Shown: positions 1-64,000 of the stretch, one piece after another
Numbering within the stretch: the stretch's first letter is position 1
Layout: every line of letters starts with the position of its first letter
Origin: Branchiostoma lanceolatum
Taxonomy: Eukaryota > Chordata > Leptocardii > Amphioxiformes > Branchiostomatidae
Reading direction: 5' to 3'
NCBI RefSeq assembly: GCF_035083965.1
Contig: NC_089726.1
Location: forward strand, 253,001-317,000
Length of the DNA: 64,000 bases
Position numbers and translations under genes: made by a program
The notes under the pieces: model-generated
What the model was told of the DNA's origin: nothing
The model's input: the letters and a program-made list of their open reading frames with translations, nothing else
The model's database searches: none

Positions 1-385
1 GGGTATGATCTTTCTCCGGCAGCAGCAGCTCGCACTACGCAAAGTACGTACATGTATCTCCTCATAACAAACAAACAAACAGGGTATGATCTTTCTCCGG
101 CAGCAGCAACTCGCACTACGCAAAGTACGTACATGTAACTTCTCATAATTAACAAACAAACAAACAAACAGGGTATGATCTTTCTCCGGCAGCAGCAACT
201 CGCACTACGCAAAGTACGTACATGTATCTCCTCATAACAAACAAACAAACAGGGTATGATCTTTCTCCGGCAGCAGCAACTCGCACTACGCAAAGTACGT
301 ACATGTAACTTCTCATAATTAACAAACAAACAAACAAACAGGGTATGATCTTTCTCCGGCAGCAGCAGCTGGCACTTCGTAAGGC
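1..385 (+). repeat. Tandem array of a coiled-coil exon 3' edge and its donor
   Basis: Five units start near 1, 79, 174, 252 and 341. Each carries a stretch translating as LRQQQLALRK followed at once by a donor-like GTACGT (degraded in the last unit), then an intronic spacer ending in (CAAA)n. Spacers alternate between about 79 and 93 bases, so the array grew as a two-unit block. The first unit runs off the window edge and may be the true exon. Confidence 0.75.
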
Positions 386-3300
386 AGGCATCTCTCTCCT
401 CATAGTGTATAAACAAACGAACGGTATCATCTTACTCTGGCCACAGAAGCTCCCATCACAAGAGACACTCATTCAAACTTATAATCTAATGAGAAATCTG
501 AAGAATTCCAGTCCAAGTTTTCACCATTTTTCACCTGCCACCTGTGATATTTAATGGCAAAATTAAATAGACTTTTGTATGACCTTGTTATTGCCTTTCC
601 TGTTATGTGACCTTTGTTGTTGTGTGACCTTGTCTTGACTTTGCTGTTATATGACCTTGTCTTGACCCTACCTGTTGTATGACCTTGTCTTGACCCTACC
701 TGTTGTGTGACCTTGTCTTGACCTTACTTGTTGATTTATGACCTTGTCCTGCCCATTGTCTTGACCTTGCCGTGCTGTCCTGCTGTGTAACTGTTTGTGT
801 CCTTGGGAACTTTAGGCTTGGAATTTCAAGGTGTCTGCTGTAAAGGCAAGTTGCACTAGACTCTGTCCTAGATTCATCTAGACCAGCAAGTTGTTGTTGC
901 ACTAGACTCTGTCCTGGTATCCTGTAGACTGGCAATTTGCCAGATGTTGTGCTAGACTCTGTCCGTCTCCTCTAGACTAGCAAGTTGATGTTGCACTAGA
1001 CTCTGTCCGTCTCCTCTAGACTAGCAAGTTGTTGTTGCACTAGACTCTGTCCTGGTATCCTGTAGACTAGCAAGTCGTTGTTGCACTAGACTCTGTCCGT
1101 CTCCTCTAGACTAGCAAGTTGATGTTGCACTAGACTCTGTCCTGGTATCCTGTAGACTAGCAAGTTGTTGCTGTGCTAGACTCTGTCCCAGTCTCCTCTA
1201 GACTAGCAATTAAGATGTTGCTGTGCTAGACTTTTTCAGGGTTTCAGATAGACTAGCAAGATGTTGTTAATGTACTACTAGCCTTTGTCCCAGTTTCTTG
1301 TAGACTAGCAAGATGTTGCAGCTGTTCTGGAATATCTAGCTTGTAAAATGACCCAGCAGAGAGGTACTTATAGGATGTAAACCAGCAGAAATGTGTGTGA
1401 AATGTGCTAGTAGGTTTCCCAGGTTGGCAGTAATAGTGACTGTTACAATTGCAGGGTGTGCTAGTTAGGCCCTAGCTATGATGTCAGTGTGGTTTAAGCT
1501 AGAAGTAGAACCTAGCTAGGATGTTAGGATATGTGCTAGCTATAACCATGACGGCTGTCTGTTGGCAGAACTTTGACTTTGACACGACCTCACAAATGTT
1601 TTTGACAAATCCCCTCAAGCTTCAAATCGTGTCCAGGCAGCATCTTCTAAAGTATTACATTGATTTCTTAGGAGTTTCATAAAATGTACTGGACTATTTA
1701 CTCGCCCTGCCAGTTTATTCTTGTGACACTGAACTAAGTCTTCATTTTCGTGCCAGAAAGACGCTGACAAGGTGACTTTTTTGTTCCAGGCGCTCCAACA
1801 GTCTGAGCAGGAATACCTGGCCATCAAGAAGAAGGTGGAACAGGAGGTACGGCCTGCTGTTGTTGCTGTTGTTGTTGTTGTTGTGTAATGTATGTTGTTT
1901 ATGAAAGGACTGTTGATTGTTATTTACAGCGGAACTGTACTGTAACTGTGCAGTTATACATGTAGGTTACGGGGGATATATTGTTCTTCGTTATTCATTA
2001 TCAAGGCAAACTATTGTATAGTTTCATATCAGGTCAGTACTAGTAAGTCACTGAATAACAAGATTCTTTGTACACTACCAACTGTTTTATTCACAGTCAC
2101 CAAATGTTTCAGTGACCGTTTGTCACCTTCCTCAGGGCAATTCTAACTGGTTAACATTGCACTGCAGCACAGGTGTCGCTGCTTACCCAAACTTAAATAT
2201 GCAAAGTGAACCAGTCAGAACTGCCCTTAGAAAGGTGACAGACGGTCACCGAAACATTGGTGTGAATAAAACGGGTGCACAATGAATATTGTTATTCAGC
2301 AAAGTAATTCTTCATAATTAAGGCAAACTCTTATTGTTGTTTTGTTGTTCCTTATTAAGGCAATGTTGTTTGTTGTTCCTTATTAAGGCAATGTTGTTTG
2401 TTGTTCCTTATTAAGGCATTGTTGTTTGTTGTTCCTTATTAAGGCATTGTTGTTTGTTGTTCCTTATTAAGGCAATGTTGTTTGTTGTTCCTTATTAAGG
2501 CATTGTTGTTTGTTGTTCCTTATTAAGGCATTGTTGTTTGTTGTTCCTTATTAAGGCAATGTTGTTTGTTGTTCCTTATTAAGGCAATGTTGTTTGTTGT
2601 TCCTTATTAAGGCATTGTTGTTTGTTGTTCCTTATTAAGGCATTGTTGTTTTGTTGTTCCTTATTAAGGCATTGTTGTTTGTTGTTCCTTATTAAGGCAA
2701 TGTTGTTTGTTGTTCCTTATTAAGGCATTGTTGTTTGTTGTTCCTTATTAAGGCAATGTTGTTTGTTGTTCCTTATTAAGGCATTGTTGTTTGTTGTTCC
2801 TTATTAAGGCATTGTTGTTTGTTCTTTTGTCAACAGGAGAAGGAGAAGAAGGAGCGCGAGCACATGGAGCTCCAGCGAGCCCGCAGCAAAAAGCAGCTGG
2901 AGTCGGCAAAAACTTCCAACATCGAGAAACTGGTGGGTTCTGTGCAGCCCGCTTTCTGGTGCAACTTTCCACAAGTTCAGCTAGAGGATATTAAGTACCA
3001 TGGCCATGCCACCTGTAGGCTCAGCTAGAGGATAAGTACCATGGCTATGCCACCTGTAGGTTCAGCTAGAGGATAAGTACCATGGCCATGCCACCTGTAG
3101 GTTCAGCTAGAGGATAAGTACCATGGCCATGCCACCTGTAGGCTCAGCTCGAGGATAAGTACCATGGCCATGCCACCTGTAGGCTCAGCTAGAGGATAAG
3201 TACCATGGCCATGCCACCTGTAGGCTCAGCTAGAGGATAAGTACCATGGCCATGCCACCTGCAGGCTACAGTTGTGCACTTGTAGGTTGTCTAATGTACA

Positions 3301-5657
3301 TGATTGTATGCACCTGCACAACTGTAGGTTTTGGTTGTTTTGCAGCTGGATAAGTTAGAAGATGAAGACCAGTGGCTCTGACACCTGTTGGCTGATGTGC
3401 AGCTGCTGTATCTTAAATGCTTTTTTGCAGCTGGATGAATTGTAAATTCTTCTTCTTTCAATTGAGGTAGCCAACTTCACCTAGCATGTTTTTTTTTACA
3501 GCTGGACGAGTTAGAAGACAAAGTCTAGCGGTTGCGCCACCTGTAGGTTGTTGTGTACAGCTGTCAGTTGTTGTAACAATTGTTGTAACTGTTGTTGTAA
3601 CAGTTGTTGTTGTTTCCAGCTGGATGAGCTGGAGGATAAGGAGGAGCAGGAGAAGACAAGCAAGCTGAGCCAGCTGTAGGCTGTTGTGTCCAGCTGTAAT
3701 GTGTTGTAACTGTTGTTGTTGTTGTTGTAACTGTTGTTGTTGTTGTAACAGCTGTTGTTGTTTTACAGCTGGACGAGCTGGAGGACAAGGACCAGCGGCT
3801 GCGCCACCTGTAGGCTGTTGTAACAGATGTGGTTGTTGTTGTTGTTGTTTCCAGCTGGATGAGCTGGAGGATAAGGACCAGCGGCTGCGCCACCTGACGG
3901 AGGAGCAGGAGAAGACCAGCAAGCTGAGCCGGCTGTCCATGGAGCGCGCCGAGAAGACGGTTCACGCGATCCGGTCGCAGCTGGACCACGAGCGCAGCCT
4001 CAAGCTGGACGCCTTCCAGCGGGTCGACGAGCTGCAGGCCCAGGTCTACGACTTCGAGAGCGGCACGGCAGCGAGGCCGTTCACCGCCAACACCACCGTC
4101 TGTACGTCCAGTTTGTTTTACTTCATTGTGTCAGAGAACATGCTTCATGTCATTGGTAACTTAAAGATAGTTGTAGTAGTCCACTGTTTTCTGCTGCTGC
4201 AGTAGTGAATTATTAAGATAAGACTCCACAAATAACTTAAGATTTCATGAAAACAAGCCTTAAGTGGCGCTGCAGCCGTTCACTGCCAACACAACCGTCT
4301 GTGAGTCCGCTTTTATTTTCTGTAGCCCAACTTAACTTCATCGTGTCAGGGAACGCGCTTCCTATCATTGATTAACACTCAACACATGACTGGACTGGAC
4401 TCAAGGTTCCATGAAAACAAGCATCAAAGATTGAAACATATTCTTTTGTAAAAGTGGTGTTGAAAGAACCATTACTCTCTAACCCATTGACATGGTGAAT
4501 AATAAGTTAGACATTCTATGACAAGGGCTATGAATATGTGAATGACATGCCATTATGATACATAAGTTGCATGAAAATGACTTGCAGTGAGTTTCTCTCC
4601 CGCAGCCCCCAGCCTCGCATGCGCTCTGGGAAGAGCCATGAATATGTAAATGACATGTAAATGATATGTAAATGAGCCTGTTTCTGCCTCCAGCTCGGCA
4701 GACCTCCACGCGGACCCCCAGTTTAGGGAAGTGTCATGAATATGTAAATGACATGTAAATGATATGTAAATGAGCCTGTTTCTGCCCCCAGCTCGGCAGA
4801 CGTCCACGCGGACCCCCCAGCCCCGGGTGCGCTCAGGAAAGAGCCGGTCCAGCGGGTTCAGCGACATCTCCCTCTGGCCCCCGTCCTCCGGCCCGTTGTG
4901 GCCCCCTGCGGCCGGCCCCGGGCCCATCCGCTCCCTCACCCCCGGCCCGCCCGCCAAGCCCAACGGGGTCGCCAAACTGCAGAGGCCAAAAACTGTGAGT
5001 CTCTCTCATAATGCTGCCTTGGAAATCAGTTTAAATGGGGTAGGGAATTTCCCGAGCAGCCTTTGTAACCCCTGCTTCTCCTAATTGGTCAGTGAAGTCA
5101 TGCTAGTCTTGAGCATTGATGTTTCTGGCCTAGGGTGAAGAGATGCTGCCACAGTAACAATTGAGCCGCCTTTCTTCGAAAATCGATGGCAACATCAGGC
5201 TCTGATGAATTGATTAAAAAAAAAAGTTATCTATATAACTGAAGGGACTACCCTAATGACAGTGTTGCAGCTGATTTCATTAATTTTGTAGTGATGACAA
5301 TAGAGTTAAGCCTAATCATCTCATATGTTACAGTGTTACTATGGTTTGCATTTGTAGCCATGGCAACAGAATGCAAGGTTGGTTTCAGCTGTTAGAAAAA
5401 GCAACACAACATCCTGCTGACATCACACATCCAGACTCACCTCCACATAACCACCAAGGGAAACATAGTCAGAAACAGGACCATTGTTTTCGGCAAACCC
5501 ACTGTTTGAAACCGAACTAATACGTGGTGAAACCTTCTCCCTTTCCCAGGTTACTGGACGATTGAAGAGCCGCATCGCTGAGAGCCTGATAGCAGAGCTA
5601 GAGCGGAGCACAGAGGACACCTTAGTGCAACTCCAGCAGCTACAGCACCAGAAGTAA
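2..5657 (+). CDS. Coiled-coil protein, 3' part of a gene starting outside the window
   Basis: I do not recognise the family. Exons read by splice sites and phase are 2-43 (5' end uncertain), 1790-1846, 2837-2932, 3855-4101, 4792-4994 and 5550-5657, ending in TAA at 5655-5657. Phases agree at every junction (0, 0, 0, 1, 0). The first four exons are rich in Glu, Lys, Gln, Arg and Leu with heptad character (EKEKKEREHMELQRARSKKQ; LDELEDKDQRLRHLTEEQEK), so a coiled coil is expected. Exon 4792-4994 encodes a Pro/Ser/Arg-rich, probably disordered segment (SLWPPSSGPLWPP). The last exon encodes a short helical C-terminus ending LQQLQHQK. No membrane segment is visible. A cytoskeletal or centrosomal role would be a guess. 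Several exon edges are surrounded by tandem decayed copies of themselves, listed separately. AATAAA at 6901 is a possible poly(A) signal. Confidence 0.72.
560..780. repeat. Short direct repeats with core TGACCTTGTCTTGAC
   Basis: About eight imperfect copies of a 25-30 base unit in an intron of the coiled-coil gene. No coding content. Confidence 0.6.
840..1325. repeat. Intronic minisatellite, core GACTCTGTCC
   Basis: About ten copies of a roughly 50-base unit built from TTGTTGTTGCACTAGACTC, CTGTCC and CTAGACTAGCAAG. Copies decay toward the right end. Bases 1325-1789 hold no gene I can support. Confidence 0.75.
2050..2300. mobile_element. Palindromic MITE-like element
   Basis: The two ends are near-perfect inverted repeats: CTGAATAACAAGATT at about 2050 faces AATATTGTTATTCAG at about 2300. 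The arms continue inward through TTTTATTCACAGTCACC and GGTGTGAATAAAAC, and through GACAAACGG-type sequence, for about 85 bases. No reading frame is carried. It lies in an intron of the coiled-coil gene. The superfamily is not assigned. Confidence 0.6.
2330..2830. repeat. 29-base minisatellite TTGTTCCTTATTAAGGCA
   Basis: About 17 nearly identical units ending just before the acceptor of the exon at 2837. The unit contains the palindromic core CCTTATTAAGG. Confidence 0.85.
2975..3268. repeat. 41-base minisatellite after exon 2837-2932
   Basis: Seven copies of a unit containing CAGCTAGAGGATAAGTACC and ATGGCCATGCCACCTGTAGG. It starts about 40 bases after the exon donor and does not include coding sequence. 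Confidence 0.8.
3345..3830 (+). repeat. Decayed copies of the 5' edge of exon 3855-4101
   Basis: Five partial copies start at about 3344, 3431, 3502, 3620 and 3769. Each has a polypyrimidine/CAG acceptor followed by CTGGAYGARYTRGARGA-like sequence matching the start of the true exon (LDELED). Each is closed by an in-frame stop within about 20 codons and separated from the next by TGTTGTTGT-rich spacer. Only the last copy, the true exon, continues. The 3' copies are closest to the functional sequence. Confidence 0.75.
4268..4360 (+). repeat. Copy of the 3' edge and donor of exon 3855-4101
   Basis: GCCGTTCACTGCCAACAC up to CCGTCT|GTGAGT repeats the end of the upstream exon (GCCGTTCACCGCCAACAC, donor GTACGT). 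About 60 bases of following intron are copied as well, including the TTCATYGTGTCAG tract. Confidence 0.65.
4590..4791 (+). repeat. Copies of the 5' edge of exon 4792-4994
   Basis: One copy at 4687-4722 repeats the acceptor and CTCGGCAGACSTCCACGCGG. Another at 4600-4635 resembles the following CCCCAGCCYCG segment. The ATGTAAATGACATG intron spacer is duplicated with them. Both copies are truncated. Confidence 0.65.
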
Positions 5658-5930
5658 TACCCTAGTGCAACTCCAGCAGCTACAGCACCAGAAGTAACAC
5701 CCTAGTGCAGCTACAGCACCAGAAATAACACCCTAGTGCAACTCCAGCAGCTACAGCACCAGAAATAACACCCTAGTACAACTCCAGCAACTACAGCACC
5801 AGAAATAACACCCTAGTACAACTCCAGCAGCTACAGCACCAGAAGTAACTTCAACAGCTACAGCACCAGAAGTAACTTCAACAGCTACAGCACCAGAAGT
5901 AACTTCAACAGCTACAGCACCAGAAGTAGG
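5625..5930 (+). repeat. Tandem copies of the last codons and stop of the coiled-coil gene
   Basis: The final coding sequence CAACTCCAGCAGCTACAGCA plus CCAGAARTAA is repeated about nine times after the true stop at 5655. The last copies are shortened to about 26 bases. Every copy keeps the stop codon, so it lies in the 3' UTR or beyond. Confidence 0.8.
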
Positions 5931-7303
5931 GAAGACCTGGCGCTTTAGTTATAAATCCAACATCAGAAGTAGAGGCTCAACATGTTCATTTCAAACATTG
6001 GAGTGCTGGAAATTTGGACAATTTTACAAATTCCAACGTCCTTACCACTAACTTATAGAAGGGCCATTGTGAAAAGGGAACAACTGCTCTCTCAGGCAAC
6101 GTGTGCCTTTGGAACATCCATGAGTAAGACTAAGGTGAAAAGTAGGCTCAGTTCCAATGTAATAGCCAAAGATTTGGGAAAATGATTTTCTTAATTGAGA
6201 CAGAAGGCAATAAATGCCATTAGCATTATTTTGTTCCATAATTATTTTGCAGAATATTAGATTAAACCAAAGTCTGTAATGACCACTTGAAGAGTATAGT
6301 CACATTTCGAAGACTTGATCAGTCGTATTGCTTGCATGTATGTCTCTGAGGGATCACCAATGGCCACAATGGCCAGGTGGTCCTGATGCAGAGGTGTGAC
6401 TTTAAGTATGGATGGATGTTCTATGAACAGTTTTGAGTCTCCCTGAGTGTTAATCATTTTCTAGTCTTTTGTTTCCGCCCGTGTGTTACCTCCCGAACCA
6501 AAGCATTTTTGTTTGTGGGCTTCCATTTTTACCTCCAGGACAAATGGAGGTATAGTTTTTGTTTCAATTTGCCATTCCTGCACATTTGTGTGTAAGAGTT
6601 GACTGTCTGCCTGTTATGTTGCACTGTGAGTTTATTGCCTGAAGGATTTGTAAAAGTTTTTGTTTTTGTGTCCAGAAAAGCTTTATTCTTAGTACAAAAT
6701 CTTCCACTATGATATAAGAATTAGTCAAGAATTTTAGCTAGAATATGATGACTTGTGTGAAATACAGCAACATTTCTTGCTATATATATAAGAGATATGC
6801 TTTGTATGTACATAAAACTGATGTCAATATTTGTATTTGCAAAGATGTGCAAAAACTGTAACAGTTATTATATTAATATGCTTTCTACAATCATTGTTGA
6901 AATAAAATTTAATGATTTTCCTACCCAGATTCCTTCTGGATTTATTCACACAATTTGCCCAGATTTGATAGTTGATGTGGTTTTTATGATTTTGATTTAT
7001 GATAGTTTATACAGCACAGCAGATTTCCAACTTCTGTATTCCCGTTCCCTATGGCATTTTGCACCTGTTTTGCCCAGAAGGATTAACATATAGTCTGCTC
7101 AGAGTTTTCAACTGTTTTTGGACACAAATAATAGATTCAACAAAAACATTCTGTCATACGTTAATCTAGCGGAACTTCGATATTGGAGATAATATCGAAA
7201 TAACTTTATCACGCGTTTTTTTGTAAAACATTGAACCGCTCGAGTTCGGTTCACCGCCAGCACTGCAGTTCATTTACAAACCGCTAGATGGCGCTCGTGC
7301 AGC
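5931..7303. other. Intergenic stretch between the two coiled-coil genes
   Basis: AT-rich and without a supportable gene. It probably contains the 3' UTR of the upstream gene and, near 7150-7303, the promoter and 5' UTR of the next gene. Short open frames here have no coding character. Confidence 0.5.
6901..6906 (+). promoter_or_regulatory. Candidate poly(A) signal AATAAA
   Basis: A canonical hexamer about 1.25 kb after the stop of the coiled-coil gene and about 400 bases before the next start codon. It is the best candidate seen, without transcript support. Confidence 0.35.
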
Positions 7304-10300
7304 ATGAGCAGCGACATGAAAGCGAGGCTGACAGCAGGCCCACCCCGGTCTCCATGGCAACTGGACGCGAAACATGTGATATCAGCTGGGAGGCAACCCA
7401 GCAAAGCCGCGAATGAACTTCTCCGTAACTTCGGGAAACTTTCTAAAGGTGAGTGCTCAAACTTTCCGTTTAAAACCGTTTGGCGGCGAAGTGACGTTAG
7501 AATTGATGCGAAAACTTGGCAGAAGTTTGTCTCGTCGCTAACTCTGAAATACGATCCAACTCGCTACAAGAGCTTCCAGAAGCACTGATTACAACAACAA
7601 ACAAATACTTTTTGTCTAGCTAATTAATCTGCAATTCCTCTTCATAGAAGGGTCTGGGTAAGTTACCGCCTTTTCTTTTTTTGTTTCCTTGAGGGTCTGA
7701 ATCTGCGGATTTGTTGATAAGAGAAGTTTAATGTAGTCCTGCATGTCTGTGCGCGGGTCGGGTTGCCGGGATACGCGGGTTGGGCCGTGGGCGGTTCTGG
7801 GCTGTTTTCCCGTCTTAACTCCTGGGTTTGAGGCGCAAAATCTGTTTCTGTGTCCGTCTTCTCACCACAGCAGCTTCCTTGGCAAGCCTGAAGGTTTGTG
7901 GAGTTTCTGGCGTGGTTCCCTGGTAGCTGCGGCCGCCTGAAGCTGACAAACGCGACAGGAAAACCGCCATAACTGTCGCCATGTCTGTCCAACTCCCGTC
8001 AAACCTGACCTGCCGCTCTGTGTGGGTTTCACTCGGGATAATTTTTGACCAAATTTGCTAAGGATTATAACATTCAACTCTGGCTGTCTCGATGCAAAAT
8101 TCGACAAAAGAAAGCTCAAAACTAAAGCACCGTTCCACCTCTGCCCTAGCGAGATTTTAAGCACAGGACTCGACGTTTCTACGAGCTAGCAACACAAAAA
8201 TGTCTCATAAAACGCCACTCTGTTAACATTGAATCAGTAGTTCACGTAAAAAATACCCAAACTTCGGGTATTATTTGCAGGTTTTCAGTGTGATTCCCCA
8301 GATTTAAAGCTGCAGGGTGAGACAGGTAACTTTAGAAAGCAGGTTGTTGTTGTTTTTGTAAGGTTATACCGCAGGTGGTTGGCAGGTAACATCACAGAAG
8401 TCAACAGTTAGTGTTACAGGCACAAACAAAAAAACTATAAATAGTTCAGAGTTTTGTACTTTTACAGCAGCAGTCTGGAAAACTGGTAACAAAAAACTAA
8501 CGCCAGGATTAGTTTGCTCAAAAGAGGTAATGCTGGAACCAAGATTTTGTGGTGTTTGCCCCTAGTTTTGCCACACCTGTAGCTATCCCACCTGTAATGT
8601 TATAAGACTAGTTTGACATGTTATCACACCTGTAATGTTATCTCGAGTATAATGTTATCACAACTGTAGTGTTATCACAATCGTGATGTTAATGATATCG
8701 TCAATCACAATAAAACTCCACTGTTGACTTACCCACCACCAAACACGACCCCTGCTTTCAGGATCTGGCCGAGGGACAAATTTTCACTGTTTACAAACAA
8801 ACACATAAATAATGATATCTATAGTCAAAGAAGGTGAATTTTGAGGAGGTGGGGTGACTTTCTGCCTAGTTTAGGCTTGAGGTAAAAGACTTGACTTGAG
8901 TTTTCCTGAACTATGGAAGTGCTCCCAGTGTCAGGTGGGAAAGTTACAGCTGTGGACCGAGGCTATCAAACAATTTCTAAGTAATCTTTGAAAAATTTAC
9001 AACATCCCTATTCATTATTCCTTTTTACCCAGTAAAGTTTATGGTTCACCCAAGGAAAAAGAAGATGTTGTGGCTGTAGTGTTACTAACATTAATCTCCA
9101 AGTAGATTTTGGGTTTGATGCTTGTCCTGTATGTGTTAATGTGGTGTTTTCCTCTGTCCTACATACTGTATACATGGGGAAAGTTGGTGGCTTTTTTTGC
9201 TGTGACCTGTCCGCCGGGAACATGACACCACAAAATGTCCCTCGTTCTTCAGTACTGTACTACAGAATTGTTTCAACTGCAAAAGTTAAACACCGCAAAA
9301 ACCTCCTTTAGTGTCTCCCAACTGCGAAAGAAAACCGCTGTAAAACTAAAAGTAAATGATGTTGCAGTACTAGAGGCATGAAGCACACAGGAACAGCAAC
9401 TCTCTACTTTTAGCATTTCAGCCACTAAGCTGAAAAAAATGAGCAAAACAATGAGCACCATCATGAAAAAAATTAGCCTCCACTACCTGTCTACTTGTAG
9501 ACCTAAAGTAAACATTAACACAGGATGGATTTCCTCAGGAAAAGTCCTCATGTCTTCAAGTAGTCTGAGAATAAAAGAAGTTTTCTGAAGAGGCACTTCT
9601 ACATCGGGGTGAAGGGGTGTTAATTAGGGAGTAGAATAACGAGCGGAGTAGAAGCGTGCGTCCCGGCAGCAGAGAGGACTGAAGGCACGTTGTTGTTAGA
9701 GGCAGGAAAGTTTTTCTAACATTGTCAGACCGGGCGAACACCGAGGCTCAATAGCCTTTTCCTCCCACGTGTACCTCCCATTATTCCTGAACAACAGCAG
9801 CAACATGGAAACACGTCAGAATCCACACAGACACGCTCGGCTGAGCCCCCATAGTCAGCCCCGTGGCAATGAGATTGTGAAGCTGTGACACGCTCGGCTG
9901 AGCCCCCATAGTCAGCCCCGTGGCAATGAGATTGTGAAGCTGTGACACGCTCGGCTGAGCCCCCATAGTCAGCCCCGTGGCAATGAGATTGTGAAGCTGT
10001 GACACGCTTGGCTGAGCCCCCTTAGTCAGGCCCGCAGGATTGTTTGTTTAGGTCTGAAGCCGTGACATTGTGTCCTCCATGTCAGGTTCTTCCCAGGCTG
10101 GCTTTTATCTATATAACACAAACATGGCATCAGTGCAATTAATAGCTCGCCCATCATAATTGTTTTTAACATGAACAGACCTAAATCATGAGGCTGGTTA
10201 TGATGATTGTAAATCTATCTGTAAAAGCTAGTCACATTTATATGTTGATGAAAGTTAGACATCCAGGTAGTAAGATACGCCAAAAATAATTACTCAAGCA

Positions 10301-13300
10301 ATTGGATAAAATTCAAAATTTTATCCAGTTGCTTGAGTAATCATTTTTGGCGTAGTCTCGTTTATGTTTAGGAAATGTTCATTCTGTAATCCCGACACCT
10401 GCCTTTACAGGTGACTTGTTCCAATTCAGGTGTTCCATTCTTGGGGTTCTCTCCACTGCTGACAGTGATTCTCATGTGAGAGTGGGAGGGTTGCCATGGG
10501 GGTTTAAGGAACACATTTGTATTTTTCAAAGTTGATCCATCTTACATGCGCAGCATTCAAATCAAAGCTGTTTGTATGTTTATATGTTTGTTCTGCTCTG
10601 CCCTGTTGTTTCCAGATTTTGCTGAAGTTTGTTTGTTTGTTCTGTTGTGCACAGATTTTGCCGGAGAGCCGTCCTGCTCGATGATGATGATGATGTTTGT
10701 GTGTGTGTTTGTTTGTTTATTTATTTATTTGTTCTGCTGTGCCCAGATTTTGCCGGAGAGCCGCCCTGCTCGATGATGATGATGATGGGCAGCGCTAAGC
10801 GGCCGCCCCCCTCCCGCTGCAGCTCGACCGTTCCAGTCCTGCCGCAGATCAAACCGCCGCACGCCACGCGGATCTGCACGTTGCCGGGCGTGAAGACGCT
10901 CACGGCGACGCACCCCGTCCCGCGGCTGAACCCGCTCAGACCCCCGCAGCACGAGGGTGAGGATCTGTACCTCTTCTTGTGTCGTGTTCGTGTTTGTTTA
11001 TTTTATTCAGATCTACATTATTATAAGGGTAATTACAATTCTACCTGGAGTCCACTTATGTGCTGATGTGTCTAGCCAGTGCCTTAAGGATTAAATTTGA
11101 CAATAAAAATAGTGTTTATGACTATTTCTCATCAGGCATAGGTAACCGTCACCTATAGCTTAGTATAATCAGGCACAAAATTGTGACCTATGTAGCTTGG
11201 ATTGCAGGGTTTTATCCACCTCCCAAAGCATGGCTGTCAGAATAAAACTTGGAGTCAGCTCAACTGAAGATGTCAGTGCTGCGTTGTTCGATCAACACAA
11301 CTAATATATATATAGGGACCACAGAACATAACCCTTATCAGTCAGTGCGTCCCCCGGTTTATCCGTCGTGTTGTCCGTCCCGCAGGCCGGCGTAACGTGA
11401 GTCTGGAGACGGTGGAGACACACCACCACAACCTGCAGCGCAGCCTCACTATGCAGCAGGCCCAGCACTTCCGCTTCCACAACTCCTGGAGAAAACCTTA
11501 CTACGGCACGCCCGCCGAGAAGGAGTCTCACAGGTAAGTCTTAGACGTCTTAGAACACTTTCACTTCCACAACTCATGGAGAAAACCTTACTACGGCACG
11601 CCCGCCGAGAAGGAGTCTCACAGGTAAGTCTTAGACGTCTTAGAACACTTTCACTTCCACAACTCATGGAGAAAACCTTACTACGGCACGCCCGCCGAGA
11701 AGGAGTCTCACAGGTAAGTCTTAGACGTCTTAGAACACTTCCGCTTCCACAACTCCTGGAGAAAACCCTACTACGGCACGCCCGCCGAGAAGGAGTCTCA
11801 CAGGTAAGTCTTAGACGTCTTAGAGCACTTCCGCTTCCACAACTCATGGAGAAAACCTTACTACGGCACGCCCGCCGAGAAGGAGTCTCACAGGTAAGCA
11901 CTTTCACTTCCACACAGGTGAGCACTTTCACTTCCACAACTCATGGAGAAAACCTTACTATGGCACGCCCGCCGAGAAGGAGTCTCACAGGTAAGTCTTA
12001 GACGTCATAGAGCACTTTCGCTTTCACAACTCCTGGAGAAAACCTTACTACGGTACGCCTGCCGCGAAGGAGTCTCACAGGTGAGTCTTAGACGTCTTAG
12101 AACACTTTCACTTCCACAACTCATGGAGAAAACCTTACTACGGCACGCCCGCCGAGAAGGAGTCTCACAGGTAAGTCTTAGACGTCTTAGAACACTTCCA
12201 CTTCCACAACTCCTGGAGAAAACCTTGCTACGGCACGCCCGCCGAGAAGGAGTCTCACAGGAGAGGCTTAGACCGTAAGTTAGACGTCTAAAGCTCTTTC
12301 ACTTATCTATCTGCAGGATTTGATTCTATCTACAGATTCATTGATCGATGTTAGACAAATCAGGACAAATTTTTAAGTGATGATTGACATATGGAATGAT
12401 TGATGTTTTCCCATCTATCTGCAAGCTTTGATTCTATCTACAGATTCATTGATTGACACATCAGCACCCGTACATCAGGACAAACACGTTGTAGACACTT
12501 AAAATTTGAACTGATGATTGATGTTTTCCCATCTGCAGGAAGGACATCCGGCTGATCCTTTAGGAGCAGATGGCAGAGGCCGGCTGCAGATGATGATTGA
12601 TTGATGATTAATTGATTGATATTTTAACATCTGCAGGAAGGACATCCGGCTGATCCTGCAGGAGCAGATGGCAGAGCGGATGCAGATGCAGCGCGAGTCG
12701 TTCCGGGACCGGAAGCAGGAGAGCGAGTTCGCCGTGCAGCACGACCGGCAGTGCCTCACGGACGACGCGCAGAACTACCGCAAGCGCGCAGAGTACCTGC
12801 AGCACTTCAGGGACGAGAACAAAAAGGTAGAGAACAAATAAACATCCACATCACAATTCTGTTAGATCATCCTCTAACATGTACAGTTATACATGTCCAT
12901 GTACCCATGCCTGTAGCACATCGGGAATTAGAATAAAAAGTACAAACGATATCTGATACCCCTCATCACAATATCTCAAATATTACTTGTACATTCAATA
13001 TCATATCAATCTATATCCACATTACACTCTAGTCTTATATCTGATACATACAATACATTTGTATATGCTTGACATATTGCCTAAATGCTCAATCTTATAA
13101 AGGTACAAACATGTACTTCATAAAGTAGCATATTTCTATGGTGTAGATCAGAAATAGATACTTAACATTCACCAATTGCTGACGTCACGTATCCGCAGTG
13201 ACATGTGTCAATAGAGTCACGTGTCCGTAACTCTCGCGAGTTTACGTTCGGCAGTGTTGGTCATTATTGATCCTGAAGAAGGCGACAGTGGTCGTCGAAC

Positions 13301-13490
13301 ATTCGATCCGTGAATACCTTAGTGTTGGAAGAAAGTTTAGCATTGTATTATACTTAACATTCTCGTCCCCCCCCCCCAGCTAATGGAGTGGAAATGGGAC
13401 CAGTCGAGACAACAGAGACAACGGCAGGACCAGCTGGACAGGGAGATCATGAAGTACAACCCCATCAACTGGAGCGGCTCACTCAAGTAG
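7304..13490 (+). CDS. Unrecognised 267-residue charged helical protein, five exons
   Basis: Exons are 7304-7448, 10747-10956, 11386-11533, 12637-12826 and 13380-13490, and the lengths sum to 804 bases with all phases matching (1, 1, 2, 0). The start is the ATG at 7304 (MSSDMKARLTAGPPRSPWQL), the first in the exon's frame; TAG is at 13488-13490. Residues about 50-120 are Pro/Arg-rich with a five-Met run. Residues about 120-170 include HNLQRSLTMQQAQHF and NSWRKPYYGTP. Residues about 170-267 are strongly helical and charged (ILQEQMAERMQMQRESFRDR), ending in NPINWSGSLK. No signal peptide or membrane span is seen. The style resembles small axonemal or microtubule-binding proteins, but that is inference only. 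Exon 2, 3 and 4 edges and the stop codon all have tandem copies beside them. Poly(A) signal candidate is at 14805. Confidence 0.75.
8560..8720. repeat. Short repeats with core ACCTGTAATGTTATCA
   Basis: Five or six decayed copies in the long first intron of the 267-residue protein gene. The rest of 7449-9800 shows no gene. Confidence 0.5.
9822..10050. repeat. 57-base minisatellite in intron 1
   Basis: Three and a half nearly identical units containing ACACGCTCGGCTGAGCCCCC and GTGGCAATGAGATTGTGAAG. The unit length is divisible by three, so it creates an open frame on the minus strand, which I treat as an artefact. Confidence 0.8.
10272..10358. mobile_element. Hairpin MITE, arms TTACTCAAGCAATTGGATAA
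   Basis: Two about 40-base arms (TACGCCAAAAATAATTACTC and its complement with two mismatches) meet at AAATTCAAAATTTT. A relative with a larger loop is at 38095-38245, and the flanking GACATCCAGGTARTAAGATAC recurs at about 30868. Confidence 0.65.
10600..10746 (+). repeat. Copies of the 5' edge of exon 10747-10956
   Basis: At 10653 and, more decayed, at 10614, an acceptor CAG is followed by ATTTTGCCGGAGAGCC as in the true exon. The nearer copy runs through the five-ATG repeat before diverging into a GTTT-rich spacer. Confidence 0.75.
11534..12275 (+). repeat. 90-base array copying the 3' half and donor of exon 11386-11533
   Basis: About eight units follow the true donor at 11534. Each holds about 60 bases of exon (HNSWRKPYYGTPAEKESHR), a donor CACAG|GTAAGT and about 30 bases of intron. 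One unit is shortened near 11895-11930 and the final unit has lost its donor. Reading through any donor meets TAA at once, so no unit can extend the exon without splicing. The unit length of 90 is a multiple of three. Confidence 0.85.
12520..12636 (+). repeat. Copy of the 5' edge of exon 12637-12826
   Basis: CATCTGCAG|GAAGGACATCC at about 12530 repeats the acceptor and the first 45 bases of the exon, but carries an in-frame TAG (CTTTAGGAGCAG) and a decayed end. The TGATTGATGATT intron stretch is duplicated too. Confidence 0.75.
12827..13379. other. Intron 4 of the 267-residue protein gene
   Basis: No gene. Bases about 13265-13350 contain CTGAAGAAGGCGACAGTGG followed by TCGTCGAAC, a motif type common at the ends of dispersed animal repeats, so this is probably a repeat fragment. 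A C run precedes the final acceptor. Confidence 0.4.
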
Positions 13491-14035
13491 CACCGAAAAC
13501 CCCTTCACACCCCCATCAACTGGAGCGGCTCACTCAAGTAGCACCAAAAACCCTTTTACACCCCCATCAACTGGAGCGGCTCACTCAAGTAGCACCGAAA
13601 ACCCCTTCACACCCCCATCAACTGGAGCGGCTCACTCAAGTAGCACAGAAACCCCCTTCAAACCCCCATCAACTGGAGCGGCTCACTCAAGTAGCACCAA
13701 AAACCCTTTTACACCCCCATCAACTGGAGCGGCTCACTCAAGTAGCACCGAAAACCCTTTTACACCCCCATCAACTGGAGCGGCTCACTCAAGTAGCACC
13801 GAAAACCCTTTCACACCCCATCAACTGGAGCGGCTCACTCAAGTAGCACCGAAAACCCCTTCACACCCCCATCAACTGGAGCGGCTCACTCAAGTAGCAC
13901 CAAAAACCCCTTCACACCCGCATCAACTGGAGCGGCTCACTAAAGTAGCACCGAAACCCCCTTCACACCCGCATCAACTGGAGCGGCTCACTAAAGTAGC
14001 ACCAAAAACCCCTTCACACCCCCATCAACTGGAAC
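13455..14035 (+). repeat. 53-base array copying the C-terminal codons and stop
   Basis: Eleven units of CCCCATCAACTGGAGCGGCT plus CACTCAAGTAGCACC follow the true stop at 13488-13490. Each repeats the codons for PINWSGSLK and TAG with a spacer ending AACCCCTTCACA. Two units have CACTAAAGTAG. The array lies in the 3' UTR. Confidence 0.85.
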
Positions 14036-14804
14036 TGAACCTCCCTCTGATTGGTGCCAACTGCTGTGACCTTGAGCCATCATACATGTATGACCTTCAG
14101 CTGCAGAGACTTTTTGTGCCACTTCTCTCCGAGAGGAACAATGTTGGCTTTTCCCCGACAGCAAACTTTCACCGTTTGACTTTATGTGAAGGAAACAGTT
14201 CGAGTAGGTGCCAACAGTCTAAGACACGGTTTAATTCTATGGACATTGTAAAAGGTTCCTGCTGAAGCCGTCGGCTGTTTAAGATAATCTTGTTCGTGAT
14301 GAAGGGCGGGGAAAAGGGGGAACTTGACATGTAAATAAGATTTGAATTTGTAAAGCTGAGATTTGTTACTTTATCCCTGGCCGAAAAATATTTTGGCAAG
14401 TGTTACAGGAGTGCATTTAGCTGGAAACATGGGTCTCCCTTTATTGCACGCTTCCGTTTGTCATGAAAGTTTGTACAAAGTCACGGATTAAAGCACGCTT
14501 GATATGAAGATTCCTAAAACTAACCCTTTCCTGAGGACAGTTGTAATAATAGTTATTCAAACCACGGTTTTGATCTGAGTTGAATTCACCTTCAAGTGAG
14601 ACCCAGAAGTGGCCGAAGCCTCCGTATCTTGTCCAGGCCAGTTCCGAACTTGTTTCTTAAACTGGACAGCTCTGAACTGCTATGCTGCTACAAATGTACA
14701 TATCTTTGTGTGTCATGGGAAAAGGTTGGGTTTAAAGTTAAAGCACTAGACTCGTTTGATATGATTTGATTGTTTGACTAATGATGATGTTTGAAAATTA
14801 TGCG

Positions 14805-14810
14805 AATAAA
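14805..14810 (+). promoter_or_regulatory. Candidate poly(A) signal AATAAA
   Basis: Canonical hexamer about 1.3 kb after the stop codon of the 267-residue protein gene and before the next mobile element. Bases 14036-14800 read as 3' UTR without other features. Confidence 0.45.
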
Positions 14811-14936
14811 TCTGTACAATATCCAACATTTACCTGACTGTGATATTTTTGTGAGTGTCTGTCAACAAAAAACTGGGACAGAATCTTCACAACTAGTTAG
14901 AAGCAGACTTTGGTGAAGAAAAAACTGCCATCGTAA

Positions 14937-15123
14937 GGCCACACCAATTTAATTTCTTGGTTAACGGATTTTTATTTTCAAAATTTTTATTTTCAAAATT
15001 TTAAAAAGAATTCATGAAAACAGAAGGCTGGCCCAGCCTTCTGTTTTCATTTTTTTTTTTTCTAAATTTTTTTTTTTTTGGAAAATAAAAATCCGTTAAC
15101 CAAGAAATTAAATTGGTGTGGCC
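14937..15123. mobile_element. Palindromic MITE with TAA target duplication
   Basis: Ends are perfect inverted repeats of over 40 bases starting GGCCACACCAATTTAATTTC. TAA flanks both ends (14934-14936 and 15124-15126). The loop contains a second inverted repeat, CAGAAGGCTGG/CCAGCCTTCTG. The three-base TAA duplication fits the PIF/Harbinger superfamily. A relative with TTA duplications is at 29104-29510. Confidence 0.8.
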
Positions 15124-15238
15124 TAAGGACCTTACAGGGGGAGGGGAAAAATGGACAGTTTGAAACAGTTAGATGGCCACTGAATAGAACTGTAGCTTCA
15201 GACATGTTACATATGTCAACAAGAGTTCTACGACCTCA

Positions 15239-17102
15239 TACCTTCGCGAAATGATTTTGACCTTTATGACTGACGTATTAGGAGTGTTTTTCATCAATCA
15301 AAAATCATACCAGTTGATCCTCCTCACCCAAATAACATAAGTTGTCCAAACCTCCTTGTTATGATTATGAGCTTAACAAAGAAGGTTATGCTAACATTTT
15401 TCATCAATAAAGCAAATAAGCTCCTTATTAGCATAATTTGATTCAATGGTGTTCACATTCACACAACTTCTAAATGCAACAAGTATGAAATTGCCGTTAT
15501 TTACTAGTATGGAATGATAGTAGTTTCTCATGAATTATGCAAATTAGGCCTACATTTGCATAATTTCTATCTATTGACATTCCTCTCTTCCTCAGTTACA
15601 AATGTCACATATTTGAATAGTCATATCATGGAACACAGCAGGTTTTTAAAATTGCCTCATTAATTATAATCTGATTTGCATAATTATCATCCAATCATAC
15701 AAAGCATCACATAAGCTATCTACATACCAAAAATCATGACCATCCATCAAGCCCATCTCGAGTTATATTATTTTCTCATTAATTATGTAAATGAGGTTCT
15801 CATTTGCATAGCTGATATCTATTAATATTTCTCTCTTCCTCAGTTACATATGTCACATGTTTGCGAGTCCTATCATGGAAATTGATGAATGTATAAACTT
15901 TCCTCATTAATTAAGCAAATTAGTTACTGATTTGCATAATAAGTATCCAATCATGTACATCATCGCTCAAGCTATGTACATGCAAAAAATCATGACCTTC
16001 CATCAAGCCCTTCTTGAGTTATTCCCTTTCAAAGTCTGAAGCAAAACCTACCCCTGCAGTTCCAAAAAAGTTGCTAGGGGGCCCAAACCTATACCACTTA
16101 CTCTCTGCCCAACGAGCTATCTACCACTCAAAAATCAGTTCCATAGCATGTCCACAACACGAGATATCATAACAGGAAGTTCCGCTGCAGTACCGTAACA
16201 AGCCGATAGGGGGCCCAAAATCTAATCATTTTCAGGTTTCATCGAGACCTACCAACATACCAAATACCAAGACAATCCTTCCAAGAATTCTCGACTTATC
16301 GTGTTCACTAACAGACACACAGACATGCTCGGTATTCCCATGCTGTGGCACTGCATTAATGACTGTTCTTACTCATATAAGGCCGTGTATATCCAACTTT
16401 GGTCAAAATTTGTATGTTTCAGTCTTTTAATTGGTGTAAGGAGATATCTTTGTGGTTTGGTTTCACATGCTCCGAGTGGACTCTTCCAGGCTGGGAGTAG
16501 GTCAAAGTTGACGATTGTTTTCGTCTGTCAGCTGTTACGAGAGAACGAGCTGGTCAACTGTCTATTTTCTTTGCATGATTCTAAAGTAGACAGATGTGGC
16601 TTTCTGGTGCATAAGAATTTTTGGGGCTTGCAATTAAGGTGAATCCTTTTCTGAGCCCTTGTTTTAGTGCTTTAAAGCATTACTGCCTATATGGGCAAGC
16701 CTATCTCTTGTATCTGCCCTACAGCTGGCTGATAGCCAATTTGTCCCTGGCAGTACATGTAACTGACGTTTCCTGCCTGCCTCATGACCCCTCATGACCC
16801 CTCATGACCAACTTTGCCCCCCATCTACCCGTATCAATATCCCCTGAAACAATACAGCCCACACGTCGCAACCAGAACGCATAGTAAAGCATACAATTGA
16901 ACACATTTTTACACTTTTCTCGTTAATTATGCAAAACACTTCGCCCAAAATCTAATCATCTTGAGATTTGCCACATACACACCGACACACCAACTACGAC
17001 AACAAACCATCCAGGCGTTCTCGACTTATTCTGTTCACTAACAGACACACAGACAAGCACCATCGAATAACCTACTCGACGAAACCATTCGTCGCGAAGG
17101 TA
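15239..17102. mobile_element. 1.9 kb non-autonomous DNA element, ends TACCTTCGCGA
   Basis: TACCTTCGCGA at 15239 faces TCGCGAAGGTA ending at 17102. Inside, a roughly 250-base segment is repeated (CTCATTAATTATG with TTTGCATAAT, then CTCTCTTCCTCAGTTACA, at about 15530 and 15770). CGACTTATCGTGTTCACTAA with ACAGACACACAGACA occurs at about 16290 and again at 17020. No transposase is recognisable. The short open frames look random. Confidence 0.55.
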
Positions 17103-17379
17103 ATTAAGGTCAACCAACTGGATACATTCTGTAAAGAGGCAGATATTTCAGATAGTTTATCAGTGACAGAGAATATTCATTCTCAGTCACTGATAAAAGA
17201 TAGTCGAATCCGATGCTATCTGACAAGTCTTAAGAGAATTTACCCAGATGCTTGATTTATTCTGTATTACATATTTCAGACATGTTAAGTTGGAGAGAGG
17301 GACTGTGCCTGCATAAAGAAGCATGAACTTTGTTGTAATATTGAAGCCCTGTAAATATATTGCAAAGGGTTTGGTTATG

Positions 17380-17600
17380 GAGAAACACGTATTTCCCATG
17401 TCCTAAGCCCAGCAATAGGGTTTGGGTTGGCGTTAGGAAGGGCATCCAGCCGTAAAAACTCTTGCTACAAAAAAAGACTTGCACTTGATGAGGAGTTCTG
17501 GGGCTTCCCCATCCATGTGCAAGCACGTCTAACCCCCAGATGATGGGGGAACAAAAGACGTAAAACTGGATAGAGAGAGAGAGAGAAAAACTTGATGAAG
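17380..17600. mobile_element. Fragment resembling an RTE-type LINE or SINE 3' end
   Basis: AGGAAGGGCATCCAGCCGTA and the preceding GCCCAGCAATAGGG are typical of 3' ends of RTE-like elements, followed here by (GA)n at 17575-17588. No coding remains. Assigned from memory of the motif only. Confidence 0.4.
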
Positions 17601-18770
17601 AAACCTAGCCTCCGTAGCAGGCTCTACAAATCAGGCTTTTGGGAGGGGGGCTTATATAGATTAATGTGCCTTTTTTCTGATGGCATACTACTAGTATCAC
17701 TTTTGCTTGTATTTGGTTCCTCATACACATTAGTCACCTCCATAAAACCCACAAGAAACCTGGATCAGAACTGGTATGCCATTAGAGAAGAGCTCATTTT
17801 AAGCCCCCCAAAAGCCTGACTTGTATAGAAGCTAGTTAAGGAGACAACTCTGCTTGGAAAGGACCATCCAGACAGCTGTACTTAACGCCACAGGAATAAA
17901 CTTTATTATATTGCAACACTGGATATACAGATACATTATTGATACATATGTCAGGTCTCTGCCCCAACATGGAGAATTGGCAACAACTTACGGCAAAACA
18001 AATGACACATGCGACGCAGACACACAGACATTTAGGGTTGAGCAAAGCTACAATTTGTCACCTAAAGCAGCACCTTCCACACTAACTACACCTTACAGAA
18101 ATCTGGGAGCGTAGCGGTACATCATATATCATATTATAGAATTCTAAGACAATGAGTTCTAAAGGTTGAATGTCACAACTTATATCCAAAAGGAGAATTC
18201 TGTATTTTTCTTTACAAGACAAACTTGAATCGTTGTCGGTTAAAGATGTTTGTTTCATTTGTAATGGTTAACTTTTGTTTACAAAGTATGACACTCAAAA
18301 TGGGAATCCACATGAGCCTAGATGTGGCTGCAGTACCAAAAGGTTTTGCCAGGTGGTGCCCAGGCTCAGTCTTCTGAAAATGAGCAGTTCTGAATTTCTA
18401 TCTGTTCAAGCAGCTCAGCATGATTGTTTCACTTTTTCCCATCACAACTGAAATTCTATAATTGTACTGAAAGTTGTTAACTTAATCTAACGATGACAAG
18501 AGTCCAGTTCAATTTTCGGCCGTATCCAAAATCGTCAGATATTCCCCCCCACTTCCCCTGACATGCACTGATGTTAGGAGGTGTGACCTCTTGCAGTGAC
18601 CCACTCCTGACATCAGACTTACCAAACATCAGTGCAAGTCAGTCAATAACCCGAGGAAGACAAAAATTCAGCCAGTCACCATTCTTTTCTGTTAAAACTT
18701 AATAATATTGTACTGTACCAAGACAGATGAATTTTCTATTGTATGATATTGTGTTAACTGTTCAGTTGCT
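17601..18770. other. Stretch without a supportable gene
   Basis: AT-rich sequence with short random open frames. A partial inverted repeat around CACTGATGTTAGGAG and CTCCTGACATCAG (18560-18650) suggests another MITE fragment. It probably includes the 3' flank of the minus-strand PRAF2-like gene. Confidence 0.4.
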
Positions 18771-18771
18771 G

Positions 18772-19257
18772 CAGTACTGACAGGTCCTGCTAGGGGGCGC
18801 TGCTCAGGACCCGGCCTCCTGCTCCTGCCCGAGCGCCTCCAGCAGGATCCCATCGGTACTGCAGTACTGACAGGTCCTGCTAGGGGGCGCTGCTCAGGAC
18901 CCGGCCTCCTGCTCCTGCCCGAGCGCCTCCAGCAGGATGCCCATCGGTACTGCAGTACTGACAGGTCCTGCTAGGGGGCGCTGCTCAGGACCTGGCCTCC
19001 TGCTCCTGCCCGAGCGCCTCCAGCAGGATGCCCATCGGTACTGCAGTACTGACAGGTCCTGCTAGGGGGCGCTGCTCAGGACCCGGCCTCCTGCTCCTGC
19101 CCCAGCGCCTCCAGCAGGATGCCCATCGGCACTGCAGTACTGACAGGTCCTGCTAGAGGGCGCTGCTCAGGACCCGGCCTCCTGCTCCTGCCCGAGCGCC
19201 TCCAGCAGGATGCCCATCGGTAATGCAGTACTGACAGGACCTGCTAGGGGGCGCTGC
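18772..19257 (-). repeat. 92-base array copying the PRAF2-like C-terminus and stop
   Basis: Five to six units lie 3' of the true stop codon. On the minus strand each reads [17 protein letters not shown] followed by TGA, then GCAGCGCCCCCTAGCAGG. One unit has lost a base in the ATG region. Copies are about 97% alike, so the array is young. Confidence 0.85.
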
Positions 19258-22200
19258 TCAGGACCCCGCCTCCTGTTCCTGCCCCAGCGCCTCCAGCAGG
19301 ATGCCCATCGGCGTGCGCTTGATGCCGATCGACTCCACCTTGTTACTCAGCTTGTTCTTCAGGTTTCGCATCCGCATAGAGGCGTGCACAAGGACAACTG
19401 GACAGGAAACAAACAAACAAATAACTGTTTACTACCTTCGCTACTACAGGACTCTGCCAAAGACCTTACCTAGCAGAGGTGACCTTACCTAGCAGAGGTG
19501 ACCTTACCTAGCAGAGGTGACCTTACCTAGCAGAGGCAGTGTGGTGCCTAGCAATGTGACCTTACCTAGCAGATGTGAGCTTACCTAGCATGTGTGAGCT
19601 TACCCAGCAGGGGTAAGGGGAAAACCCTGTATAGGTACCCGTACCCGTATAGGTACCCGTATAGGTATACCGGTATACCCCATTTGGGGCCCCAACAAGC
19701 CAGAAAACACGCTATTGGCACATTGATATAAGACACAAACAGTTGACTATACTTGGTCAGAAAATAACTGAACAATCATATCTTGCGATATTTTTGATTT
19801 CTATGAAGGACAGAGTTTTGGAAAATATGGAATTTGCGAAGTTCGTACGGAGCGCGCGCCTATCAGAACGTGCGAGCACCGATCTCGGAGACCTTTCAAC
19901 TAAACCTGTTCTGAAAAGAAATAGAAAAGACACTAAAACTATCAGCCTTAAAGTTTCCGGTTTTCATTATCTTCAGATGCAATACTCATGATCTGTTTGG
20001 CTGGAGCTGCCAGTAAGCCTGCGTAAAACCTACGGGAAACGCCCGGTTCTCCGATGCACGGAAGGTCCGCCATGACACATGTGCTAACTAGCCGCTTAGA
20101 CGGAAAGTAACCACTTATTGCGACACAAACATTACGGCCATTCGGCGTGGTTTGTCTGAATATGCCGTGCTCGGTCTCTGTCTTTAGCGTGAGGCATTTC
20201 CTGTAGATTTTCCGTATTAAACCATTTCAGAACGGGTTTAGTTGAAAGTAGTCTGGGTGCCATCCTAGTTCTACCGGGGCTCCTACACTCGCTACCAATG
20301 TGGAGACCGTAAAAAACAGCCCGCTGGATGCCCCATATAACGGCCGTCATAGCGTGTATCCTGACTTGTTGGGGCCCCAAATGGGGTATACCGGTATACC
20401 TATACGGGTACCTATACGGGTACCGGTACCTATGGGGGCACCCCCTAGTTTATTTTGGGTCTCAATTCGAGTTTGCACACCCCTAAGTCTAGCGACCGTC
20501 TCTTCCAGGAAATACTTCTGAGCCAAAACAACTGTGAATGGGAATGAAGGCTATCCCTCTAGCTACAAGGAAACCCGACTTTCGGTTTCTTCAACCTTTG
20601 TAATGTTAGTAAATATAAGAGGGAAAAAGTATTTTTCCGTCAAAAATGAGGCGCAAAATTTGGCATTTTCCCGTGGAACTAAATACATCACAAAATTTTT
20701 TGACACGAAAATGACTGTTAGTGTCAGAAAGAGAAAACTCCAAGGTATAATCAAGCCCATTATAAAGAAAATCCTACCACTGTGATTTTCACAATAACCC
20801 GACGCGCGAGGTAATGCAACACGGCCGAAAGAACGCAACAAAGGTCAATCGGGGTCGACTGGGCAGTTTACCTTCAACGCGTATGGATATCCGGAAGTAA
20901 GGCTCGGATCGAAACGCAATTTCCACCCAAAACACACCAATTCATGCGCTTTTCGGCCATGTTAGTATCTAATGTCAGTTCGAAGCACATTTTGAGAAAT
21001 GTGAACTCAAACCCAGACCCTCGAAACCCTTTCGTCCCTTTTTTGTCGCGGACTACCATGGACCACTGTCGCGGAAGAACTGGTGCGTGCACCGTTAATA
21101 TATGCAAATCATAATTGATATCATATATGACTTTAACAAGGTATCCCCTATCAGCATGCGAAGTTTGACTTGTTTGCGACTTTGCGTTCTTGAGTTACAG
21201 GTGGTTGAAAGTTGCCGTGTCGGAATGCTGATTTTGCCCCTCTGGGCGGTGGTACCATTCAAGGCGCATAATCGCAATTACGTCACAATGGTAGCTTCCA
21301 CTTGAAGATGATTTTGTCCGTGAATTCACGCTAAATGAACAAGTCTTGCCGTTGAAAGGAATGTCAGTGGGGCGCACTTGCGATAGAGTAGACTTTTCTT
21401 CTATTTCTGACCGGAATAAACGCTACATACCGCCTAGAACGTAGTTGACTTCATGACGTCACAATGACTTTCACTAGCCTATCTTTTCAAGTGAGAACGG
21501 TGCCGTTTTAAGTTCCGTACTTCTACGGCTAGCCGTTTAAGTTCTTATTTTTGGCGTTAACTGATAGAGAATAGACCTAGCCTTCTTGCCCAAGTGTTTC
21601 CGCGGCCCAGATCCATGTTGTTTTGTAAAAAAACGAAGTTAAATGAGTTACCTGTGGTTAGGGTGGGGGTCTGAGCTGCACTTCTAACAGCTATGAAGGC
21701 ATAAAAGGGCATCTGCTGAGAAAAGGCCTTACAGATTGGTGTCGGTCTCGGTGCGATTAACAAGCCTAGGGATGTACCTTCTGATTTGTATGACTTTTTT
21801 GCCTGAATGTTGTAAACTAGCGCGACAGCGAACTTGACACTGAATTGGGCAGGAAAGTACGAGAATGACGTCATCGGGGCCTTTTTTCATTGAAAAACGT
21901 CTCCTACTTGACGAAGAAGCCACTATCAAACGTAAATATGCAATATTCCAGTGCCCCAGTGTTAGGGCGATGCAAAAAAGCAATATTTGGGTAAATACTA
22001 CGTCATTGATGTTCAGCATACCCACTTTGAAGTCTGTATGGCCGTGTTGGAGGGGGGGGGCATGGGGAGGGGGGCAAATCAGCTAATTATATGACATCGT
22101 ATAATCATATCAAAACTCTCGAAATCATAATTTTTTCGCTACGGTTGGGTCGGGGGACACACTCTCATGGGGAAAATGCAATTTGTTGGCTTTCTTTGCT

Positions 22201-25200
22201 GCTATTTTTTCCAGTAGATCTCCTTTAAATATATGCAAATCATAATTGATATCATATATGACTTTAACAAGGTATCCCCTATCAGCATGCGAAGTTTGAC
22301 TTGTTTGCGACTTTGCGTTCTTGAGTTACAGGTGGTTGAAAGTTGCCGTGTCGGAATGCTGATTTTGCCCCTCTGGGCGGTGGTACCATTCAAGGCGCAT
22401 AATCGCAATTACGTCACAATGGTAGCTTCCACTTGAAGATGATTTTGTCCGTGAATTCACGCTAAATGAACAAGTCTTGCCGTTGAAAGGAATGTCAGTG
22501 GGGCGCACTTGCGATAGAGTAGACTTTTCTTCTATTTCTGACCGGAATAAACGCTACATACCGCCTAGAACGTAGTTGACTTCATGACGTCACAATGACT
22601 TTCACTAGCCTATCTTTTCAAGTGAGAACGGTGCCGTTTTAAGTTCCGTACTTCTACGGCTAGCCGTTTAAGTTCTTATTTTTGGCGTTAACTGATAGAG
22701 AATAGACCTAGCCTTCTTGCCCAAGTGTTTCCGCGGCCCAGATCCATGTTGTTTTGTAAAAAAACGAAGTTAAATGAGTTACCTGTGGTTAGGGTGGGGG
22801 TCTGAGCTGCACTTCTAACAGCTATGAAGGCATAAAAGGGCATCTGCTGAGAAAAGGCCTTACAGATTGGTGTCGGTCTCGGTGCGATTAACAAGCCTAG
22901 GGATGTACCTTCTGATTTGTATGACTTTTTTGCCTGAATGTTGTAAACTAGCGCGACAGCGAACTTGACACTGAATTGGGCAGGAAAGTACGAGAATGAC
23001 GTCATCGGGGCCTTTTTTCATTGAAAAACGTCTCCTACTTGACGAAGAAGCCACTATCAAACGTAAATATGCAATATTCCAGTGCCCCAGTGTTAGGGCG
23101 ATGCAAAAAAGCAATATTTGGGTAAATACTACGTCATTGATGTTCAGCATACCCACTTTGAAGTCTGTATGGCCGTGTTGGAGGGGGGGGGGCATGGGGA
23201 GGGGGGCAAATCAGCTAATTATATGACATCGTATAATCATATCAAAACTCTCGAAATCATAATTTTTTCGCTACGGTTGGGTCGGGGGACACACTCTCAT
23301 GGGGAAAATGCAATTTGTTGGCTTTCTTTGCTGCTATTTTTTCCAGTAGATCTCCTTTAAAGGGGGCACCCCCTAGTTTATTTTGGGTCTCAATTCGAGT
23401 TTGCACACCCCTAAGTCTAGCGACCGTCTCTTCCAGGAAATACTTCTGAGCCAAAACAACTGTGAATGGGAATGAAGGCTATCCCTCTAGCTACAAGGAA
23501 ACCCGACTTTCGGTTTCTTCAACCTTTGTAATGTTAGTAAATATAAGAGGGAAAAAGTATTTTTCCGTCAAAAATGAGGCGCAAAATTTGGCATTTTCCC
23601 GTGGAACTAAATACATCACAAAATTTTTTGACACGAAAATGACTGTTAGTGTCAGAAAGAGAAAACTCCAAGGTATAATCAAGCCCATTATAAAGAAAAT
23701 CCTACCACTGTGATTTTCACAATAACCCGACGCGCGAGGTAATGCACGATGCAACACGGCCGAAAGAACGCAACAAAGGTCAATCGGGGTCGACTGGGCA
23801 GTTTACCTTCAACGCGTATGGATATCCGGAAGTAAGGCTCGGATCGAAACGCAATTTCCACCCAAAACACACCAATTCATGCGCTTTTCGGCCATGTTAG
23901 TATCTAATGTCAGTTCGAAGCACATTTTGAGAAATGTGAACTCAAACCCAGACCCTCGAAACCCTTTCGTCCCTTTTTTGTCGCGGACTACCATGGACCA
24001 CTGTCGCGGAAGAACTGGTGCGTGCACCGCTATACAGGGTTTTCCCGTTACCCGAGCTGACCCTACCTAGCAGATGTGGGATGATGCCTAGCAATATGAC
24101 ATTACCTAACAGAGGCAGGGTGATGCCTAGCGGTGACCTTACCTAGCAGAGGCAGGGTGATGCCTAGAAACATGACCTTACCTAGCAGAGGTAGGGTGAT
24201 GCCTAGCAGTGACCTTACCTAGCAGAGACAGGGTGATGCCTAGCATGTGTGACCTTACCTAGCAGAGGCAGGGTGATGCCTAGCGGTGACCTTACCTAGC
24301 AGAGGCAGGGTGATGCCTAGCAGTGACCTTACCTAGCAGAGGCAGGGTGATGCCTAGCGGTGAACTTACCTAGCAGAGGCAGGGTGATGCCTAGCAGTGA
24401 CCTTACCTAGCAGAGGCAGGGTGATGCCTAGCATGTGTGACCTTACCTAGCAGAGGCAGGGTGATGCCTAGCGGTGACCTTACCTAGCAGAGGCAGGGTG
24501 ATGCCTAGCAGTGACCTTACCTAGCAGAGGCAGGGTGATGCCTAGCATGTGTGACCTTACCTAGCAGAGGCAGGGTGATGCCTAGCAGTGACCTTACCTA
24601 GCAGAGGCAGGGTGATGCCTAGCGGTGAACTTACCTAGCAGAGGCAGGGTGATGCCTATCGGTGACCTTACCTAGCAGAGGCAGGGTAATGCCTAGCGGT
24701 GACCTTACCTAGCAGAAGCAGGGTAATGCCTAGCGGTGACCTTACCTAGCAGAGGCAGGGTGATGCCTAGCAACATGACCTTACCTAGCAGAGGTAGGGT
24801 GATGCCTAGCGGTGACCTTACCTAGCAGAGGCAGGGCGATGCCTAGCGGTGACCTTACCTAGCAGAGGCAGGGTGATGCCGAAGACGAAGACGAGCAGCA
24901 GCTGGAAGGTGCGCATGATGAAGTAGCAGGCGGCGAGCAGGCCGGCCACGCAGACCGTCGGGTGGTCCTTCTTGAACCGCTGCAGCTGCCGCTGGTTCTC
25001 AGTCAGCGCGATGAACGCCGCGAACACCACGGTAACCAGCATCGTGCCGACCAGCATCGCCAGGGGGTTCATCAGCCTGAGACAACAACAACAGGTAAAC
25101 AACAACAGGCAAACAACAGCAGGTAAACAACAGCATAACCACGGCAACCAGCATCGTGCCGACCAGCATCGCCAGGGGGTTCATCAGTCTGGGACAACAA

Positions 25201-25619
25201 CAACAGGTAAACAACAACAGGTAAACAACAACAGGCAAAGAAGAAATGGTGAACAGAGTAACATTAACAACGTTAACAGTACATTACGCCTGGCAAGAAC
25301 GTTAACACGGATACATCCAAGGGTTTTTTTCCAGTAATATGTGATCAAACATTGCAGCACCACAGCCTGACCTCCAATATTGACCTGCGTAGCATCAACA
25401 TGAAAATAACCCATGATGCATCAGTCCTTACCCTGCGAGGATGAAGATGCCGGTTGCCACGGCGATGTAGTTGGTCTGGTAGTACAGCAGGTTGTTCACG
25501 ATGCGGTTGTTCCAGCGGACGGGGTCCTTGTAATCCGGCACCGCGAACCGCGCCTCCGAGCCAACGAAGTCCGCCAGGGGGCGCACCGGTGGGAGGGCCA
25601 CGTTCCGCGACAGCTCCAT
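19258..25619 (-). CDS. PRAF2: PRA1-family membrane protein (PRAF2/ARL6IP5 type)
   Basis: Three exons on the minus strand: 25432-25619, 24859-25076 and 19258-19397. They sum to 546 bases, 181 residues, with phases 2 and 1 matching. Start [20 protein letters not shown]. The N-terminal [17 protein letters not shown] is the conserved PRA1 signature. Hydrophobic segments follow ([67 protein letters not shown]). The tail [20 protein letters not shown] then [19 protein letters not shown] matches vertebrate PRAF2 almost exactly and ARL6IP5 closely; one gene may represent both. The length fits (178-188 in vertebrates). The family acts in ER/Golgi membranes, binding small GTPases and modulating glutamate transporter trafficking. 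Intron 2 is 5.5 kb and contains a donor array and a 4.4 kb transposon. The gene is head to head with PDCL. Confidence 0.93.
19460..19613 (-). repeat. PRAF2-like exon 2 donor array, part beyond the transposon
   Basis: About seven shortened units containing GTGACCTTACCTAGCAG, whose complement reads CTGCTAG|GTAAGGTCAC, the exon 2 donor. The array is interrupted by the composite transposon and resumes at 24055. Confidence 0.7.
20434..21094 (+). repeat. Segment A, first copy
   Basis: 661 bases beginning GGGGGCACCCCCTAG and ending GTGCGTGCACCG. It is repeated directly at 23362-24029. A diverged relative of its first 220 bases lies in an intron of the ZP gene at 48368. The open frame [18 protein letters not shown] is in all likelihood non-coding. 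Confidence 0.85.
21097..22228 (+). repeat. Segment B, first copy
   Basis: About 1,132 bases from AATATATGCAAATCATAATT to GTAGATCTCCTTTAA, repeated immediately downstream. It contains TGACGTCA twice. No coding potential recognised. Confidence 0.88.
22229..23360 (+). repeat. Segment B, second copy
   Basis: Head-to-tail duplicate of the preceding segment, different by one G in the G run near 23180 as far as I compared. Confidence 0.88.
23362..24029 (+). repeat. Segment A, second copy
   Basis: Direct repeat of 20434-21094 with an extra 7 bases near 23748 (GCACGATGCAACACGG against GCAACACGG). Confidence 0.85.
24055..24858 (-). repeat. Minisatellite of PRAF2-like exon 2 3' edge and donor
   Basis: About 22 units of 36-44 bases. 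On the minus strand each reads GGCATCACCCTGCCTCTGCT, AG, then GTAAGGTCAC, that is, the last codons of exon 2 (GITLPLL) and its donor, followed by a short spacer CGCTA. The true exon edge is the rightmost unit (donor at 24857-24858). Each unit keeps a potentially usable donor. Confidence 0.88.
25139..25200 (-). repeat. Copy of the 5' edge of PRAF2-like exon 2
   Basis: ACCAGCATCGCCAGGGGGTT with CATCAGTCTGGGACAACAAC repeats the exon start and acceptor seen at 25040-25090. It is truncated and surrounded by (ACAACAGGTAA)n repeats. Confidence 0.75.
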
Positions 25620-27232
25620 GGTGGGGGGGGGGTGTATGTCGTATCAGAGGAGGGGGGTCTGGAGGCAGATTTGTCTGCAGGGGGATTTGCCCGTGGTCGC
25701 TGAACGTCCGGGGTCCTTCTGGAAACAAGAGGTCATGTCTGATGCATAGACTTACACGATGGGACTCGAGCCAACACACCACAAGACAGTCTTTATACAT
25801 ATACATAGAGGATCCCACATTTAAGCCATATATAGGGTGAGCATTCTAAATTTTAATTATTATATATTACACATGTACAGCTTCAGATGTTAACAGAGAA
25901 CAACAACAAGTGTTAGTTATATCACAGCCCTGCCGGGTAAAATAGACCCCCTGACTACTCGCACTAATCTCCAAGCAGATGTGTGACGCTGGACAGTTTA
26001 CACGTATTTTAGCGGCGTCTCAGTGCAGTGATTTATGGAGTCTTCAAGGTTTTTCTGTTCGCCCCACAGGCCTAGAAGACGTAGAAACGCCGCACGAGAC
26101 GCACAAAACAGTCCAGCGCCACACCTCTGCTTGGAGAAGCCACCTACAGCAGCTCAGAGTGACGACATCGCCGCAGAATCCGCCCAACCCGGAACCTCCG
26201 TGTGGCAAACACAGACCGGAAGTCCGCCTGACACAACTCCGGTGCGAGACCACCCGGAAGCGAGCTGAACCCGGAAGTGAAAGCCTCGGTGTTTTTGTGG
26301 GGAGAGACAGAGGGAAGAGCTCAGTTTTGTTGCTGTGCTGAAGATTCCTTAGAACCAGCCCGTCTGACGCCGGTAAGGAAAGGAAATTACACCTGTCGTA
26401 TCTTAAGAAGCTCTTCTAACGTTTTAAACTTGAGTTTAGAAAAACTATTAGCAAAAGAACCAAGGCGCGGCCTATCATCGGTCACAGCTGCAGAGCGCCG
26501 AGGTGCAACCACAATTTATTATGATGCTGTGAAAGTGAGGAATGTTCGTTCCATCCAGATGTTTGGTGGCGGACTTGCTGTGACTTATGGTCATGTTTGA
26601 CACGACTTATCCTCAAAATGCCGTTAGAAATTGTCTGTAGGTCGGGTAAAGCTGAGCGATTGCTGTTTTTCTTTACATCCAGGATATTCAACGACTGCCT
26701 TCAGCAAAATGACATTAGTAGATTAGATCACAAATCAACATTTGAATTAGCAGATCAAATGACTAATTAACATTTGAATTAGCCGATCAAATTAACATTA
26801 ATCTTTTGTGTGTCGCCGTGATGTCATCATGATTGCTCCTATGTAGGGGTAATCTTCACACAGTCTGAGATCCTGTATTATTAACTGTGGGTTTGAGATG
26901 ACTTCCGATGTCACAAAGCTGGTTTGTCGTTGGTTTGAATGAATGGTTATGAAGTAGAGTTGAAAACAGGTCATGTTTTCCTTTGTGTTTGAGCTTTTAA
27001 TTATTCATGGCAACTTATATTGGCCTGCTGGAGTTACACAAAATATGACATTAAAGATACTCGATACATGATTGAAGTCCTCATTATATACTAGTGAATC
27101 TATAAACATCATTAATATCCTGTCTAACGCTTCAGGACCCCACACGACCCACACCACCCAGGTGACCCCACACGACCCAGGGCAACGTTCTTGTTTTGAC
27201 CTTGTCTGCCTGAGGCAGTGTTGACCTTGAGG
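25620..27232. promoter_or_regulatory. Divergent intergenic region between PRAF2-like and PDCL
   Basis: The two genes point away from each other with 1.6 kb between start codons. Bases 26000-26380 are relatively GC-rich and probably contain the PDCL promoter and a 5' UTR exon with donor GACGCCG|GTAAGG at about 26371. CTAATCTCCAAGCAGAT at 25964 is a MITE end. No coding gene is supported, although random open frames of 70-120 codons exist. Confidence 0.45.
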
Positions 27233-30200
27233 ATGACGACCTTGGATGACAAGCTGCTGGGCCTGAAGACGCAGTACTACGCCAGCAGCAGCGAGGACGA
27301 GCCGTCCGATGATGAGGGTGCCTGCAGCGATAAGGACATGGACCAGACGGGACAGGCACCTGTACCGGGGACAGCCCCGGAGTACTGCCAGGACCCCAAC
27401 GCCTGGCAGGGACAGGCCACGAACGTACGTATGAGACGCCAAAAGTTACGCTGGTACATGTTCTAATGTTTGGGCCCTAAACATTAGAACATGTACCAGC
27501 GGCCACGAACGTACGTATGATACACCAAAAGTTACGCTGTTACATGTTCTAATGTTCAGAGACAGGCCACGAACGTACATATGATACACCAAAAGTTAGG
27601 CTGGTACATGTTCCAATGTTTAGGGCTAGGCCACGAACGTACATATGGTACACCAAAAGTTACGCTGGTACTACATGTTCTAATGTTTAGGGCTAGGCCA
27701 CGAACGTACGTATGATACACCAAAAGTTACGCTGTTACATGTTCTAATGTTCAGGGCCAGGCCATGAACGTATGTATGAGACGCCAAACTTTACGCTGGT
27801 ACATCATACTACATGTCATTTTTACATCACCTGGAGAAAGTGAAGTGAATGTGTTTGTGTCTTTTTGTCTGCTATAACTAAGCAAGAAGTCTCAAAGCCT
27901 TCAAATATATATATGTTAAATGGCCTTCGTCGGTCAGTATTGACCATGGTAAAATCCTAATTCACATCAGCCCTACAGCACTGACTATGGCTAAACAGCC
28001 CTATACGAGAATGGCAGTCTCTGCCACAAAAACTACATCAAATATATAGCGGTGAGATATTTTGTTACAGATGGGGCCGAAGTTGACTCTGTAGGACTGG
28101 GTTATAGGGGAGGGTTAGAGAAGTGAAAGTGTTCTTGCAGGTTAGTGGGAAGTGAAAGTTGTTTTGTTGCAGACGGGGCCGAAGGGGGTTCTGGAGGACT
28201 GGGTTAGAGGGGAGGGTAAGAGAAGTGAAAGTGAAAGTTGTTTTGTTCCAGACGGGGCCGAAGGGGGTTCTGGAGGACTGGGTTAGAGGGGAGGGTAAGA
28301 GAAGTGAAAGTGAAAGTTGTTTTGTTCCAGACGGGGCCGAAGGGGGTTCTGGAGGACTGGGTTAGAGGGGAGGGTAAGAGAAGTGAAAGTGAAAGTTGTT
28401 TTGTTCCAGACGGGGCCGAAGGGGGTTCTGGAGGACTGGGTTAGAGGGGAGGGTAAGAGAAGTGAAAGTGAAAGTTGCTGTGTTCCAGACGGGGCCGAAG
28501 GGGGTTCTGGAGGACTGGCGTCGGTTCAAGCAGCTGGAGACGGAGCGCCGGGCCGAGCAGCAGGCCGAGAAGGTCGCTCTGGTCAAGAAACTCGCCTTCA
28601 CCTGCCGGAGTGAGGTAAGAACCACACCTGTCTCACCTGCCGGAGTGAGGTAAGAACCACACCTGTCCCACCTGCAGGAGTGAGGTAAGAACCACACCTG
28701 TCTGTTACCTGTCAGGTAAGAACCACACCTGTCTGTTACCTGTCAGGTGTAAACATCACCTGCAGGAATGAGGCAATCATACTCAGGACTGCAACCCTTC
28801 ATCATCAACTCCTGTCAACACTGTTAACTGTTTAAAAGAGCTCCATGCTATTAGTGACAGTACATGATACTTCACTATTCTTCCTGGAGTTCTATGATAT
28901 CACATACACTTAGATAAGAGTAAACACTATATACTAGTACACTATACATAGTATATGCATTCTTCTAGCTACTACCAATACTGTAAGGGCCTGTGAATAC
29001 TAGTGAATTACCATTTAAAACTAGAGAAGCCCCAAACATGCCGCACTTTGTCATTGTCATTAGTCACTTCATCTTGCTGCTATGGATGAGTCTGTGGATA
29101 TTAGGCTGCACCAAGTAATTTTTATGGATGACGTCCTTTAGAGACCCTAAATCTAATGCGAGAGCGCGAAAAAAAAACAAGAAGGGCTGAAAAAACAAGA
29201 TGCCTAGATTTGAAATGTAATAGTCGACGACACGTTAGGACACAGATTGAATGAGAGAACACAGTGTAACAACTAACAATTATTTCATAATTCATTCATC
29301 ATGAAAACAGCAACAATTTGAATAAATCAGTTGAAGTTGAACAGCAGTTGTTGTCCTGTCCTGTTTCTTTCCATATCCCATTGATTTGCGGCACTGTCAT
29401 AACTCTTTGGTCATAGTTACAGGAAGCGGAATTTCTTGTTTTTTTTTCTGGGAACAGACCAATATCAATGCGCGCGCAGACGTCATCCATAAAAATTACT
29501 TGGTGTAGCCTTAGACAGGAACTTGTGATAAGCATGTTACATTTGTCTGCAGCTGAATGATGCTGAGAAGACGGAGGGACAGGAGGAGGAGGATGTTGAG
29601 CTTGACGAGGATTTCCTCCGATGGTACCGAGAGCAGCGTCTGCGGGAGATGCAGCAGAAAGCCTCCAGTTTGTGAGTCAGGATTGTTAGAGTCATGGCCA
29701 TACTGTAGGGATTGTCAGAGTCATCGCCAAATACTGTAGGGATTGTTATGTTGGGAAGATCTCAAGTACAATTTCTTGTTTCATCAATTTCATCACCAAG
29801 GTCGGGTTAATGATGATCCCTAAAGATGCTCATTTTATTTCGGAGATGACTACTCACGAACAGAAAGCCTCCAGTTTCTGAGTAGTCATCGCTGAGATAC
29901 AATGAGCATCTGTAGGAAAGATCACTGAGCCGACCTTAGTGATGAGATTATAGTGCAGGAATTTCGTCAAGATCCTTGATAAATCTTCAACTGAAGACAG
30001 TTATAGACAAGGAGTCCCTTGTAGAGGAAGTCTGTAACCAGCCAAGGAACCCTTACTTACCGCTGCACTGCGTGGACGGGGGAAAAGATCAGACGGACAA
30101 AAATCTATTTGGACTTTTTGTATCCCGTTTCAGGCTCTATGTTCATGTTGCTTTTTTCCATCTTCTTTCCAGACCGACGTTTGGAAATGTTCTGGACCTG

Positions 30201-32005
30201 ACGAGAAGCCAGTATGTCGATGCTATCGACACGGAGAACAAACATGTCTTAATCATCATCCACATCTTTGAACAGGTGAGTTGCGATCATCAATGTTTTT
30301 CCTTCAGTCATCAATTTTGATGCATGGCGGCTGTAGACATCTCTCTCTCCAGGATGTTCTATTTCTGCATAGAACCTCCAGTCATTCTTGTACCCCAGAG
30401 CCCTTTAAGCCCGCAGCAACTTACTGTCTTGGTTTGCTGACGATATTAGGATGACAAGTGAAGCCAGGGGTCTAGATGAAAACAATGATTATCACAGATG
30501 TAACATGTCGTTCACACCGTCTTCTGTCCTCCTCTCTCCTGTAGTTTGTGCCAGGATGCGACGCTGTCAACGGCTGCTTCCAGTGCCTGGCTCAGGACCA
30601 TCCTCGGGTGAGATTTTGAAGGGTTAAACACGAAGAAGGATTTGTTCTAAGCCAAGTTCAGTGTTTCTTGGCTTGTAAGGACAGCTCTTAGACTTATTGT
30701 ATTGTAAGTGTGCCGTAACTTCACTAGTCTTATAGCTACATTGGAGTGTGCAGTGTGAAGCAGTTCCTATCTTAAAACATACAGCTGCCTGCTTTGTGTT
30801 TTAGATGTGCAGCTTTCTATTTTTTCTAGACAAAAATGTAACTTGTCGATGAAGGCTTGACATCCAGGTAATAAGATACACACTTAGGTAACAGTAACTC
30901 CAGCTGCTATCATGTATGAAAGTGTACACAATTTGTACCTGCTGTTTTTTTAACACCTGTCTGTCTCCCTTCCTCAGGTGAAGTTCTGCCGGATACAGTC
31001 GTCGGAGGCGGACGTCAGTCAGACATTTGTAAGTGTCTCAACAGGTGTGGGGAGCAGGGATAGGAATTAAGTCATTCAAAGCTGGAAAGATCTTAGGAAG
31101 CCTGTGTGCATCTTAAGAACCTACCCAATAGTCATGTTTTAGTACTGAATTGACTGCTCTTAAAACAAGTAATAATCAGTCTGTAGCATTAAGTCATATC
31201 TATAACATGTACATCACTTTTTTCTTATTCATTCATTTCTATGGCAACAATACAATGTAGCTATAGATCTCAAACTAAGATAACATAACCAAAACAGGCT
31301 TTGGTTGGAACACAAATGATATCATGAACGTAAAGAAATCTTCTGTATCTGTATAGCTGGTATAACCGCCCTTCGGCGTAACACACACATCTTTTTCCCC
31401 TTCCAGACTAGCCGACTACAGCAGTATAATCAAATGATAGATACTACAGTTACCGTAACTACAATCAAGCCACTACTACCAAATGTCCAACGCTCATAGA
31501 TAAAACAGAATCATGAAATCATGTTCCCTTCCAGACATCGAAAGGCCTGCCGGCGATCCTAGCGTACCGAGGCGGGCAGCTGGTCGCAAACTTCCTGCGA
31601 ATCACCGACCAGCTGGGGGACGACTTCTTCGCGGGAGACCTGGAGTCCTTCTTGGTCGAGTAAGTTGTCTGTGTCGCCGATAATGACACTATCAAATAAT
31701 CATACAGATAGTTCCTGATATTACAGGAGCTGATACACTATCACACTTGAACACAAACTCATCAGCCATGTTTACATGTATCTGCAGTTAAACACAGCGC
31801 CAGGCTAGAAGTAAAAAATGCACAAACATTTTGCTGTGAACTTTTGGTTCAGAGATTGTACATGTGCTGTTTCTGACAGATATTGTACCGTTGTCCCCCC
31901 CCCCCCCTCCGTAGACATGGCCTGCTGCAGTCCAAAGCAGACGTGCCGACCGCCCTGCAGCAGTCCCACAGTCAGGACGACGACAGCGACTTTGACGTCG
32001 ACTAG
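27233..32005 (+). CDS. PDCL: Phosducin-like protein (PhLP1)
   Basis: Eight exons: 27233-27424, 28489-28614, 29553-29671, 30173-30275, 30545-30607, 30978-31028, 31535-31659 and 31915-32005. They sum to 870 bases, 289 residues (human about 301), all phases consistent. The start is the ATG at 27233, MTTLDDKLLGLKTQYY as in vertebrates, not the upstream GTG. Residues 18-20 (SSS before EDEPSDDE) match the casein kinase 2 sites of PhLP1. TGPKGVLEDWRRFKQLETER is the conserved helix 1 that contacts G-beta. The C-terminal half is the thioredoxin fold (VLIIIHIFEQFVPGCDAVNG; KFCRIQSS; LPAILAYRGGQLVANF; RITDQLGDDFF), and the acidic end DDDSDFDVD is typical. The known role is cytosolic co-chaperone with CCT/TRiC for G-beta-gamma assembly. 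Confidence 0.95.
27408..27800 (+). repeat. About 62-base array copying PDCL exon 1 edge and donor
   Basis: Six copies of GGCCACGAAC|GTACGTATGA with CACCAAAAGTTACGCTGGTA and CATGTTCTAATGTT. The first ten bases are the end of exon 1 and its donor. Between the first two copies the spacer is inverted (27450-27503, GCTGGTACATGTTCTAATG / CATTAGAACATGTACCAGC), a perfect palindrome. Confidence 0.82.
28060..28488 (+). repeat. 79-base array copying the 5' edge of PDCL exon 2
   Basis: Five to six units before the true exon. Each has TTCCAG or TTGCAG acceptor, ACGGGGCCGAAGGGGGTTCT, GGAGGACTGG and then GTTAGAGG instead of the exon continuation CGTCGG. Each copy therefore has an acceptor and 10 codons followed by an in-frame stop (TGGGTTAG). 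Confidence 0.85.
28592..28755 (+). repeat. Short array of PDCL exon 2 donor
   Basis: ACCTGCCGGAGTGAG|GTAAG with CCACACCTGTC recurs four times in shortened forms after the true donor at 28615. Confidence 0.7.
28756..29103. other. PDCL intron 2, no further feature
   Basis: Unique-looking AT-rich intron sequence up to the MITE at 29104. Confidence 0.4.
29104..29510. mobile_element. 407-base MITE with TTA target duplication
   Basis: Inverted ends GGCTGCACCAAGTAATTTTT and its complement (GGCTACACCAAGTAATTTTT), about 32 bases, flanked by TTA at 29101-29103 and 29511-29513. It has the same end type and target length as the element at 14937. PIF/Harbinger-like by target duplication. Confidence 0.8.
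29788..29948. mobile_element. Hairpin element whose loop carries 17 bases of PDCL exon 3
   Basis: Arms of about 68 bases (29788-29857 and 29879-29948; CATCACCAAGGTCGG / CCGACCTTAGTGATG; AGATGCTCATT / AATGAGCATCT; GATGACTACTCA / TGAGTAGTCATC) are roughly 85% complementary. The loop contains CAGAAAGCCTCCAGTTT (29861-29877), identical to the end of PDCL exon 3 (29655-29671) about 200 bases upstream. Confidence 0.75.
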
Positions 32006-32365
32006 TATCAGGTTACAGACTGGGCTGATATCAGGTTACAGACTGGGCTGATATCAGGTTACAGGCTGGGCTGATATCAGGTTACAGACTGGGCTGATAT
32101 CAGGTTACAGGCTGGGCTGATATCAGGTTACAGACTGGGCTGATATCAGGTTACAGACTGGGCTGATATCAGGTTACAGACTGGGCTGATATCAGGTTAC
32201 AGACTGGGCTGATATCAGGTTACAGGCTGGGCTGATATCAGGTTACAGACTGGGCTGATATCAGGTTACAGGCTGGGCTGATATCAGGTTACAGACTGGG
32301 CTGATATCAGGTTACAGACTGGGCTGATATCAGGTTACAGACTGGGCTGATATCAGGTTACAGAC
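32006..32365 (+). repeat. 23-base minisatellite abutting the PDCL stop codon
   Basis: About 15 units of TATCAGGTTACAGACTGGGC plus TGA. The first unit begins at the base after TAG. It lies in the 3' UTR. Confidence 0.9.
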
Positions 32366-33768
32366 ACACTCCGGTGTTTGTGTGGTCCGACAACACAATT
32401 TTGGCCATATTTGAATTTTTTACCATGTACAACATGTACAATGTACATGTACCAACTTTACATGTAAGAAGCATCACATGGGAGTAACGGTTAATGTTCT
32501 ACTGGGTACCTTACTCCTCCTCCGAGGGTGTAGAGATTACTGTGTTTTGGTCAGGAATGACTTTATGTATCCAGGGACTCCCTCAAAACAGGTGACGGAC
32601 CAAAGGTGTGATCTAATGGTAGAATGGATGAAAATGAAATGAAATGTACTAACAGAAGCCAGCAATGTCCTGTAAACAAGGGTCCAACATTGTTTGTCTG
32701 TTTTATTAAGATTTCCCTTTAAGTTAGTGTTCCAACATCACATGGCAGACCCAGTCCTTCTGCACCAAGACATGGGTTTGTACGCCTTGATGTGTTCCTT
32801 GTCGACTTGTTGCTGTATAACGTTACCTGTTGTTTACTTTGATTTCATTTGATTTTATTGAGATTGCAACAGTACAATACATGTGGGACACATGCAGCTT
32901 TTGCTGGTGTCGTGACCCCCACATAAAACCTACTCCACTTTTATCCTGCTGAGGTCGCTTATTGGAGGCGCCTTAAGTTTGTACTGATTATTGGACAGGT
33001 GGGAATGAGGTTTCAAGTCTTGCTGGTGGAATATTCCCTGTATTTGTTTCTTAAGATTTTGACTTTTACAAGGCGTCAGTTAATGCTTCAGGGAGAAGCA
33101 GTCCGCAAGTCGCTTTCCTCAGGAAATGATAAACATGACATGCAGGATGTTATCAAAGATTCCTCTGGTTTAGACATTTCATTCAAGACTGCCACTAGCA
33201 AAAACATTGTTGAATTGATAAATGTTTGAAAAATTTAAAAGGCCAATTTTGATCATAAAATGCCTAGCTTTTGCCAAGTATGTTTGTGTTTTTAAGTAAA
33301 AAAAGGTACAAGTCGAGAAAATGTGTTGCAGTTGACAAGAATGTATCTTTGTGCTGATATTATTCAGAACTAGATAGTAGATAATACAATTTTCAATATG
33401 AATATGAATATCTCCAAGCACTATCTGTGAAGTATCAGAATTTTTGCAGATTTGTTGACAAAATGTAAAAGAACCATGCTCCACTGTAATAGTGCAGTAT
33501 TGTACCACTCTGTCCTGTAATGTTACACCACAGTAAGGTCTAGTAGCAAGTTGCAAGTGAACTGGTTTCGCTTTGAGATTCTGTGGCTCTGTACATTGTA
33601 TGTGAGATCTGATGCAGTACTGTATACTTTGTGGGTTTTAGACTGTAATGTTATACTATTTGGGTTTTAGACTGTAATGTTCATGTCAACCAGTTAAAAT
33701 GTATGAATTCAATTTTGTGTGTCAATGAATGTTGATAGCATGAAGGTTTATTGGCTAAAACGAAATAC
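32366..33768. other. PDCL 3' flank, no gene seen
   Basis: AT-rich, with fragments such as ACAATGTACATGTACC. It likely includes the 3' UTR. Short open frames are not supported. Confidence 0.45.
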
Positions 33769-35092
33769 AGTCAAACCTGCCCAAGGCGACCACCCGGCGG
33801 ACCGAGCAAAAACGGTCGCGATGGACAGGTGGTCGCCATGAAGAGGATTCCACTCACATGTTTCCAGGTCGAGGTTTTCAATACAGTACGTAAATGGATG
33901 GAAAATTATGTGAATTTAGACAACATGATCCCCACCAGGTTCAATTCTCATTGACAGAAAGATCCTACAAAAATTACATTTTCCGTTATCGTCGTAATAA
34001 TTGTATACAGCTACATCGTATAAATTTTTGTCATAATTTTGACTACAAAACAATGGTTGCCTCGATGATCGCAGCGCCCTCCCGCATTCACACGTTACAT
34101 TAGATAGTACACACTCACACACACGCACATCATCGAAGTTTTAAGGCTCAAGACAAATCCCTAGAAAACACCTGCTGACCCAAGCCTTTTTGGGGCGCCG
34201 ACCGCTGGATAAAAGGGGCAAAAAGTTTTCGATCTGACAACTTAAGATGAAAACGGAACGGTGTGATTTCGTCGCGCCGCGCCGCATCGAAAGGTAAGTC
34301 AGTGCAGCAGAACGCACACCGTCCAATAAAGGTTTGTGAGATTCATGGAAATAAAACGAAAATAAGAATATTAATTCTAATTAATAATTAGAGTATTCGT
34401 AAATGTTCATACACAAAAGCATCGTGTTTTAGAAAGGTCAGCGGTACGCCAAATCCGGGCCGCGCCAAAATCCAAGATGGCGTCGGGACCAAGGAACAAT
34501 ATTTCTCGCCCGACGTTTTGCCCGCCGCGAAGTCATTTTTCGGCGGAATTTAGTAAGACACAGACAGATTTTTGTTGAAAATACAAGAAATAGATAGTAG
34601 TTTCTGCGAAATCTGACCTTTTGACGCCATGCACTACGTATTCGTTTTGAAAATTGAGTTTAAACCGAACTGAGTTTGCGGTAAACTATAAGATTACGAT
34701 AGGCACAACAACATCACAAACATTTGTCTTTACAATATTTATAGGGGGAACGTTTTATTAAAATACTTCATGGAGGAATCGATGCTATAACATTGCTATT
34801 CCATGTATTTTTGTCCTTATTTTTGTCCTTCAAAGTCTTGAAAACATTTCCGTGAAATCCGACAGCAAAATGATCCGATGTCACCACACGCTTGAAAATT
34901 GGGCGGCCGCCATGGGCAGGGATTGTGCTCTGTGCGGTCCCAATTCGTGGCGGTCGCGGTCGCGGACAGGTGGTCGCCTTGGGCAGGCAGCTTAATGCTT
35001 GTGCCTATGGGGAAAATTTTCGGGACCGAGAAAAAGCGGTCACCATGGCCAGGTGGTCGCGTTGAAAAGGTGGTCGCCTAGGCAGGTTTGAC
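33769..35092. mobile_element. 1.3 kb non-autonomous Tc1/mariner-type element
   Basis: TA then CAGTCAAACCTGCCCAAGGC at the left faces GCCTAGGCAGGTTTGACTG then TA at the right. Both ends continue inward with GGTGGTCGC motifs arranged as subterminal repeats (GGACAGGTGGTCGC at about 33820 and 34960, GGCCAGGTGGTCGC at 35048). TA duplications and CAGT ends fit Tc1/mariner. No transposase frame remains. Confidence 0.7.
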
Positions 35093-35329
35093 TGTACCTC
35101 AGTATTTAACACAGTACAAGATTATCTTAATAAATGGTCTGTTGTGTACTGAGAAGTTGAATTTTCTCCTTTTTTTCCTCTCACACTGTCGTTTTTGTTA
35201 AGTTATGCTTGTAAATAACGTTACTTCTGTCATACTCATAGAAATCAAGAGCAGTGCTCAAGCACTAAATCAGCCACTGATGGCTGACGCCCTCTAGCGG
35301 CGATAATTACAAGTGCAACCTTATGCCCT

Positions 35330-35745
35330 GTGAAGCCAGTGCTAGTATATGAGCGGTATATAAGCGGCTAGTTTCTGCCCTGTGAAGCCAGTACGGTAAA
35401 TAGAAAACATCAGTATCGTGCATGCCTACCTCTATAGTCCACTTTAGTAGTAGTGTGTGGGAACATGCCAAAGGAGAACAAAGAGACCCCCAGCCAACAT
35501 ATGGACAAGGAAGGTGGACAAATGCGCGCCTAGCTTCTGTCTCGTTGCGTCAGCAGCACAGGGGACGAATCAGCGGCTAGTTTCTGTCTCGCGCTGTTCA
35601 GAAGCTTCGTTACCGAATCAGCGGCTAGTTTCTGTCTCGCGCTGTTCAGAAGCTTCGTTACCGAATCAGCGGCTAGTTTCTGTCTCGCGCTGTTCAGAAG
35701 CTTCGTTACCGAATCTGCGGCTAGTTTCTGTCTCAGTGTCCTGAA
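35330..35745. repeat. 48-base minisatellite upstream of PPIL1
   Basis: Three and a half copies of GGCTAGTTTCTGTCTCGCGC with TGTTCAGAAGCTTCGTTACC. The related GGCTAGTTTCTGCCCTGTG is at 35366. It sits within about 100 bases of the PPIL1 start codon, probably in the promoter or 5' UTR. Confidence 0.75.
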
Positions 35746-35812
35746 GCGTGGGTCCCACGCGCGCAAAGAAGCGAACAACAACAGAAAGGCTTGCCGAACT
35801 TGACCCTGAGTC

Positions 35813-37889
35813 ATGTCGGATCCCGGAATCCCCCCGCCCTCCTGGCAGCCTCCGAACGTCACCTTAGAGACCAGGTGGGTTCAACGTCACGACCACAAGT
35901 TCGCTTGTCGGCGATTTGTGCTGGGCACTATGGGAGGGGGAGGGGGGCACTTCTTGTTCGGTAACAAACTTTGTGTTTTGAAACTTGATTATTTATTCCC
36001 TTATTTGTAACAGCCACTAACCATACGAATTGTCGACCATTAGCCGATGAATGGACTTTGTTTAGTGTGAAAGATAGATTGTCGTGTTACATGTAGATCG
36101 ACATTCATTCAAAAGTTGAAGAATTTCATGTTGTTACCTTCGCCGAGAAGGTTATATTATTGCACTCCGCTGGACCAAGGGTGCTGCACACCCTATGGTT
36201 CTTTTTAGGTGTTAAACCTCTGGTGCTTGTCCCCGGGCACTTTGCTTATGTATGTTGTAAGAATACATGTATTACCTGTTTGTTACACAGCATGGGTACG
36301 ATAGTCGTGGAATTGAACCGAAAACCTGGCTCCAGATATGGTCCTACCTATCTATCTATCAGCCATTGGCCATGGTTTTACCTAATTAACATGTACTAAT
36401 TAACATGTACTAATTAGTTCCCTGTTCCTTACACAGCATGGGTACCATAGTGGTCGAGCTGTACTGGCTGCACGCGCCCAAATATGGTCCTACCTAATTA
36501 ACATGTACTAATTAACATGTATTAATTAACATGTACTAATTAGTTCCCTGTTCGTTACACAGCATGGGTACCATAGTGGTGGAGCTGTACTGGCTGCACG
36601 TGCCCAAATATGGTCCTACCTAATTAACATGCACTAATTAACATGTACTAATTAACATGTACTAATTAGTTACTGTTCCTTACGCAGCATGGGTACCATA
36701 GTGGTGGAGCTGTACTGGCTCCACGCGCCCAGAACCTGCTGCAACTTCGCGGAGCTGGCGCGGAGGGGGTACTACAGCGGTGTCAAGTTTCACCGGATCA
36801 TCAAGGGCTTCATGATCCAGGGGGGAGACCCCACAGCAACAGGTAAAGCAGCCCCCCCCCCCAACACACACACACACCACCCCTCCACACACACCACCCC
36901 CTCCACACCACCCCCCCCCCCTCCACACACACACACCACCTCCTTTTACAAGCCGCCCCCCTCCACACATCATATACCTCATCCATGGTAAACAAATGAA
37001 TACACACGCTGTGAAAGTGACACACTCAAATGCTCACCTACACATCAACTGGTACAATAACGGCCAGGGCACAACCTCCTCCACACATATACATACACTC
37101 AAACACACAATAACACACTCACACATACACACCACTCACATACAATCACACATACACACACACATATACTAGTACATACACTCAAACACACAATAACACA
37201 CTCACACATACACACCACTCACATACAATCACGCATACACACACACATATACATACACTCAAACACACAATAACACACTCACACATACACACCACTCACA
37301 TACAATCACACATACACACACACATATACATACACTCAAACACACAATAACACACTCACACATACACACCACTCACATACAATCACACATACACACACAC
37401 ATATACATACACTCAAACACACAATCACACACTCACACATACACACCACTCACATACAATCACACACACACACATACATAACCCTAGAACATTTAACCTG
37501 CGTGTAACTGTAATGGTAGTATATTGTAAATAGCGTCTGATTAGCTGAGATCCCTTTCCCAACTCCCCGAAGTAACGAACATGTTATTTTCCTCGCCAGG
37601 TCGCGGCGGTGCGTCGATCTACGGAGCTCAGTTTGAGGATGAGATAACCTCCGACCTGAAGCACACGGGCGCGGGAATCCTGTCCATGGCGAACAGCGGC
37701 CCGAACTCGAACGGCTCGCAGTTCTTCATCACGATCGCGCCCACCCAGTGGCTCGACGGCAAACACACCATATTTGGGCGGGTGTGCCAGGGCATGGGCG
37801 TGGTGAAAAAGGTCGGAATGGTCGAAACGGGAAACAACGATCGGCCAGTGGACGATATCAAAATAGTTAAAGCTTACCCCTCACAATGA
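35813..37889 (+). CDS. PPIL1: Peptidyl-prolyl cis-trans isomerase-like 1
   Basis: Exons 35813-35874, 36688-36842 and 37600-37889, 507 bases, 168 residues (human 166), phases 2 and 1 matching. It is a spliceosomal cyclophilin (binds SKIP/SNW1) that isomerises peptidyl-proline bonds. It begins [20 protein letters not shown] followed by [20 protein letters not shown], as in vertebrate PPIL1. Active-site features are present: [16 protein letters not shown] with the catalytic Arg, [20 protein letters not shown] with the cyclosporin-contacting Trp and His, and IFGRVCQGM. It ends [12 protein letters not shown]. No signal peptide, consistent with a nuclear role. Copies of the exon 2 acceptor edge precede that exon, and a copy of the last codons follows the stop. 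Confidence 0.96.
36285..36687 (+). repeat. Three copies of the 5' edge of PPIL1 exon 2
   Basis: At about 36291, 36437 and 36563, TTACACAG|CATGGGTACSATAG begins as the true exon at 36688 does. The latter two continue about 45 bases ([14 protein letters not shown]), then switch to AATATGGTCCTACCTAATTA. Spacing is about 126 bases. The spacer TTAACATGTACTAA is itself repeated. Confidence 0.85.
36855..37490. repeat. CA/CCA-rich and 78-base compound satellite in PPIL1 intron 2
   Basis: A (CACA/CCCC) tract to 36965 precedes five copies of a roughly 78-base unit (AACACACAATAACACACTCA, CACATACACACCACTCACAT, then ACACACACACATATACATAC). Open frames across it are artefacts. Confidence 0.85.
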
Positions 37890-37995
37890 TACAGACCAGT
37901 GGACGATATCAAAATAGTTAAAGCTTACCCCTCACAATGATACGGACCCGTGGCCAATACCTATCAAAATAGTTCAGGCATATTCCTCACAAAGA
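37890..37995 (+). repeat. Copies of the PPIL1 C-terminal codons after the stop
   Basis: CCAGTGGACGATATCAAAAT, AGTTAAAGCTTACCCCTC, ACAATGATAC is repeated once almost perfectly at 37892-37942 and once in decayed form to 37992. Confidence 0.85.
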
Positions 37996-38094
37996 TCTCT
38001 ACTGCCAAACATGGAGGATCTGTTGGTTTATTGTGGTCACTTTTATGTATAAACACAAGACATGACTGATTTTTGTTTACCATTCCCTAAGTAG

Positions 38095-38247
38095 AAAAGT
38101 TACTGAAGCAACTGGATAAGTTTGGTAAATGGTCAGAACGTTCAGACAGAATCCGCTGTCTTTCTTTAGTGTCCTACGCCATGTCTGCTCCCTGGAACGT
38201 CTGACCTTTTACAAAGCTTATCCAGTTGCTCGAGTAACTTTTGTATT
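38095..38247. mobile_element. MITE, arms GTTACTSRAGCAACTGGATAAG
   Basis: GAAGCAACTGGATAAG near 38103 faces CTTATCCAGTTGCTCGAG near 38217, and GGTCAGAACGTTC faces GAACGTCTGACC further in. Related to the hairpin at 10272. Confidence 0.65.
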
Positions 38248-38482
38248 GGGAATCTCATTACCAGAATGCCAAACCTTCATCTATGTATGAAACCAATAAT
38301 GTACATTCCAAACATTCATCGGAAAATACGAAGAATGAAACTGAGATGTTGTCATGACAACCTGCTGACTTCAGCAGTATCATGTAGAAACTTGGTGCAT
38401 GGGCGCACGCTTGGCAAGGGGGGGGGGGATTTAACCCTGACCCGTAGATGATAGATTTCCTCTGTGGAAATTAGAGTTTTGA

Positions 38483-38720
38483 TAAATCTCCAAGCAGATT
38501 CACCGGTGGCCAGTATCCAAAGGGCAAATACAGCATCTAATTGGCCACTGGAATGAAGGGTAATTAACACATACTCAGGAAGTACAGATTGATTTGGGAA
38601 CAATTGGATGTTGAGAGCCTTTCTTTGTACCGAATGAAGGCAGAACCCTGGTGGCCAGTTGGATACTGCGCTTGTCCTTTGGATATTGTCTTGCCACCTG
38701 TTAATTTGCTTGGAGATTAA
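38483..38720. mobile_element. MITE with ends AATCTCCAAGCAGATT / TTTGCTTGGAGATTAA
   Basis: The ends are inverted and are followed by GGTGGCCAGTATCCAAAGGG-type subterminal sequence on both sides. Further partial copies lie at 38848-38920 and, as ends only, at 9092 and 25964. Confidence 0.65.
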
Positions 38721-38847
38721 GTTTCTTACTTGTCAATGTTTCGGTAGTCATGTGGGCAGCAATGACTGCAGCTACTTCCCGCCCCACCAGGGGGCGCTGC
38801 AGTGAGAAAGATGTGGTCCCTAACGTGACTGGGTCGGGTGTAAATTC

Positions 38848-38925
38848 CGGTGGCAAGACAGTATCCAAAGGGTCAAAACAGTATCCAACTGGCCACTCGT
38901 AGATGCCTGGAGATTAAGTCGGTTG
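38848..38925. mobile_element. Partial copy of the preceding MITE
   Basis: CCGGTGGCAAGACAGTATCC, CCAACTGGCCACTCG and the end GCCTGGAGATTAAG. Internally deleted. Confidence 0.55.
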
Positions 38926-39186
38926 TACAGTGGAAGAACAACAGGACAAGAGAGACAATGATCACGATGTCCTTTTTATGCATACATGCAATATATTTTT
39001 TCTTTGTGAGATGTGCACTAGAACTTGTAGTATTTTTATTAAAACTTTCCTCAACACTTTTATTTCTTGCTTGACTGAATGGTCCTGAGTGCTGTACTGT
39101 GTTGTAGACGATTCCACAGCAGACAGATATTTGTTAGATAATTATTTGATATGAACGAGATATGATTAAGATTGTATAGGGAGACA

Positions 39187-39715
39187 AACGATTGAGCAGG
39201 GGATATTCTTTAGTGCCTTCCAATCGTTTGGGAAATACAAAAAACTTTCAACATCAGAAAACAATGATAATCTATTTCTTCTTTAGTTGGGAGAAATAAC
39301 TGTCAAGAAAAATCAAAGTGACATAAGATAAATGACTGGGCTTTGGAAGGGGGGTTAAAAGATAGTACCCGGCTACTGGGAGCCCCTAAGTCTAAGTAAG
39401 TCTACTGGGCTTGTTGTTCAGTTTGTTATCCTAACAGGATGTTGCTCCACACTAAGATTAAACTTCTCAGCCTATCAAATCTGGACTGCATTGTTCTTGA
39501 ATAGAAGGGCAAAAGTTGTGACGTGTTTGTTCTTCTATAATTTGGTAAGTCTGTTTAAGGAATTTCCTTCCGACGCAACATGCAGCGTTTCTTCCTACCA
39601 ACTTAATAAGAAATATATTATCATTGTTTTCTAACGTTGAAAGTTTTTTTTTTTTGTACTTCCCAAACGATTGAACGGCACTAAAGAATATCCCCTGTCC
39701 AATCGTTTGCAACAT
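39187..39715. mobile_element. 530-base foldback element
   Basis: Arms of about 130 bases: AAACGATTGAGCAGGGGATA TTCTTTAGTGCC at the left and its complement at 39660-39715, continuing through CAATCGTTTGGGAA, AAACTTTCAAC and AAAACAATGATAAT. The inter-arm sequence is non-coding. Confidence 0.7.
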
Positions 39716-39859
39716 GCAGCGTTTTTTCCCCCTCTAAAATTTGACTAGGCCGATTTTCTCACCCGTTTTCTGTTTTGTATGCTGGAATAAAGTAACAAAA
39801 TATGTTGACCTGTCCGTGTTTTTGCTGCCTATAAAGACCGTGCATTATATGCAGATATT

Positions 39860-40503
39860 GCCACAGTACGGCGCCTCTATCGGACGGCTAACCCTGTTAT
39901 GTTGGGCAGCAATAAACATGGGCTGTTGAACCCAAAACTCTGATTCCAAGCACCATGTCTTTTCCCGGCACCGTTCTTTACCGGAAGAGATTGTTTAGCA
40001 AACTTTACGGCGCCGAACGTGAAAACACGTATTGTTCTCAGTAGCGCCATATTAGGAAGCACAAACTACACGAGTTGAATATAGCTGCGGTCGGGTTAGT
40101 CAGTGTGACGCAAACTCCGCTGTGGCAATAACAGAGAGCGTACGCCGATGTCAGCGCGATTCAGTCAGGCTTCGGTCAGCGTCCAGCAATTCGCTACCTG
40201 AAGCCCGGCCAGGTCTTTGAGCGTTTTGGGGGGTAACAGGCGAACACGCGACATCACCACGAAGATTGTTTTATAAACTTTGCGGCACTAAACGTTGGGC
40301 ACGAGTAGTGTTCACTCCAACGCTATAATTGGGAGTACAAACTACGCGGGTAATATTATTACGGTCCGGTGTCCCGCACTTCGCTGGCTGGAGCCCGGTC
40401 TTGAGTGTTTTTCGGAAACAGGTGAACAGACGAAGAAACGTCAACACCAAGATCACCTCGCATTCCACGGAAACCGACCTGCAGAGTCCAAGGTAAGATC
40501 TTA
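39860..40503 (+). repeat. Tandem promoter-like repeat units ending in a donor motif
   Basis: Two to three diverged units of about 200 bases containing GCACTTCGCTGGCTGGAGCC, CGGTCTTGAG and GAAACAGGTGAACAGACGAA. The last unit ends in CTGCAGAGTCCAAG|GTAAGATC. The same arrangement, including about 100 bases after the donor, is at 59735-60845. Confidence 0.65.
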
Positions 40504-41395
40504 TACGTTCATTGTTTGCTTGAAAGTCTTTCTGGTTTGGTAGAAATCACTTTGAAGCAAAGTTGAGCCATAATTCCCAACACAAGATGCTATTTGCGTT
40601 ACTTTTGGGCTGCGTTATGTTGGAAACGTCAGGGATTTTGGTGTTACAACGAAAACTTTTGTGTTCCCGTTTTTCATGACATGAGGCATCGAAAGTTATC
40701 CAGCAGGTTTGGTTGGACTTCCTCATTCCAACCAGTTTTTTATCGATCAGAAAAACTGCAAACATACCCAGGACATGCACATCCAGGTCCGAGAAATTGT
40801 CAGATTTAGACTCTTTGAAGTCGACGACCACATTAGTTTAAGTCTGTCAGTATCGCTTGATAACCGAACGTCCAGTCACACGAGTATTAACAGGACTGGT
40901 GAGCGAAAACTGCCCGGCCCTGATTTGCGTACAAGGTTGGTGTGCCGACGGTTTTTGTTCATGGTAATAGATTCCCTGTCAGGAAAACCGAGCGCAGTGA
41001 AGCAGATTTCACGGAAAGATATATGAGGAACAGCTCAATCGTGAGAGAGAACGTCTTTCTCCTCAGGAATCTGCGCAAAACTTGTGACGCATCTTTGACT
41101 TGTCTCGATGTCTCTGAAGACACAAAACCAACAGGCACTAGTTTGAAATCATTACGCGTTGTTCAGATACTTGCTGTAAACACCAACAGAGTTGACATAC
41201 TTGAGCAGAGTATATGTATCTTTAGTATGCAACACCCTTGTACGCTTTTTAGCACCAGGCCGTCCAAAAGCTATTTGCTAAAGTTTACCCTTTCTTTATA
41301 TTTTTGTGAATATTGGACTCACTTCTACTCAAATAACACAGATGTCCTGCACGGAAAGAACTTTTAGTAAAAACTGATCGAATTGAGTTTGATGG
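40504..41395. other. Unassigned stretch, possible mobile-element interior
   Basis: Open frames of 94-141 codons on both strands have no motif I know. The first 100 bases match the sequence after the donor motif at 60833, so at least that part belongs to a dispersed repeat. Confidence 0.35.
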
Positions 41396-41397
41396 TA

Positions 41398-41890
41398 TCA
41401 ATGATAATTAATGATAATTTTATTTGCAAGTTCTTGCCCGAAGGCTAATAGCAACATGAAACAATACATAGCAAGGGTATACTGTGCAGATAACTCGAGT
41501 TAACAATGTTGACTAGTAGAAAACATGGCTATTCTAAAAACTACTACGGAATACAATCTACGCTTTTTGGGTTTGACTTCTTTTTTGGAAGCAGTGGAAG
41601 ACGAAGTGTCCCACTTTTTTTGTAATGAGTGGGTTTTGGGAGGTTAACAAGGTTCTAGTTTTATTTTCGTCAGTAAATGTTTGAAATTGTGGTAAGTTTT
41701 GGAGGCTTCTTTAAAAAGCTATTTTGTTTCCTGATCATTGAAGGGGCAGTTTGAGATAAAATATATTTCGTCTTCCACCGCTTTTGACATACAGTAGTTA
41801 CATAATCTTTCCCACACAGGTAACTATAGCATTCACTTGGTACTACTTGGGGGATGTTTACCCCTCTCATTGTTGTTTACCCCGATGTTG
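41398..41890 (-). mobile_element. LINE remnant: C-terminal cysteine motif and 3' end
   Basis: On the minus strand LPVWERLCNYC, then VEDEIYFISNCPFND, resembles the C-terminal (R.C..C ... EDE.HF...CP.Y) motif of many invertebrate non-LTR retrotransposon ORF2 proteins. It is followed by FNHLLTKIKLE-like sequence and a 3' tail including GCAAGAACTTGC. Frames are broken. Confidence 0.55.
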
Positions 41891-42234
41891 ACCTCTGTTG
41901 GCACCAAACAGATGTCTGTTTAATGTAATTCATGTTCAGTGGGGGAGGGGGGGTGGTTACGTGAAGAGTTGCATCAACATCCAAGAAGCAATATGAGAGG
42001 TAAGCAAACTTGTTTGGTGAAAACTGCATTTTACATACTGGACGTATTTTGGAAAGTTGTTATCTGTTACTTGATAGCTTGTAGCCTCCTGCGCAGACCC
42101 TCGGGTGGCTGGCGGTTTTGTATGACTTTTGTTGGCTGATTTCTAGTCTTCTCTGGTTGTTCAGTATCAGTATCATCTATGGTCAAACGTAATCGACACG
42201 CCAACCCAGTCTCCGCCGGGAACGTGATCAATGT

Positions 42235-42330
42235 AGATTTGATTGTACGGATGACATCCGCGCACGCATCCATTTTCGTACATTTCAAAAAACAGAAACC
42301 TTTTCTACCATACTGTGAACCGTGCAGAGC
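42235..42330. mobile_element. Dispersed repeat fragment GATGACATCCGCGCACGCAT
   Basis: Shared with 46660-46740 and 62095-62180 (GGATGCCATCCGCGCGCGCA, CGTCCGTTTCCAA). Identity unknown. Confidence 0.45.
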
Positions 42331-42819
42331 GGCCAAGAAATGAGCAAAAATATGTCGTAATTTGCAGACAGACATTTCGGAAAATGGATACTTATGTCGT
42401 GAGAAGATGGGAAAGAACAAAACAGAAGAATCCAGTAGTTGGTATACCATAAACTCAACATGTGACTTTCGTCCTTTGCACAACCTTCCTGACCACGTAG
42501 GTTTTATAATAAATGAAGCATTTTTTTTGCAAAACGTTTTTCTATTCGCACTGTCGCATCAGTTTTTAATCAAAACAACATGGCCTAATAAAAAAATGAT
42601 AATGAAAAAACGTGTCCTTTCGGCGGGAGCAAAGGTGGCGAATGGCCGGCTAACAGGCGCGGGAAACACACGGACGAGGTGACGTCATCTTCGGATCAAA
42701 TTGCTTCCTTGTGTTTTTCTCGTCACTGATTGGCTGCCTTGTAGCGGTGATGGCAGAGCACAACTCAAACCCGCGTTTCCGAACTCTCGATGCGCATTAG
42801 ACATAAGGGTGTTCACTAT

Positions 42820-42955
42820 AATATGGTAATTTGGTTATATGGTTATGGTTATGGTTATCTGGTTATATCATGGTTATCGTTATGGTTATTTGGTTATATG
42901 GTTATTTGGGGGTAACCAAATGTAGATGTAGATGTAGATATGTACACGGGGTTTA
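42820..42955. repeat. TGGTTA and GTAGAT simple repeats
   Basis: Degenerate (TGGTTATA)n from 42825 to 42910, then three GTAGAT units. No gene. Confidence 0.8.
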
Positions 42956-42957
42956 GC

Positions 42958-43093
42958 GTAATCTTCAAGCAGATCTGCAATGGTGCCAAAATCGCATGAG
43001 CTACCCAGAGAAAGTCCACCGGTGCCTGACTGGACCTTCTCTAGCTAGCTTTACGATTTTGGCACCGGTGCAGATCCGCCTGGAGATAAGGTA
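42958..43093. mobile_element. MITE with ends GTAATCTTCAAGCAGATCTG
   Basis: The left end faces GCAGATCCGCCTGGAGATAAG at the right, with ATGGTGCCAAAATCG / CGATTTTGGCACCGG inside. Same end family as the element at 38483. Confidence 0.65.
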
Positions 43094-43179
43094 TCGCGGG
43101 CAAAAAGGGAACTGGCTGAAAAAATGACGCCCTCGGCTCTTTTTCATCCACTTAACCCTATCTAGACCGGGGGGGGGGG

Positions 43180-44035
43180 GGGCTAAAAGTGCCCGCGCCA
43201 ACTTTGACGTCCTATAGCTGCTGAACGGCGTGTGCTATGACTACAAAACTTGGTGACGTTCCTAGAATTCAGTTGGCAACAATTTCATAGTAATAGTATA
43301 AGTTTATGATTTTTTGTGTTGCCATGGCCCCGAGTTTCTGACAGGCAAATTTGACAAAATTCACTAATTTCGGTTCAAACAATGAGGTTTCAAGGTTCTC
43401 TTGCTCTACAACATTTGCTTTCCTACATTATTAAGATCCTATGTTATCTAATGTAACTTTCATCATTAATTGTTCTTAAATCATGCTAACTTGATGACGT
43501 CATCGGACAAAATCCAAGATGGCGGACAACATAATTAGTTTAGGTGTAAACAGGCTTTCCCCCTTCAAATTCGTCCATACCTGCTATGTTTTCAACAAAA
43601 AACATTAAAATCAATGTTTCTAGTCTATTTCAATTGTGTTTTGGGGTCTTAAGTAGGAAAGATTATATTTCTAAAAATTCAAGATCGCCTATCTAAGATG
43701 GCGGAACTCAGGGATGGCTGAAGGCATATGACGTCATTCTATAACGTCATTTTGACGTAAACGCAGTTACCATTGGAAACAGAGGTCTTGTCAGACTTCA
43801 TTATCAAAGAACTACCATATTTTGTTAAATGATCGGTTAATACCATCAGGTATTACAGGAATTCCCTATTCAGACGATTTAAGCCAAAAAATTACATTTA
43901 TGACGTCATGATTACGTCATATGACGTCATAAGGGTACCAAAATTTCAGGAATTATAAAATTTTACATATACATCACTCTCTGCAAATTTGGTGATTATA
44001 CCACATACTATTCAGAAGGTATAAGGGGCGGGCAC
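43180..44035. promoter_or_regulatory. Upstream region of the ZP gene with four TGACGTCA sites
   Basis: Perfect CRE/ATF palindromes TGACGTCA lie at 43495, 43729, 43901 and 43922, plus half sites ACGTCA. CCAAGATGGCGG at 43514 and CTAAGATGGCGG at 43693 resemble YY1 sites. The whole block may be a transposon, since GTGCCCGC at its left end is inverted at its right, so regulatory meaning is uncertain. Confidence 0.35.
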
Positions 44036-44088
44036 ATCTCCTCGGCAACGCTCATTACTAAAACCTTGTGTTTCGCTTCGCGCAGAGC

Positions 44089-47000
44089 ATGGTGGGAACG
44101 TCTGTAACGCTGCCAGTGCTCGCGGTGCTTGTCGGGATCGTCCTGCCGACTGCAGGTAGGCTTTTCAATGTCAGAATTCGCGCTACCAGTAAAAATTATT
44201 TTTGGTAAAAGTTGAAGAGGATATTCTTTTCTCAGCTGGCAAGATTTTCTTTCGGAGGCAACCAGCACCGTGTTGCTAACGGCAAATTTCTTTGCCGTGG
44301 GAAGTCCAATAATCATGTAAAACTTCCCGCTGTGATCTGTATAGACCTCAGGGGCTGGATAGACTTCCAATACTGGACACATCACATCATTGCATGTAGT
44401 AATGATTATAACCTTCCGCCTTGGTGCTTTGTCCTCCAGCTGCAGCAACCACCTCTTCGCCGTGGTTGCCATGGACAACCAGCCCTCCCGCGGGTGAGTT
44501 CGAGTTCTGTCTGCTGCCAGCTGATACCTTCGCTCGAGGGCTATATTACGCTTCTTATCAGATTAAATGCCCAATAAAACTATGGTCCTTTTCTGATTAT
44601 TTGATAGCTATGGTTACCTTTCTCTTCTTTTCCCTATGGCTACTTATGAATGGTTGGAAACCAAAATGATACACCAAAAACATCGCTAAGCATATTATTC
44701 TTTGTGAAGAATGTTATTCTGCGTTTTAACATCATATAAACTACATCTATGCACGGGGGCCCCATTCAATACCCTTGATCTGTGTATGTGCAGCATATGG
44801 TCATAACACCCATGTTGTGGGAAAGATTGTGACCTTCTTTAATATCAGATCAAATGGCTAAAGTCAATTCCTGATTATTTGATGGTTATGGTTACCTTTC
44901 ATTTCTTTTCCCAATGGCTGTTTATGAATAGTTAGGAACCAAAAAGCTACAACAGAAACATTGCATCACTTTTTCTATTCTTTGTGAAGAATGTTATTCT
45001 GCTTGTTAACCGTACGAATTACATCTATGCACCCTTGAACTGTGTATGTGCAGCATACTAAAGGCCCCACACAGAACACCATCAACCGAAGTGCTCTCTC
45101 GGCTGAGCTGGAAAGACATTAAAGAAACACTCCAATACTACAATGCCGTACAAACCTACAAAGCCCTAAACAACAAACTGCCACCCTACATGCACCAGAT
45201 GTTTGTGTACTGTAGAGACCAGAGTACTCGTACAACCAGACAAAGCACAAGCAGTCAGCTGGTTGTCCCCAAACCCAAGCGAGAGATCTTCAGAAGATCG
45301 GTAGCCTACCGTGGACCAAATGTCTGGAACAGCCTACCGCCAGACACACGTACGGCTCCGAATCCGACTTCCTTCAAGAGACTCTTGAAGTAACGGAAAT
45401 GAACTAAACGAACGGACACGGACCATGAACCAGCTTTCGCCCTACTTTATGTTGTATGTTGTAGAAATTGTATATTGTTGTACCATAAATATGTAATGAT
45501 ATATGTTGATAGAGTTATTAGGACTCAAATGACTGTGTATCTCTGTTATATTGTATCTGACCCTTACCTCTTCCCTCATGACCTCAATGAAAAGCGGCCT
45601 GCGTGCCGATTTGAGCTTATCATGAATAAACAAAGGTTCAAACAAACAAAAATATACCCTAACCCCGCCAGTCATCGATAATGTTGGTTGAACAGCGATC
45701 CGATCCCGTCCCCACAGACAAGCCGTGTGGCGAGTTCCCGTGGAGCGCGGCTAACATCACAGTGGACTGTGACTACAGCTACTACAGGTCCAGCAGACTC
45801 TACGACTACAGCAACGGCACATATTACAGCGGTCCTTTCAGAGGGCGCTGTGCGGTCAGCTGCTCCGATGGCATGCCGGTGATAGGCCCGCCCGTTACTT
45901 CCTACTCCGGGCCTGACAGCCACTACTACTGCCATGTAGACTCGTCAACATGGCTCGGAACCGAACCTCGGTGCGAAGGTAAGGGTTGTGAGGCACAAAC
46001 ATTGATTAAGGATCAAATAAATCATGCGCGTAGTTTCAGCACTGATTTATCCGATCAAGGACATTATCCTATATAACCCGATCAATCTTAACAATTGGTT
46101 GACATGTCCTCAATGTGGTGTCTTTACGTAGGAGGTTCTTTACGAAGATCCCGCCCACTATTTATACCAAGATTTAATGTTAGATTAGATTAATTACTTC
46201 AGTTCTTTATGTAAAGAGGCTTTGTGTTGCTCTACCTCTAAAGCAGCACCTGAGATAGAAACAACATCAAACATATTTCACACGATTTGGACGATCTTCC
46301 CCACAGACAAGCCGTGTGGCGAGTTCCCGTGGAGCACCGCTAACGTCACAGTGGACTGTGACTACAGCTACTACAGGTCCTACGGCCTCAGCGACTACAG
46401 CACCGGCACTTGGTACAGCGGTCCTTTCAGCGCGCGCTGTGCGGTCAGCTGCTCCAATGGCATGCCGGTGATAGGCCCGCCGGTAACTTCCCACAACGGG
46501 CCTCACAACCACTACTACTGCCGTGTAGGCTCGTCAGCATGGATAGGAACCGAACCTCGGTGCGAAGGTGAGAGTTTTAGGCAAGGGGTAGCTGGGGGGT
46601 AGTGACCACACTTTACGAAAAATTCAAATCTTCCCTGAAAGCACGACGCGATTTTGCCACACTGACTTGATGATATGGATGGTATCCACGCGCGGATCAA
46701 TTTTTGTCCGTTTCCAACAAAATATCGAAAATTTTGTGACCGTAAATCGTACGCAGGAGCCTTTTCCCATCGCATTTTTAAATCATATTTACCAGTACAA
46801 CTTAGCTGATAAATGTACTTCCAAAGTCAAGGTTGAATCTACAAAAGAACAAAATATGTATTTTTGTTTGGTATTCACTTACTATTCAATGCTCAGTTCT
46901 GCATTTCCTGACCAGGTTTTATGATAAAGTTTTCGGTTGCCCGAAGATGTCATTCATACAATCAAATCCCAGCCGAGATAGAAACGAGAATAAACATATT

Positions 47001-50000
47001 TCACAAGACGTTGGCTCTCTCCTCCACAGACAGGCCGTGTGGAGAGTTCCCGTGGAGCCCAAACAACGCCACAGTGGACTGTGACTACAGCTACTATAGC
47101 TCAAGGTCCTACATGGACGGCATGTCCAACCAAGCTTGGTTCAACACACGTCTGTACGGGGGCCTGAGGGGCCGCTGTGAGGTCCGGTGCGCGCCGCCGT
47201 TAGTCACGACAGGGGCGCCGCTTCTTGACCCTGACGGAGGCGGCTACTTCTACTGCCACGCACAGACCGCAACCTGGCTGGGGCAGGAGCCGCAATGCCA
47301 GGGTAAGAACATAAATAACCTCTATAGCAGGCTCCACCAAAGGCTGATTGCTTCCGTGTTCTGATGGCTGCCATTTTCGATTCTGAAAATTCATGGCACC
47401 AATGAATGGTCATAATGTATTCACTTTAGAAATATACTATACATGTATGACATTGTTTGTAGCCAGTATGACAATGTGAAATGCATTTTGACGGAGCGAA
47501 AATCCTTTGGATAAACAGTTCTGACGGTAATGTCATTCCACGGAGGATCCATCGATGCTCCTGAAAAGCAAATACCCACTTAAGCACAGGTATTGTACCT
47601 TATGTATCTGAGGACTATCTACATATCGCAGCACTTCTGGGGGCGTCTTGAAAATACTACTTGGTGTTATGTGTGGCTCTTGCTTATTTTCTCCAAGTAT
47701 CTTTGTACGAGACGATGACTTATGCAAAATTTATGGCGTCATGATGACTTCATGAAAAATTACAGGGTCACGCCCCTTTTTAAAAAAAGCCCCCTCCCTA
47801 ACGATCCAATGTACAACACTGATATTTTAGAGAAAGATGCATGATAGTGATCTTGTTCATTACACGGCAGCCTTTTTTTTATATCTTTTGAATTTAATGA
47901 GAACCTCGTTCTGTTGGCCCTCCTACATTTTTACAGCATCAGGATGCATTAGACCAGATGGTAATTTTTCTAATGGGGGGTGGGGGGTATTGTTGCGGCA
48001 TACATGTGTCTCCCACCTGAACATCTTCTGCCGTTATCTGTGCTTTTTTTTCCACCCGTCCAACTTACCGCAATTCCCTTCATCACAGACAGACCGTGCG
48101 GACCGTTTCCATGGCAGCCGACCGACGCCACAATCGACTGTGACTACGGCTACACCGGCAACAGAAGCTACCGCGACTACCAGACTGGGACGAGGTTCTA
48201 CCCGGGAGGTCGCTGCTCCGTCATCTGTTCTAACAATCTGACGGTAATGGGGGCGCCTTATCTTTCTCCTGACGGAGGAAACTACTACTACTGCCATCCT
48301 GGGGCCTCAACGTGGTTAGGCATAGCGCCGTCTTGCCAAGGTAAACAGACCTAAAGTTTAAATTAAGGGAGCACACCCCAGTTTATTTTGGGTTACACTT
48401 GGAGGCTGCGCACCCTCAAATATAGGTACTGTCTCTTCCAGGGAATTACTCCAAAGTACGAGTAACTCAACTGTGTATGGAATGAAAGCATATTCCTTCC
48501 GCTACAGGACGAACTGAGTTTTATTTCTTCAACCTCTCTAATTTTGGTAAATTACAAGAAAAAAATTGTTTTTACGTCAAAAATGATGGGCGAATTGATA
48601 AGCCTTATCGATGAATCAGATCTAAGTAAATCAAACTTTCGTGCCAATACAACCTTGATTTTGAGCAAGTACCCGTTGCTGCGCTATCAGAAGGAACCAA
48701 CAACCAATTATTCTTGGACACTGAATATCAAACATGACAGTCTTGATTTAGCCTGGATGCCAGACCCCCAATCTCTAAGATATATATCGAGTATATATTT
48801 TAGAGATTGGGGGTCTGGCATCCAGGCTAGTCTTGATTACGAGTGTATGTTAACTTTATACAAATGGACCTTACCAAAACTCTTGTCCCGGCCTTACCTT
48901 TACCTGTTCGAACCCATCAGGCTTTGGCTGATGGCTTCAACGGAACACTGATGATCAGTTTCACACGTTGCTCCTCCGCAGAGAAGCCGTGTGGAGATTT
49001 CCCGTGGAACAACCCTGATGTAACGGTAGACTGTGACTACGACGACGGTGGGATTTGGAACATTTGGAACAATGTGTTGTATTACCGTGGCCGGTGCCGT
49101 GTCTCCTGTGTAAATGCTGAGCTGCTAGTCGGTCCGCCGGTACATCATAGCACATATTACTCCTGCAGCATCAGCAACGCCAGCTGGACCGGTACCGAGC
49201 CCGTCTGTATCGGTAGGAGACATTTTTTCTTTAAACTTACCCTTATAAAAGGATACATGGCAGATCAACATCGTCCCTTTTCCAGTCCTGTTTTATTCCT
49301 GAATGATGCCCTGAACAGACTTACCAAAAAAAAAAAAAACCTGATAGCCAAAGACCATTAGCCTTCCAAAGATTCATCTGACCCGACAGTTGATCTTACT
49401 AGACCGGATAGAATATAATGCAGGTTCTGAAGCACGTGGCTTTGTGCTCGTGCTCAATTTGTTTGTTTGTTTGTCTGTCTGTTTGTTTCTATTGCATACC
49501 CGGGTAAACCGCCTCAAGGCGTAACACATCAGGTTTATACTGATGAGTACCAACTGCATATCCGGACAGATTTATATGATCTAGCCTAAATTCAATCAAG
49601 CCTCTTGTGACCGTTCGCGGCCCTGTAACCACCTCGCAACCCAAGAGAGGGAGAGAAACCCCCGGACAGCTGGAGTTTGCGTTATACAGACCATATATGA
49701 TCCACTCACACCGGGAAGTACTCCTATTTTTTTCGATAAGTGTGTTGGGTTATTTTACGTGCTCGAGGTGTGGCTCTCCTCAAGCACGGGACCTCCATTT
49801 AACGTCCTATCCGAGGCACGTCCCTAACCAAAGCTAGGTGCTCGTTTTCACCCAGGACCTCTGGGTTCTGTACCAAACACCCTAGTACTACGCCACCGCA
49901 ACGCTACTAGTACTGACTTAACCGTTTCAGAAGCTGATTATTGGTCCTTAGCCTTCTGGGAATTGTAAACAGCAATAGACCGGAACCGTTTGAGGCTTAC

Positions 50001-53000
50001 GGTTGAGACTTGATAGTAACTAACTAGTTGTAATTCTCCTCTTTGTTCCCAGGTGGGTTCGACAGCTCGTCAGTAGCCGAGAGCGAGGCCAACCGAGTCC
50101 GGCTGGTGGGGGGAGAGTTCTACGGCTGCGTGGAGCTGTACGATGACGTCACGCAGCAGTGGGGACCGGTCGTTGGGTTCAGCTTGAATGTATATAACCC
50201 GGCGTATGAGTCCAGGATGGCCTGGGCTGACCTCGTCTGCAGGGATGTTGGGTTTATTGGGGGTTTGGCCACAAACGCGTTCCCTACGGGAGGTACCTCG
50301 ATCACACCAATATCAGAGCAATTCTACACCTCCTACTCCCGCCCTAACGACACCGGGCCGAACTTTTTCCTGAACACGAGTTCTCCTGTGTCCGCGGGAG
50401 GAGTTCAGCACCTGTCCGACACCGTGCGGAGGGTGGTCCGGGGCGACTGCACGGACCGGTCGGACTGTGATTATTACCTGATGTGTTTGGCCTGTCAGAA
50501 GGATAAAAAAGGTAAGTCTTTTGTCCGAATGTTCTGTTTTTGAAGTATTGAGGTTTGTTTAACTATAGTGTTTCAAGCAAACTGCTCGATATGTGTTATA
50601 CAAGTACATTTGCAGTTACATTTGTTACAGAACATTTATGGTTACGGGAACTAGAAAGCGACATTCTCCTCCCCAGTCCAGGGCGACCTGTCCTGTAACT
50701 CCACCGCCATGTCGGTCAGCTTCCGCCGGGACGATCTAGGCCGCCATGTCGAGTCCAGCATGCACCTGCGCGACCCAGCATGCACTGCGGTTTTCAATGC
50801 AACTCACGCCACCTTCAGCACTGCCCTTGACGAATGCGGGACAACAGCGGCGGTGAGTTTTATCTCTGAACGGAAATTCATAATTACATCGCCTCTGGGC
50901 AACATAGAAATGATGTTCAAGCTCTAACCAGCATCATCATCATTGGTCGGCTGCAACGCAGGCGACTGTAAGTCTCTTGTTCTTTCTGTCGGCAGCAAGG
51001 TTTGCGATTTGCTCAGGCACAAGTAGACCCAGGAGTTGTTGTAAGCACTGCAGGTAGGTTTGATCTCACCAGCAAGGGTGGACAAATGTAGTATTAGACG
51101 TGGCGGGATAAGTAGTGGTTGTAGTAGTAGTTATAGTCTTATCTTAGAACGTTATAATCACATTGTCTCTGTGCAACATTATGATTTTAACTAGAAAGCA
51201 TGAACAAAGATAGTATTAGAAGTACCAGACGTAGTAGTAGTTTAAGAAATAAATGGCTTATAAAATCTCATCACTGAGATCCTAAATAGTGTCCAATTTT
51301 TTGAAAGGGTGTGCAAGGTTATGAGACACTTAACAAGTTGGTAGGGAAAGGAAAGCGATAGAAGATTTGTTGCCCCTGCCACGAAGAACCGGCCATTGTT
51401 AGCATCATTCTCCAACAATCGCATAAACAGCTGCATGTCCAACATCTGGCAATAAAACATCATCACTCATGAAATGCAGACGTACATGATGATTGTATTC
51501 ACAGGAAAACGGTACAACCAGCAAGATCGTCTACACCAATGACGTCTTCGCATCCCTGCTGCAAAGTTCCCCGGATGGAGCTGACGTCATCACCAGGACC
51601 ACGGAGGACCGTTGGACGTTCAACTGTCATTACGTCAGAGATGACTCCGTAGCTGTCGGCGCCCTGTTTCCGGTACCGCCTCCGAGGTGGGTTGATTCAA
51701 CATGTGCGCCATTGTTGGGAGACTAATTTTCCCTCCAACCCAGGAAGAAAATTGACATTTTCACTGTTGCTCCCACTAGTGTGGTGGTCCTTCACGGAGA
51801 GGGGACTTTTACCTTCAGTATGAACCTGTACCGGTCAGACGGCTTCTCCCGTCCGTACGCACAGTCGGACTTCCCTGTGGAGGTATGTATGAACCTGTAA
51901 GCACAGTCGGACTTCCCTGTGGAGGTATGTATGAACCTGTACGCACAGTCGGACTTCCCTGTGGAGGTATGTATGAACCCGTACGCACAGTCGGACTTCC
52001 CTGTGGAGGTATGTATGAACCTGTACGCACAGTCGGACTTCCCTGTGGAGGTATGTATGAACCTGTACGCACAGTCGGACTTCCCTGTGGAGATATGTAT
52101 GAACCTGTACGCACAGTCGGACTTCCCTGTGGAGGTATGTATGAACCTGTACGCACAGTCGGACTTCCCTGTGGAGGTATGTATGAACCTGTACGCATAG
52201 TCGGACTTTCCTGTGGAGGTATGTATGAACCCGTACGCACAATCGGACTTCCCTGTGGAGGTATGTATGAACCCGTACGCACGGTCGGACTTCCCTGTTC
52301 CCTAGACGCTTTGCACATTTAAGTTTATTCCAATAGAGGGCTTTCCACGTAGCCTGAGTGCCAGCCTTTTTAGCTTCCGTACGCGAGGCGAGGAGCGGAG
52401 CTTGGGTAGCGTACGGAAGCTAAAAAGGCTGGCACTCAGGCTAATTTCCACGGGCTTTAAAAAACATTTTCCTGTTCTTTGATATTGTTTGCACGCTTTT
52501 GACTATTTTTCGTCTCCAGGTAGTGGTCAACGATGACGTGTATTTCGGCATCTCGGTGGAGGCGGCCGTCTCCGGTCTGGTCCTGTTTGTGGACAACTGC
52601 AAAGCGACGCCGTCTTCCACCCCTGGCGACTCTATAGAGTACTACATCATACAGAACGGGTAAGGAGATGGCGGGTCAAATATATGTTCTTTTTCTAATG
52701 GAAGACTTTAAAGGGCTCTTTTGAAAATGTATTAAAACAAAGCACATTTATATGACGTTAATACTAAGTGAATCGTAGTCTATAAGTTTCAGGGCCAAAA
52801 CAAAAAAAGGGCGGGAGATTTTAACTATTAATCATTGTCGCATTTCCCGTCCTTCCAGATGCGACCAGGACGACACTCTTCAGGAGTTCCCGATCGCCTC
52901 GGCTACTTCTGCGCACTACGGCATCTCTGCATTCAAGTTCACCAACGAATCACTGGTATATTTACCCTATTGTTCGACGTGCGCTTTTTATACGATGTTT

Positions 53001-55427
53001 ATCGCTCCTGATACTTGAGTCATCTTCTAATCACTTTTATTCTGTATTCTGTGTTACTCAAACCAAAATAATTGGCACTAGTTTGAAAGTTGCCGGTGAA
53101 TTTGGTAATCAAAAGGTATCATCTTCATCTGGTACAGTTCATAGGGAGTACCGAGGGCTGTTTGGTCCCCGTCAGACGGATGCATTTGTAAGTGCGCTTC
53201 ATGTCTGGAGTCGAAAAGCAGGATGCACTGTCTAGTGTGCACCAGCACTGTGACATCGCGGTGTGTTTGATATCTAAAGCCATACGCGTGCCTCAGTGAC
53301 GTCATGGTGAACTTTTTTCCCAAGCCGTTCGTGTACCTGCACTGTGACGTCATGGTGTGTCTGGAGAACACCCTCGGCTCCAGATGTGACGAGGGTTGCG
53401 TCAGCGCGCGCAGGCGCAGACGGGCCGCAGACGACGGCGTGGAGGAACGCGCTACCCTGGTGCAAGGGCCTATCGTCCTGGTCTCATATGAAACTCCAGA
53501 CGGTAAGGAATTCATCTATACTACTAATACTGTATTGTCTCTCCAATAGTCTGCATCATCCACAGGAATCATTAGTCTAAGAATGCCATACATATACCTT
53601 GACGGGACATTGATTCAGCGGCCTGAATGTCATCCTGGTTCACGAGGAGTCTTCAAACGGTATGGAACATTTTCTCTCCCGAACCCCAAGAATTGATTTC
53701 CTTTTCTACTAACCTACACTATCACATGTGTATCATAAGATTAACCGTTACTTTAGTACCCTGGTTTGGGGACCGGTCGTCCTGGTTCAAACGTCATGTT
53801 CTCTACTACGTCACGAGCACCAAAATGACTCCTAAAAGGTGACATCTGTGGCAAGAGATCATTTTGCCTGCCCATGAGTCATGTTACAGTTTACAGTTAA
53901 CCACTACCCATTCTTGTCCATTTCAGCCTGTTCTGAGAGCTGCGACCTGCATGCCTCCTGCAGCCCCTCGGCAGGGAGATGTGTGTGCGAACCTGGGTGG
54001 GTTGGAGACGGGGTCCACTGCCAGGGTGAGTACGGATATGCGTGTGCGAACCTGGGTGGGTTGGAGACGGGGTCCACTGCCAGGGTGAGTACGGAGATGT
54101 GAGTGCGAACCTGGGTGAGTTGGAGACGGGTTCACTGCCAGGGTGAGTACGGATATGCGTGTGCGAACCTGGGTGGGTTGGAGACGGGGTCCACTGCCAG
54201 GGTGAGTACGGAGATGTGTGTGCGAGCCTGGGTGGGTTGGAGACGGGGTCCACTGCCAGGGTGAGTACGGAGATGTGAGTGCGCACCTGGGTGGGTTGGA
54301 GACGGGGTCCACTGCCAGGGTGAGTACGGATATGCGTGTGCGAACCTGGGTGGGTTGGAGACGGGGTCCACTGCCAGGGTGAGTACGGAGATGTGAGTGC
54401 GAACCTGGGTGGGTTGGAGACGGGGTCCACTGCCAGGGTGAGTACGGAGATGTGTGTGCGAACCTAGGTGGGTTGGAGACGGGGTCCACTGCCAGGGTGA
54501 GTACGGAGATGTGAGTGCGCACCTGGGTGGGTTGGAGACGGGGTCCACTGCCAGGGTGAGTACGGATATGCGTGTGCGAACCTGGGTGGGTTGGAGACGG
54601 GGTCCACTGCCAGGGTGAGTACGGAGATGTGAGTGCGAACCTGGGTGGGTTGGAGACGGGGTCCACTGCCAGGGTGAGTACGGAGATGTGAGTGCGCACC
54701 TGGGTGGGTTGGAGACGGGGTCCACTGCCAGGGTGAGTACGGATATGCGTGTGCGAACCTGGGTGGGTTGGAGACGGGGTCCACTGCCAGGGTGAGTACG
54801 GAGATGTGTGTGCGAACCTGGGTGGGTTGGAGACGGGGTCCACTGCCAGGGTGAGTACGGAGATGTGTGTGCGAACCTGGGTGGGTTGGAGACGGGGTCC
54901 ACTGCCAGGGTGAGTACGGAGATGTGTGTGTGCGAACCTGGGTGGGTTGACGACGGGGTCCACTGCCAGAGTGAGTACGGGGATGTGTGTGCGAACCTAG
55001 GTGGGTTGGAGACGGGGTCCACTGCCAGGGTGAGTACGGGGATGTGTGTGTGCGAACCTGGGTGGGTTGAAGACGGGGTCCACTGCCAGGGTGAGTACGG
55101 GGATGTGTGTGCGAACCCGGGTGGGTTGGAGACGGGGTCCACTGCCAGGGTGAGTACGGGGATGTGTGTGTGCGAACTTGGGTGGGTTGGAGACGGGGTC
55201 CACTGCCAGGGTGAGGACGGAGATGTGTGTGCGAACCTGGGTGGGTTGGAGACGGGGTCCACTGCCAGGGTGAGTACGGAGTTGTGAGTTTTAACCTGGG
55301 TTGGTTTGGGATGGGATTTTGATTTGGAGGCGAAAAAAATGCTGACTTGTTATTGTTTATGGACTCAAATGGTTTACATTACCTCTAGTTGATGGATTTA
55401 TGAAACCTCCTTCGGCCGCACCATCCT

Positions 55428-55489
<62 letters not shown>

Positions 55490-58181
55490 GTCTTTATTTC
55501 CTTTCGATAGCTTTCCTTTCGGCATCATCTTAAGCCTACTGTTTAGCAGTCTGTAGTAACCAAAATGCAGTAACCTCCCCCCCCCCCTCCCTTCAGATTT
55601 TGACGAGTGCACGATCGTGTCCTGCGACGTTCATCAGCGCTGCGTCAACACGCCGGGAAGTCACGTGTGCGAGTGCATGCCGGGATACATGGAGGTGGAC
55701 GGAAGCTGCCAGGGTAAGACGGACATCAGCTAAACTTAAAGCTTGTCTTAATTTTCACCTGGCTTATTACTAAGAATGTAGTGGCCGTTACTGCCGAGGT
55801 AAAACTGTCATTTAGTCGATGAAACCATTCAGACTGTAGCTGTTCTGAGGGCTGGTATCACTTCACAATGCAAGGTTTGTGAAAGACGAGTACGGAAATT
55901 CCGAAATTGTTTAACGTCATCACGTCTGGTAGCCTGGAATCGGTGAGGTAGAGGGAAGATGATCAAGCTAATGCGACTCAATTCCGGGCTAGCGTTAGAA
56001 AATACCTTACACGTTGATATAGACCAAATTCCATGGCCTCGTATTCCCAATTGGCATTGCTTATGTTATTTTACAGCTGTCCATGCCTACCACTCGACTT
56101 ACCGACTGTTGGCCCGAAGCTTCAACGCGGCGCTGGAGGATGCTGGGAGCCGGGAGTACATTGACCTTGACGCAGAGGTCACTAGCACGGTAAGCATGGA
56201 TGCCGCGTGTAGAATTACATGTGGTACGCATGTCAAAAGTCAAAATTAAGATATGGATTAAAACTAAGGTTAGAATTGATATTTAAAATGTCTATATCAT
56301 GTTTCATATAAATGTTTACGTTTAAGGAAATAAGTCAGTAAACATTTATCCATTCTGTCCCCATCTTGCCCTCAGCTGGAGTCTCTGTACCGCCGGACGA
56401 GTCTGGCCGGAGACTTTCTCCGCGTCATCATCCTCGCCTTCCGGCCCGGCAGCGTCCTCGTGGATCACGTCATCAACATCCGGGCTACCGCGGACTTCTC
56501 TCCTGCGATGACGTCGGAGGAGGTCAGGGTCCTTGTGGAGGACGCCAACGGAACGGAGCTGGGCATTGACGTGGATCAGATCGTGATCACGGGTAATGCC
56601 AGGGTCACATTTCCAACCCGGGGCCCGGCCGGGCAGCTTGTGGGAACGAAAAGTATGATATAAAAGACAACAAAACACACAAAACTTGAAAAAAATTCTC
56701 CTTACCATACGCCATGTATATTCTTGATTTGCATTTTTTATTCTTTGTTTTCTCAAATAGCCTGGTCGGGCCTCGGCTTGGAAATGTGACCGTAGCATAA
56801 ATAGATGACCGATTGAAAAAGCTGACCGACACCATTTCCACCATTCTGCACTTACTTTAGTTACTTTGCTTTGGTCAAAATTATGTTTTTCCACCGGCAC
56901 CATTTGCAACCGTTCTGCCTATGGCTTGCTTCACTTACTGCCTTGGGTCTAGCTCCTCTTGAACGACCCTGAAAGGTTTTCCAATGAACGCTACCCTCCC
57001 TCCCTTTAATTCTTCAACTTCGATCTTTCGTCTACACATCAACAATAGGCTAAATGCTGCGATTACTGTCGCTCTCCGTTCAAACTTATCTACTTTAACG
57101 GTACCTTACCGGCAACATGTTTCACCCCCCCCCCCCCCCCCCAGACTATGACGAGTGCTCTGACCCGGAGAAGACCGACTGCTCCCCGCACGCCGCCTGT
57201 CTCAACACCGACGGCTCCTTCTCCTGCAGCTGCATCATGGGATACCAGGACAAGTCCCCGGATGTAGCCTCGCGCCCGGGGAGGGTCTGTGAGCCGGAAG
57301 GTGGGCGACAGCGTTGTAACATGGAACGAGACAAATTTTTATTCTAATAACGAAAAGTGCAAACGGTTTGAACCTACTTCTCGATACGTAAGTAAAAGTC
57401 CGTGACAACATCAGTACATTTTAGACACTAGTATACCATAGGATAAGACGAAAGTTATGAATCAACACAGATGAACTATCGCTACTTAATGCGACTAAAG
57501 CTGAAGTAAAATTTACCGTTCTTTTGCAAATACAACAGCTAGCACCTGAGACCGGTACTCCTGTGTATCATATTGTTAGCTTCGAAAAGAAGAGACATTA
57601 AAACCCAAACATTGTGCAGGCCACTTTATGATCGCAGTTCTTACCCCCCGCAGTACTGTATCATAGGGAATAACCACATGTTGTTCGTTTCCGCGCCGCA
57701 GGTGTCTCGGACAGCTGGGTCCCGGCAGCGGCAGGTGCTGCAGCTGCAGCAGCTGTCGTCATCATCGCCATAGCAACCGCCAAGCTTCTGTGGCGCTCCA
57801 AACGCAAGAACCGGGTCAAAGACGTGGAAGGTCAGAGTTAAAGATCTGTTGGAGTCACTATGGCAACTAAGGCTGCAGATGTAGCAAATATTCATCCAAT
57901 TTCTTTTTTTAAAGCAAGGAAGTCATAGTCATTATTTTGTTTTGTACAGCTTTTCGTTGATACATGTTACTGTTTTTGCTTGTTTGTTACCACAAAAAAG
58001 GCAATGAAGTCACAGTCCATGCAGTAGTCGTTTTAGGTTTGCTGTACAGCGTTTCGTTAATCCATGCTGATTATTTCTGTTTGCTTCAGGGCACGACAAC
58101 ATGGCCTTTGCGCAGGCAGCAACCGGACCGGCGCAACCTGCAAGCAGCGCCCCCTACCGGAATGGCGAAAGCAGCTTCTGA
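44089..58181 (+). CDS. Type I membrane protein: CCP-like x5, SRCR, ZP, EGF x2, SEA, EGF, TM
   Basis: 21 exons: 44089-44155, 44440-44493, 45718-45978, 46307-46567, 47030-47302, 48089-48340, 48982-49212, 50053-50511, 50677-50852, 51505-51686, 51744-51882, 52520-52659, 52859-52955, 53325-53502, 53927-54025, 55597-55713, 56077-56189, 56376-56592, 57145-57300, 57702-57830, 58090-58181. They sum to 3,693 bases, 1,230 residues, every phase consistent. Signal peptide [20 protein letters not shown]; Thr/Pro linker; five six-cysteine CCP-like repeats (41-466); SRCR-like (467-619); ZP (620-923) ending in five Arg, a furin-type site; [49 protein letters not shown] with [48 protein letters not shown]; 30-residue tail ending ESSF. 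ZP modules polymerise and CCP/SRCR bind ligands, so a secreted or shed mucosal recognition filament is inferred. Gene identity is unknown. Confidence 0.82.
44555..45058. repeat. Tandem duplication in ZP gene intron 2
   Basis: About 250 bases (GATTATTTGATAGCTATGGT through TGTGTATGTGCAGCATA) are repeated at about 44870-45058 at roughly 80% identity. A LINE fragment begins directly after the second copy. Confidence 0.65.
45055..45655 (+). mobile_element. 5'-truncated LINE: ORF2 C-terminus and 3' UTR
   Basis: 45055-45393 reads [34 protein letters not shown], then [20 protein letters not shown] and ends FKRLLK-stop. This is the conserved extreme C-terminus of CR1/L2/Jockey-type ORF2. A 3' UTR of about 230 bases follows, ending AATAAACAAAGGTTCAAACA with CAAA repeats. 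The frame is open throughout, so the insertion is fairly recent. It lies in the ZP gene intron just before the first CCP exon. Confidence 0.75.
46655..46745. mobile_element. Dispersed repeat fragment GGTATCCACGCGCGGATCAA
   Basis: Same family as 42235 and 62095. Intronic in the ZP gene. Confidence 0.4.
47303..48088. other. ZP gene intron between CCP-like exons 3 and 4
   Basis: No gene, no strong repeat. A minus-strand open frame of about 64 codons at 47533-47727 is not supported. Confidence 0.4.
48368..48595 (+). mobile_element. Diverged relative of transposon segment A
   Basis: GGGAGCACACCCCAGTTTAT, TTTGGGTTACACTTGGAGG, CTGTCTCTTCCAGGGAATTA and CGTCAAAAATGATGGGCG line up in order with GGGGGCACCCCCTAGTTTAT, CTGTCTCTTCCAGGAAATAC... 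of 20434-20660. Identity is about 70%, and only the left portion is present. Confidence 0.7.
48749..48829. mobile_element. 81-base hairpin MITE with 9-base target duplication
   Basis: A perfect palindrome from TAGCCTGGATGCCAGACCCC to its complement, centred on TATATATCGAGTATATAT. GTCTTGATT flanks both sides (48740-48748 and 48830-48838). Confidence 0.85.
49440..49485. repeat. (GTTT)n / (GTCT)n simple repeat
   Basis: Microsatellite in a ZP gene intron. Confidence 0.8.
49720..49912 (-). mobile_element. SINE-like repeat
   Basis: Shares GGGACCTCCATTTAACGTCC, TATCCGAGG and GGTGTGGCTCTCCTCAAGCA with the element at 63075-63412. On the minus strand it starts GGTGGCGTAGTACTAGGGTG, a degraded tRNA-like head. 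Confidence 0.55.
50853..51504. other. ZP gene intron within the ZP-N region
   Basis: AT-rich, with (TAGTAG)-type runs at 51115-51130 and 51230-51242. No missing exon is needed by phase. Confidence 0.5.
51883..52305 (+). repeat. 42-base array copying ZP exon 51744-51882 edge and donor
   Basis: Ten units of GTATGTATGAACCTGTACGC, ACAGTCGGACTTCCCTGTGG, AG. The last codons YAQSDFPVE and the donor GTATGT of the true exon are included. Unit length is exactly 14 codons and most units are open in frame ([14 protein letters not shown]); the first unit has TAA and one later unit TAG. Confidence 0.88.
52350..52443. mobile_element. 94-base hairpin MITE with 8-base target duplication
   Basis: TAGCCTGAGTGCCAGCCTTT through GCTTCCGTACGC faces its complement across a short loop. 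TTTCCACG lies at 52342-52349 and 52445-52452. Same end motif (TAGCCTGRRTGCCAG) as the hairpin at 48749. Confidence 0.85.
53190..53324 (+). repeat. Decayed partial copy of ZP exon 53325-53502
   Basis: GTGCACCAGCACTGTGACAT then CGCGGTGTGTTTG at 53239-53256 resembles GTGTACCTGCACTGTGACGT CATGGTGTGTCTG in the exon ([11 protein letters not shown] against [11 protein letters not shown]). It has no continuation. Confidence 0.5.
54026..55275 (+). repeat. 59-61-base array copying EGF exon edge and donor
   Basis: About 21 units follow the EGF exon 53927-54025. Each contains TGTGTGTGCGAACCTGGGTG, GGTTGGAGACGGGGTCCACT, GCCAGG and the donor GTGAGTACGG, that is, the codons for [16 protein letters not shown] and the donor. 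Units alternate between GATATGCG, GAGATGTG and GGGATGTG variants in higher-order blocks. It supplies about 21 extra donors. The 346- and 376-codon minus-strand open frames are artefacts of this array. Confidence 0.9.
55432..55490. repeat. (CAAT)n microsatellite
   Basis: About 14 uninterrupted CAAT units between the EGF array and the next EGF exon. Confidence 0.95.
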
Positions 58182-59730
58182 GCCGTTTTGTGTGTTCAAG
58201 AACATTATATCTATAATGTCCTTTTGGTGTGCTGTTTTGAATGGAAATACAAGAATGTAAGAATGTAGACAGATCAGTACAGAAATGAGTAGGGTGTTGG
58301 ATGATGCTTGATATACGGCGAGAAGGCAAAAGCATGTTTGTTTGCTTTTTGTTTTGTTTGTTTGTTAATTCACAGAAGAGCTCAAATCTGCCTGCTTTTC
58401 ATTGAGGTCATGAGGGAAGGATAAGGGGCAAAATATACCAAAGATACAGATTGTATGATTGAAGCCCAGTGAGTTGTCAAAGGTAATGCAACGGTAACTG
58501 TTGTCAACATTGCTGATGCTTACTTTGAATTTTGCGGTGAATTGTTTGATTTTTGTGTATAATCGTTGTTACTTTAAGATTTGGTAGCTTTTATGTATCG
58601 AAATTTTTATTCTAAGGAGTCATCATGAAAAGTATCTGAACCCTTTCAACCTCTTTAGTGTTACAAGTTAACTTTAAAGGCATCCAGAGCATTTTCTGAG
58701 GCTTGAAACTTGAAGAAAACTCCAATTTCTAGACATTCCTACACATAATAAGTTTCAATAACACTATACCATTACATATCGATATTAAAGCAGCAAAAAA
58801 TACGATGTCGTTTTGTGGTGAGAACTGATAGAAACTCCAAGCCCTAATAGACTGACCCTGACTGTCCATCACAATTAGCGGTTGGACCAATGAGAGGATG
58901 ACTGCATGTCCGTCAAATATTTGCATTTTTATGTTTTAATTTTGCATTTCTACGTTCTGACGGAGGTGGGCAGGGCTATGGTGTCTACAGTATTTACAGT
59001 AGGCGCGTGAAACTAAAAGATCACCATGTAGACTGTATTTGTGCCGCTTTTGGACACTTTTGACATGAAATTATCACGCAAATGTGGTAAACTGTGGCAT
59101 TAAATGTCGATTTCACAAAGATTAACTATAATAACTATAATATTTCCAGTTTTCAAACCTCATAAAATGCTCTGGGTGCCTTTAAGATTTGAAAATGACT
59201 TCTGCGGACACAAATGAACTTTCATGCGACCCGAAGAGTCATGTTGTCGGGAAAGATCTTTGATTTGATTGTATCTCTAAGATGTTTGTGTAAGAAATGC
59301 TGTTTCACCTTGTGTGTCATTTGCCGTGCACTCCGGGTATTGCCTTTAAACATCTCAGATACATTGAAGAACAATGTGAGGAACGTTGTGACAACCTTTT
59401 CTTGCCACGTTTTGTCTGTAATAACACTGTTATAAGGTAGATAACAAATCAGATCTTCTAGAAGGTTTGCCGTGCGTTACGTTTGTTTTAGTGGTTATAC
59501 ATGTTGGATTTCTTAGCGCTGATGAATTAACGTTTTAAAATGATAGATCCATCCCAATTGAATTGTTAATTACATTAGACCAGTCATTGTTAAGACAGTT
59601 TTGCCAGCACCATCTGGCGTCATTCCTTTGAAACACCGCTAAGACTGATTGAGTGGAAATAAACAGTCATGTCGTCCGTGGATGGCCTGTAATACACAAT
59701 AAGTACAATTTGTGAATGAATGACAGGTTG
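58182..59730. other. 3' flank of the ZP gene
   Basis: AT-rich and without a supportable gene. It presumably contains the 3' UTR. CAGAGCATTTTCTGAGG at 58685 faces CCTCATAAAATGCTCTG at 59158, so an inverted pair (a possible 500-base MITE, 58675-59180) is present. Confidence 0.45.
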
Positions 59731-59734
59731 AATG

Positions 59735-60845
59735 TCACGCTTTGCTGGCTGACGCCCGGTCTTGAGTATTTGCGAAAACAAGTGAACAGACGAAGATATA
59801 TCAACACTGCTATCACCACGCTTTCTACCGAGATTGTTTTGAAGATTTGAAAACATTTCGGCACTTAACACGAAATTCGTGTACTGATCTCAATAACAAA
59901 CACTTTAGGTAGTACCAATGACGCCAGTACAATATAGTTACGGTCAGGCGTGCCGCACTTCGCTTAATGAAGCCCGGTCTTGAGTGTTTTGTGGAAACAG
60001 GTGAGCAGAAGAAGATTCGTCAACATAGACATCGCCACGGAGATTGTTTTGCAAACTTTCTGTCAGTGAACACGAAAATCGTGGCCTGTTCTCAATAACA
60101 AACACTATATGAGTATAAACAGTACAATATAGTTACGGTCCGGTGTCCGCACTTCGCTTAATGAAGCCTGGTCGGAAACAGGTGAACAGACGGAGATACG
60201 TCAACACCGACATCACCACGGAGATTGTTTTGCAAACTTTGCCTCACTGATCACTTCAAACGTGTACTAAATAATAATATATATTAGGGGGTTCTTTATG
60301 CTCATTCTTATCAATATAGTTACGCTGGCTGAAGTCTGGTCCTGAGCGCTTTTCGGAAACAGGTGGACAGACGAGGATACATCAACACCGACATCACCAC
60401 GCTTTCTACGGAGATTGTTTTGAAAACATTCTGGCAGCGAACACCAAAATCGTGTATCATTCTCAATAACAAACACTATATGAGAGAATACCAATGGCGC
60501 CAGTATAATATTGTTCCGGTCGGGCGTCCCGCACTTCGCTGGCTGAAGCCCGGTCGGAAACAGGTGAACAGACGAAGATACGTCAACACCGACATCACCA
60601 CGGAAATTGTTTTACAAACTTTACCTCACTGATCACGACAAACGTGTACTTGAAAACACTATATATTAGGGAGTGCCAACGATACCAGCTCAATATAGTT
60701 ACGGTCCGGTGCCCCGAACTTCGCTGGCTAGAGCCCGGTCTTGAGCGTTTTTCGGAAACAGGTGAACAGACCAAGATAAGTCAATCCCAAGATCACCTCG
60801 TCTTGCACGGAAACCGACCTGCAGACTCCAAGGTAAGATCTTTAC
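59735..60845 (+). repeat. Six-unit tandem array ending in a donor motif
   Basis: Units of about 175-205 bases start near 59735, 59940, 60130, 60315, 60520 and 60705. Shared blocks are CACTTCGCTGGCTGAAGCCC, GGAAACAGGTGAACAGACGA, ACGTCAACACCGACATCACC, ACGGAGATTGTTTTGCAAAC and CTCAATAACAAACACTATAT. The last ends CTGCAGACTCCAAG|GTAAGATC. The same structure is at 39860-40503. Confidence 0.8.
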
Positions 60846-60974
60846 CCTGTCTTGAGATTTTAAGTTCTCATGAGTTCATTATTAGCTTTTTGAAAGTTCA
60901 TCTGTACCGGCAGAGATCATTCTGAAGCAATGTTGTCTTGTTGAACTGTAATTTCCAACACAACAATTGGACTT

Positions 60975-61146
<172 letters not shown>

Positions 61147-61249
61147 CTAGACTTAAACATAGAAGCGGCCTATTGCTCTTTCATTTACTGGTGTTGGACA
61201 GTCGGGGTAAGTCCAAATTTTGGGATTACAGTTTAATTCCAGGCATTTT

Positions 61250-62620
61250 TTCTCTTTCATACGTATAGTAACATTTTCTATAAATTTCTGGCTTGTTTTC
61301 TTGATTGTCTTTCAGGCCAGGAAAGTTCTGAGTAAAATTTTTGAACAAACGTGTCTTTTAGTCTTTGCTTGACGTCAGCCTGAGCGTATGATGCGTGGCG
61401 GTCCCTGTTAAACCAAAAGTACGGAAAACCTGACTCCTCTAGGATTTCATTAACATTGGATAACCAGCATGGAATCTTATATCGATGTAACTCTTGATGT
61501 GCTAGAAAAGCTTCGAATACTAGACTACTTCCGGTACTGCTTTAACTTATCTTTTGCACTATGATTACAGTCTAGAATATGCTTAGATCCAAAGAGGGTG
61601 ACAAGTTTTGCCCTTCTGGCCAGGTTGCTAGTATTCTTCCTTACGCCTAAATATTTCTTCACACAACTTAAGTTGCATTTGTTCAATGGGTGACGTGTCA
61701 TTTGATTTACTCTTGCATCATACCTCTGCACCATACGCTAATATCGGGACGAAAAAGGCATCAAACAGTTTGCAAAATACTGAAATTGAAGCGTTGCTGA
61801 AGAGTTGCTTTAATGGTCAGAGATCCTACAGCCTTCTTTTGTGGTGTTTTATCGCTGTTGTGGAGTTGTATCCTGTTGCGAAGACCATTCCTAGATAGCA
61901 GGACGAGCATAGTTCTATGTCTTTGTTAATTGAATAAATGGTAGTTGAGATTTGAAAGCACGTGACCCTTTCTGTTAAATGAAATGCCTTTTGATAGGTT
62001 TTAAATAGACGGCCTTCATGCCAGTAGAATACCTTCGATGAAGCAGCGAAGAGTTTTCTGGACTGTGTATATTTGAAAAGGTTTTTAGGACAAATATGGC
62101 AATCATAATTTGATCACATGGATGCCATCCGCGCGCGCATCAATGTTCGTCCGTTTCCAAAAAAAAATCGTACAAAGCAGACGCAAAAGGAGAAAACAAA
62201 AGGATCAGAAAACGGATACTAATGTCGTAGAATTAATACCAAAGTCAACTCAAAAACAAAGAAGAAGATGTGAAATAACAAAAATGAAGAATCGATTTTT
62301 CGGTATACCATGCTCTGTCTGTTAAGTAATTTGTTCAGCCTGATGACTTATATTTCATAATGAAGGCACCCTTTTTGACATCCATATAATCAAATCAACC
62401 TGTCCTTTATTATCTGACGTTCTGTATTTCTTCCGGAATCCAACTTGGTTTGACTTTAAAATTTTGTTGATTCGGGGAAAGAAGCGATTTCCAAGACAGC
62501 TGGAAATAGAAATCCCGCGATAGTCGTTGTTGCCATCTTTTCTCCCTGATTTAGATGAGGGCGCTTCTTAGCTATCTGGCCAGGTTTGGGAGAAATTCCA
62601 CTCGAGAAGGTGCGATGAAG
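61250..62620 (-). mobile_element. Degraded non-LTR retrotransposon (reverse transcriptase region)
   Basis: Reading the minus strand from the right: NQGEKMATTTIAGF with NQVGFRKKYRTSDN near 62400-62570 matches the NDYRGI...NQ.GFRK.Y.TSD part of LINE reverse transcriptases. LFDAFFVPILAYGAE at about 61720-61780 and KYLGVRKNTSNLARR at about 61640 match the thumb/C-terminal region. Multiple stops and frameshifts, and an inserted fragment at 62095-62330, show it is dead. CR1/L2/Jockey-like by motif. Confidence 0.7.
62090..62335 (+). mobile_element. Dispersed repeat fragment with GGATGCCATCCGCGCGCGCA
   Basis: Third copy of the fragment at 42235 and 46655, here followed by a Lys/Arg-rich frame (VQSRRKRRKQKDQKT). 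It interrupts the LINE remnant. Confidence 0.45.
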
Positions 62621-63074
62621 AAATTCAAAGAGAGAACTTCATAGTAAGCTATGTCTTGTTTTTAACATCTCGTTACCTATCATGTCTTCGTCGCTTGCCT
62701 TTTTGTTTTGAAGGGCTCTTATCAAGCTACTCATTTATTTCTGGCGCCGTGATTGGGTAATCTATCGGCTAATTGATCTGTGTTGCGTTCCTGTAATAAC
62801 TATTTCATGTTCCTGTTACTTTCCTTGTACTCAGTTCATCACAGTGTCACACCTATCTGTATTCCAGTTCATCAAAAAACTCACACGTAGTTGACAATGA
62901 TCGCACCACATTAACTACCTGATTACAGCTTGCGGCAAATGATTATAGTTACTGCAAACCAATATAAACCTACAGTTCTTATTTTATCCACTCTTTTATT
63001 TATTCTATTTATTTTGATTTACCACATTTTGTGGAAGGATTGACATAACAGGTGAACTATCACCTTTTCAAGAT
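62621..63074. other. No gene seen
   Basis: AT-rich sequence between the LINE remnant and the SINE-like element, possibly further decayed LINE. Confidence 0.4.
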
Positions 63075-63412
63075 GTCATCCCAGACCGGACTGTAAGATT
63101 TGGACCATCGCACACCGGGGCATGCCCCTACTCTTTTTCGAAAGGTGTGGTGGGTTCTTTAACGTGCACGGGGTGTTGCTCTCCGCAAACACGGGACCTC
63201 CATTTAACGTCCTATCCGAGGGACGTCTCTAACCCTAGATGAGCTAGGTACTCATTTACACCTGAGTGAAGTGAGGAAAGTCGTGTTAAGTGCCTTTCCC
63301 AAGGGCACAACGTCGGGGCGCAAGTTCGGACATGTCTCTGGGCGCACCTGGGATTAGATCCCGGGACCCATTGTTTGACAGCCGCGTGCTCTACAGTTGC
63401 GCCACACGACTC
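63075..63412 (-). mobile_element. tRNA-derived SINE-like element
   Basis: On the minus strand the head reads TGGCGCAACTGTAGAGCACG (A-box-like), then GTCCCGGGATCTAATCCC (B-box-like), as in a tRNA gene with internal RNA polymerase III promoter. The body follows: GCCCTTGGGAAAGGCACTTA, CAGGTGTAAATGAGTACC and GGACGTTAAATGGAGGTCCC. A shorter relative is at 49720-49912. Confidence 0.65.
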
Positions 63413-64000
63413 CACTATTCTCTTACACTATTGTGCAGAAAAGGATAGGGTGGCAAAAATTGTGACGGTTTTCATGCAAGATATACATATGTGACAAAGT
63501 CCGTACAAGTCATTACATGTTAGACCACCATTTCATCCTCATAACTATGTAATGGTTGCGTGGTTAGCTTTTTTTAAATCAGCATTTCTTGTTTCGGGAG
63601 TTTTGCGATGATAGATAACTGAATCAAACCTAGCAAAACAATAAACCATCCCTTTTTGCTATGTATCAATATCGTAGATTATCACTTAATATGCTATACG
63701 TGTTATATTTTATCTCTTGTCTATGTGCTGATACCATGATATCGCAATTTGAATAACCAATCGTATAATTCTCCCATAACGCCGTTTAGTTTGCATTTCT
63801 GAAGGTATTACTGATATTGTATCTAGGATATATCCCTTAATACCCCGCTTTTTTTTAGATCCCGGATATATGTAACCCTGCGGATTTAGGTGAAGTATCG
63901 TTATCAAGAACTTATAAAAGAATAGTATAGAATCCCTAACTGATGATTTGTGTTTAGGTGGTGTATGCTGACACGATGTCGGGCCCGCGTGCATCAGGCT
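63413..64000. other. No gene seen
   Basis: AT-rich end of the window. One 94-codon minus-strand open frame (63710-63994) lacks any recognisable motif. Confidence 0.4.

Follow-up and report, generated by a model that had tools for sequence, protein, structure and literature searches.

Tandem copies of coding edges at splice borders and stop codons in 64,000 nucleotides of lancelet DNA

Many coding borders in the window, as we call the whole 64,000-nucleotide stretch of DNA that was analysed, are accompanied by tandem copies of their own edges. The copies lie close to the exon, mostly retain its signal, and occur at stop codons as well as at splice sites; counted by repeat unit, they touch coding sequence more often than random placement within the window predicts. 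We consider it probable that these are border-anchored minisatellites (“mirages” at splice borders), founded by duplications straddling a coding edge and subsequently expanded. Both the density of border arrays and the stop-codon form look unusual.

Gene models and border copies

At least six protein-coding genes were modelled in the window, with 84 coding borders (39 acceptors, 36 donors, 6 stops, and 3 starts):

G1: coiled-coil-like protein, 5 exons found
G2: unnamed protein, 4 exons
G3: PRA1-family protein, minus strand, 3 exons
G4: phosducin-like protein, 8 exons
G5: PPIL1, 3 exons
G6: large membrane protein with ZP, EGF, and SEA domains, 19 exons

Exon modelling drew on codon usage and homology together with splice signals and reading phase, and the models were completed by hand; segmentation by codon usage alone missed small exons and was dropped as a gene finder. 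It should be noted that the models are not blind, as seven stretches at coordinates of the original prediction seeded the first codon model. Reading phases join stop-free in all six models. Pfam supports G3, G4, G5, and the final 762 residues of G6, and the PDB supports G5 and a rough draft of G4. Because human relatives align across the junctions of G5 and the first junction of G4 (27424 to 28489), these borders are independent of the repeats. PDB searches with rough drafts of G1 and G2 returned no convincing relative (none up to E 1 for one, a best E of 0.16 for the other), and Pfam searches with their final models returned no family; splice signals and continuity of phase are therefore what the borders of these two genes are based on.

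Within the window, no first exon was found for G1, G2, or G6. An array at 9830-10034 (57 bp x 3.6) closely follows an ATG at 9805 and may be the donor array of a first G2 exon; a search for a convincing donor there found none, and the array was counted as non-border. As far as it was found, G6 starts with five cysteine-rich domains that are of a single type and occupy one exon each (45718-49212; KPCGEFPW and alike), for which Pfam gave no family at its cut-off. An open frame at 45010-45390, judged by eye, resembles the terminal part of a LINE reverse transcriptase, and the Pfam search of this frame gave nothing above the cut-off.

Tandem copies were established by TRF and by direct reading of the sequence. 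The original prediction lists 19 coordinates for them, and 18 of these coincide with modelled borders (7 donors, 7 acceptors, and 4 stops) that have copies nearby. The other, coordinate 43, lies within an array at the left edge of the window, with no modelled exon adjoining. The arrays and copies are as follows:

2977-3854, plus: diverged acceptor copies, G1 exon 3 (border 3855); TRF, 3 copies at 72% identity or more
within 2977-3854, plus: array of 41 bp x 7 that looks, by eye, derived from the border 3855 copies
4277-4300, plus: one diverged donor copy, G1 exon 3 (border 4101); 22/24 nt (92%)
4628-4817, plus: acceptor copy, G1 exon 4 (border 4792), unit 98; TRF, one copy
5617-5928, plus: stop-codon array, G1 (stop ends 5657), unit 40; TRF, 5 copies
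10590-10746, plus: acceptor copies, G2 border 10747; one copy, a shorter one by eye
11466-12273, plus: donor array, G2 border 11533, unit 90 x 8.9; TRF, identity search
12530-12636, plus: acceptor copy containing an in-frame stop, G2 border 12637; one copy
13456-14033, plus: stop-codon array, G2 (stop ends 13490), unit 51 x 11.4; TRF, identity search
18769-19311, minus: stop-codon array, G3 PRA1 family (stop ends 19258), unit 91 x 6; TRF, identity search
19462-19614, minus: 19-bp array, 18 nt in common with the donor unit of border 24859; TRF, match by eye
24058-24880, minus: donor array, G3 exon 2 border 24859, unit 37 x 22; TRF, identity search
25026-25255, minus: acceptor copy, G3 exon 2 border 25076, unit 112; TRF, one copy
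27411-27804, plus: donor array, G4 phosducin-like border 27424, unit 64, with inverted copy 27476-27501; TRF, identity search
28150-28518, plus: acceptor array, G4 exon 2 border 28489, unit 79; TRF, identity search
28598-28762, plus: donor array, G4 exon 2 border 28614, unit 35; TRF, identity search
32006-32365, plus: array of 23 bp x 15.7 beginning on the base after the G4 stop, a TRF array without coding bases; TRF, gene model
36382-36731, plus: acceptor array, G5 PPIL1 exon 2 border 36688, unit 126; TRF, 2 copies
37845-37996, plus: stop-codon copy, G5 (stop ends 37889), unit 51; TRF, one close copy
51855-52298, plus: donor array, G6 exon 9 border 51882, unit 42 x 10.6; TRF, identity search
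53975-55306, plus: donor array, G6 exon 13 border 54025, unit 59 x 22.5; TRF, identity search

Two or more copies besides the exon are present at 12 of the 18 borders and one at the other six (4101, 4792, 10747, 12637, 25076, and 37889), with extra diverged pieces near 4792 and 10747 read by eye. Searching by coding identity recovered 68 donor, 13 acceptor, and 21 stop copies. AG and GT were not used in finding the splice copies, and they are retained in 63 of the 68 donor and all 13 acceptor copies. Together, 76 of 81 splice copies keep their signal; all 21 stop copies keep the stop, a count biased by the stop codon lying inside the compared stretch. In overlapping the exon edge and carrying these signals, the splice-border arrays are of the published amphioxus mirage kind, as had been suggested. 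The four stop-codon arrays look similar and are not classed as mirages, since a mirage border is an exon-intron border.

Copies accompany exons of all six genes, as predicted, though unevenly: 15 of 46 borders bear arrays in G1-G5 and 2 of 38 in G6 (p = 0.002). These 17 array borders, compared below with the 67 others, exclude border 4101, which has one diverged copy and no match in the position test described below, and three domain exons (45718, 46307, and 47030), which resemble each other rather than carrying tandem edge copies.

Several further arrays lie near borders. The array at 19462-19614 consists of short donor-edge copies. It lies late in a 5.5 kb intron, with 65 nt left before the following acceptor, and matches the array at the start of that intron. 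Another (2333-2823) ends 14 bases upstream of an acceptor and contains no coding bases, and an array of 48 bp x 3.5 (35566-35734) stops 79 nt short of the start codon of PPIL1, on its upstream side.

Border arrays counted by position and by unit

The 106 rows of the TRF output were merged by hand into 34 arrays with periods of at least 17, shorter periods being left out; the edge array 1-376 entered no test except the collapsed-sequence rotation described below. A long CA microsatellite occupies 60978-61146 (84.5 units by TRF).

Whether borders bear more repeats than chance would give depends on what is counted. When every position counts, 20 of the 84 border words of 24 nt (the three domain exons included) recur within 2 kb, compared with a rotation mean of 16.0 (sd 4.0). 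This is no excess, as 1720 of 8858 rotations reach 20, and 19.7% of wholly non-coding 24-nt words are also repeated locally. Such figures are what one would expect without any targeting, if local repeats simply fill about one-fifth of the sequence and borders are struck like anything else. The same reading gains from whole-array placement without limit, even over whole exons: 9.15 overlaps with coding sequence are then expected against 13 observed, and 176 of 2000 trials reach 13. Coverage, however, counts a single array many times, and unlimited placement lets arrays cover exons, whereas none of the 34 arrays overlaps coding sequence by more than 68 nt. When this observed maximum is imposed, whole-array placement yields 2.8 or 4.7, and none of 2000 trials reaches 13.

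Because an array is founded once, we judge unit-level tests to be the fitting nulls. Overlap with coding sequence by at least 5 nt is seen in 13 of the 34 minisatellites, 9 of them overlapping a coding edge at a splice border. One unit per array was placed at random, and units that fell within coding sequence or enclosed an entire exon were removed. The expected number of overlaps was then 2.0 for the whole window, 3.1 for genic sequence, 2.7 with G+C matching, and 3.6 with both restrictions, corresponding to a 3.6- to 6.4-fold excess that none of 2000 trials reached in any of the four versions. Analogously, when each array was collapsed to one unit and the exon map rotated, 13 of 84 borders were hit against 2.5 expected (0 of 10956 rotations). 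In our opinion, these results make the absence of targeting unlikely. The genic unit test is robust to requiring a score of at least 100 or 300, at least 3 copies, or a period of at least 30 (0 of 5000 in each case), and to removal of the G6 region (11 of 31 arrays, reached by 1 of 5000 trials).

The excess comes from five genes. In the collapsed rotation, G1-G5 give 11 of 46 borders against 1.4 expected (0 of 10956), and G6 alone, with 2 of 38 borders hit and 1.15 expected, does not significantly exceed chance (3643 of 10956 rotations reach its count). Over-representation at borders, from which the original prediction derived its idea of targeted copying, is therefore borne out per founding unit in the window and not by position; its proposed comparison with random positions, worded most simply, corresponds to the position test. 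The further suggestion that only border arrays survive is not supported, since 21 of 34 arrays have no coding overlap, although four of these (2977, 3670, 19462, and 27501) seem on visual inspection to descend from copies of a border. The unit-level excess applies to one window, and six genes are too few for generality.

Stop codons, base composition, and the origin of the copies

Arrays are present at 4 of 6 stops (5657, 13490, 19258, and 37889) and at 13 of 75 splice borders, a difference with p = 0.016 that is one among several tested; none of the three start codons, a tiny count, has one. The stop-codon arrays argue against splicing as the common cause, since splice signals are evidently not needed. 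This weakens the idea that the arrays stem from a process tied to splicing or transcription, such as R-loops, or nicking of splice sites, in genes that are expressed in the germline. The difference between G1-G5 and G6 would agree with such a process, as would the membership of G3 to G5 in families that are broadly expressed; the sample is six genes known from sequence, and we think this origin rather improbable.

It had also been proposed that the compositional step between a G+C-rich exon and its A+T-rich intron makes the polymerase switch template and so founds the arrays. Coding edges are indeed richer in G+C than flanks (0.61 and 0.46 at array borders), but the step does not distinguish the 17 array borders from the 67 others (0.148 vs 0.124, p = 0.57), nor does edge G+C differ significantly (p = 0.33), both comparisons having low power. 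Matching for G+C leaves only 2.7 or 3.6 expected overlaps where 13 are seen. A seeding role for the step is accordingly very unlikely.

Template switching itself, separated from the G+C step, has one direct support. In the G4 donor array, a spacer segment of 26 nt is followed, after 1 nt, by its inverted copy at 96% identity (27449-27474 and 27476-27501). This near-perfect palindrome, 27449-27501, is read as a putative template-switch scar, and strand-switching synthesis is favoured because unequal crossing-over does not produce inverted copies. Among the 15 regions searched, this was the one strong match; two other regions yielded only short ones (18 to 22 nt, 77 to 89% identity), and twelve yielded none. 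Two G1 exon 3 copies, near 3620 and 3769, part from the exon at two different CTG triplets and, as read by eye, continue into one shared spacer, TAGGCTGTTGT. Together, the inverted copy and the CTG copies with their shared spacer point to template switching during replication in some of the steps at least.

Across the 12 arrays that hold at least two copies, 7 of 431 sites carry a fixed difference between exon and copies (in at least 80% of copies). For the Chinese lancelet, polymorphism is given as 4.39% for SNPs and 0.98% for indels (PMC4284660). Set against this polymorphism, and taking the window as lancelet DNA, so few fixed changes indicate that the arrays are young or homogenised. Exon-copy mismatches lean to the third codon position (3.5, 4.5, and 7.4%), and the sites that vary from copy to copy show the same lean (26, 25, and 43; p = 0.045); plainly neutral copies need not show such a lean, which counts against them.

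That the extra arrays are assembly errors seems to us the least probable explanation of all. Published lancelet repeats of this kind vary across assemblies (2 and 7, 3 and 6 copies), PGBD5 repeat copy number among assemblies being an instance (PMC3902484), and both such errors and tandem repeats are on record for huntingtin scaffolds. On the other hand, the copies in most arrays described here differ from each other and from the exon, and the PGBD5 sequence was upheld by re-examined Sanger and new Illumina data (PMC3902484).

In the explanation we prefer, a founding duplication of 35 to 126 bp (the range of TRF periods) would have one breakpoint in coding and the other in non-coding sequence. 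The gene-side copy would stay whole, leaving protein and reading frame unchanged, and the spare copy would be free to multiply and drift by the usual minisatellite routes: unequal exchange, slippage, and replication template switching. An intact gene-side copy would explain why border duplications are tolerated; it does not account for their excess over intronic arrays. Tolerance by itself would give some 2 to 4 border arrays where 13 are seen, so a seeding bias must be added: seeding would be several times commoner at coding edges (or in coding sequence, with inner duplications lost) than elsewhere. We infer this bias, the order of events, and the neutrality of the copies. Arrays at 4 of 6 stops fit the view that any edge will do if the gene-side copy is whole, as do the 0 of 3 starts, and the wide spread in the coding share of the unit (0.27 to 1.02 across 13 arrays) is as random breakpoints would give. 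In favour of the same explanation are also the retention of AG or GT in most splice copies, the few fixed differences from the exon, the unit-level excess, the inverted copy, the CTG copies of G1 exon 3, and the variable copy number of the PGBD5 repeats. Counting against edge-straddling duplication are the position test without excess, the absence of significant excess in G6, and the finding of a strong inverted copy in only one of 15 regions. Moreover, under a simple scoring matrix, 66 of 75 spare splice sites equal or outscore the site in use, so the harmlessness of the copies is not obvious.

Relation to known repeats and significance

The same structure, named “mirage”, has been described in the lancelet globins BflGb6 and BflGb9, where its mechanism is called unclear (PMC3087553), and in lancelet PGBD5 (PMC3902484); Adh3 and troponin C are cited there as further cases. 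The published repeats are likewise tandem copies over donor or acceptor edges, with units of 10 to about 160 bp and AG or GT in many copies. Unlike them, the present arrays, read from DNA, are spread over 14 splice borders of six adjacent genes and lie at four stops as well. Introns of lancelet VCBP3 hold partial exon copies, some with splice signals (PMC2632668). These intronic pieces similarly resemble the adjoining exon, but where they are mentioned they are given as “data not shown” and not described as arrays. Titles and abstract openings among the listed matches in the lancelet literature, with few subscription papers, mention neither stop-codon arrays nor a border test. Splice-border repeats are thus confirmed as already known, and the additions made here are the look-alike stop-codon arrays and the unit-level excess in one window.

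Intron gain through tandem duplication of AG/GT-bearing sequence has been modelled (the Rogers model, cited in PMC3087553) and human cases described (PMC2812944), and intron gain from mirage copies has itself been proposed in print (PMC3087553). The arrays share with that model duplications carrying splice signals; here, in contrast, the duplications straddle existing borders.

If the excess proves genome-wide, short duplication would prefer coding edges as its target and not the splice site itself. The arrays supply dozens of natural tests of splice choice, and the proposed gain of introns from such copies becomes testable. More speculatively, and with well below even confidence on our part, coding-sequence edges, stops included, may be duplication hot spots, perhaps in germline-transcribed genes, at which equally strong spare splice sites keep arising; the lancelet genome may then be a natural setting in which to study how splice sites are chosen and introns born.
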